Source: Clostridia bacterium
Lineage (GTDB): Bacteria > Bacillota > Clostridia > Oscillospirales > Acutalibacteraceae
DNA: 51,219 nt
NCBI GenBank assembly: GCA_017550625.1
Contig: JAFZOL010000031.1
Location: 1-51,219, forward strand
Direction of reading: 5' to 3'
Shown here: positions 1 to 51,219 of the stretch, in pieces
How positions within the stretch are numbered: the first letter of the stretch is position 1
How the letters are laid out: the number at the start of each line of letters is the position of its first letter
Position numbers and translations under genes: made by a program
Notes under the pieces: model-generated
The model's input: the letters and a program-made list of their open reading frames with translations, nothing else
The model's database searches: none
Told to the model about the DNA's origin: nothing

Positions 1-127
1 CCCTGGCCTCCTGCCTCTGGCCCCTGGCCCCTGGCCACGGGCCTCTGGCCCCTGGCCTCTGGCCTCTGGCCTCTGGCCCCTGGCCCCTGGCCTCTGGCCC
101 CTGGCCTCTGGCCTCTGGCCTCTGGCC
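1..127. repeat. Heptamer tandem array (CCTCTGG/CCCCTGG)
   Basis: About 18 near-perfect copies of a 7-bp unit alternating between CCTCTGG and CCCCTGG fill the DNA downstream of the cysteine desulfurase and run off the window edge, so the array may be longer. It stops in GGCCCCTTA just before the desulfurase stop codon. A shorter array of the same unit, with the same GGCCCCTTA end, lies before folA near 39968-39990. No coding potential is credible here. Confidence 0.9.
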
Positions 128-129
128 CC

Positions 130-1326
130 TTATTCCGTAATAAACTTCGTCTTCCCCTTCACCAGGTCCCGCCAGACCGGGGAGATGCCGCGGAGATACG
201 TCACGACCTCGGCGACCTGCGACACGATATAGTCGGCGTCGTCGGCGGTCACGGTCTCGTCGATCGTGAGCCGCAGCGACCCGTGCGCGATCTCGTGCGG
301 GCGGCCGATCGCCAGCAGCACGTGGCTGGGGTCCAGCGACCCCGAGGTGCACGCCGAGCCGGACGACGCCTCCACGCCCCTGTCGTCGAGCAGCAGCAGA
401 AGGCTCTCGCCCTCGATGCCCTCGAAGCAGAAGTTGACGTTGCCGGGCAGACGGAGCGTTTCGTGGCCGTTCAGCACACAGTGGGGGATCGTTCTCAGTC
501 CCGCGATCAGCCGGTCGCGCACCGCTGACACGGCTTTCGCCGTTTCGTCAAGCGAAGAAAGGCATTCCTCCAGCGCGGCTGCCATGCCCACGATCGCGGG
601 CAGGTTCTCGGTGCCGGCGCGTTTGTTGCGCTCCTGCGCGCCGCCTTCGATCAGGCTCTGCAGCGGGATGCCGCGGCGGGTATACAGCGCCCCCACGCCC
701 TTCGGGCCGTGGAACTTGTGCCCCGAGAGCGCCAGAAAATCCACGCCGAGGTCCTTCACGTCCACCGGGATATGGCCCACGGCCTGCACCGCGTCGGTGT
801 GCACGAGCACCCCTTTTTCGCGGCACACGGCGGCGATCTCCTTCACGGGCTCGATCGTGCCGATCTCGTTGTTCGCGAGCATCACGCTCACAAGGCACGT
901 CTCGTCCGTGATGGCGGCGCGCACCTGCTCGGCGGTCACGAGGCCCGTTTCGGGCTCCACCGGCAGCAGGGTGACCGAAAAGCCCTCTTTTTCAAGCTTT
1001 TTCAGGGTATGCAGCACGGCGTGGTGCTCGATCGACGTCGAAATGATGTGCGTTTTGCACTTGCGCTTTCCGAGCGCGGCGGCGGTGCGGATGGCCTGGT
1101 TGTCCGCCTCGCTCCCGCCCGAGGTAAAGGTGATCTCCTTCGGGTCGGCGTTCAGGCTTTTGGCCACGCTCTCGCGCGCCGTGACCAGCGCCTCCGCGGC
1201 TTTCTGCCCCGCGGAGTGCAGGGACGAGGGGTTGCCGAAAACCTGTTGAAAATACGGCGCCATGGCGGCGAGCGCCTTGTCGCTCAGGCGCGTCGTCGCG
1301 CCGTTGTCGGCGTAAATGACCTTCAT
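130..1326 (-). CDS. Cysteine desulfurase (NifS/IscS class)
   Basis: A 398-residue PLP enzyme that takes sulfur from L-cysteine as a persulfide for Fe-S cluster or thio-cofactor synthesis. It opens with the family signature YADNGATT. It has paired histidines at 101-102, the PLP lysine K204 in SGHKFHGPKG, and the persulfide cysteine C326 in SSGSACTSG. Length is normal for class I NifS/IscS. The ATG at 1326 is preceded by AAAAGGAG with 8-nt spacing. It is transcribed alone from a consensus promoter at 1401-1429. No scaffold gene is adjacent; the nearest Fe-S genes in the window are the SufC/SufB-like pair at 27.7-29.4 kb, which this enzyme could serve (inference). NifS, IscS and a NAD- or tRNA-specialised paralogue cannot be told apart from sequence alone. 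Confidence 0.93.
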   Translation of the reverse strand: MKVIYADNGATTRLSDKALAAMAPYFQQVFGNPSSLHSAGQKAAEALVTARESVAKSLNADPKEITFTSGGSEADNQAIRTAAALGKRKCKTHIISTSIEHHAVLHTLKKLEKEGFSVTLLPVEPETGLVTAEQVRAAITDETCLVSVMLANNEIGTIEPVKEIAAVCREKGVLVHTDAVQAVGHIPVDVKDLGVDFLALSGHKFHGPKGVGALYTRRGIPLQSLIEGGAQERNKRAGTENLPAIVGMAAALEECLSSLDETAKAVSAVRDRLIAGLRTIPHCVLNGHETLRLPGNVNFCFEGIEGESLLLLLDDRGVEASSGSACTSGSLDPSHVLLAIGRPHEIAHGSLRLTIDETVTADDADYIVSQVAEVVTYLRGISPVWRDLVKGKTKFITE

Positions 1327-1365
1327 GCGTTCAGCTCCTTTTCGGGCGGCGTCGGCCGTCCGGCT

Positions 1366-1392
1366 ATTTACCTACCTATGATGGGGGTAAAT
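1366..1392. promoter_or_regulatory. Inverted repeat in desulfurase 5' leader
   Basis: ATTTACC (1366-1372) and its exact complement GGTAAAT (1386-1392) are separated by 13 bp. They lie just downstream of the -10 box of the desulfurase promoter, at about the first 30 transcribed bases. The position suits a repressor operator or an mRNA hairpin. No regulator can be assigned. Confidence 0.4.
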
Positions 1393-1400
1393 CTATCCGT

Positions 1401-1429
1401 ATCATACACCCGCCGGGTGGTTTTGTCAA
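1401..1429 (-). promoter_or_regulatory. Sigma-A promoter of the cysteine desulfurase
   Basis: On the minus strand, TTGACA (complement of 1424-1429) and TATGAT (complement of 1401-1406) are separated by exactly 17 bp, about 75 bp upstream of the desulfurase ATG. Confidence 0.8.
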
Positions 1430-1473
1430 GCGTTTTTTCGTCTTTCCGGGGGCGCGCGGGGCGCAAAATCATC

Positions 1474-1502
1474 TTGCAATTCGCGGTCCGCCGTGCTAAA
1501 AT
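1474..1502 (+). promoter_or_regulatory. Sigma-A promoter of the acyltransferase-like gene
   Basis: TTGCAA (1474-1479) and TAAAAT (1497-1502) are 17 bp apart. The -10 box is 36 bp upstream of the chosen ATG at 1539, which leaves a leader of roughly 30 nt carrying the ribosome binding site. An ATG at 1512 would sit almost on the expected transcription start, which also argues for 1539. Confidence 0.75.
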
Positions 1503-1538
1503 ATAAAAAATATGACTTTTCACCGTCAGGAGGCCCCT

Positions 1539-2483
1539 ATGCTTCACGACACCCCCTATATCCGGCGGCTCGTTTCCGCCTATCCCGCCGACGCGGCCGA
1601 GGCCCTGCTCCGGGTGGAACAGCGCCTTGATTCCGATCCGGTGTTCGCCGCGAAATTCGACACGCTCGTGCATAATTACATGGTCGCCGCGGCCATCGGG
1701 CTCGACGCTGCCCTTGACGCCCTCAAAACGCTCGCCGAGGAATACGAAATCAACGTTTATACCCTCCATTTCGTGTATATCATGAACTGCACCGGGATCC
1801 TCAAGGCGCGCTACGCCGAGCAGGGGATCGACGAGGCGGTGTTTTGGCAGGGCGTGGACGACCTTCGTTGCAAGCTTCTCGAGTGCATCGAGGTCAAGGG
1901 CGTGCCCGGCACTTTCGTGGCGGGGTGGAACAACGGCTTTCTCAAAATGACCCGCTTCGCCTACGGGCGCTTCCAGTTCGAGTGGTCCACCTACGACCGC
2001 GACTTCGGCTTCGTCATGCCGAGCGGGCGCGTCGTGAAAAAAGGCGACCGCTACGTCAATTTCCACATCCCGTCGTCGGGCGTGCCGCTCACGGACGACG
2101 TGCGCCTTGCTTCCTACAAAGAGGCTTACGAACACTATAAGGACGCGTTCGGCGACCGGCCGGTGCTCTTCGGCTGCGGCTCGTGGCTGCTCTATCCGCG
2201 CCACCGCGAATTCCTGCCCCCCGCGCTCAATATCCTGAAGTTTATGGACGATTTCGAGATCGTGGACTGGGAGGAAGAGAAGGACGGCTTCCACAACGAC
2301 TGGCGCGTGTTCGGGCGTTATACCGGCACGCCGTGGAAGGATATGCCGCGCGACACTTCGCTGCGCAAAGCCTACGCCGACTGGCTCGCCGCCGGCAACC
2401 CCGCCGGCCACGCCTTCGGGCTGTTTGAGTTTGACGGAGAAAGAATCGTAAGGGCCAAGGGCGCACAGGGCGCACAGGAATAA
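1539..2483 (+). CDS. Acyltransferase domain protein (NAT_N/GNAT-like C-terminal type)
   Basis: A soluble protein of 314 residues with no signal peptide. The N-terminal half is helical. The C-terminal half has a run I associate with the two-domain family of N-acyltransferase N-terminal plus GNAT-like C-terminal domains: HIPSSG, then CGSWLLYP and LPPALNILKFMDDF. The family is common in Clostridia, and its substrate is not established to my knowledge. I start at 1539 because AGGAGG at 1528-1533 lies 5 nt upstream; an in-frame ATG at 1512 would add 9 residues but has no such site. The last residues (AKGAQGAQE) run into low-complexity DNA, so the C-terminus may be repeat-derived. Substrate unknown; family call moderately confident. 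Confidence 0.68.
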   Translation: MLHDTPYIRRLVSAYPADAAEALLRVEQRLDSDPVFAAKFDTLVHNYMVAAAIGLDAALDALKTLAEEYEINVYTLHFVYIMNCTGILKARYAEQGIDEAVFWQGVDDLRCKLLECIEVKGVPGTFVAGWNNGFLKMTRFAYGRFQFEWSTYDRDFGFVMPSGRVVKKGDRYVNFHIPSSGVPLTDDVRLASYKEAYEHYKDAFGDRPVLFGCGSWLLYPRHREFLPPALNILKFMDDFEIVDWEEEKDGFHNDWRVFGRYTGTPWKDMPRDTSLRKAYADWLAAGNPAGHAFGLFEFDGERIVRAKGAQGAQE

Positions 2484-2703
2484 GGTGTTGGAAGTTGGAT
2501 GTTAGATGTTGGATGAAGGTGGCGCGGCTGCGCCGCGCATTATAAATTGGGTAAGGGCGGATGGTCTCGCCTGCCGGCTCGGTCGGCGCTTCTGCCTGCG
2601 GCAGAGGTGTCCACCGGACACCCGCGCCCCTTCCTTCATCTCACATCCCACATCTCACATCTCACATCATTTTGTATTTTGTATTTTGCATTCTGCATTC
2701 CTC
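2484..2703. repeat. Miniature repeat element with heptamer ends (copy 1, carries 65-bp core)
   Basis: The left end has TTGGATG-type heptamers running into GATGAAGG (about 2486-2518). Then come a GC hairpin, a GCATTATAAATTGGGTA block and a 65-bp core at 2565-2629. The right end has CATCTCA-type heptamers (about 2635-2675), complementary in sense to the left end. TTTGTAT-type heptamers follow at 2677-2702. The core recurs inverted at 29455-29519 and directly at 49771-49835. Apparent reading frames through it are repeat artefacts. Confidence 0.85.
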
Positions 2704-2716
2704 GGAGGATTTCCCC

Positions 2717-3346
2717 ATGAAAAAGATCCTGTTCCAGGGCGATTCGATCACGGACGCCCACCGTTCCCGCGACGACCGCAAGAGCCTCGGCTTCGGCTAT
2801 CCCACGCAGGTGGCGGGGCTTCTCGGCAAAGAATACCCCGGCCGGCTCGAGTTCGTGAACCTCGGTATTTCTGGCAACCGCGTCGTGGACCTCTACGCCC
2901 GGATCGGCGCCGATTTCATTGAAGAAAAGCCCGATTTCGTCACGATCCTCATCGGCATCAACGACGTCTGGCACGAGTTCGGCGCGAAGCGCAACGGCAT
3001 CGAAAACCCGAAGTTCCGCAGGGTCTATTCCATGCTCGTTGAGGAGCTCCGGCACAAACTCCCGGGCGTCGAGATCCTGATCCTCGAGCCCTTCGTGCTC
3101 GAAGGCGCCGCCACCGAGCAGAAGTGGGATATCTTCCGCGACGAAACGGCCATGCGCGCCGCGTCTTCAAAGGCCGTTGCCGAGGAATACGGCTGCACGT
3201 TCGTGCCGCTGCAGAAAATCTTCGACGAAGCCTGCAAAAAGGCGCCCGCCGCCTACTGGCTGCCCGACGGCGTGCATCCCTCCGCCATGGGGCACGGCCT
3301 CATCGCCGCCGCCGTGGCCGACGCTTTGCGTCAAAAGCTCGGCTGA
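2717..3346 (+). CDS. SGNH/GDSL-family hydrolase
   Basis: A 209-residue esterase or lipase-like hydrolase without a signal peptide, so probably cytoplasmic. The four SGNH blocks are visible: the nucleophile serine in QGDSITD near residue 9, the glycine in LGISGNR, the asparagine in IGINDVW, and the Asp-His pair in LPDGVHPS near the C-terminus. This arrangement fits small-molecule or carbohydrate O-deacylases; the substrate cannot be read off. The start at 2717 is chosen because GGAGG at 2704-2708 sits 8 nt upstream and it gives the canonical MKKILFQGDS beginning. The open frame extends upstream to 2561 only through repeat DNA, which is rejected. Following the acyltransferase, it could be part of an acylation/deacylation pair (inference). 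Confidence 0.9.
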   Translation: MKKILFQGDSITDAHRSRDDRKSLGFGYPTQVAGLLGKEYPGRLEFVNLGISGNRVVDLYARIGADFIEEKPDFVTILIGINDVWHEFGAKRNGIENPKFRRVYSMLVEELRHKLPGVEILILEPFVLEGAATEQKWDIFRDETAMRAASSKAVAEEYGCTFVPLQKIFDEACKKAPAAYWLPDGVHPSAMGHGLIAAAVADALRQKLG

Positions 3347-3410
3347 AAAACAGTACCCGCGCGGCAGACGCCGCTGAGATAAAAAATAATCATTGAAGGA
3401 GAACGACCCC

Positions 3411-3863
3411 ATGAAATCCACGCTCAAAAAACTGCTTGCCCTCGTGCTCTGCCTCACGCTCATCGCCGTGCCCGTCGGCACCGTGTACGCCGAGTCTGAC
3501 GACGAACCCGTCGTCACCGTGGGCGAAGAACCCGCCGAAGGCGAAGAGCCCGCCGAGGGCGAAGATCCCCTCACCGAGCTCTCCGACGACCTCGCGTTCA
3601 TCCAGAGCCTCGTCGAGACCAGCTCCCTGCCCCAGGCCGTGATCGACATCCTCGTCATCGCCCTGAGCACCTACCGCGCCTATTCCTCCGAGGCCCTCGT
3701 GAACGAGGACGGCGAGCCCATGACCGACGAAGAGGCCGCGATCTATATGATCACCGAGCTCGTCACCATGATCATCACCGTGGTGGAGATGCTCATCCAG
3801 GTCGTGAACATGGTGAGCGAAATGGCCGCCGAGGCCGAGACCGCCGACGAAGCGATCGCCTGA
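3411..3863 (+). CDS. Small acidic exported protein, unknown function
   Basis: A 150-residue protein. Residues 1-27 form a Sec signal peptide (MKSTLKKLLALVLCL..., probably cut after VYA). A strongly acidic stretch rich in EEPAEGE follows to about residue 62. The rest is helical, with methionine- and isoleucine-rich hydrophobic stretches (MIITVVEMLIQVVNM), and the protein ends acidic. AAGGAG at 3396-3401 lies 9 nt before this ATG; an in-frame TTG at 3393 is rejected as a start. A strong terminator follows directly. No domain recognised. The hydrophobic C-terminal helix could be membrane-associated or pack against a partner; it has no sortase motif. Confidence 0.75.
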   Translation: MKSTLKKLLALVLCLTLIAVPVGTVYAESDDEPVVTVGEEPAEGEEPAEGEDPLTELSDDLAFIQSLVETSSLPQAVIDILVIALSTYRAYSSEALVNEDGEPMTDEEAAIYMITELVTMIITVVEMLIQVVNMVSEMAAEAETADEAIA

Positions 3864-3878
3864 TCTTTCCGAAGAAAA

Positions 3879-3917
3879 AAGCGTTCTTCCCGCCGAAGAG
3901 CGCTTTTTTTCTTTTTG
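3879..3917 (+). terminator. Rho-independent terminator
   Basis: An AAGCG(T/C)TCTTC-type 11-bp stem with a short CCGCC loop, followed by a T-rich run ending near 3915. It closes the small exported-protein gene and sits immediately before the promoter of the next gene. Confidence 0.85.
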
Positions 3918-3920
3918 CTG

Positions 3921-3949
3921 TTGATATCGCGTGAAAACCTTGCTATAAT
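3921..3949 (+). promoter_or_regulatory. Near-consensus sigma-A promoter
   Basis: TTGATA (3921-3926) and a perfect TATAAT (3944-3949) are separated by 17 bp, 36 bp upstream of the membrane protein start codon. Confidence 0.85.
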
Positions 3950-3984
3950 GGGTTTATCTGTGAGCAAAACGGGAGGGCTTATCC

Positions 3985-4683
3985 ATGCGTTTCGATGCCG
4001 CCGCTCTGAAAAAATATATCCCCGCGATCGCGCTGTTCGTCGTGTTCCTGATCGCGGCGCTGGCGATCCCTTTCTATAAGGCCGCCGGGTGCTACTGGGT
4101 GTCGTTCTTATTCTGCCTGCTGTCGGTCGGGGCGTTCGCGTTCGTGCTGTACCGCGACGGCATGGACGAGCGCGTCGAGAGCCGGTATTACCGGCTGCCG
4201 GTCATCCGGGTCGCCCTGCTCTACGTCGCCGCGCAGATGACGCTCGGCTTCGTGTTTATGGGCTTCGCCGCCGTCTGCCCCGCCCCCGTGCCGCTGGTGC
4301 TGTTTTTGCTGCTCGCGGCTGCCGCCGCCGTGGGGATCCTGTTCCCCGCCGGGGCGAAGAAAAAGACGAAGTCTTCAGGCGCGGACGACCGCGACTCCAC
4401 GCGCCGCATGCGCGCCCTGACGCAGGATATGGCAACGCTTGCCGGGCGCTGCGCCGACCGGGACCTCTCGCGCGAGATCATGGAGCTCGCCGGGCGCTTC
4501 CGCGAGTCCGACCCCGTGACCACCTCGGCCACCGTGTCGGCGGAGGACGCCATCTACGCCGCCGTGCGGCGCCTCAATTCCGCCGTGGCGGCGCGCGACA
4601 ACGCGTCCATCTCCGTGGCCGTCGGCGAGATCGACGTCCTGCTCGAAGACCGCAACCGCCTTTGCATGGCGTACAGGGATTAA
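3985..4683 (+). CDS. Membrane protein of unknown function
   Basis: A 232-residue protein. Hydrophobic segments near residues 11-31, 37-53, 72-92 and 98-118 suggest four membrane helices. A charged cytoplasmic-type tail follows (from about KKKTKSSGADDRD) containing an amphipathic helical region with repeated ARR/DRD-type charges. A GGGAGGG site 7 nt upstream supports the ATG. The gene forms its own transcription unit, with a near-consensus promoter upstream and a strong terminator immediately after the stop. I do not recognise a family. The tail resembles a helical bundle, possibly for protein-protein contacts. Confidence 0.75.
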   Translation: MRFDAAALKKYIPAIALFVVFLIAALAIPFYKAAGCYWVSFLFCLLSVGAFAFVLYRDGMDERVESRYYRLPVIRVALLYVAAQMTLGFVFMGFAAVCPAPVPLVLFLLLAAAAAVGILFPAGAKKKTKSSGADDRDSTRRMRALTQDMATLAGRCADRDLSREIMELAGRFRESDPVTTSATVSAEDAIYAAVRRLNSAVAARDNASISVAVGEIDVLLEDRNRLCMAYRD

Positions 4684-4712
4684 AAAAAGAGCCGCGAGGC
4701 TCTTTTTTTTGC
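4684..4712 (+). terminator. Rho-independent terminator
   Basis: An AGAGCC-gcga-GGCTCT hairpin preceded by an A-run and followed by eight Ts, directly after the stop codon of the membrane protein. The flanking A and T runs would let it work in both directions. Confidence 0.9.
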
Positions 4713-4746
4713 CGCGTTGCGGCGGAAAAGCGCGCTTCGCGCGCGG

Positions 4747-4830
4747 GTGCACGGTCCACGGGTGCACGGGAACGCGGCTGCGCCGCGTAGATACGAACGC
4801 AGAATGCAAAATACAAAATGAAATGAGATA
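4747..4830. repeat. Octamer (GTGCACGG) and heptamer repeats
   Basis: Imperfect 8-bp GTGCACGG units at about 4747-4772, a GC hairpin (GCGGCTGCGCCGC), then heptamers of the type ATGCAAA/ATACAAA at about 4803-4825. The latter are the reverse complement of the TTTGTAT heptamers found before the SGNH hydrolase and before folA. Confidence 0.75.
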
Positions 4831-4832
4831 CG

Positions 4833-4867
4833 CCGGAAACGAATGGAATGCTTCCGGCGTTTTTTAA
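4833..4867 (+). terminator. Possible orphan terminator hairpin
   Basis: The stem ACGCCGGAA pairs with TTCCGGCGT across a 13-nt loop and is followed by six Ts. No gene lies directly upstream on this strand, so it may be a back-up terminator or part of the intergenic repeats. Confidence 0.6.
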
Positions 4868-5001
4868 CAGTAGCGCGGCAGACCTCTGCCGCAGCGGGCA
4901 AGAACCTTTGATGCCCGATATCGCTGGTCGGCGGGCAGGCTTTCCGGCAGCACGGCACCCCGTCGCCCAGCCAAGTATTAAACCCGATAGTATTACCGTC
5001 A

Positions 5002-5092
5002 AGCGGCAGAGGCAGATTCCCCCGCGGGGCGGGGGAGATGTCCGCAAAGCGGACAGAGGGGGACGGACCGGGTAGGGTCTGCGCCCCTACCG
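5002..5092 (-). repeat. Dispersed hairpin repeat, family B (copy 1)
   Basis: This stretch recurs in inverted orientation at 50891-50979. Both copies contain two adjacent palindromes: TGTCCGC with GCGGACA, and CCCCCGC with GCGGGGG. Both begin with AGCGGCAGAGGCAGA and end in a TAGGGGCGCAG-type motif, read in the appropriate orientation. The unit is non-coding. DNA from 4868 to 5001 between the terminator and this repeat shows nothing I can identify. Confidence 0.75.
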
Positions 5093-5109
5093 AAAATGCC
5101 GCCGGCGCG

Positions 5110-5168
5110 CTGTGCTCCCGTGCACCCGTGTGCCCGTGCACCCGTGCACCCGCCGCCGCAGGCGGCCT
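5110..5168. repeat. Octamer array (CCCGTGCA) with closing hairpin
   Basis: Roughly five 8-bp CCCGTGCA-type units, then a CCGCC-GCAG-GGCGG hairpin that abuts the glmS stop codon. The same combination occurs after thyA (inverted) and before nadB, so it behaves as a mobile or copied unit. The hairpin could act in glmS termination. Confidence 0.75.
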
Positions 5169-6899
5169 TTATTCCACCGTCACGCTCTTCGCCAAATTCC
5201 TCGGCTTGTCGATCTCGCAGCCGAGGGCTTTTGCCGTATAGTAGCTCATGAGCTGCATCGGGATGACCGCCACGGAGGGGGCGAGCATCGGCCCCACGTC
5301 CGGCACCGTGAGGGTGACGTCGGCCTCGAGGCCGGGGGCGAGGGCTCTGGTGGTGATCACGATCGTGAACGCGCCGCGCGCCTTCACCTCGTGCAGGTTC
5401 GACATGGTTTTGGACAGAATCGCGGGGTCGGTCACCGTGGCGATGACGGGGGAGCCCGGCTCCACGAGCGAAATGGTGCCGTGCTTGAGCTCGCCCGCGG
5501 CGTAGGCCTGCGAGTTGAGATACGAGATCTCCTTCATCTTCAGGCTGCCCTCCTGGCTCACGGCGTTGTCGAGCTGGCGGCCGATGAAAAAGATGTTGCG
5601 GCACCCGGCGATGCGTTCGGCGAGCCGCCGGCATTTGCCGTCGTTTTCGGCGATCGCGGTATAGATCGCCTCAGGGAGGCGCGAGAGCGCCTCGGATCTG
5701 CCGAGCGCGAGGGCGTAGAACACCGCAAGCTGGGCGGAATAGGCCTTGGTGGTGGCCACGGCGATCTCGCGCCCCGCCTGCGTTAAGATCACGCGGTCGC
5801 TCTCGGTGGCGATGGCGGAGCCCGGCACGTTCACGATCGACAAGGTCGGCGCGCCTTTTTCTTTCGCGAGGCGCAGGGCCGCTAAAGTGTCGGCGGTCTC
5901 GCCTGACTGCGAGATGAAGATACACAGCGTCTCCCTGCCGATGATGGGATCGGCGTAACGGAATTCGCTTGCGATCTCGGCTCTGGCCGGGATGCGCCTC
6001 ACGGCCTCGAACAGCCTTGCGCCCACGAGCCCCGCGTGATAGGCGGAGCCGCAGGCGATCAGGCGGATCTCCTTCGCGTCGCCGATGAAATCGCTGTCCG
6101 GCAGCGCCTCCAGCGTGCGCCGCACGGCCTCGGGCTGCTGCATGATCTCGCTCATCATATAGTGGTCGTAGCCGCCCTTGTCGAGGCTCAGCGCCCCGGC
6201 GGCCACGGCGAGCGGCGCCTTTTGCAGGGCGTCGCCGTTTTCGTTATACACCGTATATCCGTCGGCGGTCACGGCGGCGTATTCGCAGTTTTCGACCTTC
6301 GTCACTTCGATCGGGTCGGGCGCCGCGCCCGCGTCGGAGGCGATATAGTTCCCGCTTTCGGTCTTCACTATGAGCAGAGGGGAGCCGTTCGCCGCCGCGA
6401 ACAGGGTGCCGGGGCAGTCGTCGCACAGGATGCCGAGCGCCCACGAGCCCGTCATGAGGCGCTGGGCCTGCCTGATCGCGCGCCCCGCGTCGCCGTCGTA
6501 GAATTTGTCGAGCAGCTTCGCCGCCACCTCGGTGTCGGTGTCGCTCTCGAACGCGTCGTTCTCAAAATAGGCGGTCTTCAGCGCCGCCGCGTTTTCGATG
6601 ATGCCGTTGTGCACCACCGTGAACCTGCCCGCCCGGTGCGGGTGGGCGTTTTTTTCGGTCACGTTGCCGTTGGTGGCCCAGCGCGAGTGCCCCACGGCAA
6701 GCCTGCCGTCAAGATTTGTCCCCGCGAGCTTTTCTTCGAGCGCCGAAATGTTCCCCACGGCGCGAACGCGCTTGACCCCCTCGTCCGTGAACACTGCCAC
6801 GCCCGCGGAATCGTAGCCCCGGTACTCGAGCTTTTTGAGCCCCTCGAGCACGTCTTTCATACAGTTGACCTTACCGATCTTGCCGATAATGCCGCACAT
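5169..6899 (-). CDS. glmS: Glutamine--fructose-6-phosphate aminotransferase (isomerizing)
   Basis: A 576-residue enzyme making glucosamine-6-phosphate from fructose-6-phosphate and glutamine, the entry step to UDP-GlcNAc and peptidoglycan. It starts MCGIIGKIG, giving the N-terminal nucleophile cysteine after Met removal. The N-terminal half is the class II glutaminase domain (EYRGYDSAG, GHSRWATNG). Two SIS domains follow (ACGSAYHAG, ISQSGETADT) and the protein ends in the family hallmark KPRNLAKSVTVE. The start at 6899 has a GAAGGGA site and fits the family; the open frame extends upstream to 7169 but that part is unrelated DNA. No glmS ribozyme fits: the leader is only about 25 nt. murA in the same window uses the downstream product UDP-GlcNAc. 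Confidence 0.97.
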   Translation of the reverse strand: MCGIIGKIGKVNCMKDVLEGLKKLEYRGYDSAGVAVFTDEGVKRVRAVGNISALEEKLAGTNLDGRLAVGHSRWATNGNVTEKNAHPHRAGRFTVVHNGIIENAAALKTAYFENDAFESDTDTEVAAKLLDKFYDGDAGRAIRQAQRLMTGSWALGILCDDCPGTLFAAANGSPLLIVKTESGNYIASDAGAAPDPIEVTKVENCEYAAVTADGYTVYNENGDALQKAPLAVAAGALSLDKGGYDHYMMSEIMQQPEAVRRTLEALPDSDFIGDAKEIRLIACGSAYHAGLVGARLFEAVRRIPARAEIASEFRYADPIIGRETLCIFISQSGETADTLAALRLAKEKGAPTLSIVNVPGSAIATESDRVILTQAGREIAVATTKAYSAQLAVFYALALGRSEALSRLPEAIYTAIAENDGKCRRLAERIAGCRNIFFIGRQLDNAVSQEGSLKMKEISYLNSQAYAAGELKHGTISLVEPGSPVIATVTDPAILSKTMSNLHEVKARGAFTIVITTRALAPGLEADVTLTVPDVGPMLAPSVAVIPMQLMSYYTAKALGCEIDKPRNLAKSVTVE

Positions 6900-6930
6900 T
6901 GTGTCTCTTCCCTTCAAAATTGATGAATTC

Positions 6931-6959
6931 ATTTTATCACGATTATTATGATTTGTAAA
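6931..6959 (-). promoter_or_regulatory. Probable glmS promoter
   Basis: On the minus strand, TTTACA (complement of 6954-6959) and TAAAAT (complement of 6931-6936) are 17 bp apart, 31 bp upstream of the glmS ATG. The interval 6960-7110 toward the giant gene shows nothing further that I can name. Confidence 0.65.
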
Positions 6960-7192
6960 GTCAAAAAACGTTCCAACCGCCGACCGTGCCGTTTTTGCGG
7001 CGCCGCCGGCGGGTTTTTCACGCCTGCGGATACGCCGCGGCGAGGGGAGGGGCGGCGCGTTCCGGCGCGTTCCGCGGGGGTGAAAAACTGTTATTTTTTC
7101 TGCAACAATTTTGACAAAATTGTTGTATTTCATTGTATAAATTGCACGAAAATGCGTCATAAATTTCATTAATGATCGCGAACGAAAAAGTG

Positions 7193-7221
7193 TTGATTTT
7201 TAACTTTAACTTCACTATAAT
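7193..7221 (+). promoter_or_regulatory. Consensus promoter of the giant gene
   Basis: TTGATT (7193-7198), a 17-bp spacer and a perfect TATAAT (7216-7221) in a locally AT-rich stretch, 230 bp upstream of the giant gene. A second candidate, TTGACA at 7111-7116 with TATAAA at 7136-7141, has a 19-bp spacer and is weaker. Tandem promoters are possible. Confidence 0.8.
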
Positions 7222-7227
7222 AAAATA

Positions 7228-7451
7228 TGTATAAGTGTAAATTGGAGTTGTGCGCCCAAGCAGATCTCCCTCCCGGCGGACGTGGTCAGACGGACGGCGG
7301 GGAACGGGAGAAACGCTCGAACGTCAAAAGCCGATTTTGCGGGTAGGGTCAGAAACACCGAAAAAAAGCCCCGCGTTCCCAAGCAAACACCCCCAGTTTC
7401 CCTGATATGAAAACATGAATTCAATTTCTTTTAGTAAAGGAGAAATGAACG
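7228..7451 (+). other. Long structured 5' leader of the giant gene
   Basis: About 220 nt lie between the predicted transcription start and the start codon. GGGAACG at 7300-7306 can pair with CGTTCCC at 7374-7380, enclosing a G-rich and A-rich interior. I could not match it to a known riboswitch class: the conserved cores of c-di-GMP, c-di-AMP, SAM and purine classes are not evident. AAAGGAG at 7436-7442 is the ribosome binding site. A five-codon ORF (7445-7459) overlaps the start codon out of frame, probably by chance. Confidence 0.45.
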
Positions 7452-10400
7452 ATGACTAGAAAAGCTTCCATCTCGAAGAAAGCATTATCGCTGCTTCTTT
7501 CGACGCTGATGGTTCTTTCCTGCTGCACGCTCGTGTTCCCGATGCTTGTGAAGCATCTCGAGGAGACGGGCCTGCTTCCGACTGCCGAGGCGGCGCCCTC
7601 TGCGAATGATTGGGCCGCGCTTGACGCAGCTTTATCTACGTGGGAAACAAATCAGACGGACAACAACAAATTCCACGTTGTGGAATCGCTTGTTCCCGTT
7701 TTGGTTGGTTTGACAGTCGTTTCTGTTGGCAGAGGCACAATTCAGTACGATGATCCCGATAACTGGACAAATCCTCCTACATCGGGTAATTTCCTCGCGG
7801 ATTTGCGGGATGCCATGTCCTCCAGATACGGTTCAAATTCTGCCAAATATTCTTTGCTTGCAACCATGATTCCGTCTTATACACAAGACGATCGTGATCC
7901 GTTAAACAGAATTACGTGGCATAACACCAATAGTATAACTGGTGAACCGGATATGCCTTCAAACGGACTCTACGGAAACAATGATTCAAGCACAAGCGGT
8001 ACGTCCCAGAATATTGACAAAACGCTTTCGTTTACGCGCGATGTAGAGGATGCATTGCTTGAAGAGACTGGAGCATTTCCGAGTTCTGTCAAAACAACCG
8101 TTAAAATTAAGTACAATATGCGTAGTTATACGGTTGTCGCATCGGGTAGAAACTTCTTGAAGTGGCACAAATCCAGAGGTTCATACTATTATTTCAGTGC
8201 TGTTCCCGAACTGATTTACGAAACGACGGATGTTTCGGCATGGCAAAGTGCTATTCAGACTTATCTGAATTACTTTTCCAATGCGACCATTACGAATCTG
8301 GATGTTTTGTATGATGACACACGATATAATCAGTCTACTCTCAATACGCTGATTACTGACAATACAAACACATTCAATACATATTGGAATAAAACTGCCG
8401 GGATCGATCGCCCGTCGGACTATGTGACCGCGCATTTTGCCAATCAGGTGAATCCCGATCATTATACCAATACGACGATTTATATGCGGGAGGCACAGTA
8501 CGCATATAACTATTTCGTGTTCCGCACCGACGCGATCCGCCTGATGAACAATCTGGCGGATGCGATCGAAAACAGAGATAAGCTGGATATCACCCTGCCT
8601 ACCTTTGATGCGGATTACATGGAAGCGGCGGACGCCAGACAGTTGTATGACGATAATATCGTGATCCGCGATCTGCTGACGGAAAAGATCGGCAGCACCA
8701 CGGACGGCTGGCGCGCTTATCAGAAGCTGAAAACGAAGGACGGGTTTGACGTCGACGTCATCGACGAGACGCTGCAGCTGCTTCTGGACTACTCCGACCT
8801 TGTGGAACTGGCCAGGATCAAGCAGGAGATCGACGGGAAGATCGCGCAGTATCAAAACACCTATAATGACATCGACGTGGTCTCCGATGCTGAATTCAAT
8901 CTGTTGTATTCGGCATTCTCCGGTTATGTCTCGCTTCTGCACAGCAACCGCTATTCCGATTCGGTCAAGGCTTCCGTATTCCCCTCCGGAATGACCTATG
9001 TTGATAATTTCTTCACCCTTCTTGAAGCGGAAGCGGACAGAAGAGCCGTGCTCAGTGAGTTCCGTGAGCTTTATGACTACTTCTATCCCAAAATGCACGC
9101 GGTGTTTTCTTCTTACACCATGCTGCAGCTCGAACGGCGCATTGACGAAGACACCAGAATGTATGAGGGCTATGAGGTCACCAGAGACGTTTATAACGAT
9201 CAGGGCGATGTGATCGGCACCGAAACGGTACAGGTCGGTTATTTGCCCACGCTCGAAAAATATGCCTCTTATCTGAACGATCCCGACGTCCAGGACATCA
9301 TCAATTCCTTCGGCAACGATATCGAGGATTATATCGACGACCTTTACGACCAGATCCAGAATAACCTGATCCTGTACGTCGGCGATGCGATGGAAGCTTC
9401 CGAAGCCGGCACGGTCACCCTGACGCTGTCGAACTTCTCGCTGATCAAGGCTGCGATGGATAAGGTCCGCAATTGCTATTCTTCCGAAACGGTGATCGTG
9501 GACGGCGAAGAGCAGCAGATGCTCTTCTACGATTGGCTCGTTTCCCGCGGAAAAACCGATCTGCTGCAGGCGGCGAACTATACCATCAGGGTCGGCAATT
9601 CCAACCGGAACTATGCCTTCGGCACCAACACCACCACGAACGGCGCGTATTACATCGTGATGCACGGCCCGTTTATGGATGCGTATAAAGAATTTATCGA
9701 ATCCGGCGGTCTGGCAGGGTTCCAGCAGGAGCATTACTATAATCCGTCAACTGGCCTGTTCGAAGACGCCGTGCGCCCCGCCGACAAGACCAAGGATCTC
9801 GGCAGGGGCAACGCGACGGACGTGGATGAGACCTATCGCGTGTTCCGTGAGAACATTGACAGCAGTACGGGCCTTATCAACCAGCTTGATAACTTCCTGA
9901 AGAGCGACGACTTCGTTGCGATCCTGTCCACTCTAATCAAAACGGACAACGGGATGGAAACGATCCCGCTCGGCGACTTTATCATGCAGATGCTCGCCGA
10001 CTTCCTCTTCACGGATGATATCCTGAATATGCTGATGGGGATGCTGTATCCTTCGGTTACAAAGCTTCTCGAAGAAAAGCTGCAGGAACTGGACGGTTAT
10101 GAGATCAATGAAAGCCCTTCGGTCAAAATCTATTTGGATAAGGACATCCGGACCATCGCGTCCGAGATCGGCATCGCGATCTATCCGAATCAGATGGCCA
10201 GCTTCTTCAGCACCAATTTCTCTAACATCTACAGTCAATTGAACGGCAAAACCGTTTGGTCCTCCGTTTTGAATGCCGACGGCGATTTCGTCGGCGTATG
10301 GGGCCTGAATGATATCACCCTTGAGAACAGCAACAATAACTACGCGACCTATTTCACCAACAAGGCCAATCGCTTCAAGCTTGCCATCAGCGCGCTGCTG

Positions 10401-13400
10401 CAGGGACTTGAGCCCTTGCTCTCCGCTTTGCTTGCCGGCAGAGAATTCGGTACTTATACGATTCATGATCTTGCACATGGCACAGTTAAGATTGTTGTTA
10501 ATATTAGTTTGAAAGCGTTTATCAAGGATTTGAAGATCGGCGGCTACGACGGCTATACCAACGCGCTTGCCCCGATCCTGCGCAACCTCGGCATTACCGA
10601 GGCGAACGGCTTAAAAACGCCTTCTCAGATCAGCCAGATCGCGGCGTTGAGCACGTCCTCCGCGAGGATCAACGGCCTTGTCGGTGCGATCCTCGATCCT
10701 GTTACGAATTTCGTTACGGGCACGCTTGCCAATGCGCCCGTCGCGACGCTTCTCAGCGCGATCCCGCAGCTTCTCTACATGATCTCCTTCGATCAGATCA
10801 ACGATTTGCTCGGCAGAGTTACGGTTACCTTCTCCGACGACTCCAAGATCTGTCTGGACTACTCCGCTCTTTCATGGGTCGGTGTGAAACTTACGCGCTT
10901 TATCGAATCGATCTCTCTTTCGCAGTTCATCAACCTGAACGAGATGATCACGGATTTCGATCTCGGCGACATCAACAGCATTCTTGCCTTCATTCTGAAG
11001 AAGGTCTCGCCGGATCTCGAAGGTCTGGCTTTGCCTGTTGTGGACGTCGGCCGTGTGTTGAAATGTGCGAGCCTGACCAATACCACTTATCCGAACACCA
11101 GTATTGAGTGGCATAAGTTCACTACGGATAAGGCGGATATGTTCTACGATATCCTTCGTTGGATCGGCGACGCTCTGAAGAACGAGAGCTTCGTGCGTCA
11201 GATCATCGCGTTGATCTCCGGCGAGAACGGCCGTCAGAATGAGATTATTGAAGAGCTTCTCGACGGCATCAGCCGTGCGGGTACCGGTAAGTTCATCTGC
11301 GGACTTGTGGAATTGTTCCAGCCGGCAAAATTCAACTACAATTCTTATTACACCAACACGACCTATCGCGTTGCCGACTACACATGGTACGGCAAGGATC
11401 AGGCGAACAACAACATGGAGAACAAAGACATCACGTCTTATCTCTACGTCGCCTATAAGAACGACTGGACATATGTGAAGGCGAACACCTTCGTCGAGAA
11501 CGCGGACCGCATCATCACGATGCTGCTCGAGGAACAGCTGACGGCGGAGCAAGTGAACACCTTCGGGGAATTTGTCCAATATTACATTAATAAAGCGTGG
11601 TCCTCCGAGGCCATCTCCACCGTGCTCAGCCTTCTCGTCTCTCTCGGCAAGCTGACCGAGTCGAGCGAGCTGATCACCTACATCATCGGCCGCTTCACCG
11701 ACTCCGGCATGGATCTCGGCGTGTGGTACCGCTCCTACGGTTACCTGTTCCCCGAGCAGTTCACCGGCGAGGGAATCCTTGAAGGCGGCGACGAGGGCGA
11801 TGAAGAAGAGCCCGTGCAGCCCCCGCAGCCCGACGAAGAGGGATATGTGAACCTCCTGCCCGGCCTGACCTATGTCGAGAACCCCTATTACGAAGAGGAT
11901 CTCGATCCCTCCAGCGGCGTTGACCGCAACCGCTTCCTCCGCTATCTGTGGAGCTATAACGGTACGCCCATCGAAACGATTCTCGACGCCGAGACCGGCA
12001 AGATGGAAGGCTCCAGAGAGGTCTTCCAGAACGCCCTCGCCTATATGCTCGAAGGCGGCGCCAGCCCGATGAACGGCATGATGCCCGCCATCGACATCTT
12101 CCTGTCCGGCGCCACCGGAAAGCTTTTCAAACAGGGCACCGGTGCCAACGCGACTTCGCTGCTGACCATCTACGGTTCCAACGGCTATGATTCCGCTCTC
12201 GTCCCGTTCTTCGAGGCTCTCGGCATGAACGAGATCATGAGCAAGGATACGGGCTCGGCCTGGAAGATGAAGACCCAGTCTGAATTCGACGCCATCGGCA
12301 ACGGTGACCCGATCAAGAAGGTCGACTACCTGTTCGACGTTGCGTTCGGCTTCCTTGAGACGCTGCTTGCCGAAGACCCGGATGAGATGATCAAGGATAT
12401 CCTCACCACGGTCATCCCGTCCCTGCTCTACTTCATCCAGTCCAACGGCCTGTCCGTCATGGTCCGCAACCTCTTGCAGCCCGTCCTCACCATCGTGGAC
12501 GACCTGCTGCCCATCATTGACCTGAATCTGGATAATCTCCTGTGCGATCTGCTCGGCGAATACCTCATTGAGGGCGTCCTGCATATGGAATATCCCGATA
12601 CAGATGAAGACAACAATAAAATCAATAATCCTTACAATATCCATATTAAAGATTTGTCCTTCCACGCGCTGGCCGATGTGCTTGAGCGTGTGACCGGGCT
12701 CAACCTGCAGCCGCTGGTCTACGGTCTCGACGCGATCTGCTCCACCGTTGTAACGAAGAATAGTTTCGCTGGTTCCTCTTCCTCCGTGTCTACCAACGCG
12801 TGGATGTCCGATACAACGCCCGGCGAAGGCTATAAGAAGCCCATCTTCCTCAACGGCTCGTTCGTCGATCCCAACACCGGTGAGCGGCAGGCGGTCAACG
12901 ACCCGGCAAACGTGGTCACGATCCTGCTTTCGCTCGTGCTCGATCTCGTCCTCGCCGACTCCAAGGTCGCGGGTAAGACGAACGTCGACGTGATCATGGA
13001 TCTGATCGCCGCGATCACCGGCAACGAGGATACCGATCCCAATTCTATCGTTAATATGATCCCCAAGATCATCGACGCGATCCGCAACCTCGGCATCCCC
13101 GCCGGGTGGGAGCTCGAGCCGAACTGGTTCTACTTCGACAACGACAACGGCGCTTCGAGAGATTACGTCAATTACGCGATCAATTATAAACCCACCATGC
13201 CGACGCGCACGATCTATTATCTGCGCTACGCCGAGAACTTCCACGACGCGTCCGGTGAGCTGACCACCCAGAACCTCTGGAGCCGCGAGCTCGCGTCCTA
13301 TCTCGACGCGTCTCTGGCGTCGCTCGTCGACTACGTGATCTCGCTGGTCGACAAGGATAAGGGCAACGCCGAAACGCTCGGCGAATTCCTCAACAACCTG

Positions 13401-16400
13401 CTCGCCAGCGGCGGCCTTCTTACCGACGCCACCGTCAACGGCCTTGCGAAGACCCTTTACGAAAAGCTCGGCCCCACCATCGAGAAGTTCGCCGACCTGC
13501 TCAACGTCTTCCTCGGGTTTGACATCGAATACTGGAACTCCACGAACTATCCCGAGATCGCCGAAGGCGAAGAGACCGCGCTGACGCTCACGCAGTTTGC
13601 TCAGAGCCTCGTCACGCTGCTCGCCCCGCTCGATAACGCGCAGCCCGGCGAAGACGGCCTTCTTACCTGGCTGCTCGCCGGCAAGAAGATGGCGTTCTTC
13701 CACTCCTATCAGACCACGGGCGGATACACCGAATACATCGTGTCCGACAGGCCCGATAACTACGGCGACGTCCAGGATCTGATCGCCATCCCCGGCGGCG
13801 AAGGCTACTGGCACGTGATCATCCCGCTGTTCGAAGCCCTGGGCCTTGAACTGCCCAAGGTGAACGGCTCGGCGAAGTATCTGCGTGACGAGACCACCCA
13901 CCGCATTTATTACATGAACGGCACGACCCGCGTGGATGCCTCCGGTCAGGAGATCCTGTCCGACGTGCTGACCTGCCTGTTCAGCCAGATCGAGGGCTGG
14001 CTTGCCGTGGATCAGACCACCGGCACCACCAAGCTCATCGACGAGGTGCTCAACCGTCTTGCCAACGTCCTCTATTTCCTGAACGCGAACGGCCTTGCGA
14101 CGTCCGTGATCAATCTGCTTGCCCCGCTGGCGCCGCTGGCCACCGCCATCGTGCCGCTGATCTTCAAGGATCTTCAGATCCCGGCGCAGCAGACCGGTGA
14201 AGAAGACGCGGATTACGAAGAGCGCGTGTTCATCGCCATCATCAACGATCTGCTCGCGACCCTCATCACGAAGGACGCGACCGATCCCGTGACCGGAGAC
14301 CCGATCTATGAGATCGACGAAACGACGGGCGAGCCGAAGCTTGACAACGAGGGCCATCCCATCGTCAAGAAGGTCTCGGCCCTGCCCGAAGGCTTCACGG
14401 TGCTGAACCTCGACCTCGAGATGATCTTCAAGCTGCTGCATTCGCTGCTCGGCATCGATATCAACGGCGCCGTGACCTCCGACTTCAGACATTACGAAGC
14501 CGACAGCAACACCCTGCTCGAAGCCGGCAGCTACAACTACCTCACCAAGTTCTTCCTCGGCGAGCTCACCACCAAGCTGTCCGCGAACGGCGGCAAGTAC
14601 TGGTATATGAACTTCACCGCGGATGAGACCCGCTACGACCTCATCACCATCCTGATCTACACTGCCATGGACGTCCTCAACGACGCCATGAAGACCGGCA
14701 CCGACAACAACGCGTTCTTCGTCAAGCTCCTCGGCAAGACCGAAGAGAAGGATGAACAGGGCAACGCGATCGTCGATGAGGCGCTCGGCCAGCAGAAACT
14801 GACAAACCTTTATAATATACTGCACGCGAAGGTCTCCGGCTACGAAGGCTACGACTGGTTCTACTTCGATAAGGACGCCCGCGACGCCTACTACGCCAAA
14901 GAGGCGTATTCCGACGAGCTCGCCGCCCGCATCAACGCGATCGTTGAGCAGCTGGCGCAGCCGAACGGCAGTTACGTCGTGGATCCCGAAGACACCACGA
15001 TGAGCTATGTCCTTCGCACCTACCTCAACTATCAGAACGACAACTTCTGGAACGCCGAAAAGGCGCTGGAAGTCCAGAACGGCTTCGACGAGCTGATCGA
15101 GACCGTGGTGGGCGCGCTCATCGAGAGTGACGACACCCTGACCGACGAAGAGAAGGAAGGCCTTACCGCCGGCGGTTACATCGATCTCAAGCTCAACGGC
15201 CTGATCCGCAACAATACGCTGATCGTCACCGTGGGCGCTGTGCTCGGCAACCTGATGTCCGGCATGGACGCGCAGCTCGTGGCGCTGCTGCAGAGGGCGC
15301 TGCCGGGCTTCGATCCCACCGCCTGGAACCAGTACGCCGGCAAGAAGGTCGCAGACGAAGAGCATCCCGCCGGCTCCACCGAGACCGACGACGAAGGCAA
15401 CGTGACCACGTATGTGGAGAAGATCGAATACGCCTCCGACGCCGAGTTCATCGCCGCATTCACGGATCTTCTGAGCCCGCTCGGCTACCTGCTCGACTGG
15501 CTGCTGGTCGGCGAGCACAAGGCCATCGAGCTGTTCTACCTCGTCGACGACGACACGAACGTCTCCGGCACCCTTGCCGATACCGCCGCGATCTCCATCG
15601 GCGGCGCCGACGGCTTCAAGAACGGCCTCGTGCCGATGCTCGAGGCGCTGGGCATGACGTTCAACGCCGCGCAGGTCAACAATCCCGCGCTCACCGGCGT
15701 GGGCGCCGTGGAGCTGACCCTGACCTCGCTCATGGCGTGGATCAGAGGCATCACCTCCGCCGACAGCCCGGTGGACGCCCTCGTCGGCTACCTGCCCAAC
15801 ATCATCTACCTCATCAACGCCAACGGTCTCACCGTGACCGTGCTCAACACCCTTCGCTCGCTGACCAACATCCTCGAGCAGGCGGCGGGTCTGATGCAGA
15901 AGGATCCGAACGAGACCACGAACCTCAACACCCTGCTCGGCCTCGACAAGAAGGGCATCGACCTCTACGACCTGAGCCTTGAGGGCATCTGCAATATCGT
16001 CAAGGGCCTCACCGCGAAAGACGGCGAGAACGGCTACGAAGGCCTTGATATTATCAAGGGCGTGTCCCCGGTGCTCGTGGACAACGAGGGCAACCCGATC
16101 CTCGACGAAGAGGGCCACGTCCAGTACCTCGATTCCTATCTCAAGCAGTGGGCGATCGGCGAGGTCGTGAAATACGATTCCGCCGCCGAGGACGCAGAAC
16201 ACGGCCGCGTCTATTACAAGATGCAGTTCACCGGCACCGACCCGATGGAGAAGGTCAACATCCTCACCATCCTGCTCTGCTCGGTGTTCGACGTGTTCCG
16301 CTATGAAGGCAACGAGGGCGTGCTCAAAGCGCTGCTCGGCAAGCTTTCGGATAAGATGGATCTCTACACCGTGATCAAGTCCATCCTCAACATGACGATG

Positions 16401-19400
16401 GGCGAGATCGAGTATGCGCCTTACGACTGGTTCTACTTCGACGACGAGATCATCAACGACGCGACCTTCAACCAGAAGGACGCCAACGACGGCGCCGCCG
16501 ACCACAAGGTCGCCGTGGAATACGACAACTCCACCTTCGGTTATCTTGCCTACATCGGCAAGTTCAAGGGCGCGACCAACAACATCTGGAACGAGACCAC
16601 CGCCAAAAACATCAAGACCGGCCTCTACGAGGTGCTCGACACCATCGTCTCCGGCATCGAGTTCGGCGAGGGCGACGAAGCCCGGACCTACGCGAGCGTG
16701 GATGAGCTGATCAGCACGCTCTGGGGCGGACTGAACCTCTACTCCTGGGAGAACATCTATAAGATCGGCTCCCTGGTCGGCGGTCTGCTCACCGATGTGG
16801 ACGCCACGATTACCACCGTTCTCAAGGTGCTCATCGGCATCGACCTCTCTTCGTTCGCAAATTACGTGAACAAGGAGATCACCGACGATCCGACGCTTGA
16901 CGGCGTGAAGTTCAACAAGGTCAAGAACGCCGAGACCGGTGAAGAAGAGATCGTCATCGCCGCCGACGGCGAATACACCTACGTTTACAAAGAGAGCCTT
17001 ACGATGAGCCGCGAGGCCTTCGTGAACGAGATCGTCAGCCTGCTCGAACCCGCCGGCTTCCTGCTTGACTGGCTGCTCGCCGGCAAGTCCATCAAGGTCC
17101 TGTATCAGAAAGAGACCGACGAGACCGGCGCGCCGCTGCCGCAGATCGAGCTCACCGGCGCCTACGGCTTCGATGTGGCGATCATCCCGCTGATGGAAGC
17201 CCTGCGTTGCGACATGAGCGGTTACGCTTCGCTCGTCGCCTCGAGAGACGACGACAACAACCCCGTCTACTACGAATCCGGCGCGAACGAGCCCACGATC
17301 GGCGTCAAGCTCCTCAAGCTCGCCGCCAACGCCCTGCTCGCCCGCATCGACGAGATCGCGGCTTACGATCCCGAGAATCCCACCGCGCATTCCCCGCTTA
17401 AGGCGATCGTGGAAATGCTGCCCGAGCTCATCTACTTCATCAACGTCAACGGCTTGAGCGTGAGTGTGGGCAACCTGCTTGTGCCCGCCATCGGCCTTGT
17501 GGACGCCGTGGGCGCGCTGCTGCCCGCCTCTGCTGAAGAGGAACCCGGCACCACCGAGCCCGGCACCGAACCCGGCACCACCGAGCCTGAGGATCTCTCG
17601 AGCTACGACCGCGTGGTCCGCTCCCTCAACAAGATCATCAACGGCCTCGACGCTGTCAAGAAGCTCGGCATCACCGTCGATCTCGGCGACCTGACCCTCA
17701 ACGGCATCCTCAAGATCGCCGAGCAGGCGCTCTCCACGCCTGCGGTCGTCGATCCCGAGACCAATGAGGTCACCACCCCCGCGAAGACGCTCAGCATCAT
17801 CGACGCCGTCACGCACTACACCGACAGCTCGAACGTGGTGCACGAGACCCCGAACATCTACGCCACCCTTGCCCTCGGCATCGTGGAGCAGTTCACGTCC
17901 GCAAACACTGACACGGCCTACCGCATGCTTGCCGACGAGACCGAATACGTTCAGGGCGAATTCAACGCCCGCACGATCGGCGGCATCGATATGTTCGCGA
18001 TCCTGCTCTCCACCCTGCTCGACGTGTTCCGCTACAGCGGCAACGAAGCGTTCCTGCGTGAGAAACTCGATCCGCTGGGCTCCGGCATCTACGATCTCGT
18101 GATCAAGATCCTCAACATGCGTCTCGACTTCACCTACGCTGCCTATGACTGGTTCTACTTCGATCCCGCGATCGAAAACGCGGCCCAGTTCGAAAACGGC
18201 GCGCGCGTGAACGCCAGCGGCAACAAGGAGCGCACGGTGAGCTATCAGGGCACCGAGCTCGACTACTTCGCTTACAAGTTCGGTTATCTCGAATACTTCC
18301 GCTACTGGAACGGCGCCGAGACCTCCGCGAACATCTGGACCAAGGATTTCGCCGACAACCTCGCCGATAAGTTCTATACCATCGCGGACCTGATCATCAC
18401 GGCCGTGACCGGCAAGGAAGCAAACGAAGCGGACCGCTACACCTCTATGTCCAAGTTCATCGCGGATAAGTGGAACGGCCTGAGCCTTTACACCAAGGGC
18501 AACCTCTACAAGATCGGCTCGCTGATCGGCAACGCGGTCGGCGGCATCAAGGGCGTCGCGGCCGACGTGCTCAAGCTCGTGCTTGACATCGACCTCTCCG
18601 CCTGGGATGAATACGTCAACAACAAGATCGCGGACGAAACGCATCCCGTCAACACCGAGATCGTTGACGAAGAAACCGGTGAGGTGATCGGCCATTACAT
18701 CGCCGACGAAGACCTGACCTATCAGCAGTTCGTCGACGCACTGGTCGGTATGCTCGAGCCCGCGGGCATCCTGCTCGACTGGCTGCTCGCCGGCAAGTCC
18801 ATCTCGCTGTTCTACACCAACGGCGGCGGCGCGCAGATCGAGCTGCCCGGCGCCGACGGTTACGGCCGGGCTCTGGTGCCGATCCTCGAAGCCCTCGGCT
18901 GCGAGCCGGTCGCGAGCCACTTCAACGCCTCCACGCCTTACAACGGCGTCAACGTTCTCAAATACACCGCCGAGCTGCTGCTGGGCCGCATCGACGAGAT
19001 CGCGAATTCGAAAGACAGTGAGAACAATCCCAACTGCCTGAACGTGATCATGTCGATGATCCCCGAGCTCCTCTACTTCATCAACTCCAACGGACTCTAT
19101 GTGTCCGTCATCAACCTGCTCGCGCCTGTGACCGCCCTGATCGCGGATCTCGGCCCGAGCCTCACCGCTCTCGGTCTGCCGCTGCCCGCCGGGCTCGCTG
19201 AGATCGAGACCGCCGACGACCTGGTGAACATGGTGCTTGGCATGCTTTACAAGGAAGACGGCACGGGCCTCCTGAAGACCCCGATCACCTTCGATTCCGG
19301 CAAGCTCGATATCGTGGGCATCCTCGATCTCGTCCGCCAGATCACCGCTGTCCCGGCGTCTGTGAACGAAGAGACCGGCGAGCCCATCCCCGCCGTTCCC

Positions 19401-22400
19401 GGCCTCAATATCAACGACGCCGTCACCTACACCTACTCCTACACAGATCCCGAGACCGGCGAAACCGTCTCCACCTATGCGGACGGCAACATCTTCGAGA
19501 CCCTGGCGCTCGGCATCGTGGAGCAGTATGCTTCGCCCGCCAACGGCCAGACCTATTACAGGATGTACGCCACCGCCGGCACCGAAGCCGACGACTACAC
19601 GCTGCACAACGTGGACCTGCTCGCCATCGTGATCGGCGCCGCGCTCGACACCTTCAAGCATGACCCGAACGAGGGCATCCTCAGAAAGTGGCTCGGCGAC
19701 TACTACGCCGTGATCAAGGGCATCCTGAACATCACGGTCGGGGAGTTCGATCCCTATAAGTACGACTGGTTCTACTTCGATCCGGCCATCACCGACGACA
19801 CCGTCAACGAAGATGACGAGCTGGTGCCCGGCACCTGGCGGACCTACTTCCCGACGGACGGCAGCAAGGTCGCCGTGACCTACGCCGGCACCACGACCGA
19901 CTACTTCGCTTACAAGTTCGGCTACCTTGAATACTTCAAGAGCTGGGACGGCCACAACGCCGACGGCAATCTGTGGACCAAGGAGCTGTCCGATTACCTT
20001 GAGCGGAACTTCACCGATCTTATCGACACGGTCGTCTCCGGCATCAAGATCGACGGCAGGACCTACGCGTCCGCGCAGGAGCTCATCTCGACGCTCTGGA
20101 ACAACCTGAACCTCTATTCCAAGAAGAACCTCTACGCGGTCGGCAAGGCCGTAGGCAAGGTCATCGGCGGTCTCGACGAAGTCTATAAAGACGTGCTCGG
20201 CCTCGTGCTCGGCATCAACATCGGCGACTTCACCGAGTATCTCACGAAAGAGCCCACCGACGACGCATCGAAGATCGGCACCACCTATGTCGACGACGAC
20301 GGCAACGTGATCACCTACATCGCGAACGCGTCGCTCGGCCGCACGGCGTTCATCAACGCCATCGCCGACATCGTGGAGCCCGCGGGCATCCTGCTCGACT
20401 GGCTGCTCGCCGGCAAGTCCATTGAGTTCATGTACCTCAAGGACGGCTCCGCCGCCATCTCGCTGCCCGGCGCCAACGGCTTCGACACCGCCCTCGTGCC
20501 GATCATCGAAGCCTTCGGCTGCAACCTGAACGATGCCAACGCCTACTTCACCGCCAACGGCGGCAAGACCGGCCTCAACATCGTCAAGTATGTGGCTGAA
20601 AAGCTGCTCGGCCGCATCGACGACATCGCCAGAAGCACCGAATGCGTGGACGAGATCCTCGCGATGATCCCCGAGCTGCTCTACTTCATCAACGCCAACG
20701 GCCTCGGCGTGTCGGTCAAGAACCTGCTCGAACCCGCCGCGCTGCTGGTGGCGAGCCTCAGCCAGAGCCTTACGGCGCTGAACCTCGGCATCGACCTGTC
20801 CGGCATCCACCACGTGGACGATCTCGTCAACCTTGTGCTCGGCGCGTTGAAGCTCAACGTCACCTTCAGCCTCAACAACCTCGACCTGAGGGGCATCTTC
20901 GATCTGGTGAAGCAGTTCACCGCGAAGCCCGCCGAGGTCGATCCCGAAACGGGCGAGGTCATCACGCCCGCGAAGAACGGCCTCGACATCAACGGCGCCG
21001 TCACCTACACCTACTCCTACACAGATCCCGAGACCGGCGAAACCGTCTCCACCTACGCGGATGGCAACATCTTCGAGACCCTGGCCCTCGGCATCGTGGA
21101 GCGTTACACCTCCCCGGCGAACGGTCAGACCTACTTCAAGATGTACCTGAGCGACGATGATGACGACACAACGCTCAGAACGATCGACCTGATCGCGATT
21201 GTGATTTCCGCCGCGCTCGACGTGTTCAAGTATCCGGCGAACAAAGACTTCCTTGAGCCGCTGCTTGACGGCTTCAAAGAAGGCCTCTACGAGCTCGTGC
21301 TGAAGATCCTGAACGTGTCGGTGAACTTCCACGAAGTCAACTTCGACTGGTTCTACTTCGACCGCGAGCACGTGAGCACCTCCAGCTTCACCGCCCCGGA
21401 TTACCAGATCGTGGTCGACTACAACGACCCGACCAGGGAATACTACATCGAGACCTACACCTATCTCCACTATCTGGCGGAGGACACCGGCAACCTGTGG
21501 AACGCCCAGACCGCCCTGTATATCGAAGAGCACTTCTATCAGCTCGCCGATACCATCATCACGGCCGTGACGAAGGATAAGCCCGAAGGTGAGCGCTTCA
21601 CCTCCATGTCCGCCTTCATCGCGAACGCCTGGAGCAACGCGAACCTGTTCACGAAGAAGAACATCTACACCATCGGCGCCGTCCTCGGCGGCTTCGTGTC
21701 CGGCCTTGACAAGATCTATACCGACCTGATCGGCCTCGTCCTCGGCGTGGACCTCTCCGCCTGGGATGAATACGTCAACAACAAGATCGCGGACGAAACG
21801 CATCCCGCCGGCACGCCGATCTATGATGAGAACAACGTCCAGATCGGTCAGTATATCGCCGACGAAACGCTCACCTACGAGGTGTTCATCGAAGAACTGG
21901 TCGAGATGCTTCGTCCCGCGGGCATCCTGCTCGACTGGATCCTTGCCGGCAAGTCGATCATCTTCATGTACGACAAGGAAGGGCAGCCCGCCCTGAACCT
22001 TGCCGGCGCCTACGGCTTCGACGTGGCCCTCGTGCCGATCCTCGAGGCTCTCGGCTGCGACATGAGCGGCTACACGGCTGTCATTGACCACCGCGACGCC
22101 GACGGCAAGCCCGTCTACGTTACCGAGCTCGAAGGCGAAGAAGTCAGCATTGACGGCGTCTACCTGCTCAAGCTCGCCGCAAACGCCATCCTCGGCAGGA
22201 TCAACGCCATCGCCACCGGCGGCCGCGCGCTGCAGGATGTGGTGGCCATGCTGCCCGAGCTCATCTACTTCATCAACGCCAACGGTCTCGGCGCGTGCCT
22301 GACCAACCTCATCTCTCCCGCCATCCCGCTCGTTGAGATCGCGGCCTCCTTCATGGGCGGCAGCGCCGGGCAGGGCGACGGCGACGACGAGGATGAGCCG

Positions 22401-25400
22401 GAGCTGACCGACGACGAAAAGGTGTTCAGAGCCCTCAGCGGCGTCGTGAACAGCCTCATCGCCCAGTTCGCGCCCAACCTCGGTCTCACCATCGATCTGT
22501 CGAAGCTCAACATCACCGGCATCTTCGATATCGTGGGCGGCGTTCTCGGCCTCGAGATCAACAAGGCGGTCACAAATTCCGAAGAGCACGGCAGCATGAA
22601 CGTCTACAAGACGCTCGCCCTCGGCGTTGTGAAGCAGTATCTGTCCGCCAACGCGCACACCTACTACCGTATGGATCTCGCGCGCAAGGACGAAAACAAC
22701 ACGCCTCTCGCGCCCATCGATATGTTCGCCATCCTGATCGGCAGCGTGGTCGACGTCTTCAAGTATGAAGATAACGAGACCTTCCTGCGCTCGAAGCTCG
22801 GCGACTACTACGACCTGATCGACGCGATCCTGAAGCTTTCGGTCGACGTCTCCTACGTGGACTACGACTGGTTCTACTTCGACGATGAAATCACGCCCGA
22901 TACCTACGACGCCGAGAACCACCTGGTGTCCGGCACCTGGGATGATGCGGAATACTTCGACGAAGTGGGCGACAGAGTCCTCGTCACCTACAACGATTCC
23001 ACCAACATCTACTTCGCGTACAAGTTCGGTTACCTTGAGTATCTCGATCCCGCGAATCAGAACAACGGCAACTTCTGGAACAGAAAGACCGCCGACTACA
23101 TCGAAGCGAACTTCTACACCCTCGTGAACACGATCGTGAAGAACATCGCGATCGACGGCGTGAATTACGAGACCGCCGCGGCGCTCATCTCGCACCTGTG
23201 GTCCGGTGTGAACCTCTACTCCCAGAAGAACGCCTGGGCTGTCGGCTCGCTGATCGGCAAGGCCATCCAGGGCCTTGACGACACAGTCAAGGAAGTGCTC
23301 GGCGTGGTGCTCGGCGTGGAAGCCACCTACTGGAACAAGTACATCGAGGGCGCCACCGGTTACGTGACTCCCACCGAAGAATCGATGGGCAGAGAAGACT
23401 TCCTGAACGAACTTGTCTACATTCTCCAGCCCGCCGACTTCCTGCTCGACTGGCTGCTGGTCGGTGAGACCCACGGGTTCGAACTCCTGTTCGACAAAGA
23501 AGGCGAACCGCTGATCTCCATCAAGGGCGGCAACGGCTTCAGAGAAGCGGTAGTGCCGATCCTCGAAGCCCTCGGCTGCAGCGTGACCGCCGCCGAAGTC
23601 GAAGCGGCGAACACCGGCATCAAGGCCCTGCGCCTGACCGCCGAAAAGCTGCTTGCCCGCATCGACGACATCGCCGCCTCCGAAGACGCGCTGAAAGAGA
23701 TCATCGGCCTTCTGCCCGAGCTCGTCTACTTCATCAACGCCAACGGTCTCGGCACCACCGTGAAGAACCTGCTGGCGCCGGTGGTGGGCCTGCTCGAAAA
23801 GGTCCTGCCCATCCTGCCCGCGAACCTTCTCGGCGACACCCGGATCACCGGCATCGACGACCTGATCAATCTCGTGCTCGCGAAGATCAGAGAGTCCAAC
23901 TCGTCCTTCACGCTCACGCACGTGAGCCTCGACCATCTCGACTTCGTCGGCATCTTCGACATTGTCGGCCAGCTCCTCGGCCTTGAGATCAACGCCGCGG
24001 TGGCCTTCGACGATCCCGAAACCACCGAGATCAACGAGAACCTCAACATCTTCGAGACGCTGACCCTCGGCTGGGTCGAGCGCTACCTGTCCGCCAACGG
24101 CCACGACGACATGTTCAAGAGCTACGTCGCCACCGCCGAAGAAGACCCGAACGGCAACTCGCTCGGCAACGTGGATCTGCTCGCGGTCATCATCAGCGCC
24201 GCGCTCGACGTGTTCAAGTACACGGGCAACGAAGCGTTCCTGCGCGAGAAGCTCGACGGCATCAAGATCGGCCTCTACGACACCATCATGCAGATCCTCA
24301 CCCTCAGCATGGATCTGAGCTACGCGGATTACGACTGGTTCTACTTCGACAGAACCGTCAACGCCGATAACTTCCCGGCCGGCGGCTACGTCGTGCCTTA
24401 CGAGACCGGCACCATGGGTGCGCTCGAGTTCCGCTTCGGTTACCTTGAATACAGAAGGTACTTCAACACCGAAACCAACAACCTCTGGAACAAGACCAGC
24501 GCCGAATACATCTCCGCGAACTTCTACGACCTGGTCGACACCATCATCGCCATCGCCACGAAGGGCAAGGGCGACTACGAGAGCTTCTCGGCGTTCCTGT
24601 CCGATAAGTGGAGCGGCCTGAACCTTTACAGCGAAGAAAAGGTCTGGGCGGTCGGCAAGATGGTCGGCGAAGCGCTTCAGGGCCTCGACGGCGTTGTGAA
24701 AGAGATCCTCGGCCTCGTGCTCGGCGTCGACGTGACCTACTGGAACAAGTACATCCCGGGCGCCGCCGGTTACCAGACGCCCTCCACCGCGCACCTGACC
24801 AGAACGCAGTTCGTCAACGAACTGGTCGCCGTGTTCGAGCCCGCGGGCCTGCTGCTCAACTGGCTGCTGGTCGGCGAAGACACGCCGCTGACGTTCTTCT
24901 ACGACAAGAACGGCGAGCCTGCCGTCACCATCAAGGGCGGCAACGGCTTCAAGATGGCCATCGTGCCGATCCTCGAAGCCCTCGGCTGCAGCGTGACCGC
25001 CGCCGAAGTCAACGGCATCACCACCGGCGTCGCGGCTGTGAGATACACGCTCGACAAGCTGCTTGCCAAGGTCGACGCCATCGCCGCCTCTGAAGACGCG
25101 CTGCGTGAGATCGTCGCGCTCGTGCCCGAACTTGTCTACTTCATCAACGCCAACGGTCTCGGCACCACGGTCAAGCGCCTGGTGGCGCCGGTCGCGAGCC
25201 TGCTCGAATCCATCGGCAGCCTGATCTCTTCCGACCTGAACACGGTGGACGATCTCATCGCCTACGTGCTCGCGAGGATCCCGAACAGCCCGATCACGAG
25301 CCTGTCGCTCGATCACCTGAACATCACGGGCATCTTCGACATCGTGAAGCAGATCACCGGCATCAACATCAACAAGGCCGTCACCTTCGTCCACGAGAAC

Positions 25401-27557
25401 GAATACGAGAACATCTACGAGACGCTCGCGCTCGGCGAAGTGCTCCGCTTCACCTCCGCCAACGGCGAGACCGCCTACAAGATGCACGCGTATCCGCTCG
25501 ACTATCCCGAGAACGAAATCGATCCCGTCAGCAACCCGCTGGCCATCGTCGACATGATCGCGATCCTGGCCGCGACCGTCGTGAACGTCTTTACGCTTGA
25601 CGACGCCGACAACGAGGCCGCGCTCAGAGCGCTGATCAACGACGACAACCTGTTTGAGACCATCAAGAAGGTGCTCACCCTCGAGAAGGACGACAAGTAT
25701 GCGGAATTCGAATGGCTGCATACGCTGGTCCGCGAGAGCGACGGCCTGAGATATCTTGATCCCGCGTATCAGGGCGTCTACGTCTCGCCGCTTGACCGTA
25801 CCTCGTCCATCACCGGCACCGCCGGCTACGACAAGTACTGGACCAAGGAGATGGCGCAGTATGTGGCTGATAACCTCATCAAGGTCATCAACAACACGCT
25901 CCTGCTTCTCGGCATTTCCATCCCGGGCGTCGACGGTCAGGTCCAGTCGATCGACGATCTGATCAACGCTCTGCTTCCGGGCGGCAACCTGTATACCAAC
26001 GAACTGCTCTACAAGCTCGTGTCCGCCATCGTCGGCACCGGCGAAACGAACGAGCAGAACGAGATTGACAAGGGTCTCCTCGGCAAGCTTGACGAGATCG
26101 ATCCCGACGGTCTGATCCGCGAGCTGCTCAACGTGGCGCTGCACATCGACCTCAACAGCCTCAACGCCTACAGGGGCCGCACGAACTTCGGCTTCACCGA
26201 CGGTGACAGAAACGGCTTCGTCAACGCCTTGGCAACCTTCCTGAGCCCGGTATATCCGCTGCTCAAGTGGCTGCTGCTCGACGAAGACATCGCTCTGTTC
26301 TACAACGTCGACAAGACCGACCTCATCAAGCTGCCCGGCGGCAAGGGCTACGAGCAGGCGATCATCCCGCTTATGGAAGCGATCCTGCCCGATAACTCCG
26401 GCATCAAGACGCTCACGCAGTATAAGAACGACATCGCTGCGAACGAGAACGCGATCCTGATCGACATTCTCAACCCGCTGCTCGACTTCGTCGATCAGGT
26501 GCTCGCGGATCCGCTCAACACGCTGCTGCCGCGCCTGCCCGCGATCGTCTACTTCATCAACTCCAAGGGCATCGACACCGTCGTCAAGAACCTGCTCCAT
26601 CCCGCCTATGCGCTGCTCAACGCGGTCACCGCGCTTGTGGATATCGACATCGACGAGGAGATCAGGAAGCTCATTGGCTTCAGCCTTGACGAGCTTGACT
26701 TCGACGCGATCGTCGAAGTGGTCCTGAACCTCCTGCCCGCGAACCTGTCGAGCCTGAAACCGCTGATCCTCGACGCGATCAACGAGTTCACGATCGGTAA
26801 GATCGTCCAGAAGCCTTCGAAGGCGACCTACGTCTCGTGCAAGAACGTGGCCTACAGCTACTTCTTCACGATGGTCCTCTCCGACGATCCGTCGCAGGCC
26901 GGCACCGGCATCCTCGGCTCGCAGAACGCTTCGCTTGCGGATCTCATCACGATCCTGCTCAGAGCGATGCTCAAGTGGCTCACGCTGCCCGAGAACCAGC
27001 CCACGGTCAGACAGTTCCTGACTGACAACATCGAAAACGAAGACGTCCGCTCTTACGTGCTCGCCGTTTACGGCAAGAACTCGCAGGAGACCAACGGTTC
27101 TCCCACCGGTCTGCTCGGCTTCCTGCCGCAGCCTTACGGCATCAGCATGATGATGGGCCTGATGTACTACATCTACTTCGCTTGGAACGTCACCAGCGAG
27201 CAGGCGATCAGCTTCGCCGGCAGCGCAGGCAAGTACTGGAAGTACGTTGCGGGCACGCTCGCCACGGTCAACATCCCGTACATCCAGCCCGTGATCCAGT
27301 ACATCACCGAGCTCATCCAGAGAGTCGAAGAGAGAGATAACCCCGGCGGCAACAACGGCAACGACAACCCGTCGAATCCGTCCAACCCGTCCAACCCGAG
27401 CAACCCGTCGAACCCGTCCAACCCGTCCAACCCGTCCAACCCGGGCAACAACGGCGGCAACAACGGCAACTCCGGCCAGAATCTCAACTTCTTCCAGCGG
27501 ATCATCAAGTGGTTCCAGGATCTCTTCGCCAAGATCGCAAGGATCTTCGGCAGATGA
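7452..27557 (+). CDS. Giant exported repeat protein, 6,701 residues, unknown function
   Basis: One uninterrupted frame of about 735 kDa. Residues 1-49 are an export signal: a basic n-region, LSLLLSTLMVLSCC core and possible cleavage near TAEAA; VLSCC could alternatively be read as a weak lipobox. Residues 50 to about 1,000 are helical and lack the main repeat. Residues about 1,000-6,450 hold eleven divergent modules, each with these landmarks in order: LALGIVE..., YDWFYFD, an FxYLEY/W segment, NLYS...VG, LLDWLLAGKSI, a G(A/G)xGF...PILEALGC block and PELIYFINANGL. Acidic linkers occur near 1,441-1,460, 3,360-3,380 and 4,970-4,985. The C-terminus has NPS triplet repeats (about 6,640-6,668) and an aromatic amphipathic tail. 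No LPXTG, SLH or enzymatic motif seen. ATG supported by AAAGGAG 9 nt upstream. Likely a surface or matrix fibre or adhesin (inference). Confidence 0.9.
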   Translation: MTRKASISKKALSLLLSTLMVLSCCTLVFPMLVKHLEETGLLPTAEAAPSANDWAALDAALSTWETNQTDNNKFHVVESLVPVLVGLTVVSVGRGTIQYDDPDNWTNPPTSGNFLADLRDAMSSRYGSNSAKYSLLATMIPSYTQDDRDPLNRITWHNTNSITGEPDMPSNGLYGNNDSSTSGTSQNIDKTLSFTRDVEDALLEETGAFPSSVKTTVKIKYNMRSYTVVASGRNFLKWHKSRGSYYYFSAVPELIYETTDVSAWQSAIQTYLNYFSNATITNLDVLYDDTRYNQSTLNTLITDNTNTFNTYWNKTAGIDRPSDYVTAHFANQVNPDHYTNTTIYMREAQYAYNYFVFRTDAIRLMNNLADAIENRDKLDITLPTFDADYMEAADARQLYDDNIVIRDLLTEKIGSTTDGWRAYQKLKTKDGFDVDVIDETLQLLLDYSDLVELARIKQEIDGKIAQYQNTYNDIDVVSDAEFNLLYSAFSGYVSLLHSNRYSDSVKASVFPSGMTYVDNFFTLLEAEADRRAVLSEFRELYDYFYPKMHAVFSSYTMLQLERRIDEDTRMYEGYEVTRDVYNDQGDVIGTETVQVGYLPTLEKYASYLNDPDVQDIINSFGNDIEDYIDDLYDQIQNNLILYVGDAMEASEAGTVTLTLSNFSLIKAAMDKVRNCYSSETVIVDGEEQQMLFYDWLVSRGKTDLLQAANYTIRVGNSNRNYAFGTNTTTNGAYYIVMHGPFMDAYKEFIESGGLAGFQQEHYYNPSTGLFEDAVRPADKTKDLGRGNATDVDETYRVFRENIDSSTGLINQLDNFLKSDDFVAILSTLIKTDNGMETIPLGDFIMQMLADFLFTDDILNMLMGMLYPSVTKLLEEKLQELDGYEINESPSVKIYLDKDIRTIASEIGIAIYPNQMASFFSTNFSNIYSQLNGKTVWSSVLNADGDFVGVWGLNDITLENSNNNYATYFTNKANRFKLAISALLQGLEPLLSALLAGREFGTYTIHDLAHGTVKIVVNISLKAFIKDLKIGGYDGYTNALAPILRNLGITEANGLKTPSQISQIAALSTSSARINGLVGAILDPVTNFVTGTLANAPVATLLSAIPQLLYMISFDQINDLLGRVTVTFSDDSKICLDYSALSWVGVKLTRFIESISLSQFINLNEMITDFDLGDINSILAFILKKVSPDLEGLALPVVDVGRVLKCASLTNTTYPNTSIEWHKFTTDKADMFYDILRWIGDALKNESFVRQIIALISGENGRQNEIIEELLDGISRAGTGKFICGLVELFQPAKFNYNSYYTNTTYRVADYTWYGKDQANNNMENKDITSYLYVAYKNDWTYVKANTFVENADRIITMLLEEQLTAEQVNTFGEFVQYYINKAWSSEAISTVLSLLVSLGKLTESSELITYIIGRFTDSGMDLGVWYRSYGYLFPEQFTGEGILEGGDEGDEEEPVQPPQPDEEGYVNLLPGLTYVENPYYEEDLDPSSGVDRNRFLRYLWSYNGTPIETILDAETGKMEGSREVFQNALAYMLEGGASPMNGMMPAIDIFLSGATGKLFKQGTGANATSLLTIYGSNGYDSALVPFFEALGMNEIMSKDTGSAWKMKTQSEFDAIGNGDPIKKVDYLFDVAFGFLETLLAEDPDEMIKDILTTVIPSLLYFIQSNGLSVMVRNLLQPVLTIVDDLLPIIDLNLDNLLCDLLGEYLIEGVLHMEYPDTDEDNNKINNPYNIHIKDLSFHALADVLERVTGLNLQPLVYGLDAICSTVVTKNSFAGSSSSVSTNAWMSDTTPGEGYKKPIFLNGSFVDPNTGERQAVNDPANVVTILLSLVLDLVLADSKVAGKTNVDVIMDLIAAITGNEDTDPNSIVNMIPKIIDAIRNLGIPAGWELEPNWFYFDNDNGASRDYVNYAINYKPTMPTRTIYYLRYAENFHDASGELTTQNLWSRELASYLDASLASLVDYVISLVDKDKGNAETLGEFLNNLLASGGLLTDATVNGLAKTLYEKLGPTIEKFADLLNVFLGFDIEYWNSTNYPEIAEGEETALTLTQFAQSLVTLLAPLDNAQPGEDGLLTWLLAGKKMAFFHSYQTTGGYTEYIVSDRPDNYGDVQDLIAIPGGEGYWHVIIPLFEALGLELPKVNGSAKYLRDETTHRIYYMNGTTRVDASGQEILSDVLTCLFSQIEGWLAVDQTTGTTKLIDEVLNRLANVLYFLNANGLATSVINLLAPLAPLATAIVPLIFKDLQIPAQQTGEEDADYEERVFIAIINDLLATLITKDATDPVTGDPIYEIDETTGEPKLDNEGHPIVKKVSALPEGFTVLNLDLEMIFKLLHSLLGIDINGAVTSDFRHYEADSNTLLEAGSYNYLTKFFLGELTTKLSANGGKYWYMNFTADETRYDLITILIYTAMDVLNDAMKTGTDNNAFFVKLLGKTEEKDEQGNAIVDEALGQQKLTNLYNILHAKVSGYEGYDWFYFDKDARDAYYAKEAYSDELAARINAIVEQLAQPNGSYVVDPEDTTMSYVLRTYLNYQNDNFWNAEKALEVQNGFDELIETVVGALIESDDTLTDEEKEGLTAGGYIDLKLNGLIRNNTLIVTVGAVLGNLMSGMDAQLVALLQRALPGFDPTAWNQYAGKKVADEEHPAGSTETDDEGNVTTYVEKIEYASDAEFIAAFTDLLSPLGYLLDWLLVGEHKAIELFYLVDDDTNVSGTLADTAAISIGGADGFKNGLVPMLEALGMTFNAAQVNNPALTGVGAVELTLTSLMAWIRGITSADSPVDALVGYLPNIIYLINANGLTVTVLNTLRSLTNILEQAAGLMQKDPNETTNLNTLLGLDKKGIDLYDLSLEGICNIVKGLTAKDGENGYEGLDIIKGVSPVLVDNEGNPILDEEGHVQYLDSYLKQWAIGEVVKYDSAAEDAEHGRVYYKMQFTGTDPMEKVNILTILLCSVFDVFRYEGNEGVLKALLGKLSDKMDLYTVIKSILNMTMGEIEYAPYDWFYFDDEIINDATFNQKDANDGAADHKVAVEYDNSTFGYLAYIGKFKGATNNIWNETTAKNIKTGLYEVLDTIVSGIEFGEGDEARTYASVDELISTLWGGLNLYSWENIYKIGSLVGGLLTDVDATITTVLKVLIGIDLSSFANYVNKEITDDPTLDGVKFNKVKNAETGEEEIVIAADGEYTYVYKESLTMSREAFVNEIVSLLEPAGFLLDWLLAGKSIKVLYQKETDETGAPLPQIELTGAYGFDVAIIPLMEALRCDMSGYASLVASRDDDNNPVYYESGANEPTIGVKLLKLAANALLARIDEIAAYDPENPTAHSPLKAIVEMLPELIYFINVNGLSVSVGNLLVPAIGLVDAVGALLPASAEEEPGTTEPGTEPGTTEPEDLSSYDRVVRSLNKIINGLDAVKKLGITVDLGDLTLNGILKIAEQALSTPAVVDPETNEVTTPAKTLSIIDAVTHYTDSSNVVHETPNIYATLALGIVEQFTSANTDTAYRMLADETEYVQGEFNARTIGGIDMFAILLSTLLDVFRYSGNEAFLREKLDPLGSGIYDLVIKILNMRLDFTYAAYDWFYFDPAIENAAQFENGARVNASGNKERTVSYQGTELDYFAYKFGYLEYFRYWNGAETSANIWTKDFADNLADKFYTIADLIITAVTGKEANEADRYTSMSKFIADKWNGLSLYTKGNLYKIGSLIGNAVGGIKGVAADVLKLVLDIDLSAWDEYVNNKIADETHPVNTEIVDEETGEVIGHYIADEDLTYQQFVDALVGMLEPAGILLDWLLAGKSISLFYTNGGGAQIELPGADGYGRALVPILEALGCEPVASHFNASTPYNGVNVLKYTAELLLGRIDEIANSKDSENNPNCLNVIMSMIPELLYFINSNGLYVSVINLLAPVTALIADLGPSLTALGLPLPAGLAEIETADDLVNMVLGMLYKEDGTGLLKTPITFDSGKLDIVGILDLVRQITAVPASVNEETGEPIPAVPGLNINDAVTYTYSYTDPETGETVSTYADGNIFETLALGIVEQYASPANGQTYYRMYATAGTEADDYTLHNVDLLAIVIGAALDTFKHDPNEGILRKWLGDYYAVIKGILNITVGEFDPYKYDWFYFDPAITDDTVNEDDELVPGTWRTYFPTDGSKVAVTYAGTTTDYFAYKFGYLEYFKSWDGHNADGNLWTKELSDYLERNFTDLIDTVVSGIKIDGRTYASAQELISTLWNNLNLYSKKNLYAVGKAVGKVIGGLDEVYKDVLGLVLGINIGDFTEYLTKEPTDDASKIGTTYVDDDGNVITYIANASLGRTAFINAIADIVEPAGILLDWLLAGKSIEFMYLKDGSAAISLPGANGFDTALVPIIEAFGCNLNDANAYFTANGGKTGLNIVKYVAEKLLGRIDDIARSTECVDEILAMIPELLYFINANGLGVSVKNLLEPAALLVASLSQSLTALNLGIDLSGIHHVDDLVNLVLGALKLNVTFSLNNLDLRGIFDLVKQFTAKPAEVDPETGEVITPAKNGLDINGAVTYTYSYTDPETGETVSTYADGNIFETLALGIVERYTSPANGQTYFKMYLSDDDDDTTLRTIDLIAIVISAALDVFKYPANKDFLEPLLDGFKEGLYELVLKILNVSVNFHEVNFDWFYFDREHVSTSSFTAPDYQIVVDYNDPTREYYIETYTYLHYLAEDTGNLWNAQTALYIEEHFYQLADTIITAVTKDKPEGERFTSMSAFIANAWSNANLFTKKNIYTIGAVLGGFVSGLDKIYTDLIGLVLGVDLSAWDEYVNNKIADETHPAGTPIYDENNVQIGQYIADETLTYEVFIEELVEMLRPAGILLDWILAGKSIIFMYDKEGQPALNLAGAYGFDVALVPILEALGCDMSGYTAVIDHRDADGKPVYVTELEGEEVSIDGVYLLKLAANAILGRINAIATGGRALQDVVAMLPELIYFINANGLGACLTNLISPAIPLVEIAASFMGGSAGQGDGDDEDEPELTDDEKVFRALSGVVNSLIAQFAPNLGLTIDLSKLNITGIFDIVGGVLGLEINKAVTNSEEHGSMNVYKTLALGVVKQYLSANAHTYYRMDLARKDENNTPLAPIDMFAILIGSVVDVFKYEDNETFLRSKLGDYYDLIDAILKLSVDVSYVDYDWFYFDDEITPDTYDAENHLVSGTWDDAEYFDEVGDRVLVTYNDSTNIYFAYKFGYLEYLDPANQNNGNFWNRKTADYIEANFYTLVNTIVKNIAIDGVNYETAAALISHLWSGVNLYSQKNAWAVGSLIGKAIQGLDDTVKEVLGVVLGVEATYWNKYIEGATGYVTPTEESMGREDFLNELVYILQPADFLLDWLLVGETHGFELLFDKEGEPLISIKGGNGFREAVVPILEALGCSVTAAEVEAANTGIKALRLTAEKLLARIDDIAASEDALKEIIGLLPELVYFINANGLGTTVKNLLAPVVGLLEKVLPILPANLLGDTRITGIDDLINLVLAKIRESNSSFTLTHVSLDHLDFVGIFDIVGQLLGLEINAAVAFDDPETTEINENLNIFETLTLGWVERYLSANGHDDMFKSYVATAEEDPNGNSLGNVDLLAVIISAALDVFKYTGNEAFLREKLDGIKIGLYDTIMQILTLSMDLSYADYDWFYFDRTVNADNFPAGGYVVPYETGTMGALEFRFGYLEYRRYFNTETNNLWNKTSAEYISANFYDLVDTIIAIATKGKGDYESFSAFLSDKWSGLNLYSEEKVWAVGKMVGEALQGLDGVVKEILGLVLGVDVTYWNKYIPGAAGYQTPSTAHLTRTQFVNELVAVFEPAGLLLNWLLVGEDTPLTFFYDKNGEPAVTIKGGNGFKMAIVPILEALGCSVTAAEVNGITTGVAAVRYTLDKLLAKVDAIAASEDALREIVALVPELVYFINANGLGTTVKRLVAPVASLLESIGSLISSDLNTVDDLIAYVLARIPNSPITSLSLDHLNITGIFDIVKQITGININKAVTFVHENEYENIYETLALGEVLRFTSANGETAYKMHAYPLDYPENEIDPVSNPLAIVDMIAILAATVVNVFTLDDADNEAALRALINDDNLFETIKKVLTLEKDDKYAEFEWLHTLVRESDGLRYLDPAYQGVYVSPLDRTSSITGTAGYDKYWTKEMAQYVADNLIKVINNTLLLLGISIPGVDGQVQSIDDLINALLPGGNLYTNELLYKLVSAIVGTGETNEQNEIDKGLLGKLDEIDPDGLIRELLNVALHIDLNSLNAYRGRTNFGFTDGDRNGFVNALATFLSPVYPLLKWLLLDEDIALFYNVDKTDLIKLPGGKGYEQAIIPLMEAILPDNSGIKTLTQYKNDIAANENAILIDILNPLLDFVDQVLADPLNTLLPRLPAIVYFINSKGIDTVVKNLLHPAYALLNAVTALVDIDIDEEIRKLIGFSLDELDFDAIVEVVLNLLPANLSSLKPLILDAINEFTIGKIVQKPSKATYVSCKNVAYSYFFTMVLSDDPSQAGTGILGSQNASLADLITILLRAMLKWLTLPENQPTVRQFLTDNIENEDVRSYVLAVYGKNSQETNGSPTGLLGFLPQPYGISMMMGLMYYIYFAWNVTSEQAISFAGSAGKYWKYVAGTLATVNIPYIQPVIQYITELIQRVEERDNPGGNNGNDNPSNPSNPSNPSNPSNPSNPSNPSNPGNNGGNNGNSGQNLNFFQRIIKWFQDLFAKIARIFGR
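10410..26660 (+). repeat. Eleven-copy intragenic module array (470-580 aa period)
   Basis: Using the Tyr of the PELIYFINANGL motif region as anchor, copies lie at about residues 1108, 1659, 2207, 2785, 3327, 3874, 4410, 4938, 5425, 5895 and 6366 of the giant protein. Spacings are 551, 548, 578, 542, 547, 536, 528, 487, 470 and 471. DWFYFD (NWFYFD in the first) precedes the anchor at about 1891, 2468, 2992, 3566, 4105, 4632, 5139 and 5628, and is degenerate (EWLHTL) near 6087. The first and last copies are the most divergent. Confidence 0.88.
27367..27455 (+). repeat. 9-bp repeats encoding NPS linker
   Basis: Tandem TCCAACCCG-type 9-mers encode about nine Asn-Pro-Ser triplets between glycine/asparagine-rich stretches. 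This is a flexible, wall-spanning-type linker just before the aromatic C-terminal tail of the giant protein. Near-identical codons point to recent slippage expansion. Confidence 0.85.
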
Positions 27558-27592
27558 TCGGAGCCCCGTGAACCGTAACACCCACTAAACAG

Positions 27593-27622
27593 ATCCCCCG
27601 TCCGGGAAACCGGGCGGGGGAT
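27593..27622 (+). terminator. Strong hairpin after the giant gene
   Basis: A 13-bp stem (ATCCCCCGTCCGG pairing with CCGGGCGGGGGAT, one G-U) closes a GAAA tetraloop 36 bp after the stop. It lacks a U-run immediately after the stem, so it may be a 3'-end stabiliser rather than a simple intrinsic terminator; a T-run occurs about 20 bp further on. Confidence 0.6.
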
Positions 27623-27661
27623 TATCCATTACAAAAATCCTGCTTTTTTTGAAAAACACAA

Positions 27662-27688
27662 GACTTTTTCAGAGAAACGTGTTATACT
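27662..27688 (+). promoter_or_regulatory. Possible promoter of the SufC/SufB-like operon
   Basis: TATACT at 27683-27688 is a good -10 box. The best -35 candidate (GACTTT, 27662-27667) is poor and at 15-bp spacing. The operon could also be reached by read-through from the giant gene. Confidence 0.4.
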
Positions 27689-27731
27689 ATGCTGAAAACA
27701 AAAAAAACCCCCGGGGGAGAGGAGCAACGTT

Positions 27732-28460
27732 TTGCTTGAGCTTCAGAATATATCGTTTCAGGTGAGCGACGACGGGTCCGGCAAAGAGATCATCCGCGAC
27801 GTGAGCCTCACGGTGCCTGATAACGAACTCATTGTGATCACCGGCCCGAACGGCGGCGGCAAGTCCACGCTCGCGCGCCTCATCGCCGGCATCGAAAAAC
27901 CCACCGCCGGGCGTATACTCCTCGACGGCGAGGATATCACCGACAAAAGCGTCACCGACCGCGCAAAACTCGGCGTGGCGTTCGCCTTCCAGCAGCCCGT
28001 GCGCTTCAAGGGCATCCGCGTGGTGGACCTGCTGCGCCTCGCGTCCGGCAAAAAGCTGTCGGTCGCCGGGGCGTGCGAATACCTGTCCGCCGTGGGCCTG
28101 TGCGCCAACGACTACCTCGAGCGTGAGGTAAATGCCAGCCTCTCGGGCGGCGAATTAAAACGCATCGAGATCGCGACGGTTTTGGCGCGCGGCGCGCGGC
28201 TCTCGGTGTTCGACGAGCCCGAGGCCGGCATCGACCTGTGGAGCTTTCAGAACCTCATCGAGGTGTTCAAGAATCTCAGAAAACGCATCGTGAACAGCTC
28301 GCTGCTCATCATCTCGCATCAGGAGCGCATTTTGAACATCGCGGACGAGATCGTGGTGATCAGCGCCGGGCAGGTCGAGCGGCAGGGGAGCCGCGCCGAG
28401 GTGCTGCCCACGCTCACGGGCACGCGCGCGGCGGTCAAGGGCTGCCGCAAGGCGCAGTAA
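27732..28460 (+). CDS. sufC: SufC-like Fe-S assembly ATPase (SmsC type)
   Basis: A 242-residue soluble ABC ATPase that drives the SufB-type scaffold. Walker A is GPNGGGKST (residues 38-46, K44). The signature LSGGELKR starts at L137 and Walker B ends FDEPEAGID (D161, E162). The SufC-typical glutamate-containing EPEAGID segment distinguishes it from transport ATPases, and there is no permease nearby. The start is TTG at 27732 with AGGAG 7 nt upstream. It is followed after 12 bp by the scaffold gene. The pair lacks sufS, sufD, sufU and sufA, which matches the minimal two-gene SMS arrangement described for anaerobes. This system is expected to be O2-sensitive and to serve general Fe-S assembly. 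Confidence 0.9.
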   Translation: MLELQNISFQVSDDGSGKEIIRDVSLTVPDNELIVITGPNGGGKSTLARLIAGIEKPTAGRILLDGEDITDKSVTDRAKLGVAFAFQQPVRFKGIRVVDLLRLASGKKLSVAGACEYLSAVGLCANDYLEREVNASLSGGELKRIEIATVLARGARLSVFDEPEAGIDLWSFQNLIEVFKNLRKRIVNSSLLIISHQERILNIADEIVVISAGQVERQGSRAEVLPTLTGTRAAVKGCRKAQ

Positions 28461-28472
28461 GGGGGTGCCGGC

Positions 28473-29399
28473 ATGATAAAACTCGACGAGATCCAGAAGC
28501 GTTTGCTGCGCGAGGTGGCGGACCTCCATCAGGTGCCCGAGGGCGCCTATAACATCCGCTCGAATTCCGCGGCCGTGGGCAGGCAGTCCACCGCCAACAT
28601 CGAGATCACGCCCAAAACGGACGTCGCTGGCATCGACATCCGCGTGAGACCCGGCACCAAAAACGAGAGCGTGCACATCCCCGTGGTCATGACGCAGTCG
28701 GGCCTCAAAGAGGTCGTGTATAACGACTTTTATATCGGCGAGGGCGCCGACGTCCTCATCGTGGCGGGCTGCGGCATCGATAACTGCGGCACGGCAGACT
28801 CGGAGCACGACGGCGTGCACCGCTTCTTCGTGGGCAAAAACGCGAAGACCCGCTACGTCGAAAAGCACTACGGCTCCGGCAGCGGCACGGGCAAGCGCAT
28901 CCTCAACCCCGGCACCGAGGTCTATCAGGACGAAAACTCCGTCGTCGAGATGGAGATGGTGCAGATCAAGGGCGTGGACGACACCGTGCGCACCACCACG
29001 GCCGAGCTCGCCGCCGGCGCGAAGCTCGTGGTGCGCGAGCGCCTGATGACCCACGGCGAACAGAACGCCGTGAGCACCTACGTCGTGAGCCTCAACGGCG
29101 ACGGAGCGAGCGCCGACGTCGTATCGCGCTCCGTGGCGCGGGATAAATCCTACCAGAAGTTCGACGCCAAGATCGTCGGCAACGCCGCCTGCTCGGGCCA
29201 TACCGAGTGCGACTCCATCATCATGGACAAAGGCCGCATCCTCGCGGTCCCGGGGCTCGAGGCCAACAACGTGGACGCCGCCCTCGTGCACGAGGCCGCC
29301 ATCGGCAAGATCGCGGGCGAGCAGATCGTCAAGCTCATGACCCTCGGCCTCACCGAAGCCGAGGCGGAAGAGCAGATCATCAACGGGTTCCTGCGGTAA
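28473..29399 (+). CDS. SufB-like Fe-S scaffold (short, SmsB type)
   Basis: A 308-residue SufB/SufD-family beta-helix protein, much shorter than classical SufB (about 470). The core is recognisable: VVMTQSGLKEVVYNDFYIG, AGCGIDNCG, then HxGVHRFFVG-type and ARxVEKHYG-type stretches. The C-terminal family end includes HTECDSIIMD, VPGLEANNVDAALVHEAAIGKI and EQIINGFL. Cysteines in GCGIDNCG and in HTEC, with a conserved glutamate, are candidate cluster ligands. The ATG has a G-rich ribosome binding site and lies 12 bp after the ATPase gene, so the two are co-transcribed. The cysteine desulfurase at 130-1326 is the only sulfur donor candidate in the window. Confidence 0.88.
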   Translation: MIKLDEIQKRLLREVADLHQVPEGAYNIRSNSAAVGRQSTANIEITPKTDVAGIDIRVRPGTKNESVHIPVVMTQSGLKEVVYNDFYIGEGADVLIVAGCGIDNCGTADSEHDGVHRFFVGKNAKTRYVEKHYGSGSGTGKRILNPGTEVYQDENSVVEMEMVQIKGVDDTVRTTTAELAAGAKLVVRERLMTHGEQNAVSTYVVSLNGDGASADVVSRSVARDKSYQKFDAKIVGNAACSGHTECDSIIMDKGRILAVPGLEANNVDAALVHEAAIGKIAGEQIVKLMTLGLTEAEAEEQIINGFLR

Positions 29400-29412
29400 G
29401 AGAGCAAAAAAG

Positions 29413-29599
29413 AAAGATGTGGGATGTGAGATGACAGATGTGAGATGAAGGAAGGGGCGCGGGTGTCCGGTGGACACCTCTGCCGCAGGCAGAAGCGCCG
29501 ACCGAGCCGGCAGGCGAGACCATTCGCCCTTACCCATTTATAATGCGAGGCAAAGCCTCGCCACCTTCATCCAACATCCAACATCTCACATCCAACATC
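29413..29599. repeat. Miniature repeat element with heptamer ends (copy 2, inverted core)
   Basis: The left end has GTGAGAT/GTGGGAT heptamers leading into GATGAAGG (about 29414-29450). The 65-bp core at 29455-29519 is the reverse complement of 2565-2629. The conserved AT block is inverted (ACCCATTTATAATGC), then a GAGGC-aaa-GCCTC hairpin follows. The right end is CCTTCATCCAACATCC heptamers to 29599. The inward-facing ends make terminal inverted repeats. Confidence 0.88.
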
Positions 29600-29629
29600 A
29601 AAAAAAGACCGCCCGCGGCGGTCTTTTTT
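29600..29629. terminator. Bidirectional terminator between smsB and murA
   Basis: AAAAAAGACCGCC and GGCGGTCTTTTTT form a near-perfect stem with A and T runs on both sides. It lies between the convergent SufB-like gene and murA and can serve both. Confidence 0.9.
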
Positions 29630-29637
29630 GTCGTCCT

Positions 29638-30930
29638 TTACGCTCTCTTCGAGATGATGGCTTTCGGGTCCGGGAAGTCCACGCGTGAGATCGTTGCGCC
29701 CACGGCGGTCAGCTTCTTCACCACGTCCTCGTAGCCGCGGTCGATGTGGATGATATCCTCGATCTCGGTGGTGCCCTTTGCGCACAGGCCCGCGATGATC
29801 ATCGCCGCGCCGGCTCTGAGGTCGTCGGCCTTCACCGGCGCGCCCTTGAGCGCCGCGCTGCCCTGCACGATGGCGGCCTTGCCCTCGATCTGGATCTGCG
29901 CGCCCATGCGGGTGAGCTGGTCCACGTAGCGGAAGCGGTTGTCCCACACCGAGTCGGTCACGATGCTGATGCCCTCGCACAGCGATAAAAGCACCGTGAA
30001 CTGCGGCTGCATGTCGGTCGGAAAGCCCGGATGCGGGCTCGTTTTGATGTTGCACCCGTGCAGCCTGCCCGAGGCGGACACACGGATCGAATCGTCGAAT
30101 TCCTCCACGCTCGCGCCGCATTCTCTCAGCTTCGCCGAGATCGGGTCAAGGTGCTTCGGGATCACGTTTTTGATCAGCAGATCGCCGCAGGTGGCGGCCG
30201 CCGCCACCATGTAGGTGCCGGCCTCGATCTGGTCGGGGATGATCGAATAGCTGCAGCCGTGCAGCTCGCTCACGCCTTCGATCTTGATCACCTCGGTGCC
30301 CGCGCCCTTGATGCGCGCGCCCATCAGGTTCAAAAAGTTTGCGAGGTCCACGATGTGCGGCTCTCTGGCGGCGTTTTCGATGATGGTGATGCCCCTTGCC
30401 TTCACGGCCGCGAGCATCACGTTGATCGTCGCGCCGACGCTCACCTTGTCGAAATAGATCGACGCGCCGAGCAGCTTGTTGGCCTTGGCCACGATCATGC
30501 CGCCGTCGGTGCTGATCATCGCGCCCAGCGCCGAAAAGCCCTTGAGGTGCAGGTCGATGGGCCTCACGCCCCCGAAATTGCAGCCGCCGGGCATGGCGAC
30601 CTTGGCGTTGTTATACATGCCGAGCAGCGCGCCGAGCAGATAATACGACGCGCGCAGGTTCTTGGTGAGTTCATAGTCCACCGTACCGGCCTCCACAAAG
30701 CGGGTGTCAATCTTCACGGTAGAGCGGTTCGCGTAAGAAACGAGGGCGCCCATGGACTCCAGAATCTGGAGCATGGAGTTGATATCCCGGATATCGGGAA
30801 CGTTTTCGATCAAAAAAACGTCTTTTGCGAGCAAAGTCGCCGGAAGGATCGCCACAGCCGCGTTTTTCGCGCCGCTGATATCGATCTCGCCGATCAAAGG
30901 CTTGTTGCCTTTAATAACAAACTTTTCCAC
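29638..30930 (-). CDS. murA: UDP-N-acetylglucosamine 1-carboxyvinyltransferase
   Basis: A 430-residue enzyme that transfers enolpyruvate from PEP to UDP-GlcNAc, the first committed peptidoglycan step, and is the fosfomycin target. K22 in the SGAKNA loop and the catalytic C117 in [11 protein letters not shown] are present, so the protein should be fosfomycin-sensitive rather than the Cys-to-Asp resistant form. Length and the repeated EPSP-synthase-like fold segments are typical. The start codon is GTG (complement of 30928-30930) with a weak GGAAG site 7 nt upstream. It faces the Fe-S operon convergently with a shared terminator, and diverges from the subtilase gene. Confidence 0.97.
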
Positions 30931-31062
30931 AAGGGCACTTCCAATCTGATGTTGATCCTGTTTTTTATATCAAGGAAAGAAGAAGTCATAAAGCGAAGGC
31001 AAAAAGCCCTCCGAAAATGAGTATGTCCGCAAAATCGCGCGGTAACACTCATAAGCTTATAT

Positions 31063-31091
31063 ACTATAGCACACCTGCGCCGTAAAATAAA
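31063..31091 (-). promoter_or_regulatory. Probable murA promoter
   Basis: On the minus strand, TTTATT (complement of 31086-31091) and TATAGT (complement of 31063-31068) are 17 bp apart, and TG precedes the -10 box by one base (extended -10). It implies a leader of about 125 nt for murA. Confidence 0.6.
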
Positions 31092-31297
31092 GGGGGTAAA
31101 CGAAAAAAAATTACAAAATTGAAATATTTTCGTTTTTTTGTCGAAATTGCCCAAAATTTCAGGGGGCGCTATGGCACATCTCTCAGGTTTTGCCCGCTCC
31201 ACGGGGGAGAAGGGGAGACGTTCCCCCGCCCGCCCGCGCCCGTCCGGGCGCGATATCCGTCAAAACAGGCCCGGCTGTGCTTTTTTTCAAAAACCCC

Positions 31298-31327
31298 TTG
31301 CGCATCCTCTTATTTATCGTGTAAAAT
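31298..31327 (+). promoter_or_regulatory. Probable subtilase promoter
   Basis: TTGCGC (31298-31303) and TAAAAT (31322-31327) with an 18-bp spacer, 43 bp upstream of the subtilase ATG. Between this and the murA promoter (31092-31297) I see no gene. Confidence 0.55.
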
Positions 31328-31369
31328 AGAAAACAGAGTTCCCATTATCATATAAAGGAGCGTGTTTTT

Positions 31370-34300
31370 ATGCACCGCATGCCGAAAACCCTGATCGCGC
31401 TTTTATTAAGCGCCCTGCTGCTCGTGCCGGGCTTCAGCCCGGCGTTCGCCGCGGGTGAAAAAACGGGCGTCAGCCTCACCCCCGTCGACCCCGCCTCTCT
31501 GGCGGTCGAACGGTTAGGCGAGGGGACTGTCGCCGACCAAGCCGAACCCGCGCGCGACCCCGATGAGATCGTGCGCGTATCCGTGTTTTTCAAAAGCCGC
31601 TCGGCGCTCGAGGCCGGCTTTTCGCTCAAAGGTGTCGGCGTGAACGCCGCCGCGGTATCCTACCGCGAGTCGCTTCTCCGCACACAGGATAGGGCCGTAA
31701 CCTCGATCGAAGCCGCCGTCGGGCATAAGGTCGACGTGCGCTGGAACCTCACGCTGCTCGCGAACGCCGTGTCGATGAACGTGCGATACGGCGACGTCGA
31801 GGCCATCCGCGCCCTGCCGAACGTGAAGAGCGTGGAGCTCGAAACGCTGTGGCGGCCCGAAGAGACCGAAGCCGCCGAGCCCGCGATGACCGACTCGTAC
31901 GAGATGCTCGAGTCGGACGGCGAATACTCCTCCGCCTACAAGGGCGCGGGCGAGCGCCTCGCGATCATCGACACCGGCCTCGATATCGAGCACCAGTCGT
32001 TCGACGAAGAAGCCTTCCTCTACGCCATCGCCGAGGACGAGGCCGAGGCGGGCCGATCTTACGACCTTCTTACCGAAGAAGAGGTCGAGCTCCTCAAACG
32101 CTCCCTCAACGCGAAGGATGGCGTCTATCTCAACGCCAAGATCCCCTTCGCCTATAACTACGTGGACCGCAACACCAACGTCACCCACGTCGCCCCCGGC
32201 GACTTCGAGAGCGAGCACGGCTCGCACGTGGCGGGCATCTCCGCGGCGAACCGCTACCTCAAACGCGGCGATACCTTCGTCGACGCGGCCGAGACCGTGC
32301 GCGTGGTCGGGCAGGCGCCCGATGCCCAGGTGCTCGTGATGAAGGTGTTCGGCGTCGGCGGCGGCGCCTACGACTCCGACTATTTCGCGGCGGTCGAGGA
32401 CGCCATCGCCCTCGGCGCGGCGTCGGCGAACCTGTCGCTGAGCTCCGGCACGCCCGGCGTGTCGGTGTCCGATTCGTATCAGGCGATCATCGATTCGCTC
32501 GCCGGCACCGAGTTCGTGATGGTCTGCTCCATGGGCAACAATTCGTCGTGGGATTCGCACACCCACCTCTACGCCGACGACGTGAACCTCATGGCGGGCG
32601 GCATGCCCGGCGCGTTCACCAACGCCTTCGCCGTGGCGTCGGCTTACGATTCCGGCTACGAGACCGGCGAAACCGACCTGCCCGGCGCCAAAGTCTACAC
32701 GATGAGCGGCTTCTCGGCGTGGGGCGTGCCCGGCGCTTTGACCCTTAAGCCCGAGATCACCGCCCCCGGCGGCAGCGTCTATTCGCTCAACGGCCTGCAC
32801 CGCTATTATAACGACAATCTCTACGGCGGGCACGACGCCTATGAATACATGAGCGGCACCTCGATGGCGGCCCCGCAGATCACGGGCCTCGTGGCGGCGC
32901 TCGCGGGCCGCTACAAGGCCGACGGCATCCGCGAAAAGACCGGCCTCACCCTCCGTCAGTACGCTCAGGGCGCCCTCATGAGCACAGCCGTGCCGATCGT
33001 CGACCCCGACACGGGCTATTATTACTCGATCCTGAAACAGGGTTCGGGCATCGCGAACCTCAACGCAGCAACGGGCGCGTCGTCGGTCATCGTGATGGAC
33101 GAAAACGCCTCGCGCACGGCAGCCGACGGCAAGGTCAAGGCCGAGCTCGGCGACGACCCCGCCCGCACCGGCGTCTATACCTACAGCTTCACGGTCATGA
33201 ACCTCTCCGACGAGGACCGGACCTTCACCGTGCGCACCGACGTGTTCACGCAGGCGCTCTCCGAAGACGGCAAGTATATGGAGCACGAGGTCACGCCGCT
33301 TGATATGACCGCGACGGTTCTCTGGGACGGCGCGGAACCCGCCGCCCTGTCCGCCGACGTCAATGGCGACGGCTTTACCGACCTTTCGGACGTCGACGCG
33401 ATCCTTTCAATTGCCGCGGGCCTTTCGGGCGACTTTGATCTCGCAGCCGCCGATTACGACGCCGACGGCGAAGTGACCACGCGCGACGCGCGGCTCCTCT
33501 CCGACGCGATTTCTGAAGCCAACGCCGCCGCTGCCGCCGCTTCGGTCCCCGCCGGGCAGGCGGGAAGGGCCACCGTCACCATCCGCCTCACCGACGCCCA
33601 GAAGCAGATTCTCGACGCCGAGCGCGCGGGCGGCGCCTATATCGAGGCCTACACCTTCGTCGAGAGCGAAACGGATATGCCCCATTCGATCCCGGTGCTC
33701 GGCTTCTACGGCTCGTGGACCGACGCCTCGATGTTCGACGCCGTGCGCTACGAAGAGACGCTCTATGACAACGGCCAGACCTCGTATTTCGGCGCCGAAG
33801 ACACCAACGGCTGGCGCCTGAAATCCGCCGCGACCGGCAAAGAGCGCTGGTACGTCGGCAACCCCTATCTGATCGAAGACACGTTCCCCGCCGATAAGCT
33901 CGCCATCCGCACCGACGAAACGCTCCACGAGGCGCGCTATACCCTGATCCGTCCCATGGCGGGCGGGGCTGTCGCGGTGCTCGGCGGCGACGGCGAGGTG
34001 CTTTACAGCGCCGCGCCCGTGTACGAGATCGACGCGGCCTATTACCAGACCCAGGCCTCGCCCGCCGGCTGGCGCAACACGCGCGCGTCGCTTTCGAAGC
34101 TCGACCGCACGCCCGCCTCGCTCGGGCTCGCGGCGGGCGATACCCTCACCTTCGGCTATTTCGCCTTCCCGGCGTATTATTCGATCAAGCTCGGCGGCAA
34201 CACGGGCGACGAGCACTTCACGAAGGAGATGTTCAAAACCCTGCTCGCCTCGGGCGATTACGGCAAGGGCGCGTACATCGGCTACACCGTCACGCTTGAC

Positions 34301-36520
34301 GACGTTTCGCCCGTGATCCTCGGCGCGGAGCAGGCAGCCGACGGCGGCGTCACCATCCGCTTCACCGACGACCGGTACGTTGCCTGCCTCAAGCTCCTTG
34401 ACGTCGCGGGGCAGACCACCCTTCTCACCGTCGCGCCCGACAGCGCGCCCGGCGCAGAGAATACCTTCACCTTCGATCCCGCCGCCCTCGGCCTTACGAA
34501 CGCCGTCAACGTGTTCGTCGCCGACTACGCCGGCAACGAAACCGCGGCGCTTTTGCGCTTCGCGCCCGGCGACGTGGTGGCCGAACGCGCGGTCTACGCG
34601 CTGACCGACGCTCTTGAACCCGGTGAAGATTACGTGATCGCGCCCACCGCCGAATACGGCGTCACCCACGCTTTGGCGCGCGGCTACGCCACTGCGGGCA
34701 GGGACTCCGTGATCGTGTGGAACGCCGACGCCCCCTATATCCTCGCCTCCGACGTGGACGAGACCGCGGTCTGGACCGCGGTCGAAAACGGCGGGCTTCT
34801 CAACGGCGGATATTATCTCACCGCCCTCGCGGGGGAGCTGCGCTTCACGTCCGAATCCGGCAGCGCGTGGCGCTATGAAAACGGCAGCCTCGGCACGGAC
34901 GCCGGTTATATCCAATATGTAAACAACGCCTATTCGCTCGGCGGAACGCCCGCTCAGATCAAGATTTTCAAAAAGACGATTGAGTCCACAGTCGTCCTGC
35001 CCGCGTCCGCCGCGTCACCCGCCGCTGTGAAGGCCAAGGCCCCCGCCGCGCGCGCGGAAACCGCCTTCGCGGACACACTCACCCTGCCCCTGACCGTCGA
35101 AACCGACGCCCTGAACGCCCTGCTGCGCGTGACCTACGATCAAACGAAGCTCACCTACGTCGGCGCGGACCTGCCCGCCCGCGCGGCGATTTCCGCCGAA
35201 CCCGGGCAAGTGACGATCGCCCTCGTCGCAGCGCCCGCCGTCCCGGCAGGGGAGGCGCTCGCAGAGATCCGCTTCACGGGCGGGTGCGAGGATGAAGAAG
35301 CGGCCCTTGCCGTGCTCGAACTCAATGATACCCTCACGCCCGCCGAAGCCGAAACCGTCACGGTGCCCGGCGCGGGCCACGCCTGGGGCGCGCCCGAATG
35401 GACGTGGACCGGCAGCGACGAAGACGGCTACACCGCCGCGTCGGCGCTGTTTACCTGCGAAAACGACCCGTCGCACTCCTTTGAGGCCGAAGCCGAGATC
35501 ACCGTCGAAACGACCCCCGCCACCTCCGCGGCCGCCGGCAAGACCGTGTACAGGGCCGAGGTCACCGGCCCCGACGGCGAACCTTATACCGACGAAAAGA
35601 CCGTCGCGATCGAAAAGCTCGACCCCGATTACGAGCTGACGGGCTTCGTCTGGGCCGACGATTACCTCACCGCCGAGGCGGTGTTCGTCGACCATAATAA
35701 CCTCGACGCCGAAACGCGCGTCGCCGCCCGCGTGACGGCCGAAACCACGCCCGCCACCTCCGTTTCCCCCGGCAAGACCGTATACACGGCCTCCGTCACG
35801 GGCCCCGACGGCGAACCCTATGCCGATGTGAAAGAAGTCGTTCTGCCGCAGCTCGACCCCGATTACGAGTTCACGGGCTTCGTCTGGCAGGCCGAAGCCG
35901 CCGCCGAAGCGGTGTTCGTCGACCATAATAACCATAACGCCGAAACGCGCGTCCCCGCGAACGTGACGAGCGAGACTACGCCCGCAACCTGCGCCGCGGA
36001 CGGCCTGCGGATCGATCACGCCTCCGTCGTCGGCCCCGACGGCGAGACCTATGAAGACAGCCGCGAAATGACCCTCTCCGCTCTCGGCCACGCCTGGGGC
36101 GCGCCCGAATGGACCTTCACCGACGATCTCTCCGCCGCCACGGCCGCCTTCACCTGCGGCAATGACGCCACGCACGCCGAAACCGTCACCGTGGCCACCG
36201 CGCGCGCCGAGACCGCGCCCACCTGCACCGCGGCCGGCAGCATCCGCTTCACCGCTGCCGTCACCGGTCCCGACGGCAAGTCCTACACCGAGACGCGCAC
36301 GCTCACAGTCGACGCCCTCGGCCACGACCGCGACCAAAACGGCGTGTGCAGACGCTGCGGCGACGGGGCGACTACGCCCGGCGAAAACGAGGGCGGCGCG
36401 TGTAAATACTGCGGCGAGGTCCACGATACGTCCACGCTCTCGGGCCGGTGGCTCAGGATCGTGCACGCCTTCCTCTATCTCATGCAAGAGGCCGCGCGTT
36501 TCTTCACCTCGCTCGTGTGA
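31370..36520 (+). CDS. Secreted subtilase (S8) with dockerin, cohesin-like and CxxC-tail modules
   Basis: 1,716 residues. A signal peptide ends near AFA (residue 28). An I9-like propeptide region spans about 60-155. The S8 catalytic domain covers about 190-570 with D201 (IIDTG), H283 (EHGSHVAG), oxyanion N390 (SMGNN) and S498 (SGTSMAAP), all present. A C5a-peptidase-like beta domain follows. A dockerin type I pair at about 661-712 has two canonical Ca loops (DVNGDG from D663, DYDADG from D695). A large beta-rich middle leads to a cohesin-like domain at about 1,235-1,325, then four roughly 75-residue repeats containing TVTGPDGEPY-like strands. The end has CRRCG/CKYCG (C1660, C1663, C1678, C1681; zinc-ribbon-like) and an aromatic helix. 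AAGGAG 9 nt upstream supports the ATG. Probably an active surface protease; targets unknown. Confidence 0.9.
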   Translation: MHRMPKTLIALLLSALLLVPGFSPAFAAGEKTGVSLTPVDPASLAVERLGEGTVADQAEPARDPDEIVRVSVFFKSRSALEAGFSLKGVGVNAAAVSYRESLLRTQDRAVTSIEAAVGHKVDVRWNLTLLANAVSMNVRYGDVEAIRALPNVKSVELETLWRPEETEAAEPAMTDSYEMLESDGEYSSAYKGAGERLAIIDTGLDIEHQSFDEEAFLYAIAEDEAEAGRSYDLLTEEEVELLKRSLNAKDGVYLNAKIPFAYNYVDRNTNVTHVAPGDFESEHGSHVAGISAANRYLKRGDTFVDAAETVRVVGQAPDAQVLVMKVFGVGGGAYDSDYFAAVEDAIALGAASANLSLSSGTPGVSVSDSYQAIIDSLAGTEFVMVCSMGNNSSWDSHTHLYADDVNLMAGGMPGAFTNAFAVASAYDSGYETGETDLPGAKVYTMSGFSAWGVPGALTLKPEITAPGGSVYSLNGLHRYYNDNLYGGHDAYEYMSGTSMAAPQITGLVAALAGRYKADGIREKTGLTLRQYAQGALMSTAVPIVDPDTGYYYSILKQGSGIANLNAATGASSVIVMDENASRTAADGKVKAELGDDPARTGVYTYSFTVMNLSDEDRTFTVRTDVFTQALSEDGKYMEHEVTPLDMTATVLWDGAEPAALSADVNGDGFTDLSDVDAILSIAAGLSGDFDLAAADYDADGEVTTRDARLLSDAISEANAAAAAASVPAGQAGRATVTIRLTDAQKQILDAERAGGAYIEAYTFVESETDMPHSIPVLGFYGSWTDASMFDAVRYEETLYDNGQTSYFGAEDTNGWRLKSAATGKERWYVGNPYLIEDTFPADKLAIRTDETLHEARYTLIRPMAGGAVAVLGGDGEVLYSAAPVYEIDAAYYQTQASPAGWRNTRASLSKLDRTPASLGLAAGDTLTFGYFAFPAYYSIKLGGNTGDEHFTKEMFKTLLASGDYGKGAYIGYTVTLDDVSPVILGAEQAADGGVTIRFTDDRYVACLKLLDVAGQTTLLTVAPDSAPGAENTFTFDPAALGLTNAVNVFVADYAGNETAALLRFAPGDVVAERAVYALTDALEPGEDYVIAPTAEYGVTHALARGYATAGRDSVIVWNADAPYILASDVDETAVWTAVENGGLLNGGYYLTALAGELRFTSESGSAWRYENGSLGTDAGYIQYVNNAYSLGGTPAQIKIFKKTIESTVVLPASAASPAAVKAKAPAARAETAFADTLTLPLTVETDALNALLRVTYDQTKLTYVGADLPARAAISAEPGQVTIALVAAPAVPAGEALAEIRFTGGCEDEEAALAVLELNDTLTPAEAETVTVPGAGHAWGAPEWTWTGSDEDGYTAASALFTCENDPSHSFEAEAEITVETTPATSAAAGKTVYRAEVTGPDGEPYTDEKTVAIEKLDPDYELTGFVWADDYLTAEAVFVDHNNLDAETRVAARVTAETTPATSVSPGKTVYTASVTGPDGEPYADVKEVVLPQLDPDYEFTGFVWQAEAAAEAVFVDHNNHNAETRVPANVTSETTPATCAADGLRIDHASVVGPDGETYEDSREMTLSALGHAWGAPEWTFTDDLSAATAAFTCGNDATHAETVTVATARAETAPTCTAAGSIRFTAAVTGPDGKSYTETRTLTVDALGHDRDQNGVCRRCGDGATTPGENEGGACKYCGEVHDTSTLSGRWLRIVHAFLYLMQEAARFFTSLV

Positions 36521-36532
36521 CAAACAGCATAA

Positions 36533-36572
36533 AAGCGCTTCCGGGATCCCATCCCGGAAGCGCTTTTTCTTT
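36533..36572. terminator. Bidirectional terminator between subtilase and recG
   Basis: AAGCGCTTCCGGGA pairs perfectly with TCCCGGAAGCGCTT around a short loop, with A-rich and T-rich flanks. It separates two convergent genes. Confidence 0.92.
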
Positions 36573-36581
36573 TATTCGGTA

Positions 36582-38633
36582 TTACGAGATCTCCGCGAAC
36601 AGCCTGCCGACGGCGGCTTTCAGCGCCGCGTGGTCGGGGTGCGTGAGGGCGGGGTCCTTTTCGATGATCGCCTTCGCGTCGCGCTGGGCGGTATAGAGCA
36701 CGCGCGAGTCGGTCATCAGGTTCGAGAGCCTCAGGTCCGGCAGACCGGACTGCCTCGCTCCGAAAAAGTCGCCGGGCCCGCGCAGCTCGAGGTCTTTTTC
36801 GGCGATTTTGAAGCCGTCGTTCGTCTCGGTCATGATGCCGAATCGCTCCTTCGCCGCGTCGCCCCCGGCGTCGCTGATCAATATGCAATACGATTTTTCG
36901 CTCCCGCGCCCCACGCGGCCCCTGAGCTGATGGAGCTGACTGAGGCCGAAGCGCTCGGCGTTCTCGATCACCATCACGTTGGCGTTGGGCACGTCCACGC
37001 CCACCTCCACCACGATCGTGCAGATGAGGAGCTGCACGCCCCCCGCCACGAAGTCCGCCATCACGGCGTCTTTTTCCTTCGGCTTCATCTTGCCGTGCAG
37101 CAGGGCTGTGCGGTAGTCTTTGAACACGCCCGAAGAGAGGTCCTTCATGTATTTCTCGGCCGAGAGCCGCCGCTCCTTCTCGTCCTCGTCCTCGTCCTCG
37201 GTCTCCTCGGCCAGCGGGCACACGATATAGGCCTGCCTGCCCGCGTCGAGCTGCTTTTTGAGAAAGGCATAGATGCGCTCGTGAAAATCGGGCGTCACGG
37301 CAAAGGTGTCGATCTCCTGCCGCCCGGCGGGCTTTTCGTCGAGCACCGAGATCGCGAGATCTCCGTAGACGATGAGCGAGAGCGTGCGCGGGATCGGGGT
37401 GGCCGACATCACGAGCACGTGCGGGCTTTTGCCCTTGCCCGAAAGCGCGCCGCGCTGCGCCACGCCGAAGCGGTGCTGCTCGTCCGTTACCGCGAGCGCG
37501 AGGTTTTTGAATACGACCTGATCGGTGATCACGGCGTGCGTGCCGATTAAGAGATCCACTTCACCCGAAGCGAGCCCCTCGAGGATCTCGCGCCGCTCTT
37601 TGGCCTTCGTGCTGCCGGTCAATAACCGCACGGTCACGCCCGTGCCCTCGAAAAACTTTTGAAACGTGCGGTAATGCTGCGCTGCCAATATCTCGGTCGG
37701 CGCCATCAGGGCGCTCTGGCAGCCCGAATCGGCCGCGCAGGCGATCAGCGCCGCCGCCACCGCGGTCTTGCCGCTGCCCACGTCCCCCTGCAGGAGCCTT
37801 CGCATCGGGCGCGTAGAAGCCATGTCGCTGAGGCATTCGTTCGCGGCGCGCACCTGCGCCCCTGTGGGCGTGAAGGGGAGTTTCTCCCAGAACGCCGCCA
37901 GCGCGTCCGGTTTGATCGGCGTCGCGCTGCCTTGGTCGGCCTTGCGCCCCTCGGACAGAATGCCGAGCTGGAGCACCAATAGTTCGTCGTAGATGAGCCG
38001 CCTTCTCGCCGCCGCGGCGTCGGAAGCGTCCTTCGGAAAGTGGATCTTCCTGAGCGCCTCCGCAAGCGGCGGCAGGGCGTATTTTGTTCGCGTTTCTTCG
38101 GGCAGGGGGTCGGCGATCGCCCCGCACGAAAGGTCGAGGGCGTTCTTCACGAGCGATTCGATCGCCTTCGAGTTGAGCCCCGTCACCGCGTGGTACACGG
38201 GGTGCAGGCGGTCGTTGCCCGCGGCTTTGAGCATGCGCGGCGCGCGCATCACGAAGCGCCCGTCGCGGTCGAGCTCCACCTTGCCGTAAAACAGGTATTC
38301 TTCGTCCTCGTCCAACAGGTCCTTGTAGACGTAGGGGTTGTTGAAGAATATGAGAAACACGTACCTCAGGCCGTCCGTCACGGTCGCCTTGGTAAGGAGA
38401 AGCCCGCCGGGCGTGCGCGCTTCGCTCGGGCGGTAGGCGATATTGCCGCGGATGCACTGCGTCTGCCCGGGCGTCAGCTCCGTGAACGGCACGGTCGCCC
38501 CCCAGTCCTCATACCGGAAAGGGAAGTCGTAGATAAGATCGCGCACGGTCACGACGCCGAGCTTCCTTAATAGCGAAGCGCGGCGTTCCCCCACGTTTTT
38601 CAAAATTTTGACGTCGGAATCGAGCACGTTCAT
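36582..38633 (-). CDS. recG: ATP-dependent DNA helicase RecG
   Basis: A 683-residue SF2 helicase that remodels stalled forks and Holliday junctions. It has the N-terminal wedge/OB region starting with LKNVGERRASLLRKLG (helix-hairpin-helix-like). Walker A is GDVGSGKT, and the DExH-type motif is DEQHRFG. Motif III is VMSATPIPRTL. The C-terminal helicase half has LLHGKMKPKEKDAVM, TIVVEVGVDVPNA and QLRGRVGRGSEKSYC, and the TRG-like C-terminus is followed by a short tail. Length matches the family. AAAGGA lies 7 nt before the ATG. In Firmicutes recG often neighbours fapR/plsX or a DAK-phosphatase gene; here it stands alone between the subtilase and thyA. Confidence 0.97.
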   Translation of the reverse strand: MNVLDSDVKILKNVGERRASLLRKLGVVTVRDLIYDFPFRYEDWGATVPFTELTPGQTQCIRGNIAYRPSEARTPGGLLLTKATVTDGLRYVFLIFFNNPYVYKDLLDEDEEYLFYGKVELDRDGRFVMRAPRMLKAAGNDRLHPVYHAVTGLNSKAIESLVKNALDLSCGAIADPLPEETRTKYALPPLAEALRKIHFPKDASDAAAARRRLIYDELLVLQLGILSEGRKADQGSATPIKPDALAAFWEKLPFTPTGAQVRAANECLSDMASTRPMRRLLQGDVGSGKTAVAAALIACAADSGCQSALMAPTEILAAQHYRTFQKFFEGTGVTVRLLTGSTKAKERREILEGLASGEVDLLIGTHAVITDQVVFKNLALAVTDEQHRFGVAQRGALSGKGKSPHVLVMSATPIPRTLSLIVYGDLAISVLDEKPAGRQEIDTFAVTPDFHERIYAFLKKQLDAGRQAYIVCPLAEETEDEDEDEKERRLSAEKYMKDLSSGVFKDYRTALLHGKMKPKEKDAVMADFVAGGVQLLICTIVVEVGVDVPNANVMVIENAERFGLSQLHQLRGRVGRGSEKSYCILISDAGGDAAKERFGIMTETNDGFKIAEKDLELRGPGDFFGARQSGLPDLRLSNLMTDSRVLYTAQRDAKAIIEKDPALTHPDHAALKAAVGRLFAEIS

Positions 38634-38686
38634 GAACGGGTCCTTTCGCCCGCCTATTTGCGGCGGGAAGGCGTTTTCTACCTACC

Positions 38687-38715
38687 AGTATAGCAGACGC
38701 CCGCCGAAAAGTAAA
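38687..38715 (-). promoter_or_regulatory. recG promoter
   Basis: On the minus strand, TTTACT (complement of 38710-38715) and TATACT (complement of 38687-38692) are 17 bp apart, 54 bp upstream of the recG ATG and back to back with the thyA promoter. Confidence 0.75.
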
Positions 38716-38739
38716 GTGCGAGTTCGGCCCGGTTTGCTC

Positions 38740-38768
38740 TTGCTTTTCGCCCGGGGGTATGCTACAAT
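38740..38768 (+). promoter_or_regulatory. thyA promoter
   Basis: TTGCTT (38740-38745) and TACAAT (38763-38768) with a 17-bp spacer, 28 bp upstream of the thyA ATG. Their position inside the longer open frame rules out the upstream ATG at 38608. Confidence 0.75.
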
Positions 38769-38796
38769 GGAGCAAAGACTGACAGGGGGTATCGGC

Positions 38797-39699
38797 ATGT
38801 CACAGTGGGACGTCGACTATATCGGCTTATGCAAAAGGATCCTCAGCGAGGGCGTGCGCGTTCATAACCGCACCGGCATCGACACGATCAAGGTGCCGGC
38901 GCACACGTTCGCTTTCGACCTCGGCAAAGAATACCCGATCCTCACCACGAAGCAGCTGTTCATCAGGCAGGCTGTGCTCGAGATGCTGTGGATCTATCAG
39001 GCGCAGTCGAACGACGTGCGCTGGCTCAAAGAGCGCAACGTCCACATCTGGGACGAGTGGGAGATCGACGAAAACGGCTTCTGGACCGCCGAGCAGATGC
39101 TGCCCGACGAAAACGGCGAGCTCAAAAAACAGACCGTCACGCGCGAATTCGGCAAGGAGTGGGCGCACACCATCGGTACCGCCTACGGCTGGATCGTGAA
39201 CCGCTTCGGCCTCACCCAGCAGCTCATCGACAAGCTCAAGAACCACCGCGAGGACCGGCGCATGCTCATGTCCCTGTGGCAGAACGACTACCTGCCCACG
39301 GCCGTGCTGCCCTCGTGCGTGTGGTCGAGCGAATGGGACGTCACCGACGGCAAGCTGTCGGCGTGGGTGCACCAGCGCTCGTGCGACGTGCCGCTCGGGC
39401 TGCCGTTCAACGTCACGCAATACGCCACCCTCCTCTACATGCTCGCGCAGGTCACGGGGCTCGAGCCCGGTTGCCTTTATTGGTCCATCAAGGACGCGCA
39501 TATCTACGTCAACCAGATCGACGGCGTGAAGGAGCAGATAAGGCGCTTCGACGAAAAGGGCCACCTGCCCGCGCCGAAGCTCTGGCTCAACCCCGAAGTG
39601 AAGGATTTCTTCGCGTTCGACAATTCCAAAGACTGCCTCGACGTCAAGCTCATCGGCTACGAGCATATGGGCAAGATCTCGTTCCCGATCGCGCAATAA
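38797..39699 (+). CDS. thyA: Thymidylate synthase
   Basis: A 300-residue folate-dependent enzyme making dTMP from dUMP with methylene-THF. Visible family signatures are RTGIDT near the N-terminus, the active-site cysteine C174 in LPSCV, the dUMP-binding QRSCDVPLGLPFNVTQYA segment, and HIYVNQID towards the end. The second position after the catalytic Cys is Val rather than the usual His, as in some Firmicute relatives. AGGGGG lies 7 nt before the ATG at 38797; the promoter also sits between this start and the earlier in-frame ATG. folA follows after a 334-bp repeat-rich gap, the classic thyA-folA pairing that regenerates THF from the DHF made here. Confidence 0.95.
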   Translation: MSQWDVDYIGLCKRILSEGVRVHNRTGIDTIKVPAHTFAFDLGKEYPILTTKQLFIRQAVLEMLWIYQAQSNDVRWLKERNVHIWDEWEIDENGFWTAEQMLPDENGELKKQTVTREFGKEWAHTIGTAYGWIVNRFGLTQQLIDKLKNHREDRRMLMSLWQNDYLPTAVLPSCVWSSEWDVTDGKLSAWVHQRSCDVPLGLPFNVTQYATLLYMLAQVTGLEPGCLYWSIKDAHIYVNQIDGVKEQIRRFDEKGHLPAPKLWLNPEVKDFFAFDNSKDCLDVKLIGYEHMGKISFPIAQ

Positions 39700-39702
39700 A
39701 GG

Positions 39703-39764
39703 CCGCCTGCGGCGGCGGGTGCACGGGTGCACGGGCACACGGGTGCACGGGGCACACAGGGAAT
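39703..39764. repeat. Hairpin plus GTGCACGG octamer array
   Basis: A CCGCC-tgc-GGCGG hairpin directly follows the thyA stop and leads into about five 8-bp GTGCACGG/GCACACGG units. It is the inverted counterpart of the unit after glmS (5110-5168) and of the one before nadB. Confidence 0.8.
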
Positions 39765-39802
39765 AATAGTGAGGAGTTTTGGAGCGGCGCGGCTCGCATT
39801 TA

Positions 39803-39905
39803 TGATGCGCGCTATGCGCGCAGTGATGTGTCGCTAAAGCGACGTGATGCCTGCTTCGCAAATGATGCGCCGCTTCGCGGCATGATGTGTTTCGCTTGCG
39901 CGTTC
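39803..39905 (+). repeat. Chain of mini-hairpins separated by TGATG
   Basis: TGATG occurs at 39803, 39824, 39845, 39863 and 39883. Between these lie different short palindromes: GCGCGC-tat-GCGCGC (39807-39821), GTCGCT-aa-AGCGAC (39830-39843), TGC-ttc-GCA (39852-39860) and GCCGC-ttc-GCGGC (39869-39881). A fifth, degenerate one lies around 39890-39901. Spacer conserved, stems all different. Confidence 0.8.
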
Positions 39906-39910
39906 CGTTC

Positions 39911-40018
39911 GGAGCCTGCGGCTCGCATTATAAAAATGGGGTACGGGGCGTCAGCCCCGTCCTTCCCTGGCCCCTGGCCTCTGGCCCCTTAATTTTGTAT
40001 TTTGTATTTTGCATTCCG
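39911..40018. repeat. Partial miniature element plus CCTCTGG and TTTGTAT heptamers
   Basis: A GAGCC-tgc-GGCTC hairpin, the conserved GCATTATAAAAATGGGGTAC block and a GGGGC-gtca-GCCCC hairpin. Then CCCCTGG/CCTCTGG heptamers run to GGCCCCTTA, and TTTGTAT heptamers end just before the folA ribosome binding site. The same TTTGTAT run precedes the SGNH hydrolase. Confidence 0.8.
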
Positions 40019-40033
40019 CAAAGGAGGCCCCTT

Positions 40034-40516
40034 ATGACCGTCACTCTCATCGCCGCCGTGGGCAAGAACCGCGAGATCGGCAAACGTAACGCCCTGATCT
40101 GGCGGCTGCCCGGCGACCTGCCGTTTTTCAAGGCGACCACCATGGGCCACCCTGTCGTGATGGGGCGCAAGACCTTCGAGAGCCTGCCCAAAGCCCTGCC
40201 CGGGCGGCGCAATATCGTGGTCACGCGCAACCCCCATTTTGAAGCCCCCGGCGCCGAGGTCGCGCCCTCGCCCGAGGCGGCGCTGAAGCTCTGCGAAGGC
40301 GAAGACGAGGTCTTCGTGATCGGCGGCGGCAGCGTCTACCGCGCGTTTCTGCCGCTGGCGGACAGGCTCATCCTCACCGAGGCCGACGCGACCGACCCCG
40401 ACGCGGACGCGTTTTTCCCGCCCTTCGACCCCGACGAGTACGACCGCACCGTTCTCGACGAAGTGGATGGCGACGTGCCCTACGTGCGCGCTCTCTATCA
40501 AAAAAAGAAAGGTTAA
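40034..40516 (+). CDS. folA: Dihydrofolate reductase
   Basis: A 160-residue NADPH-dependent reductase producing tetrahydrofolate, the trimethoprim target. Signatures are IAAVGKNREIGKRNALIWRLP, the substrate-binding acid in LPGDLPFFK, the cofactor-binding MGRKTFESLP and the VIGGGSVY segment. Length is standard. AAGGAGG at 40021-40027, 6 nt before the ATG, fixes the start; the longer open frame from 39887 runs through repeats and is rejected. It forms a functional pair with thyA and is followed closely by a MATE transporter gene. Confidence 0.96.
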   Translation: MTVTLIAAVGKNREIGKRNALIWRLPGDLPFFKATTMGHPVVMGRKTFESLPKALPGRRNIVVTRNPHFEAPGAEVAPSPEAALKLCEGEDEVFVIGGGSVYRAFLPLADRLILTEADATDPDADAFFPPFDPDEYDRTVLDEVDGDVPYVRALYQKKKG

Positions 40517-40518
40517 CG

Positions 40519-40535
40519 GCGCGGTCTTCCCGCGC
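40519..40535 (+). other. Hairpin at the folA-MATE junction
   Basis: GCGCGG pairs with CCGCGC around TCTTC, 2 bp after the folA stop and 8 bp before the MATE ATG, where a ribosome binding site would be expected. No Shine-Dalgarno sequence is visible, so MATE translation may depend on this structure or on ribosomes coming from folA. Confidence 0.5.
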
Positions 40536-40543
40536 ATAACGGT

Positions 40544-41932
40544 ATGAACCGACTCAAACCCTATTTCGGCGACCGGGCGTTCTATAAGATGGCGCTCACG
40601 GTCGCCCTGCCCATGATGCTGCAGAACCTCATCACGAACCTCGTGGGCATGCTCGATAATATCATGGTGGGCAAGCTCGGCACCGAACAGGTGTCGGGCG
40701 TATCCATCGTGAACCAGATCCTGTTCGTGTATTCCCTCGCGGTGTTCGGGGGCTTAAGCGGCGTCGGCATCTTCACGGCGCAGTATTACGGCAAGGGCGA
40801 CCAGCAGGGCATCCGCTATACGCTGCGGCTCAAAGCCCTGATCGGCACGGGCATCTTCGCCGTCGGCACGGCGATATTGCTCGTATTCCAGGAACCGCTC
40901 ATCGACCTCTTTCTGCACGACGGCTCCTATCAGGGGGACCTCGAGCTCACGATGGCGTTCGCAAAAGAGTACCTCTTCGTGATGCTCTTCGGGCTTCTTT
41001 TCTTCGCGTTCACGCAGGTGTTCGCCGACACCATGCGCCAGACGGGCGACACGTTCACGCCCATGCTCGTGGGCTTCATCGCGGTGGGCACGAACTGCCT
41101 GCTCAATTACCTGTTCATCTTCGAGCATCCGGCGCTCCGCCTCCCGGGCTGGGGCGTCAAGGGCGCGGCGGCCGCCACGGCGATCTCGCGCGTGGCCGAA
41201 TGCCTGATCCTTACGTGCTACGTCTATTCCAAAAAGAAAAAGTTCCCCTACATCAAGGGGGCGTTCAAAAGCCTTTATATCCCCGGCGGCGACATCAAAA
41301 AGATGCTGCGCAAGGGCATGCCGATCTTATTTAACGAGATCCTATGGTCCTGCGGCATGACGGCGATGTCGGTGGCGTATTCGCTGCACGGCCTCGACGT
41401 GGTGGCAGGCTATTCGATCTCGTCCACGGTGTCGAACCTCTTCGCGATGGCTTTCCTGAGCCTCGGCTCGTCCATCGGCATCATCGCGGGCAAGCACCTC
41501 GGGGCGGGCGACGGCGAGGGCGCCTACGACGCCGCGCGCAAGATGACCGTGTTCTCGCTCCTCGTGAGCCTCGCCGTGGGGGCGCTGATGTTCTTCTTCG
41601 GCGGCGAAGTGACGCGCTTTTACAACACGAGCCCCGAGAGCATCGCCCTCGCGAAATATTTCATCCGCGTATGCTCGTTCGCCCTGCCGCTGTGGTCGGT
41701 GTCGAACGCCGCCTATTTCACGCTGCGCTCGGGCGGCAAAACCGTGCTCACCTCGGTGTTCGACTCGGGCTCCGTGTGGCTCATATCCGTCCCGGCGGCC
41801 TTCGGGCTGTTTTACCTGTGCCATCTCTCGATCTACTGGATCTATCCCATCGTCCTGAGCCTCGAGCTCATCAAGGACGTCGTGGGCGTGGTGCTCGTGC
41901 GTAAGCGCGTGTGGATCCGCACGATCGTATAA
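40544..41932 (+). CDS. MATE-family multidrug/toxin efflux transporter
   Basis: A 462-residue integral membrane antiporter with the expected 12 hydrophobic helices in two halves. The N-terminal ALPMMLQNLITNLVGMLDNIMVGKLG segment and GVSIVNQILF are typical of NorM/DinF-type MATE proteins, as is the TAQYYGKGD motif after helix 2. The second half repeats the pattern (MAFLSLGSSIGIIAGKHLGAG). The substrate cannot be predicted; cation-coupled drug or metabolite export is the family role. The gene starts 28 bp after folA without a clear ribosome binding site and is followed 14 bp later by a small ORF, so folA, this gene and the small ORF are probably co-transcribed. Confidence 0.93.
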   Translation: MNRLKPYFGDRAFYKMALTVALPMMLQNLITNLVGMLDNIMVGKLGTEQVSGVSIVNQILFVYSLAVFGGLSGVGIFTAQYYGKGDQQGIRYTLRLKALIGTGIFAVGTAILLVFQEPLIDLFLHDGSYQGDLELTMAFAKEYLFVMLFGLLFFAFTQVFADTMRQTGDTFTPMLVGFIAVGTNCLLNYLFIFEHPALRLPGWGVKGAAAATAISRVAECLILTCYVYSKKKKFPYIKGAFKSLYIPGGDIKKMLRKGMPILFNEILWSCGMTAMSVAYSLHGLDVVAGYSISSTVSNLFAMAFLSLGSSIGIIAGKHLGAGDGEGAYDAARKMTVFSLLVSLAVGALMFFFGGEVTRFYNTSPESIALAKYFIRVCSFALPLWSVSNAAYFTLRSGGKTVLTSVFDSGSVWLISVPAAFGLFYLCHLSIYWIYPIVLSLELIKDVVGVVLVRKRVWIRTIV

Positions 41933-41946
41933 AAAAGGAGGCCCCC

Positions 41947-42135
41947 ATGATCCTCTATCCCGATTTTACCGAAAACAGAGAGACGTCCACGGTGCTGTAT
42001 TTCAGCGCCGAAGGGAAGGATTCCCGCGCCCTCGAAGAGACGCTCAAAAACACCTACGCCTGCTATTCCGCGATCGGCACGGTCAGAAAGGACGGCAAAA
42101 CTTACGTCGCCCTCGAGATCGAGGACGACGCGTAA
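41947..42135 (+). CDS. Small conserved-looking protein (62 aa), unknown
   Basis: A short acidic soluble protein starting MILYPDFTENRETS. Its beta-alpha-beta-like pattern (TVLYFSAEGKDSRALEETLKNTYACYSAIGTV) resembles a ferredoxin-like half fold. AAAAGGAGG ends 5 nt upstream of the ATG, which supports it over an in-frame ATG at 41911 inside the MATE gene. It is likely translated as the last gene of the folA-MATE unit. No family recognised. Its stop codon lies 2 bp from that of the convergent gene. Confidence 0.7.
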   Translation: MILYPDFTENRETSTVLYFSAEGKDSRALEETLKNTYACYSAIGTVRKDGKTYVALEIEDDA

Positions 42136-42137
42136 AC

Positions 42138-42572
42138 TCACAGGAACACGCGCATCGCGTCGGCGAGCTCCTGCTCCGATTTGATCAGCCGTTCGGCGAT
42201 GTGCACGGCGGGGCTGTCTGACGCCGGAAAGCGGTTCACGTACTGGCTCAGCTTTTTGATTCCCATGTCGCAGCCGTCGATCATCAGGTCGGCGATCTTC
42301 GCGTCGGTGGGCTGCATCGTGAGTCCGGTTTTGATCTTCAGCCTGCTCATCACGTCCGCCACCGGCGAAGGGTCCTTGCCGGACCAGCCGTGCGCGTCCA
42401 GCGCGGTCGCGATCTCGTTCTGCAGCTGCACGTGTTCGGTGCGGCTGTGAAGAAGCGCCTGCCTGAGAGCCGGGTTCCCGACCCGGTCGATCACCTCGTC
42501 GATGCTGTCGATCCCCATCTTCACGCCGGAATCGCATTCCTGCAAAATGCCTTTCGTATCCTCGTTCTGCAT
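42138..42572 (-). CDS. Helical-bundle protein, possibly ferritin-like/DUF2383-like
   Basis: A 144-residue, all-helical soluble protein. Two similar halves each begin with a CDxG(V/M)G(I/K)K-like helix (ECDSGVKMGIDSIDEV near 12-27 and DGCDMGIKKLSQYV near 98-111) followed by a long amphipathic helix, which suggests an antiparallel four-helix bundle. This pattern is frequent in Clostridia but I know no assigned function. A strong AAAGGAGG site 7 nt upstream supports the ATG. Metal ligands of true ferritins (ExxH pairs) are only partly present (TEHVQLQNE), so iron storage is not claimed. Confidence 0.75.
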   Translation of the reverse strand: MQNEDTKGILQECDSGVKMGIDSIDEVIDRVGNPALRQALLHSRTEHVQLQNEIATALDAHGWSGKDPSPVADVMSRLKIKTGLTMQPTDAKIADLMIDGCDMGIKKLSQYVNRFPASDSPAVHIAERLIKSEQELADAMRVFL

Positions 42573-42653
42573 CGTATATCCTCCTTTGTTTTTCTTTATC
42601 TTTCCCCCCGCCGCCCGGTTTATGCGGCATTTTTCCGTATGAGGCCCGTTTTT

Positions 42654-43562
42654 ATGAAATCACCGCGCAACAAAACGATCGACGCGCCGCTCGAGGCGTG
42701 CGAAAGTTACCTCAAAGACTGTCTGTACCCGCAGACGGCCCTGTCGGCGCGCGGCGCGGAAAACCAAACGATATGCGGCGACTTTTTCGAGGTCGCGCCG
42801 CTTTTGCCCGAAAAGGCCTTCCGGCTCGTGATCGCCGACCCGCCCTATAATCTCACAAAAGACTACGCGGGTGAGGTGTTCCGTAAAACCGACGCCGACG
42901 CCTACGCCGATTTCACGCGCCGCTGGCTCAGGGAGGTGCGCCGCCTCATGGCACCCGACGGCAGCCTTTACGTCTGCGCGGACTGGAGGTCGGGCGTGAT
43001 CTTAGCCCCGATCTTAGCGGAGGAGTTCCGCGTGCGCTCGCGTATCACATGGGCGCGCGAGAAGGGGCGCGGGGCGGCGAAAAACTGGAAGAGCTGCGCC
43101 GAGGACGTGTGGTTCTGCACCCTGTCGGACGACTATTACTTCGACCTTGAAGCGGTGAAGCTGCGCCGCGACGTCAAGGCCCCCTACCGCGAAAACGGCA
43201 GGCCGAAGGACTGGACCGAAGACGAGGACGGCAAAACGCGCCTTACATGCCCCTCGGATTTCTGGGACGACCTCACGGTCCCGTTCTGGAGCATGCCCGA
43301 GAACACCGCCCACCCGACCCAGAAGCCCGAAAAGCTGTTCGCGAAGCTCATCCTCGCGTCCAGCGCCCCCGGCGACCTCGTTCTCGACCCGTTCGCGGGC
43401 TCCGGCACCACGGCGGCCGTCGCGAGAAAGCTCGGGCGGCGCTTCTGCACGGTCGAAAAAAGCCCGCTCTACTGCGCGTGGACGCGCATCCGCCTCGAAA
43501 ACGCCGAAAAAGATAAGCGCATCCAGGGCTACGAAAACGGCGTGTTCCTGAAGAAGACGTAA
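42654..43562 (+). CDS. DNA methyltransferase, beta class, orphan
   Basis: A 302-residue S-adenosylmethionine-dependent DNA methyltransferase. The catalytic DPPY (62-65) comes before the AdoMet-binding DPFAGSGTT (245-253), with the target-recognition part between them; this order defines the beta class, and DPPY points to N6-adenine. HPTQKPEKLF precedes the AdoMet motif as in this class. No restriction endonuclease gene is adjacent, so it may be a solitary regulatory enzyme or a phage-derived one. GAGG 9 nt before the ATG at 42654 supports this start; 42639 is an alternative. A terminator follows at once. Confidence 0.9.
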   Translation: MKSPRNKTIDAPLEACESYLKDCLYPQTALSARGAENQTICGDFFEVAPLLPEKAFRLVIADPPYNLTKDYAGEVFRKTDADAYADFTRRWLREVRRLMAPDGSLYVCADWRSGVILAPILAEEFRVRSRITWAREKGRGAAKNWKSCAEDVWFCTLSDDYYFDLEAVKLRRDVKAPYRENGRPKDWTEDEDGKTRLTCPSDFWDDLTVPFWSMPENTAHPTQKPEKLFAKLILASSAPGDLVLDPFAGSGTTAAVARKLGRRFCTVEKSPLYCAWTRIRLENAEKDKRIQGYENGVFLKKT

Positions 43563-43594
43563 AAAGACCCGCCGCGAGGCGGGTCTTTTTTTGT
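43561..43594. terminator. Bidirectional terminator between methyltransferase and htrA
   Basis: AAAAAGACCCGCC-gcga-GGCGGGTCTTTTTT overlaps the methyltransferase stop and ends just before the htrA stop. It has A and T runs on both sides. Confidence 0.92.
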
Positions 43595-43599
43595 GATTC

Positions 43600-44892
43600 T
43601 CAATAGTCGATCGCGTACGCGTTGGCGGTGCGTTTCTCGCCGCCGGAGCCCGCAGCGAAGGTCAGATGAAACTCGAACGACATGCCGTCGCGGCTGACCC
43701 TGAACGAGATGGCGTCGCCCTCTTTTTTGCCGTTGACCACGGCCGAGAGCGCCTTGACGGACGCAACCGGGCTGCCGTCGGCCTGCACGATCACGTCGCC
43801 CACCTTGAGGCCTGCCTCGGCGGCGGGGGAGCCGTCGTCCACCTGCACGATCCAGCACCCGGCAGGGAGCCCCTGCTCGCTCGCCATCGCGGCGGTCACG
43901 CTCTGTGCGCTGAACCCGAGGCTGGGTTTCGCCGACACCCCGCCGGTCTCGATGATTTCGTCGATCGACCCCAGCACGCCGTCCACGGGGATGCAGAACC
44001 CGAGGCCCTCGATCGACGAGGCGGCGTATTTGGCGGTGGAGATGCCCACCACCTGCCCCATGGCGTTGAACACGGGGCCTCCGGAGTTGCCCTCGTTGAT
44101 GGCGGCGTTGGTCTGGAAGGTGTTGATGAGCTGCTCGCCCGCGCCCAGGATCACGCGGTTTTTATAGCTCACGATACCGTCGGTGAAGGTGTAGGCGAGG
44201 TCCGACAGGGGATTGCCCACCACGTAGATCTTATCGCCCACCGAAAGCGCCTCCGACGAGCCGATCGTCACGGCCGGCAGGGCGGCGTCGATTTTGAGCA
44301 CCGCCACGTCGCAGGCGGGGTCCGTACCGAGGAGCTCGGCAGGATACACCGCGCCGTTATAGGCCGTCACGGCGATCGTGTGCGCGTCCTTCACCACGTG
44401 GGCGTTTGTCACGATATAGCCGCCCTCGCGCACGGCGAAGCCCGAGCCCGTTGCCACGGCCTCGCGCTGCGTCTTTTTGCCGAGAAATCCCGTCGTCTCT
44501 TCGGTGCGCGTCGCCTTCACGCCCACGGCGCTCGGCACCGCCATCGCGTAGATCTGGGCGGGCGTGGGCGTGAACGCGGGCGCTTCGGCGTCCGTTTCTC
44601 CCTGTTCGCCGGTCGTCTTTTCGGGCAGGTCGGCGGTCTCGGGCGGCAGCACGTTCACCACGCCCGGGGCGATCACCGGGGTCTCGTCCTTCGCGCCGCC
44701 GTTTTCGGGGAAGAACCTCAGCACGAGAAACGCGCCGAGCGCGCCGCCGAACAGGCCCAGCAGCACCGACGCCAGCGCCGAGAGCGCCACGCCCTTTTTG
44801 AGCGCGCCGCGCTTTTTCTTTTCTTTCTTCGGTTCCGTCTCCGCCCGTTCTTCGGCGGGGATGTTCTCTTCTTTCAGAAGTTCGTCGTTCAA
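43600..44892 (-). CDS. htrA: HtrA/DegP-like membrane-anchored serine protease (S1C) with PDZ
   Basis: About 430 residues. A charged cytoplasmic N-terminus rich in EEKKKR is followed by one membrane helix (SALASVLLGLFGGALGAFLV), placing the protease outside. The trypsin-like domain shows all three catalytic residues: His in NAHVV, Asp in CDVAVLKID, and Ser in NEGNSGGPVFN. A PDZ domain is C-terminal (DDGSPAAEAGLKVGDVIVQ). The family handles extracytoplasmic protein quality control. I start at TTG 44892 because AAGGAG lies 8 nt upstream. The ATG at 44925 gives 441 residues but lacks such a site and overlaps rqcP. Co-transcribed with rqcP. It could help clear misfolded exported protein such as the giant product (inference). 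Confidence 0.92.
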   Translation of the reverse strand: MNDELLKEENIPAEERAETEPKKEKKKRGALKKGVALSALASVLLGLFGGALGAFLVLRFFPENGGAKDETPVIAPGVVNVLPPETADLPEKTTGEQGETDAEAPAFTPTPAQIYAMAVPSAVGVKATRTEETTGFLGKKTQREAVATGSGFAVREGGYIVTNAHVVKDAHTIAVTAYNGAVYPAELLGTDPACDVAVLKIDAALPAVTIGSSEALSVGDKIYVVGNPLSDLAYTFTDGIVSYKNRVILGAGEQLINTFQTNAAINEGNSGGPVFNAMGQVVGISTAKYAASSIEGLGFCIPVDGVLGSIDEIIETGGVSAKPSLGFSAQSVTAAMASEQGLPAGCWIVQVDDGSPAAEAGLKVGDVIVQADGSPVASVKALSAVVNGKKEGDAISFRVSRDGMSFEFHLTFAAGSGGEKRTANAYAIDY

Positions 44893-44911
44893 AAAACCGT
44901 CTCCTTTTGCG

Positions 44912-45151
44912 TCAGATGAGCTCATACATGGACGCGGCGTTGTCCTTGGTGGCGTATTCCTTCACGTCGGTCACGCGCGCTTCCATGCGGCGCTCGCCCA
45001 TCTGGATGGCGATCACGTCGCCGACCTTCACTTCATACGACGCGCGCGCCGTTTTGCCGTTGACCTCCACGTGCTTGGCGTCGCACAGTTCGTTGGCCAC
45101 GGTGCGGCGCTTCACGAGCCGCGAGACCTTTAAGAATTTATCAAGACGCAT
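44912..45151 (-). CDS. rqcP: S4-domain RNA-binding protein RqcP/YabO
   Basis: A 79-residue protein made of one S4 RNA-binding fold: MRLDKFLKVSRLVKRRTVA, then KHVEVNGKTARASYEVKVGD. It matches Bacillus YabO/RqcP in size and sequence pattern. RqcP works with RqcH on the 50S subunit in ribosome-associated quality control, adding alanine tails to stalled nascent chains. It has its own promoter at 45189-45217 and is followed by htrA, so a cytoplasmic and an extracytoplasmic quality-control factor are in one transcript. The Hsp15 relative is the alternative name. Confidence 0.9.
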   Translation of the reverse strand: MRLDKFLKVSRLVKRRTVANELCDAKHVEVNGKTARASYEVKVGDVIAIQMGERRMEARVTDVKEYATKDNAASMYELI

Positions 45152-45188
45152 GGTCTAATCTCTCCCCCCGGGAAAATCTTTATAATTC

Positions 45189-45217
45189 ATTATACTTGAG
45201 GTTGCAAAAAATTGCAA
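45189..45217 (-). promoter_or_regulatory. rqcP-htrA promoter
   Basis: On the minus strand, TTGCAA (complement of 45212-45217) and a perfect TATAAT (complement of 45189-45194) are 17 bp apart. It overlaps the divergent promoter at 45202-45230, so the two cannot be occupied together. Confidence 0.8.
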
Positions 45218-45230
45218 GGTCTGTTATACT
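45202..45230 (+). promoter_or_regulatory. gtrA-regulator-kinase promoter
   Basis: TTGCAA (45202-45207) and TATACT (45225-45230) with a 17-bp spacer, about 40 bp upstream of the GtrA-like gene, overlapping the rqcP promoter on the other strand. Confidence 0.8.
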
Positions 45231-45271
45231 GTAATAGATATATTATTTTCTTGAAGAAAGTCTGAAACTCC

Positions 45272-45862
45272 ATGAAACTGAAAGTCTTTTACGAAAACCT
45301 GCGCGATAAGATCTGTTCGGTCGGCGTGTTCAAAAAGCTCTACGCCGTGCCCGCGATCCACAAGCTCCTTGAATACGAGGTCGTTTCGTACCTCTTCTTC
45401 GGCGTGATGACCACCCTCGTCAACTTCGTGACCTGCTGGCTCATCAACCTGATCCCGGGCGCGTTCAACCCGCCCGCCGACTACGAGACCTACGTTCTGT
45501 TCCATATCGGCAGCCTGCCCGTGCTGTGGACCTACATGACCAACACCGTGGGCTGGACCGCCGCGATGGTGTTCGCCTTTATCACGAACAAGCTCTTCGT
45601 GTTCGAGTCGAAAGAAAAGTCCGCCAAAGGGATCGCGCGCGAGTTCTTTTCGTTCGCGGGCGCGCGCGTACTGTCGCTCGTCCTGTTCGAGCTTTTGCTC
45701 TTCGGCGTGCTGCAGAAGCTGATGGGCGGCTACTGGATCCCGAAGATCCTCTCGTCCATCGTCAACATCCTCTTTAACTACTTCGCGTCCAAGTTCGTGG
45801 TGTTCCGCAAAAAGGCGGCCGCGCCCGAAAATCCCTCGCAGGAGGAAACGCAAGATGCTTAA
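45272..45862 (+). CDS. GtrA-like membrane protein
   Basis: A 196-residue protein with four membrane helices (first around YLFFGVMTTLVNFVTCWLI). The family features ITNKLFVFES in the loop before helix 3 and NYFASKFVVFRKK at the end are present. GtrA-family proteins are thought to flip polyprenyl-phosphate-linked sugars for cell-surface polysaccharide or teichoic-acid glycosylation. Its last 8 bases overlap the start of the LytTR regulator, so the two are translationally linked. No glycosyltransferase partner is adjacent, which is unusual for this family. Confidence 0.88.
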   Translation: MKLKVFYENLRDKICSVGVFKKLYAVPAIHKLLEYEVVSYLFFGVMTTLVNFVTCWLINLIPGAFNPPADYETYVLFHIGSLPVLWTYMTNTVGWTAAMVFAFITNKLFVFESKEKSAKGIAREFFSFAGARVLSLVLFELLLFGVLQKLMGGYWIPKILSSIVNILFNYFASKFVVFRKKAAAPENPSQEETQDA

Positions 45863-46568
45863 CATCGCCGTATGCGACGACGAAAAAGAGATCCGTGACT
45901 ATCTCTCCGGCAGGATCTACGATCTGCTCGCCGAAGAGGATCTCGACGGCAAAGTCACCGCCTTTCCGGACGGTGAGAGCCTGTGCGCCCTTTACGAGGG
46001 CGGCAAGGCCGATTTCGACCTCATTTTTCTCGATATCACCATGCCCGGCACCGACGGCATGACCGCCGCCAAGCGCATCCGCGCCGTGGATAAGAGCGTG
46101 ATGCTGGTGTTCGTCACGGCGTCGGCGGAGTTCGTGTTCTCTGGCTACGAGGTGCGCGCCTTCCGCTACATCCTCAAGCCCGACCTTGTCAACGGCTTCC
46201 CGGGCGTGTTCCGCGAGTGCCTCAAGGAGCTCACGAAGTCCGACGAGGTGCGCTTCTCGTTCCAGGCCGGGGCGAAAACGGTGTGGGTGCCGGTGCGCGA
46301 CATCCTGTATTTCGAGAGCGACAAAAGAAAGATCATCATCCACTGCGCGGGCGAGCGGGAACACAGCTTCTACGGCAAGCTCGACAGCGTGGAGGAGACG
46401 CTTAAAAAGCACGATTTCGTGCGCTGCCACCAGTCGTTCCTCATCAACGCCCTCAAGATCTCGTCCTTGAGGCAGGGCGAAGTCACCCTCACCGACGGCA
46501 GCGCCGTGCCGGTGTCGAAGCACCGCGCCAAAGAGACCAACGAGGCCTTCCTCTGGGCGCTCAGGTAA
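45855..46568 (+). CDS. LytTR-family response regulator (AgrA-like)
   Basis: A 237-residue regulator. The receiver domain (1 to about 120) has the acidic pair in CDDE, the phosphoacceptor D60 in IFLDITMPG, and the KP pair in FRYILKP. The LytTR DNA-binding domain (about 135-237) includes ILYFESDKRKIIIH and FVRCHQSFLINALKI. The family binds pairs of imperfect 9-bp direct repeats upstream of quorum-sensing, bacteriocin or surface genes. The ribosome binding site AGGAGG lies inside the end of the GtrA-like gene. Its partner kinase follows 5 bp downstream. Confidence 0.94.
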   Translation: MLNIAVCDDEKEIRDYLSGRIYDLLAEEDLDGKVTAFPDGESLCALYEGGKADFDLIFLDITMPGTDGMTAAKRIRAVDKSVMLVFVTASAEFVFSGYEVRAFRYILKPDLVNGFPGVFRECLKELTKSDEVRFSFQAGAKTVWVPVRDILYFESDKRKIIIHCAGEREHSFYGKLDSVEETLKKHDFVRCHQSFLINALKISSLRQGEVTLTDGSAVPVSKHRAKETNEAFLWALR

Positions 46569-46573
46569 CGCCG

Positions 46574-47917
46574 ATGCTCGAATTCATCACGTCCCAATAT
46601 CAGAATATCCTGTTTCACACGGCGCGCATCTTTTCGTCCGTGTTCGAGATCGTGCTCGCCTATATCCTCGCGGGCAGCTTTTTCACGTTCCGCTTCAAGA
46701 AAAAAAAGCTCGACGTACTGCCCTTTGTCATCCTCGCTGGCGTCGTGATCCTGCTGCAGGAGCGCGGCATCCTCACCGGCACGCTCAAATACGTGGCCGA
46801 AAGCGCGGCGCTCATCGGCATTCTGTTCGCGTTCTACACGGGCAGCGTCAAGCGCAAGGTGCTCGGCGGCATGATCTTCATCACCGTTCTCGCCGTGTCC
46901 GTGATCGGGTCGCGCCTCATCCTCTCGCTCTTGTCGCGCCAGTTCAACTTCGGCGGCGGCGAAACGAGCTATATGGTGCTCGCGTCCTCGGGCGTGACCA
47001 CCCTCATCATGGTTGCCATCGCCGCCCTCATCGGCATGCTCAGCCGCCAATACCGCAGCTCCGACGCCCCGCTGCTTTTGTGGATCACCCTGCTGCTCGT
47101 GCCCGCCGTCACCCTCATCACGTTTTCGGTGTTCCAGTTCTACGTCGAAAACGACCCCGGCAACGAGCGGATTTTGACCTATATCTACGTCTCGTGCTTC
47201 GGCATGGTGTTCATCAACGTCCTCGTGTTCGTGCTCTTCGGCAGGCTGCAAAAGCAATTGGAGCTTCGGCGCGAGCGCAACATGCTTTCGTCCCAGCTCG
47301 AGCTGCAGACCCAGTCCATCAACCGGCTCGAAACGCTTTATAACCGCACGCGCGCCTTCCGGCACGACATCAAGAACCACATCCTCACCATGAACGTGCT
47401 CGCCGAAAAGGGCGACTACGACGCGCTCAAAAACTATCTGCGCGATATGAGCGGCGTGATCGACGAATCGGACTACGTGCGCATCTCGGGCATCTCGGCG
47501 GTGGACGCGATCCTCAACGAGAAGATGTACGAGGCGCAGGCGCAGGACATCACCACCGCCTTCGACGTGATAAACCTCGACAAAAACGGCATCGAGCCGC
47601 TCGATCTGTGCATCATCCTCTCGAACGCCCTCGACAACGCCATCGAGGCGAACCTCGCGATCGAAAAGAAAGAAGACCGCTACATCCGCCTCAAGGTCCA
47701 CGGCAACGAGACCTTCAGCGTGATTTCCGTGTCGAACCCCGTGAAGCAGGCGCCGAAAAAGAACGCCGCGGGCCTCTTCGACACCACGAAGGCCGACGCC
47801 GAATCCCACGGCTTCGGGCTCAAGTCCATCGAATCCGCCGCCGCCAAATACCGCGGCGAAATGCTCGCCAAAACCGAAGACGGCGTGTTTACGCTGGTCG
47901 TAAGGCTCACTGCGTAA
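46574..47917 (+). CDS. GHKL-type sensor histidine kinase (AgrC-like)
   Basis: 447 residues. About six hydrophobic segments occupy residues 1-210 as the sensor region. A coiled-coil linker (LELQTQSINRLETLYNRTRAF) leads to the phosphoacceptor H264 in FRHDIKNH. The GHKL ATPase domain has the N-box LSNALDNAIEA and the G-box GFGLKSIESAA. This architecture is typical of kinases sensing peptides or lipids and partnered with LytTR regulators. There is no agrB/agrD-like peptide gene in view, so the signal is unknown. The start lacks a strong ribosome binding site and is 5 bp after the regulator, implying coupling. Confidence 0.93.
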   Translation: MLEFITSQYQNILFHTARIFSSVFEIVLAYILAGSFFTFRFKKKKLDVLPFVILAGVVILLQERGILTGTLKYVAESAALIGILFAFYTGSVKRKVLGGMIFITVLAVSVIGSRLILSLLSRQFNFGGGETSYMVLASSGVTTLIMVAIAALIGMLSRQYRSSDAPLLLWITLLLVPAVTLITFSVFQFYVENDPGNERILTYIYVSCFGMVFINVLVFVLFGRLQKQLELRRERNMLSSQLELQTQSINRLETLYNRTRAFRHDIKNHILTMNVLAEKGDYDALKNYLRDMSGVIDESDYVRISGISAVDAILNEKMYEAQAQDITTAFDVINLDKNGIEPLDLCIILSNALDNAIEANLAIEKKEDRYIRLKVHGNETFSVISVSNPVKQAPKKNAAGLFDTTKADAESHGFGLKSIESAAAKYRGEMLAKTEDGVFTLVVRLTA

Positions 47918-47924
47918 GCCCGCC

Positions 47925-48210
47925 TGCGGCGTAAAACCGCCTGCGGCGGGGATGTGAGATGTGAGATGTGGGATGTGCGATGAAGGGGCCTGCGGCCGGC
48001 ATCATAAAAGATGTGAGATGTGAGATGTGAGATGTGGGATGTGAGATGAAGGGGCCTGCGGCCGGCATTATATAATGGGGTACGGGGCGCAGCCCCGTCC
48101 TTCATCCATCATCCAACATCCAACATCAAAAAAACCGCGCGGCTTTGCCGCGCTCCCGTGCACCCGTGCACCCATGCACCCGTGCACCCGCCGCCGAAGG
48201 CGGCTTGATT
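47925..48210. repeat. Nested miniature elements and octamer array before nadB
   Basis: Hairpins CCGCC/GGCGG are followed by two consecutive GTGAGAT-heptamer runs, each ending GATGAAGGGGCCTGCGGCC. The first is truncated at GCATCATAAAA; the second continues through GCATTATATAATGGGGTAC, a GGGGC/GCCCC hairpin and inverted CATCCAA heptamers to about 48126. A CCCGTGCA octamer array with a closing CCGCC/GGCGG hairpin (48150-48206) follows. No gene is visible. Confidence 0.85.
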
Positions 48211-48224
48211 GCGAGGTCTTTATC

Positions 48225-49691
48225 ATGGAACTCAAACCGGATTACGACGTTCTGATCGTCGGCGCGGGCGTTGCCGGCATGTACGGCGCGCTGCGCCTGC
48301 CCGCCGAAACGCGGGTGCTGATGCTCTCGAAATACGCCCTTGACGTATCGTCTTCGAACCTCGCGCAGGGCGGGGTCGCGGCGGTATTATCGCTCGACGA
48401 CGACTCCTACGACCTGCATTTTGAGGACACCCTGATCGCGGGGCGACACGAAAACGACCCCTCGGCCGTGGACGTCCTCGTGCACGAGGGGCCCGACGAC
48501 GTGCGGCAGGTGATGGCGTACGGCGCGGACTTTGACCGCGCGCCCGACGGCTCGCTCGACAAAACGCTCGAGGGCGGCCACAGCCGCCGCCGCATCGTCC
48601 ACCACCGCGACTGCACGGGCGCGGAGCTCGTGCGCGCGCTCTCCGAAGAGGTCAGGACCCGCCCCAATATCACGCTCGTCGAAAACGCCGCCGTGCTCAC
48701 GCTCAAAAAGATGCCGGGCGGGGGCTTCGGCGCCCTTGTTTCGACCGAAGACGGCGTGTTCCCGGTCTACGCCCCGTTCACGGTGCTCGCCACTGGCGGC
48801 ATCGGCCGCGTCTACCGCTACACCACCAACCCCCGCGCCTCCACCGGCGACGGCGTGCGCCTCGCGTGGGAGCTCGGCGCGTGGATCAAGGACCTCAGCT
48901 GGATCCAGTTCCACCCCACCGCCTTCCACTCCGAAGACGGCGAGCAGTTCCTCATCTCCGAATCCGTGCGCGGCGAGGGGGCGTATCTCCTCAACTGCGA
49001 GCACGAGCGCTTCATGCACCGCTACGACGACCGCCTCGAGCTCGCCCCGCGGGACGTCGTGAGCCGTTCGATCATGCTCGAGGAGCAGCGCACCGGCAGC
49101 TCGGATTTCTTTCTCGATATCACGCACGAAAACGCCGATTTTCTGCGGCAGCGCTTCCCGGCGATCAACGAGGGGTGCCTCAAACACGGCGTGGACTTCA
49201 CGAAGGACCTCATCCCGGTCTATCCCTGCCAGCACTACCTCATGGGCGGCATCGAGGTGGACCTCGATTCCCGCACCACGGTGCCGGGGCTTTATGCCGT
49301 GGGCGAGTGCTCCAACACCGGCGTGCACGGCAAGAACCGCCTCGCGAGCAATTCGCTGCTCGAAGCCATGGTCTTCTCGCGCCGCGCGGCCGACAGCATC
49401 GCCGCTTCTATCGCCGCGGGCAGGGGACACGCCCCGGCGCACCTTTGCATGAAGCCGGATCTTTCCGGCAAACCCATCCACGCGGACGTGTGCGAGCGCG
49501 TGCGCGGCGTGATGCAGCGCTCCCACTTCGTGATCCCGGACCCCGAAAAGGCAAAAGAGGGGCTCGAGGTGATCACCGAGCTGCTCTCCGAGCTCAAAAA
49601 CGGCGGCTACGCCCTCACCCTCGACTACGCCGAAGCCCTGTCCCTCGCCACCGTCGCGTATATCGTGCTGACGGAAGCGAGCCGGGAATAA
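48225..49691 (+). CDS. nadB: L-aspartate oxidase
   Basis: A 488-residue FAD flavoprotein converting L-aspartate to iminoaspartate for de novo NAD synthesis. The dinucleotide-binding GAGVAGMYGA is near residue 12-21. The family stretch SSNLAQGGVAAVL, the active-site region FHPTAF and the conserved HYLMGGIEVD plus NRLASNSLLEAMVF are present. In the anaerobic setting fumarate is the likely electron acceptor (known for NadB). GAGG 8 nt before ATG 48225 supports the start; the open frame upstream runs through repeats. nadC follows after a repeat element. nadA, the Fe-S quinolinate synthase normally between them, is not in this window. Confidence 0.95.
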   Translation: MELKPDYDVLIVGAGVAGMYGALRLPAETRVLMLSKYALDVSSSNLAQGGVAAVLSLDDDSYDLHFEDTLIAGRHENDPSAVDVLVHEGPDDVRQVMAYGADFDRAPDGSLDKTLEGGHSRRRIVHHRDCTGAELVRALSEEVRTRPNITLVENAAVLTLKKMPGGGFGALVSTEDGVFPVYAPFTVLATGGIGRVYRYTTNPRASTGDGVRLAWELGAWIKDLSWIQFHPTAFHSEDGEQFLISESVRGEGAYLLNCEHERFMHRYDDRLELAPRDVVSRSIMLEEQRTGSSDFFLDITHENADFLRQRFPAINEGCLKHGVDFTKDLIPVYPCQHYLMGGIEVDLDSRTTVPGLYAVGECSNTGVHGKNRLASNSLLEAMVFSRRAADSIAASIAAGRGHAPAHLCMKPDLSGKPIHADVCERVRGVMQRSHFVIPDPEKAKEGLEVITELLSELKNGGYALTLDYAEALSLATVAYIVLTEASRE

Positions 49692-49693
49692 TA

Positions 49694-49880
49694 AAAATGT
49701 GAGATGTGAGATGTGGGATGTGAGATGAAGGAGCCTGCGGCTCGCATCTTAAAATGGGGTACGGGGCGTTTCTCGCCTGCCGGCTCGGTCGGCGCTTCTG
49801 CCTGCGGCAGAGGTGTCCACCGGACACCCGCGCCCCCGTCCGACATCCAACATCTAACATCCAACACCCCACATCTTTCT
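49694..49880. repeat. Miniature repeat element with heptamer ends (copy with 65-bp core)
   Basis: The left end has four GTGAGAT heptamers into GATGAAGG. Then come a GAGCC-tgc-GGCTC hairpin, GCATCTTAAAATGGGGTACG, the 65-bp core at 49771-49835 and inverted CATCCAA/CATCTAA heptamers to about 49880. The element sits between nadB and nadC without a gene. Confidence 0.87.
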
Positions 49881-49910
49881 TAAAACGCCCAACAAAGGAG
49901 GCCCTCCAAA

Positions 49911-50747
49911 ATGATCCTGAACAAATTCTACGTTGACGACGTGATCAAGACCGCGCTTCTCGAAGACGTGAACTACGTCGACCAGGCCACGGCCTTCGTG
50001 ATCCCCGAGGACGCTATATCCGAGGCGCGCTTTCTCGCGAAGGCGGACGGCGTGCTCGCCGGCCTCGAGGTCGCCCTGCGCGTGTTCGAGCTGCTTGACG
50101 ATAACGTCAAGGCGACCGTCTATATGCGCGACGGCGACGCCCTCAAAAAGGGCGACGTGATCGCCGAGATCACCGGCCCCACCCGCGCGCTTTTGCAGGG
50201 CGAGCGCACCGCGCTCAACCTCCTGCAGCACATGTCGGGGGTGGCGACCGCCACGAACCGCGCCGTGAAGCTCGTCGAGGGCACGAACTGCTCCATCGCC
50301 GACACCCGCAAGACCCTGCCGGGCCTGAGGGCGCTCGAAAAATACGCCGTGATGACGGGCGGCGGCAAGAACCACCGCTTCAACCTCTCGGACTGCGCCA
50401 TGCTCAAGGATAACCATATCGACGCGGGCGGCGGCATCCCCAAAACGGTGGCGACATTGCGACAAAAGCTCGGCCACACAGTCAAGATCGAGGTCGAGAC
50501 CCGTAACATGGACGAAGTGCGTCAGGCCGTCGGGGCAGGCGCGGACATCATCATGCTCGACAACATGACCGCCGACGAGATGCGTGAGGCGACCGATTAT
50601 ATCGCCGGGCGCGCGCTCACCGAAGCCTCGGGCAACATCACGCTCGAAAACCTCGCCGAAAAAGCCAAAAGCGGCGTCGACATCATTTCGATGGGCGCGC
50701 TCACCCATTCCGTCACGGCGCTCGACATTTCGATGAAGATCAAATGA
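49911..50747 (+). CDS. nadC: Nicotinate-nucleotide pyrophosphorylase (quinolinate phosphoribosyltransferase)
   Basis: A 278-residue enzyme that joins quinolinate and PRPP into nicotinate mononucleotide with decarboxylation. Family landmarks are LLEDVNYVDQAT near the N-terminus, GERTALNLLQHMSGVAT, the PRPP-site ADTRKTLPGLR, GGGKNHRFNLSD, KDNHI and the EVETRN stretch. The C-terminal strand IISMGALTHS is also present. AAAGGAGG precedes the ATG. It works directly downstream of nadB in the pathway, although the intervening nadA step is missing from this locus. A terminator follows. Confidence 0.96.
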   Translation: MILNKFYVDDVIKTALLEDVNYVDQATAFVIPEDAISEARFLAKADGVLAGLEVALRVFELLDDNVKATVYMRDGDALKKGDVIAEITGPTRALLQGERTALNLLQHMSGVATATNRAVKLVEGTNCSIADTRKTLPGLRALEKYAVMTGGGKNHRFNLSDCAMLKDNHIDAGGGIPKTVATLRQKLGHTVKIEVETRNMDEVRQAVGAGADIIMLDNMTADEMREATDYIAGRALTEASGNITLENLAEKAKSGVDIISMGALTHSVTALDISMKIK

Positions 50748-50780
50748 TGCAGGATGCAAAATGCAAAATTATATGACGGG

Positions 50781-50813
50781 AAGCCGGGGGTCCAATCGAA
50801 CCTCCGGCTTTTT
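50781..50813 (+). terminator. Rho-independent terminator after nadC
   Basis: AAGCCGGGGG pairs with CCTCCGGCTT (one G-U) around an 11-nt loop, followed by five Ts. Confidence 0.85.
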
Positions 50814-50890
50814 CGCTCCTTTGTGATACCGGCAGCGCGGCAGCCGTACGCAGCCCGTCCCCGGATTGCGCGTGAGGCGGCGGTCCGAAC

Positions 50891-50979
50891 CGTAGGGGCG
50901 CAGCCGCACGCGGCCCGTCCCCCTCTGTCCGCTTCGCGGACATCTCCCCCGCCCCGCGGGGGAGTCTGCCTCTGCCGCT
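50891..50979 (+). repeat. Dispersed hairpin repeat, family B (copy 2)
   Basis: The reverse-complement partner of 5002-5092, with the same two palindromes (TGTCCGC-ttc-GCGGACA and CCCCCGC-cc-GCGGGGG) and the same boundary motifs. DNA between the terminator and this repeat, and from 50980 to the window end (51219), shows no convincing gene. The last 80 bp become AT-richer and may belong to the next locus. Confidence 0.75.
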
Positions 50980-51219
50980 GCGGTGAGGAATCTGCGTTTT
51001 ACATTTTGACCGGTCGGCGGGCCCGCCGTGGGTAGTACGGCTGCCTACAGCCGTTCTTTCCCTGCGGAGCGGGGGTTGAGCCGAACGGCGAGACTCCCCG
51101 ACGCGGGGAAATCCGACGGATAGATGACCGGCTCCATATCTGCTTGGGCGACGAACAGTATTCTTCTCATATCTCAATCATTCATAAAGAATCAAAGTTA
51201 CGAAACCAACGACCCCGCC

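Follow-up and report, generated by a model that had tools for sequence, protein, structure and literature searches.

The window, by which we mean the whole stretch of 51,219 nucleotides that was analysed, is the complete contig C46 of a draft genome of 80 contigs (G000), and 39% of it (20,106 of 51,219 bases) belongs to a single gene. ORF calling on the + strand gave a frame at positions 7452–27557, free of internal stops, for a modular protein of 6,701 amino acids that is predicted to be exported, which bears out the claim of an earlier note on this DNA that one uninterrupted 20.1-kb gene makes up this share of the window. A promoter and a ribosome binding site had also been claimed, and both are present: a sigma-70-like match, TTGATT-17-TATAAT, at 7193–7221 (a consensus match only, at 10 of 12 positions), and AAAGGAG at 7436–7442, read from the sequence shortly 5' of the ATG. 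The 500-base upstream region holds 3 promoter-like sites, counting both strands, vs 0.6 in shuffles. All features described below lie on the + strand unless otherwise stated.

Ends of the giant protein, codon usage and neighbouring genes

The signal peptide region (7452–7595) carries the motif KKALSLLLSTLM, with a regex lipobox match at Cys24 and an AxA-type site; the signal-like N-terminus was confirmed, export itself being a prediction. A KxLSxxLSxLM-like motif was found in 37 of the 41 giants with a closed 5' end and in 3 of 413 neighbouring ORFs, a control set of mechanically called frames of 110 aa or more. Judging from these letters, the window giant could be processed by either the lipobox or the AxA-type route. 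It could be proposed that the giants are lipoproteins, lipidated at the signal-peptide cysteine, since the lipobox regex matches 17 of the 41 closed 5' ends, the window giant included, and an Lgt-like gene stands directly upstream in 10 loci (PF01790 was tested on one representative); a Cys occurs in 34 of the 41 closed signal regions. However, the AxA-type site is also present in 37 of the 41 giants, among the 10 loci that have Lgt upstream no more than 3 match the lipobox, and the synteny of Lgt can be explained by lineage inheritance, so we consider lipidated giants rather unlikely. By the same count of 3 in 10, Lgt is a weak candidate as a dedicated partner and was set aside.

The signal peptide is followed by a region in which Pfam detected no domain and whose codons are poorly adapted (7596–10322), then by the module array. 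At the other end, a flexible Asn/Pro/Ser/Gly linker (27345–27482, read from the sequence) precedes an amphipathic tail, LNFFQRIIKWFQDLFAKIARIFGR (27483–27554). Of the 55 giants whose 3' end is closed, 54 end in an aromatic, cationic amphipathic tail of this kind (52 of 53 when only distinct C-termini are counted), while none of six short members of the family and 6 of the 413 neighbouring ORFs pass the same rule, some of these six resembling antisense frames. The rule was fixed after viewing the tails found by a stricter regex, applied first, which matched 39 of 61 closed members and 3 of the 413 neighbours. Both signals, motif and tail, occurred together in one neighbour, a 625-aa protein of L087. 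The sole exception among the 55 giants, L069, has a frame that stops inside the array, with a further module piece after it in the same frame, as in a broken gene or a sequencing error. Judging only from its hydrophobic moment and aromatic count, the tail may bind membranes. Other anchoring devices were noted by eye in variants of the family: a C-terminal transmembrane (TM) helix with a basic tail, a lipobox, or VPTGD followed by a TM helix and RKRK. At the C-terminus of the window giant no LPXTG-like motif with TM helix and basic residues was seen by eye, and Pfam at E up to 10 returned no SLH, LysM or CWB2 wall-binding domain, in agreement with the earlier statement that the protein has no sortase motif, SLH domain or enzyme domain, none being found in this inspection or in Pfam and NCBIfam.

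Codon usage was compared with a ribosomal-operon reference set, which includes secY, adk, map and one doubtful ORF. From codon 1141 on, the index of the giant is 0.76, reaching 0.82 within this part; 18 neighbouring genes range from 0.61 to 0.79 and only one of them, SufBD-like, lies above 0.76. The AGA share of Arg in the module region is 0.22 (84/262 in the ribosomal set, 0.04 in the neighbours) and the GGG share of Gly is 0.02 (20/357 and 0.16, respectively). This ribosomal-like codon use suggests high expression of the module region. The first 1,140 codons (7452–10871) have an index of 0.46 and a GC3 of 0.64, vs 0.86 after; a GC3 that is low at the 5' end and then rises was also observed in two other members of the subgroup, L037 and L040. 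This part may be a long ramp or of mosaic origin. An antisense ORF of 5,569 aa (10872–27581, − strand) was rejected as a gene. It lies codon-on-codon in register with the giant gene, and we took it to be a by-product of strong codon selection, TTA, CTA and TCA being almost absent there (1 per 5,561 codons from codon 1141 on, vs 33 per 8,379 in the 18 neighbouring genes).

No conserved partner gene of the window giant was seen among its neighbours, which are mostly housekeeping-like, and each of the neighbour clusters of other giants is limited to at most 10 loci. Downstream of the giant, the ABC ATPase at 27732–28460 looks like SufC, a SufBD gene being next. The window also encodes an exported subtilase of 1,716 aa (31370–36520, PF00082), ending in CKYCGEVH...FLYLMQEAARFFTSLV; this end is hydrophobic and resembles by eye the tail of the giant, in a weaker form, and a similar tail, CKYCGKTH, ends an 808-aa exported protein in L040. 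In eight loci (L058, L059, L074, L079, L085, L088, L091 and L092) a sensor kinase and a response regulator, recognised by sequence, lie near the giant on the opposite strand, upstream of it in seven; the pair is a possible regulator of the giants or a case of lineage synteny.

The module array

A profile built from six modules gave eleven matches between residues 958 and 6441, and a YFINANGL-type anchor recurs in eleven copies, at residues 1109, 1660, 2208, 2786, 3328, 3875, 4411, 4939, 5426, 5896 and 6367, so that the dominance of one repeated module, already proposed, was confirmed in two ways. The repeat length, taken as the spacing of anchors, is 470–578 residues in the window giant and mostly 375–500 in its relatives. 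By profile and tree, the recognisable cores of module 1, which is degenerate, and module 2 lie at 10323–10790 and 12009–12731, respectively, and are followed by module 3 (13173–14870), module 4 (14877–16442) and six copies, modules 5–10 (16443–25718; profile, tree and models), which group with module 5 of the orthologues: 16443–18164, 18168–19781 and 19785–21362 for modules 5–7, and 21375–22883, 22884–24350 and 24384–25718 for modules 8–10. Module 11 (25830–26774) is orthologous to the last module of the relatives. The aromatic clusters that the earlier note had called invariant are not so: DWFYF is found in seven copies, not in all, and PELIYFINANGL differs among copies. In 100 modules, the invariant or nearly invariant positions are F154, P164, W171, G175, G196, G199, E209, L211, Y263, F264, N266, G269, N276, G362, S369 and N421. 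Being mostly aromatic residues, Gly, Pro and Asn, they do not suggest a catalytic set, although one Glu and one Ser are near-invariant and might still support some activity of the module.

The draft state of the genome, in 80 contigs, and the inverted duplication of another contig, C59, in the stretch compared, could raise the suspicion that the array is an assembly concatenation, or the frame open by chance. Self-comparison of the array revealed repeats over residues 950–6600 that are only 18–57% identical in 300-residue windows, one stretch of 86 residues reaching 76%, and the relatives of the giant are intact single frames in other assemblies. Because the copies have diverged and the relatives are intact elsewhere, concatenation, named in the earlier note as a finding that would refute its reading, is excluded; with the purifying selection on the relatives reported below, we find an artefact or a chance frame barely credible. 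The chance ORF was rejected on copy divergence, intact relatives, orthology of the modules and purifying selection. A phage origin was discarded with no relative among viral contigs and none in PHROGs at E 0.01, and a plasmid origin with no relative in plasmids by tblastn with one module.

The module could not be assigned to a known domain, as had been stated before. For the window giant, the best Pfam match at E up to 10 had E 0.032 and 14.5 bits vs a cut-off of 27, NCBIfam gave no match approaching its cut-off, and PHROGs gave none at E 0.01. At 0.05 or better, Pfam also returned nothing for the N-terminal regions of two relatives, for three short members, for 7,020 residues of a 10,516-residue relative or for 2,900 residues of a paralogue. 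Against PDB sequences, profiles of one module and of two reached E 0.079 and 0.034, with unrelated proteins. Of a poor pair alignment, A3 (120 rows, 4,740 columns), 63 rows were kept. The model of the module (pLDDT 85.8, pTM 0.86) is a compact mixed alpha/beta unit, at variance with the Leu/Ile helical solenoid envisaged earlier. Foldseek placed HEAT proteins (CAND1, exportin) at the top of the PDB, with E 0.03–0.2 and TM 0.07–0.09, which we took as noise, and found no match in BFVD; on this model, which is a confident one, the fold of the module is apparently unmatched.

The growth of the array was followed in a tree built from 53 modules of the window protein and of seven proteins closely related to it. 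Starred clades by position were recovered for modules 1, 2, 3 and the last; a starred clade also unites module 4 of the window with that of its four nearest relatives, the others joining less firmly. Window modules 5–10 fall among the module-5 copies of the orthologues, with open inner forks, and the complete orthologues L037, L038, L040 and L041 have six modules each, which indicates that six modules became eleven via one interior position, by amplification of module 5. In L036, four copies group with module 4 instead, at an open fork. The last module is the best conserved, being 63–68% identical to that of three orthologues. The dN/dS ratio (NG86) is 0.17–0.24 for four modules between L034 and L035, and 0.107/0.535 (about 0.20) across 3,514 codons of the giants L051 and L054, as judged from which the modules and giants of the relatives are under purifying selection; for module 1, between L034 and L040, substitutions are saturated.

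The family and its short members beside an ABC transporter

The giant is not the isolated curiosity that it had seemed: its family extends across the lineage, and at least five more members are encoded in the same genome, namely a giant paralogue of 6,951 residues on C22 (codon index 0.82), a 3,082-aa protein on C72 (L011; 0.65), a frame after it on the same contig with 2,161 residues or more, and two short members, a TM-anchored protein of 1,027 aa on C59 and a lipobox protein of 1,037 aa on C60 (0.74 and 0.66). On C59, the two stretches L012 and L013 are identical inverted copies of 8,780 bases, and the paired matches to the family, to an elongation-factor-type protein and to ABC proteins are mirrored about the middle of the contig, which looks like an assembly palindrome.

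A stretch of the window used as query matched all 25 genomes of the same genus; of 10 further genomes of the family 4 matched, and from other families of the order none of 23 did. Within the family, profile A5 was found in 63 of 398 genomes, spread over 21 of 135 genera. The order sample of 295 genomes gave three positives: the genome of the window itself, a second member of its family, and a genome of a different family that is 75% complete. Among 341 genomes of the class and among 348 of the phylum, the genome of the window was the sole positive; the four samples overlap and were drawn from larger groups. In the samples searched, hardly any occurrence of the module family lies outside a single bacterial family of uncultured Clostridia. 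The 64 named loci, collected from genome contigs by one peptide pattern, bear the titles of uncultured Clostridia, Clostridiales, Eubacteriales, Oscillospiraceae, Ruminococcaceae or Ruminococcus, and 40 of these titles give the gut of a ruminant as the source (goat, roe or water deer, sheep, water buffalo, yak, cattle). The longest open frame in the family has 10,643 residues. For the pairs L075/L076 and L046/L047, from goat cecum and goat rectum MAGs counted as different species, the contig parts with the 10,643-residue frame are 100% identical over 20,849 and 13,142 bases, a result of either recent transfer or a shared binned contig.

The short members, of about 850–1,100 residues, consist of two modules and end, by eye, in a TM helix with a basic tail, carry a lipobox, or have a sortase-like end. 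In 19 of 24 distinct short-member loci a gene for a protein of about 915 aa with ABC_tran and FtsX domains lies downstream on the same strand, at distances from an overlap of 10 bases to 446 bases; the two domains were tested on L093 and L012, the others being assigned by relatedness. These loci come from a set of six, with the transporter in five (L012 and L093–L096; not L014), and from one of 20, with the transporter in 16, which was hand-picked from the short frames found and is not a random sample; two loci are in both sets (L107 is L093, and L102 is apparently L096). The five loci without such a transporter are L014, L116 and L121, with a lipobox, and L108 and L109, with two modules and a C-terminal VPTGD, TM helix and RKRK, which we take to be a sortase-like motif. 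The external domain of the transporter has a mean identity of 66% over eight rows and is better conserved than its short partner (20–42% identity to the first row of A5).

Of the 398 genomes of the family, 22 have a close transporter, which scores over 600 bits with the external-domain profile, and each of these 22 is module-positive; at genus level this holds for 6 of 6, vs 21 module-positive genera of 135 overall. The hypergeometric probability of this association is 7e-20 for genomes, which are not independent, and 7e-6 for genera. The next matches after these 22 score 401 bits or less, and 170 of the 398 genomes have some match at E 1e-40 or better. Since all 22 are positive and the close transporter is absent from 41 of the 63 module-positive genomes, the coupling is specific to the short form and not required for the giants.

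These data support the main rival to the surface rod proposed below, namely that the module is a ligand-handling scaffold of a type VII (MacB/FtsX-like) ABC system, in which a hydrophobic or peptide ligand would be bound outside, the short form working with the pump and the giants storing or relaying the ligand. Such a role would suit the close transporter directly downstream of most short members, the restriction of its 22 genomes to the module-positive ones (63 of 398 overall) and the mechanical work outside the membrane ascribed to type VII transporters in the available text of PMC5985334. On the other hand, the close transporter is missing from most module-positive genomes, its distant relatives occur in many module-negative genomes, and no ABC-FtsX gene adjoins the window giant, which makes this explanation unlikely. 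A bolder form of it, which we regard as quite unlikely, is that a dedicated type VII ABC transporter hands the module, a new extracytoplasmic domain, its cargo, hydrophobic or peptide, the giants being tail-held chains of cargo sites. If this were true, they would set about five to over a dozen such sites across the Gram-positive envelope, as a relay or reservoir of accordion-like length, tuned by duplicating one interior module.

A probable surface rod and its place among known systems

We favour, with a probability of about 0.55, the reading that the giant is a surface rod, made of copies of a new extracellular domain, which is abundant, exported and tethered to the membrane. The signal peptide, of the KxLSxxLSxLM type, would send the chain through Sec, and the chain would fold outside, each module into a compact alpha/beta unit; beyond the flexible linker, the tail of 24 residues, cationic and aromatic, could bind the membrane from outside, or the nearby wall zone, and hold the rod, which would reach outward through the wall. 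The length of the rod would be set by the copy number of the duplicating interior module, the terminal modules staying in place. Its role is likely structural or adhesive, towards fibre, host mucus or other cells, rather than catalytic. What the data show directly is the anatomy of the sequence, the homology of the modules and the affinity of the extra copies to module 5, the signals in common, the purifying selection on relatives, the codon adaptation and the fold of the model; from these we infer export, the tether, the shape and abundance of the rod, and adhesion. Of the giant surface solenoid or fibre proposed in the earlier note, the surface rod is probable and the purely helical solenoid gave way to the mixed alpha/beta model. 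Against the rod stand the low codon indices of the first 1,140 codons and of L011, codon adaptation being in any case an indirect measure of abundance, and the ABC transporter link of the short relatives hints at a role beyond that of a passive rod.

High codon adaptation and the presence of several giant paralogues per genome could also be expected of an S-layer-like or coat protein, with the giants assembling laterally into a sheet; the lack of a match to an SLH or other wall-binding domain in Pfam or NCBIfam, and an array length varying among orthologues (6 vs 11 modules), awkward for a lattice, render a sheet rather improbable.

Whichever role the giants may have, the domain family occupies tens of kilobases per genome in uncultured gut Clostridia. 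It offers two signals that can be tested, the shared signal-peptide motif and the amphipathic tail at the C-terminus, which may anchor the protein to the surface without sortase, as well as a two-module relative, linked to an ABC transporter and small enough to be expressed and studied. A 6,701-residue 'hypothetical' is thus made tractable, the pump link of the short members being a first handle on function.

Among known systems, the short form resembles partners of type VII ABC transporters: the accessible parts of PMC5985334 describe MacA-type extracytoplasmic partners, and those of PMC12646458 and PMC7668044 name EnvC, LolA and TesA. Like these, the two-module short form is probably extracytoplasmic and its gene lies next to that of an ABC_tran and FtsX protein, as in the 19 loci described above; unlike them, it is made of a module with no sequence match and apparently no fold match to solved structures, and no such transporter gene adjoins that of the window giant. 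With wall-anchored surface proteins the family shares the surface display of long proteins and, in L108 and L109, a sortase-like C-terminus; the giants differ by ending in the amphipathic tail, and the window giant shows neither sortase motif nor wall-binding domain. In the parts available of a largely open-access literature on giant genes and the largest proteins, amphipathic anchors, rumen repeat proteins and FtsX operons, we recognised no description of the module family. Surface proteins are one of the two main classes of bacterial huge proteins, according to the portion of PMC11573180 available, which also reports Reva and Tummler (2008). The window giant, whose repeated module is absent from Pfam and NCBIfam, represents a new domain family; as a giant surface protein, it is an object of this known kind, with which it shares a very long intact frame of thousands of residues, a repetitive architecture and a signal predicting export.
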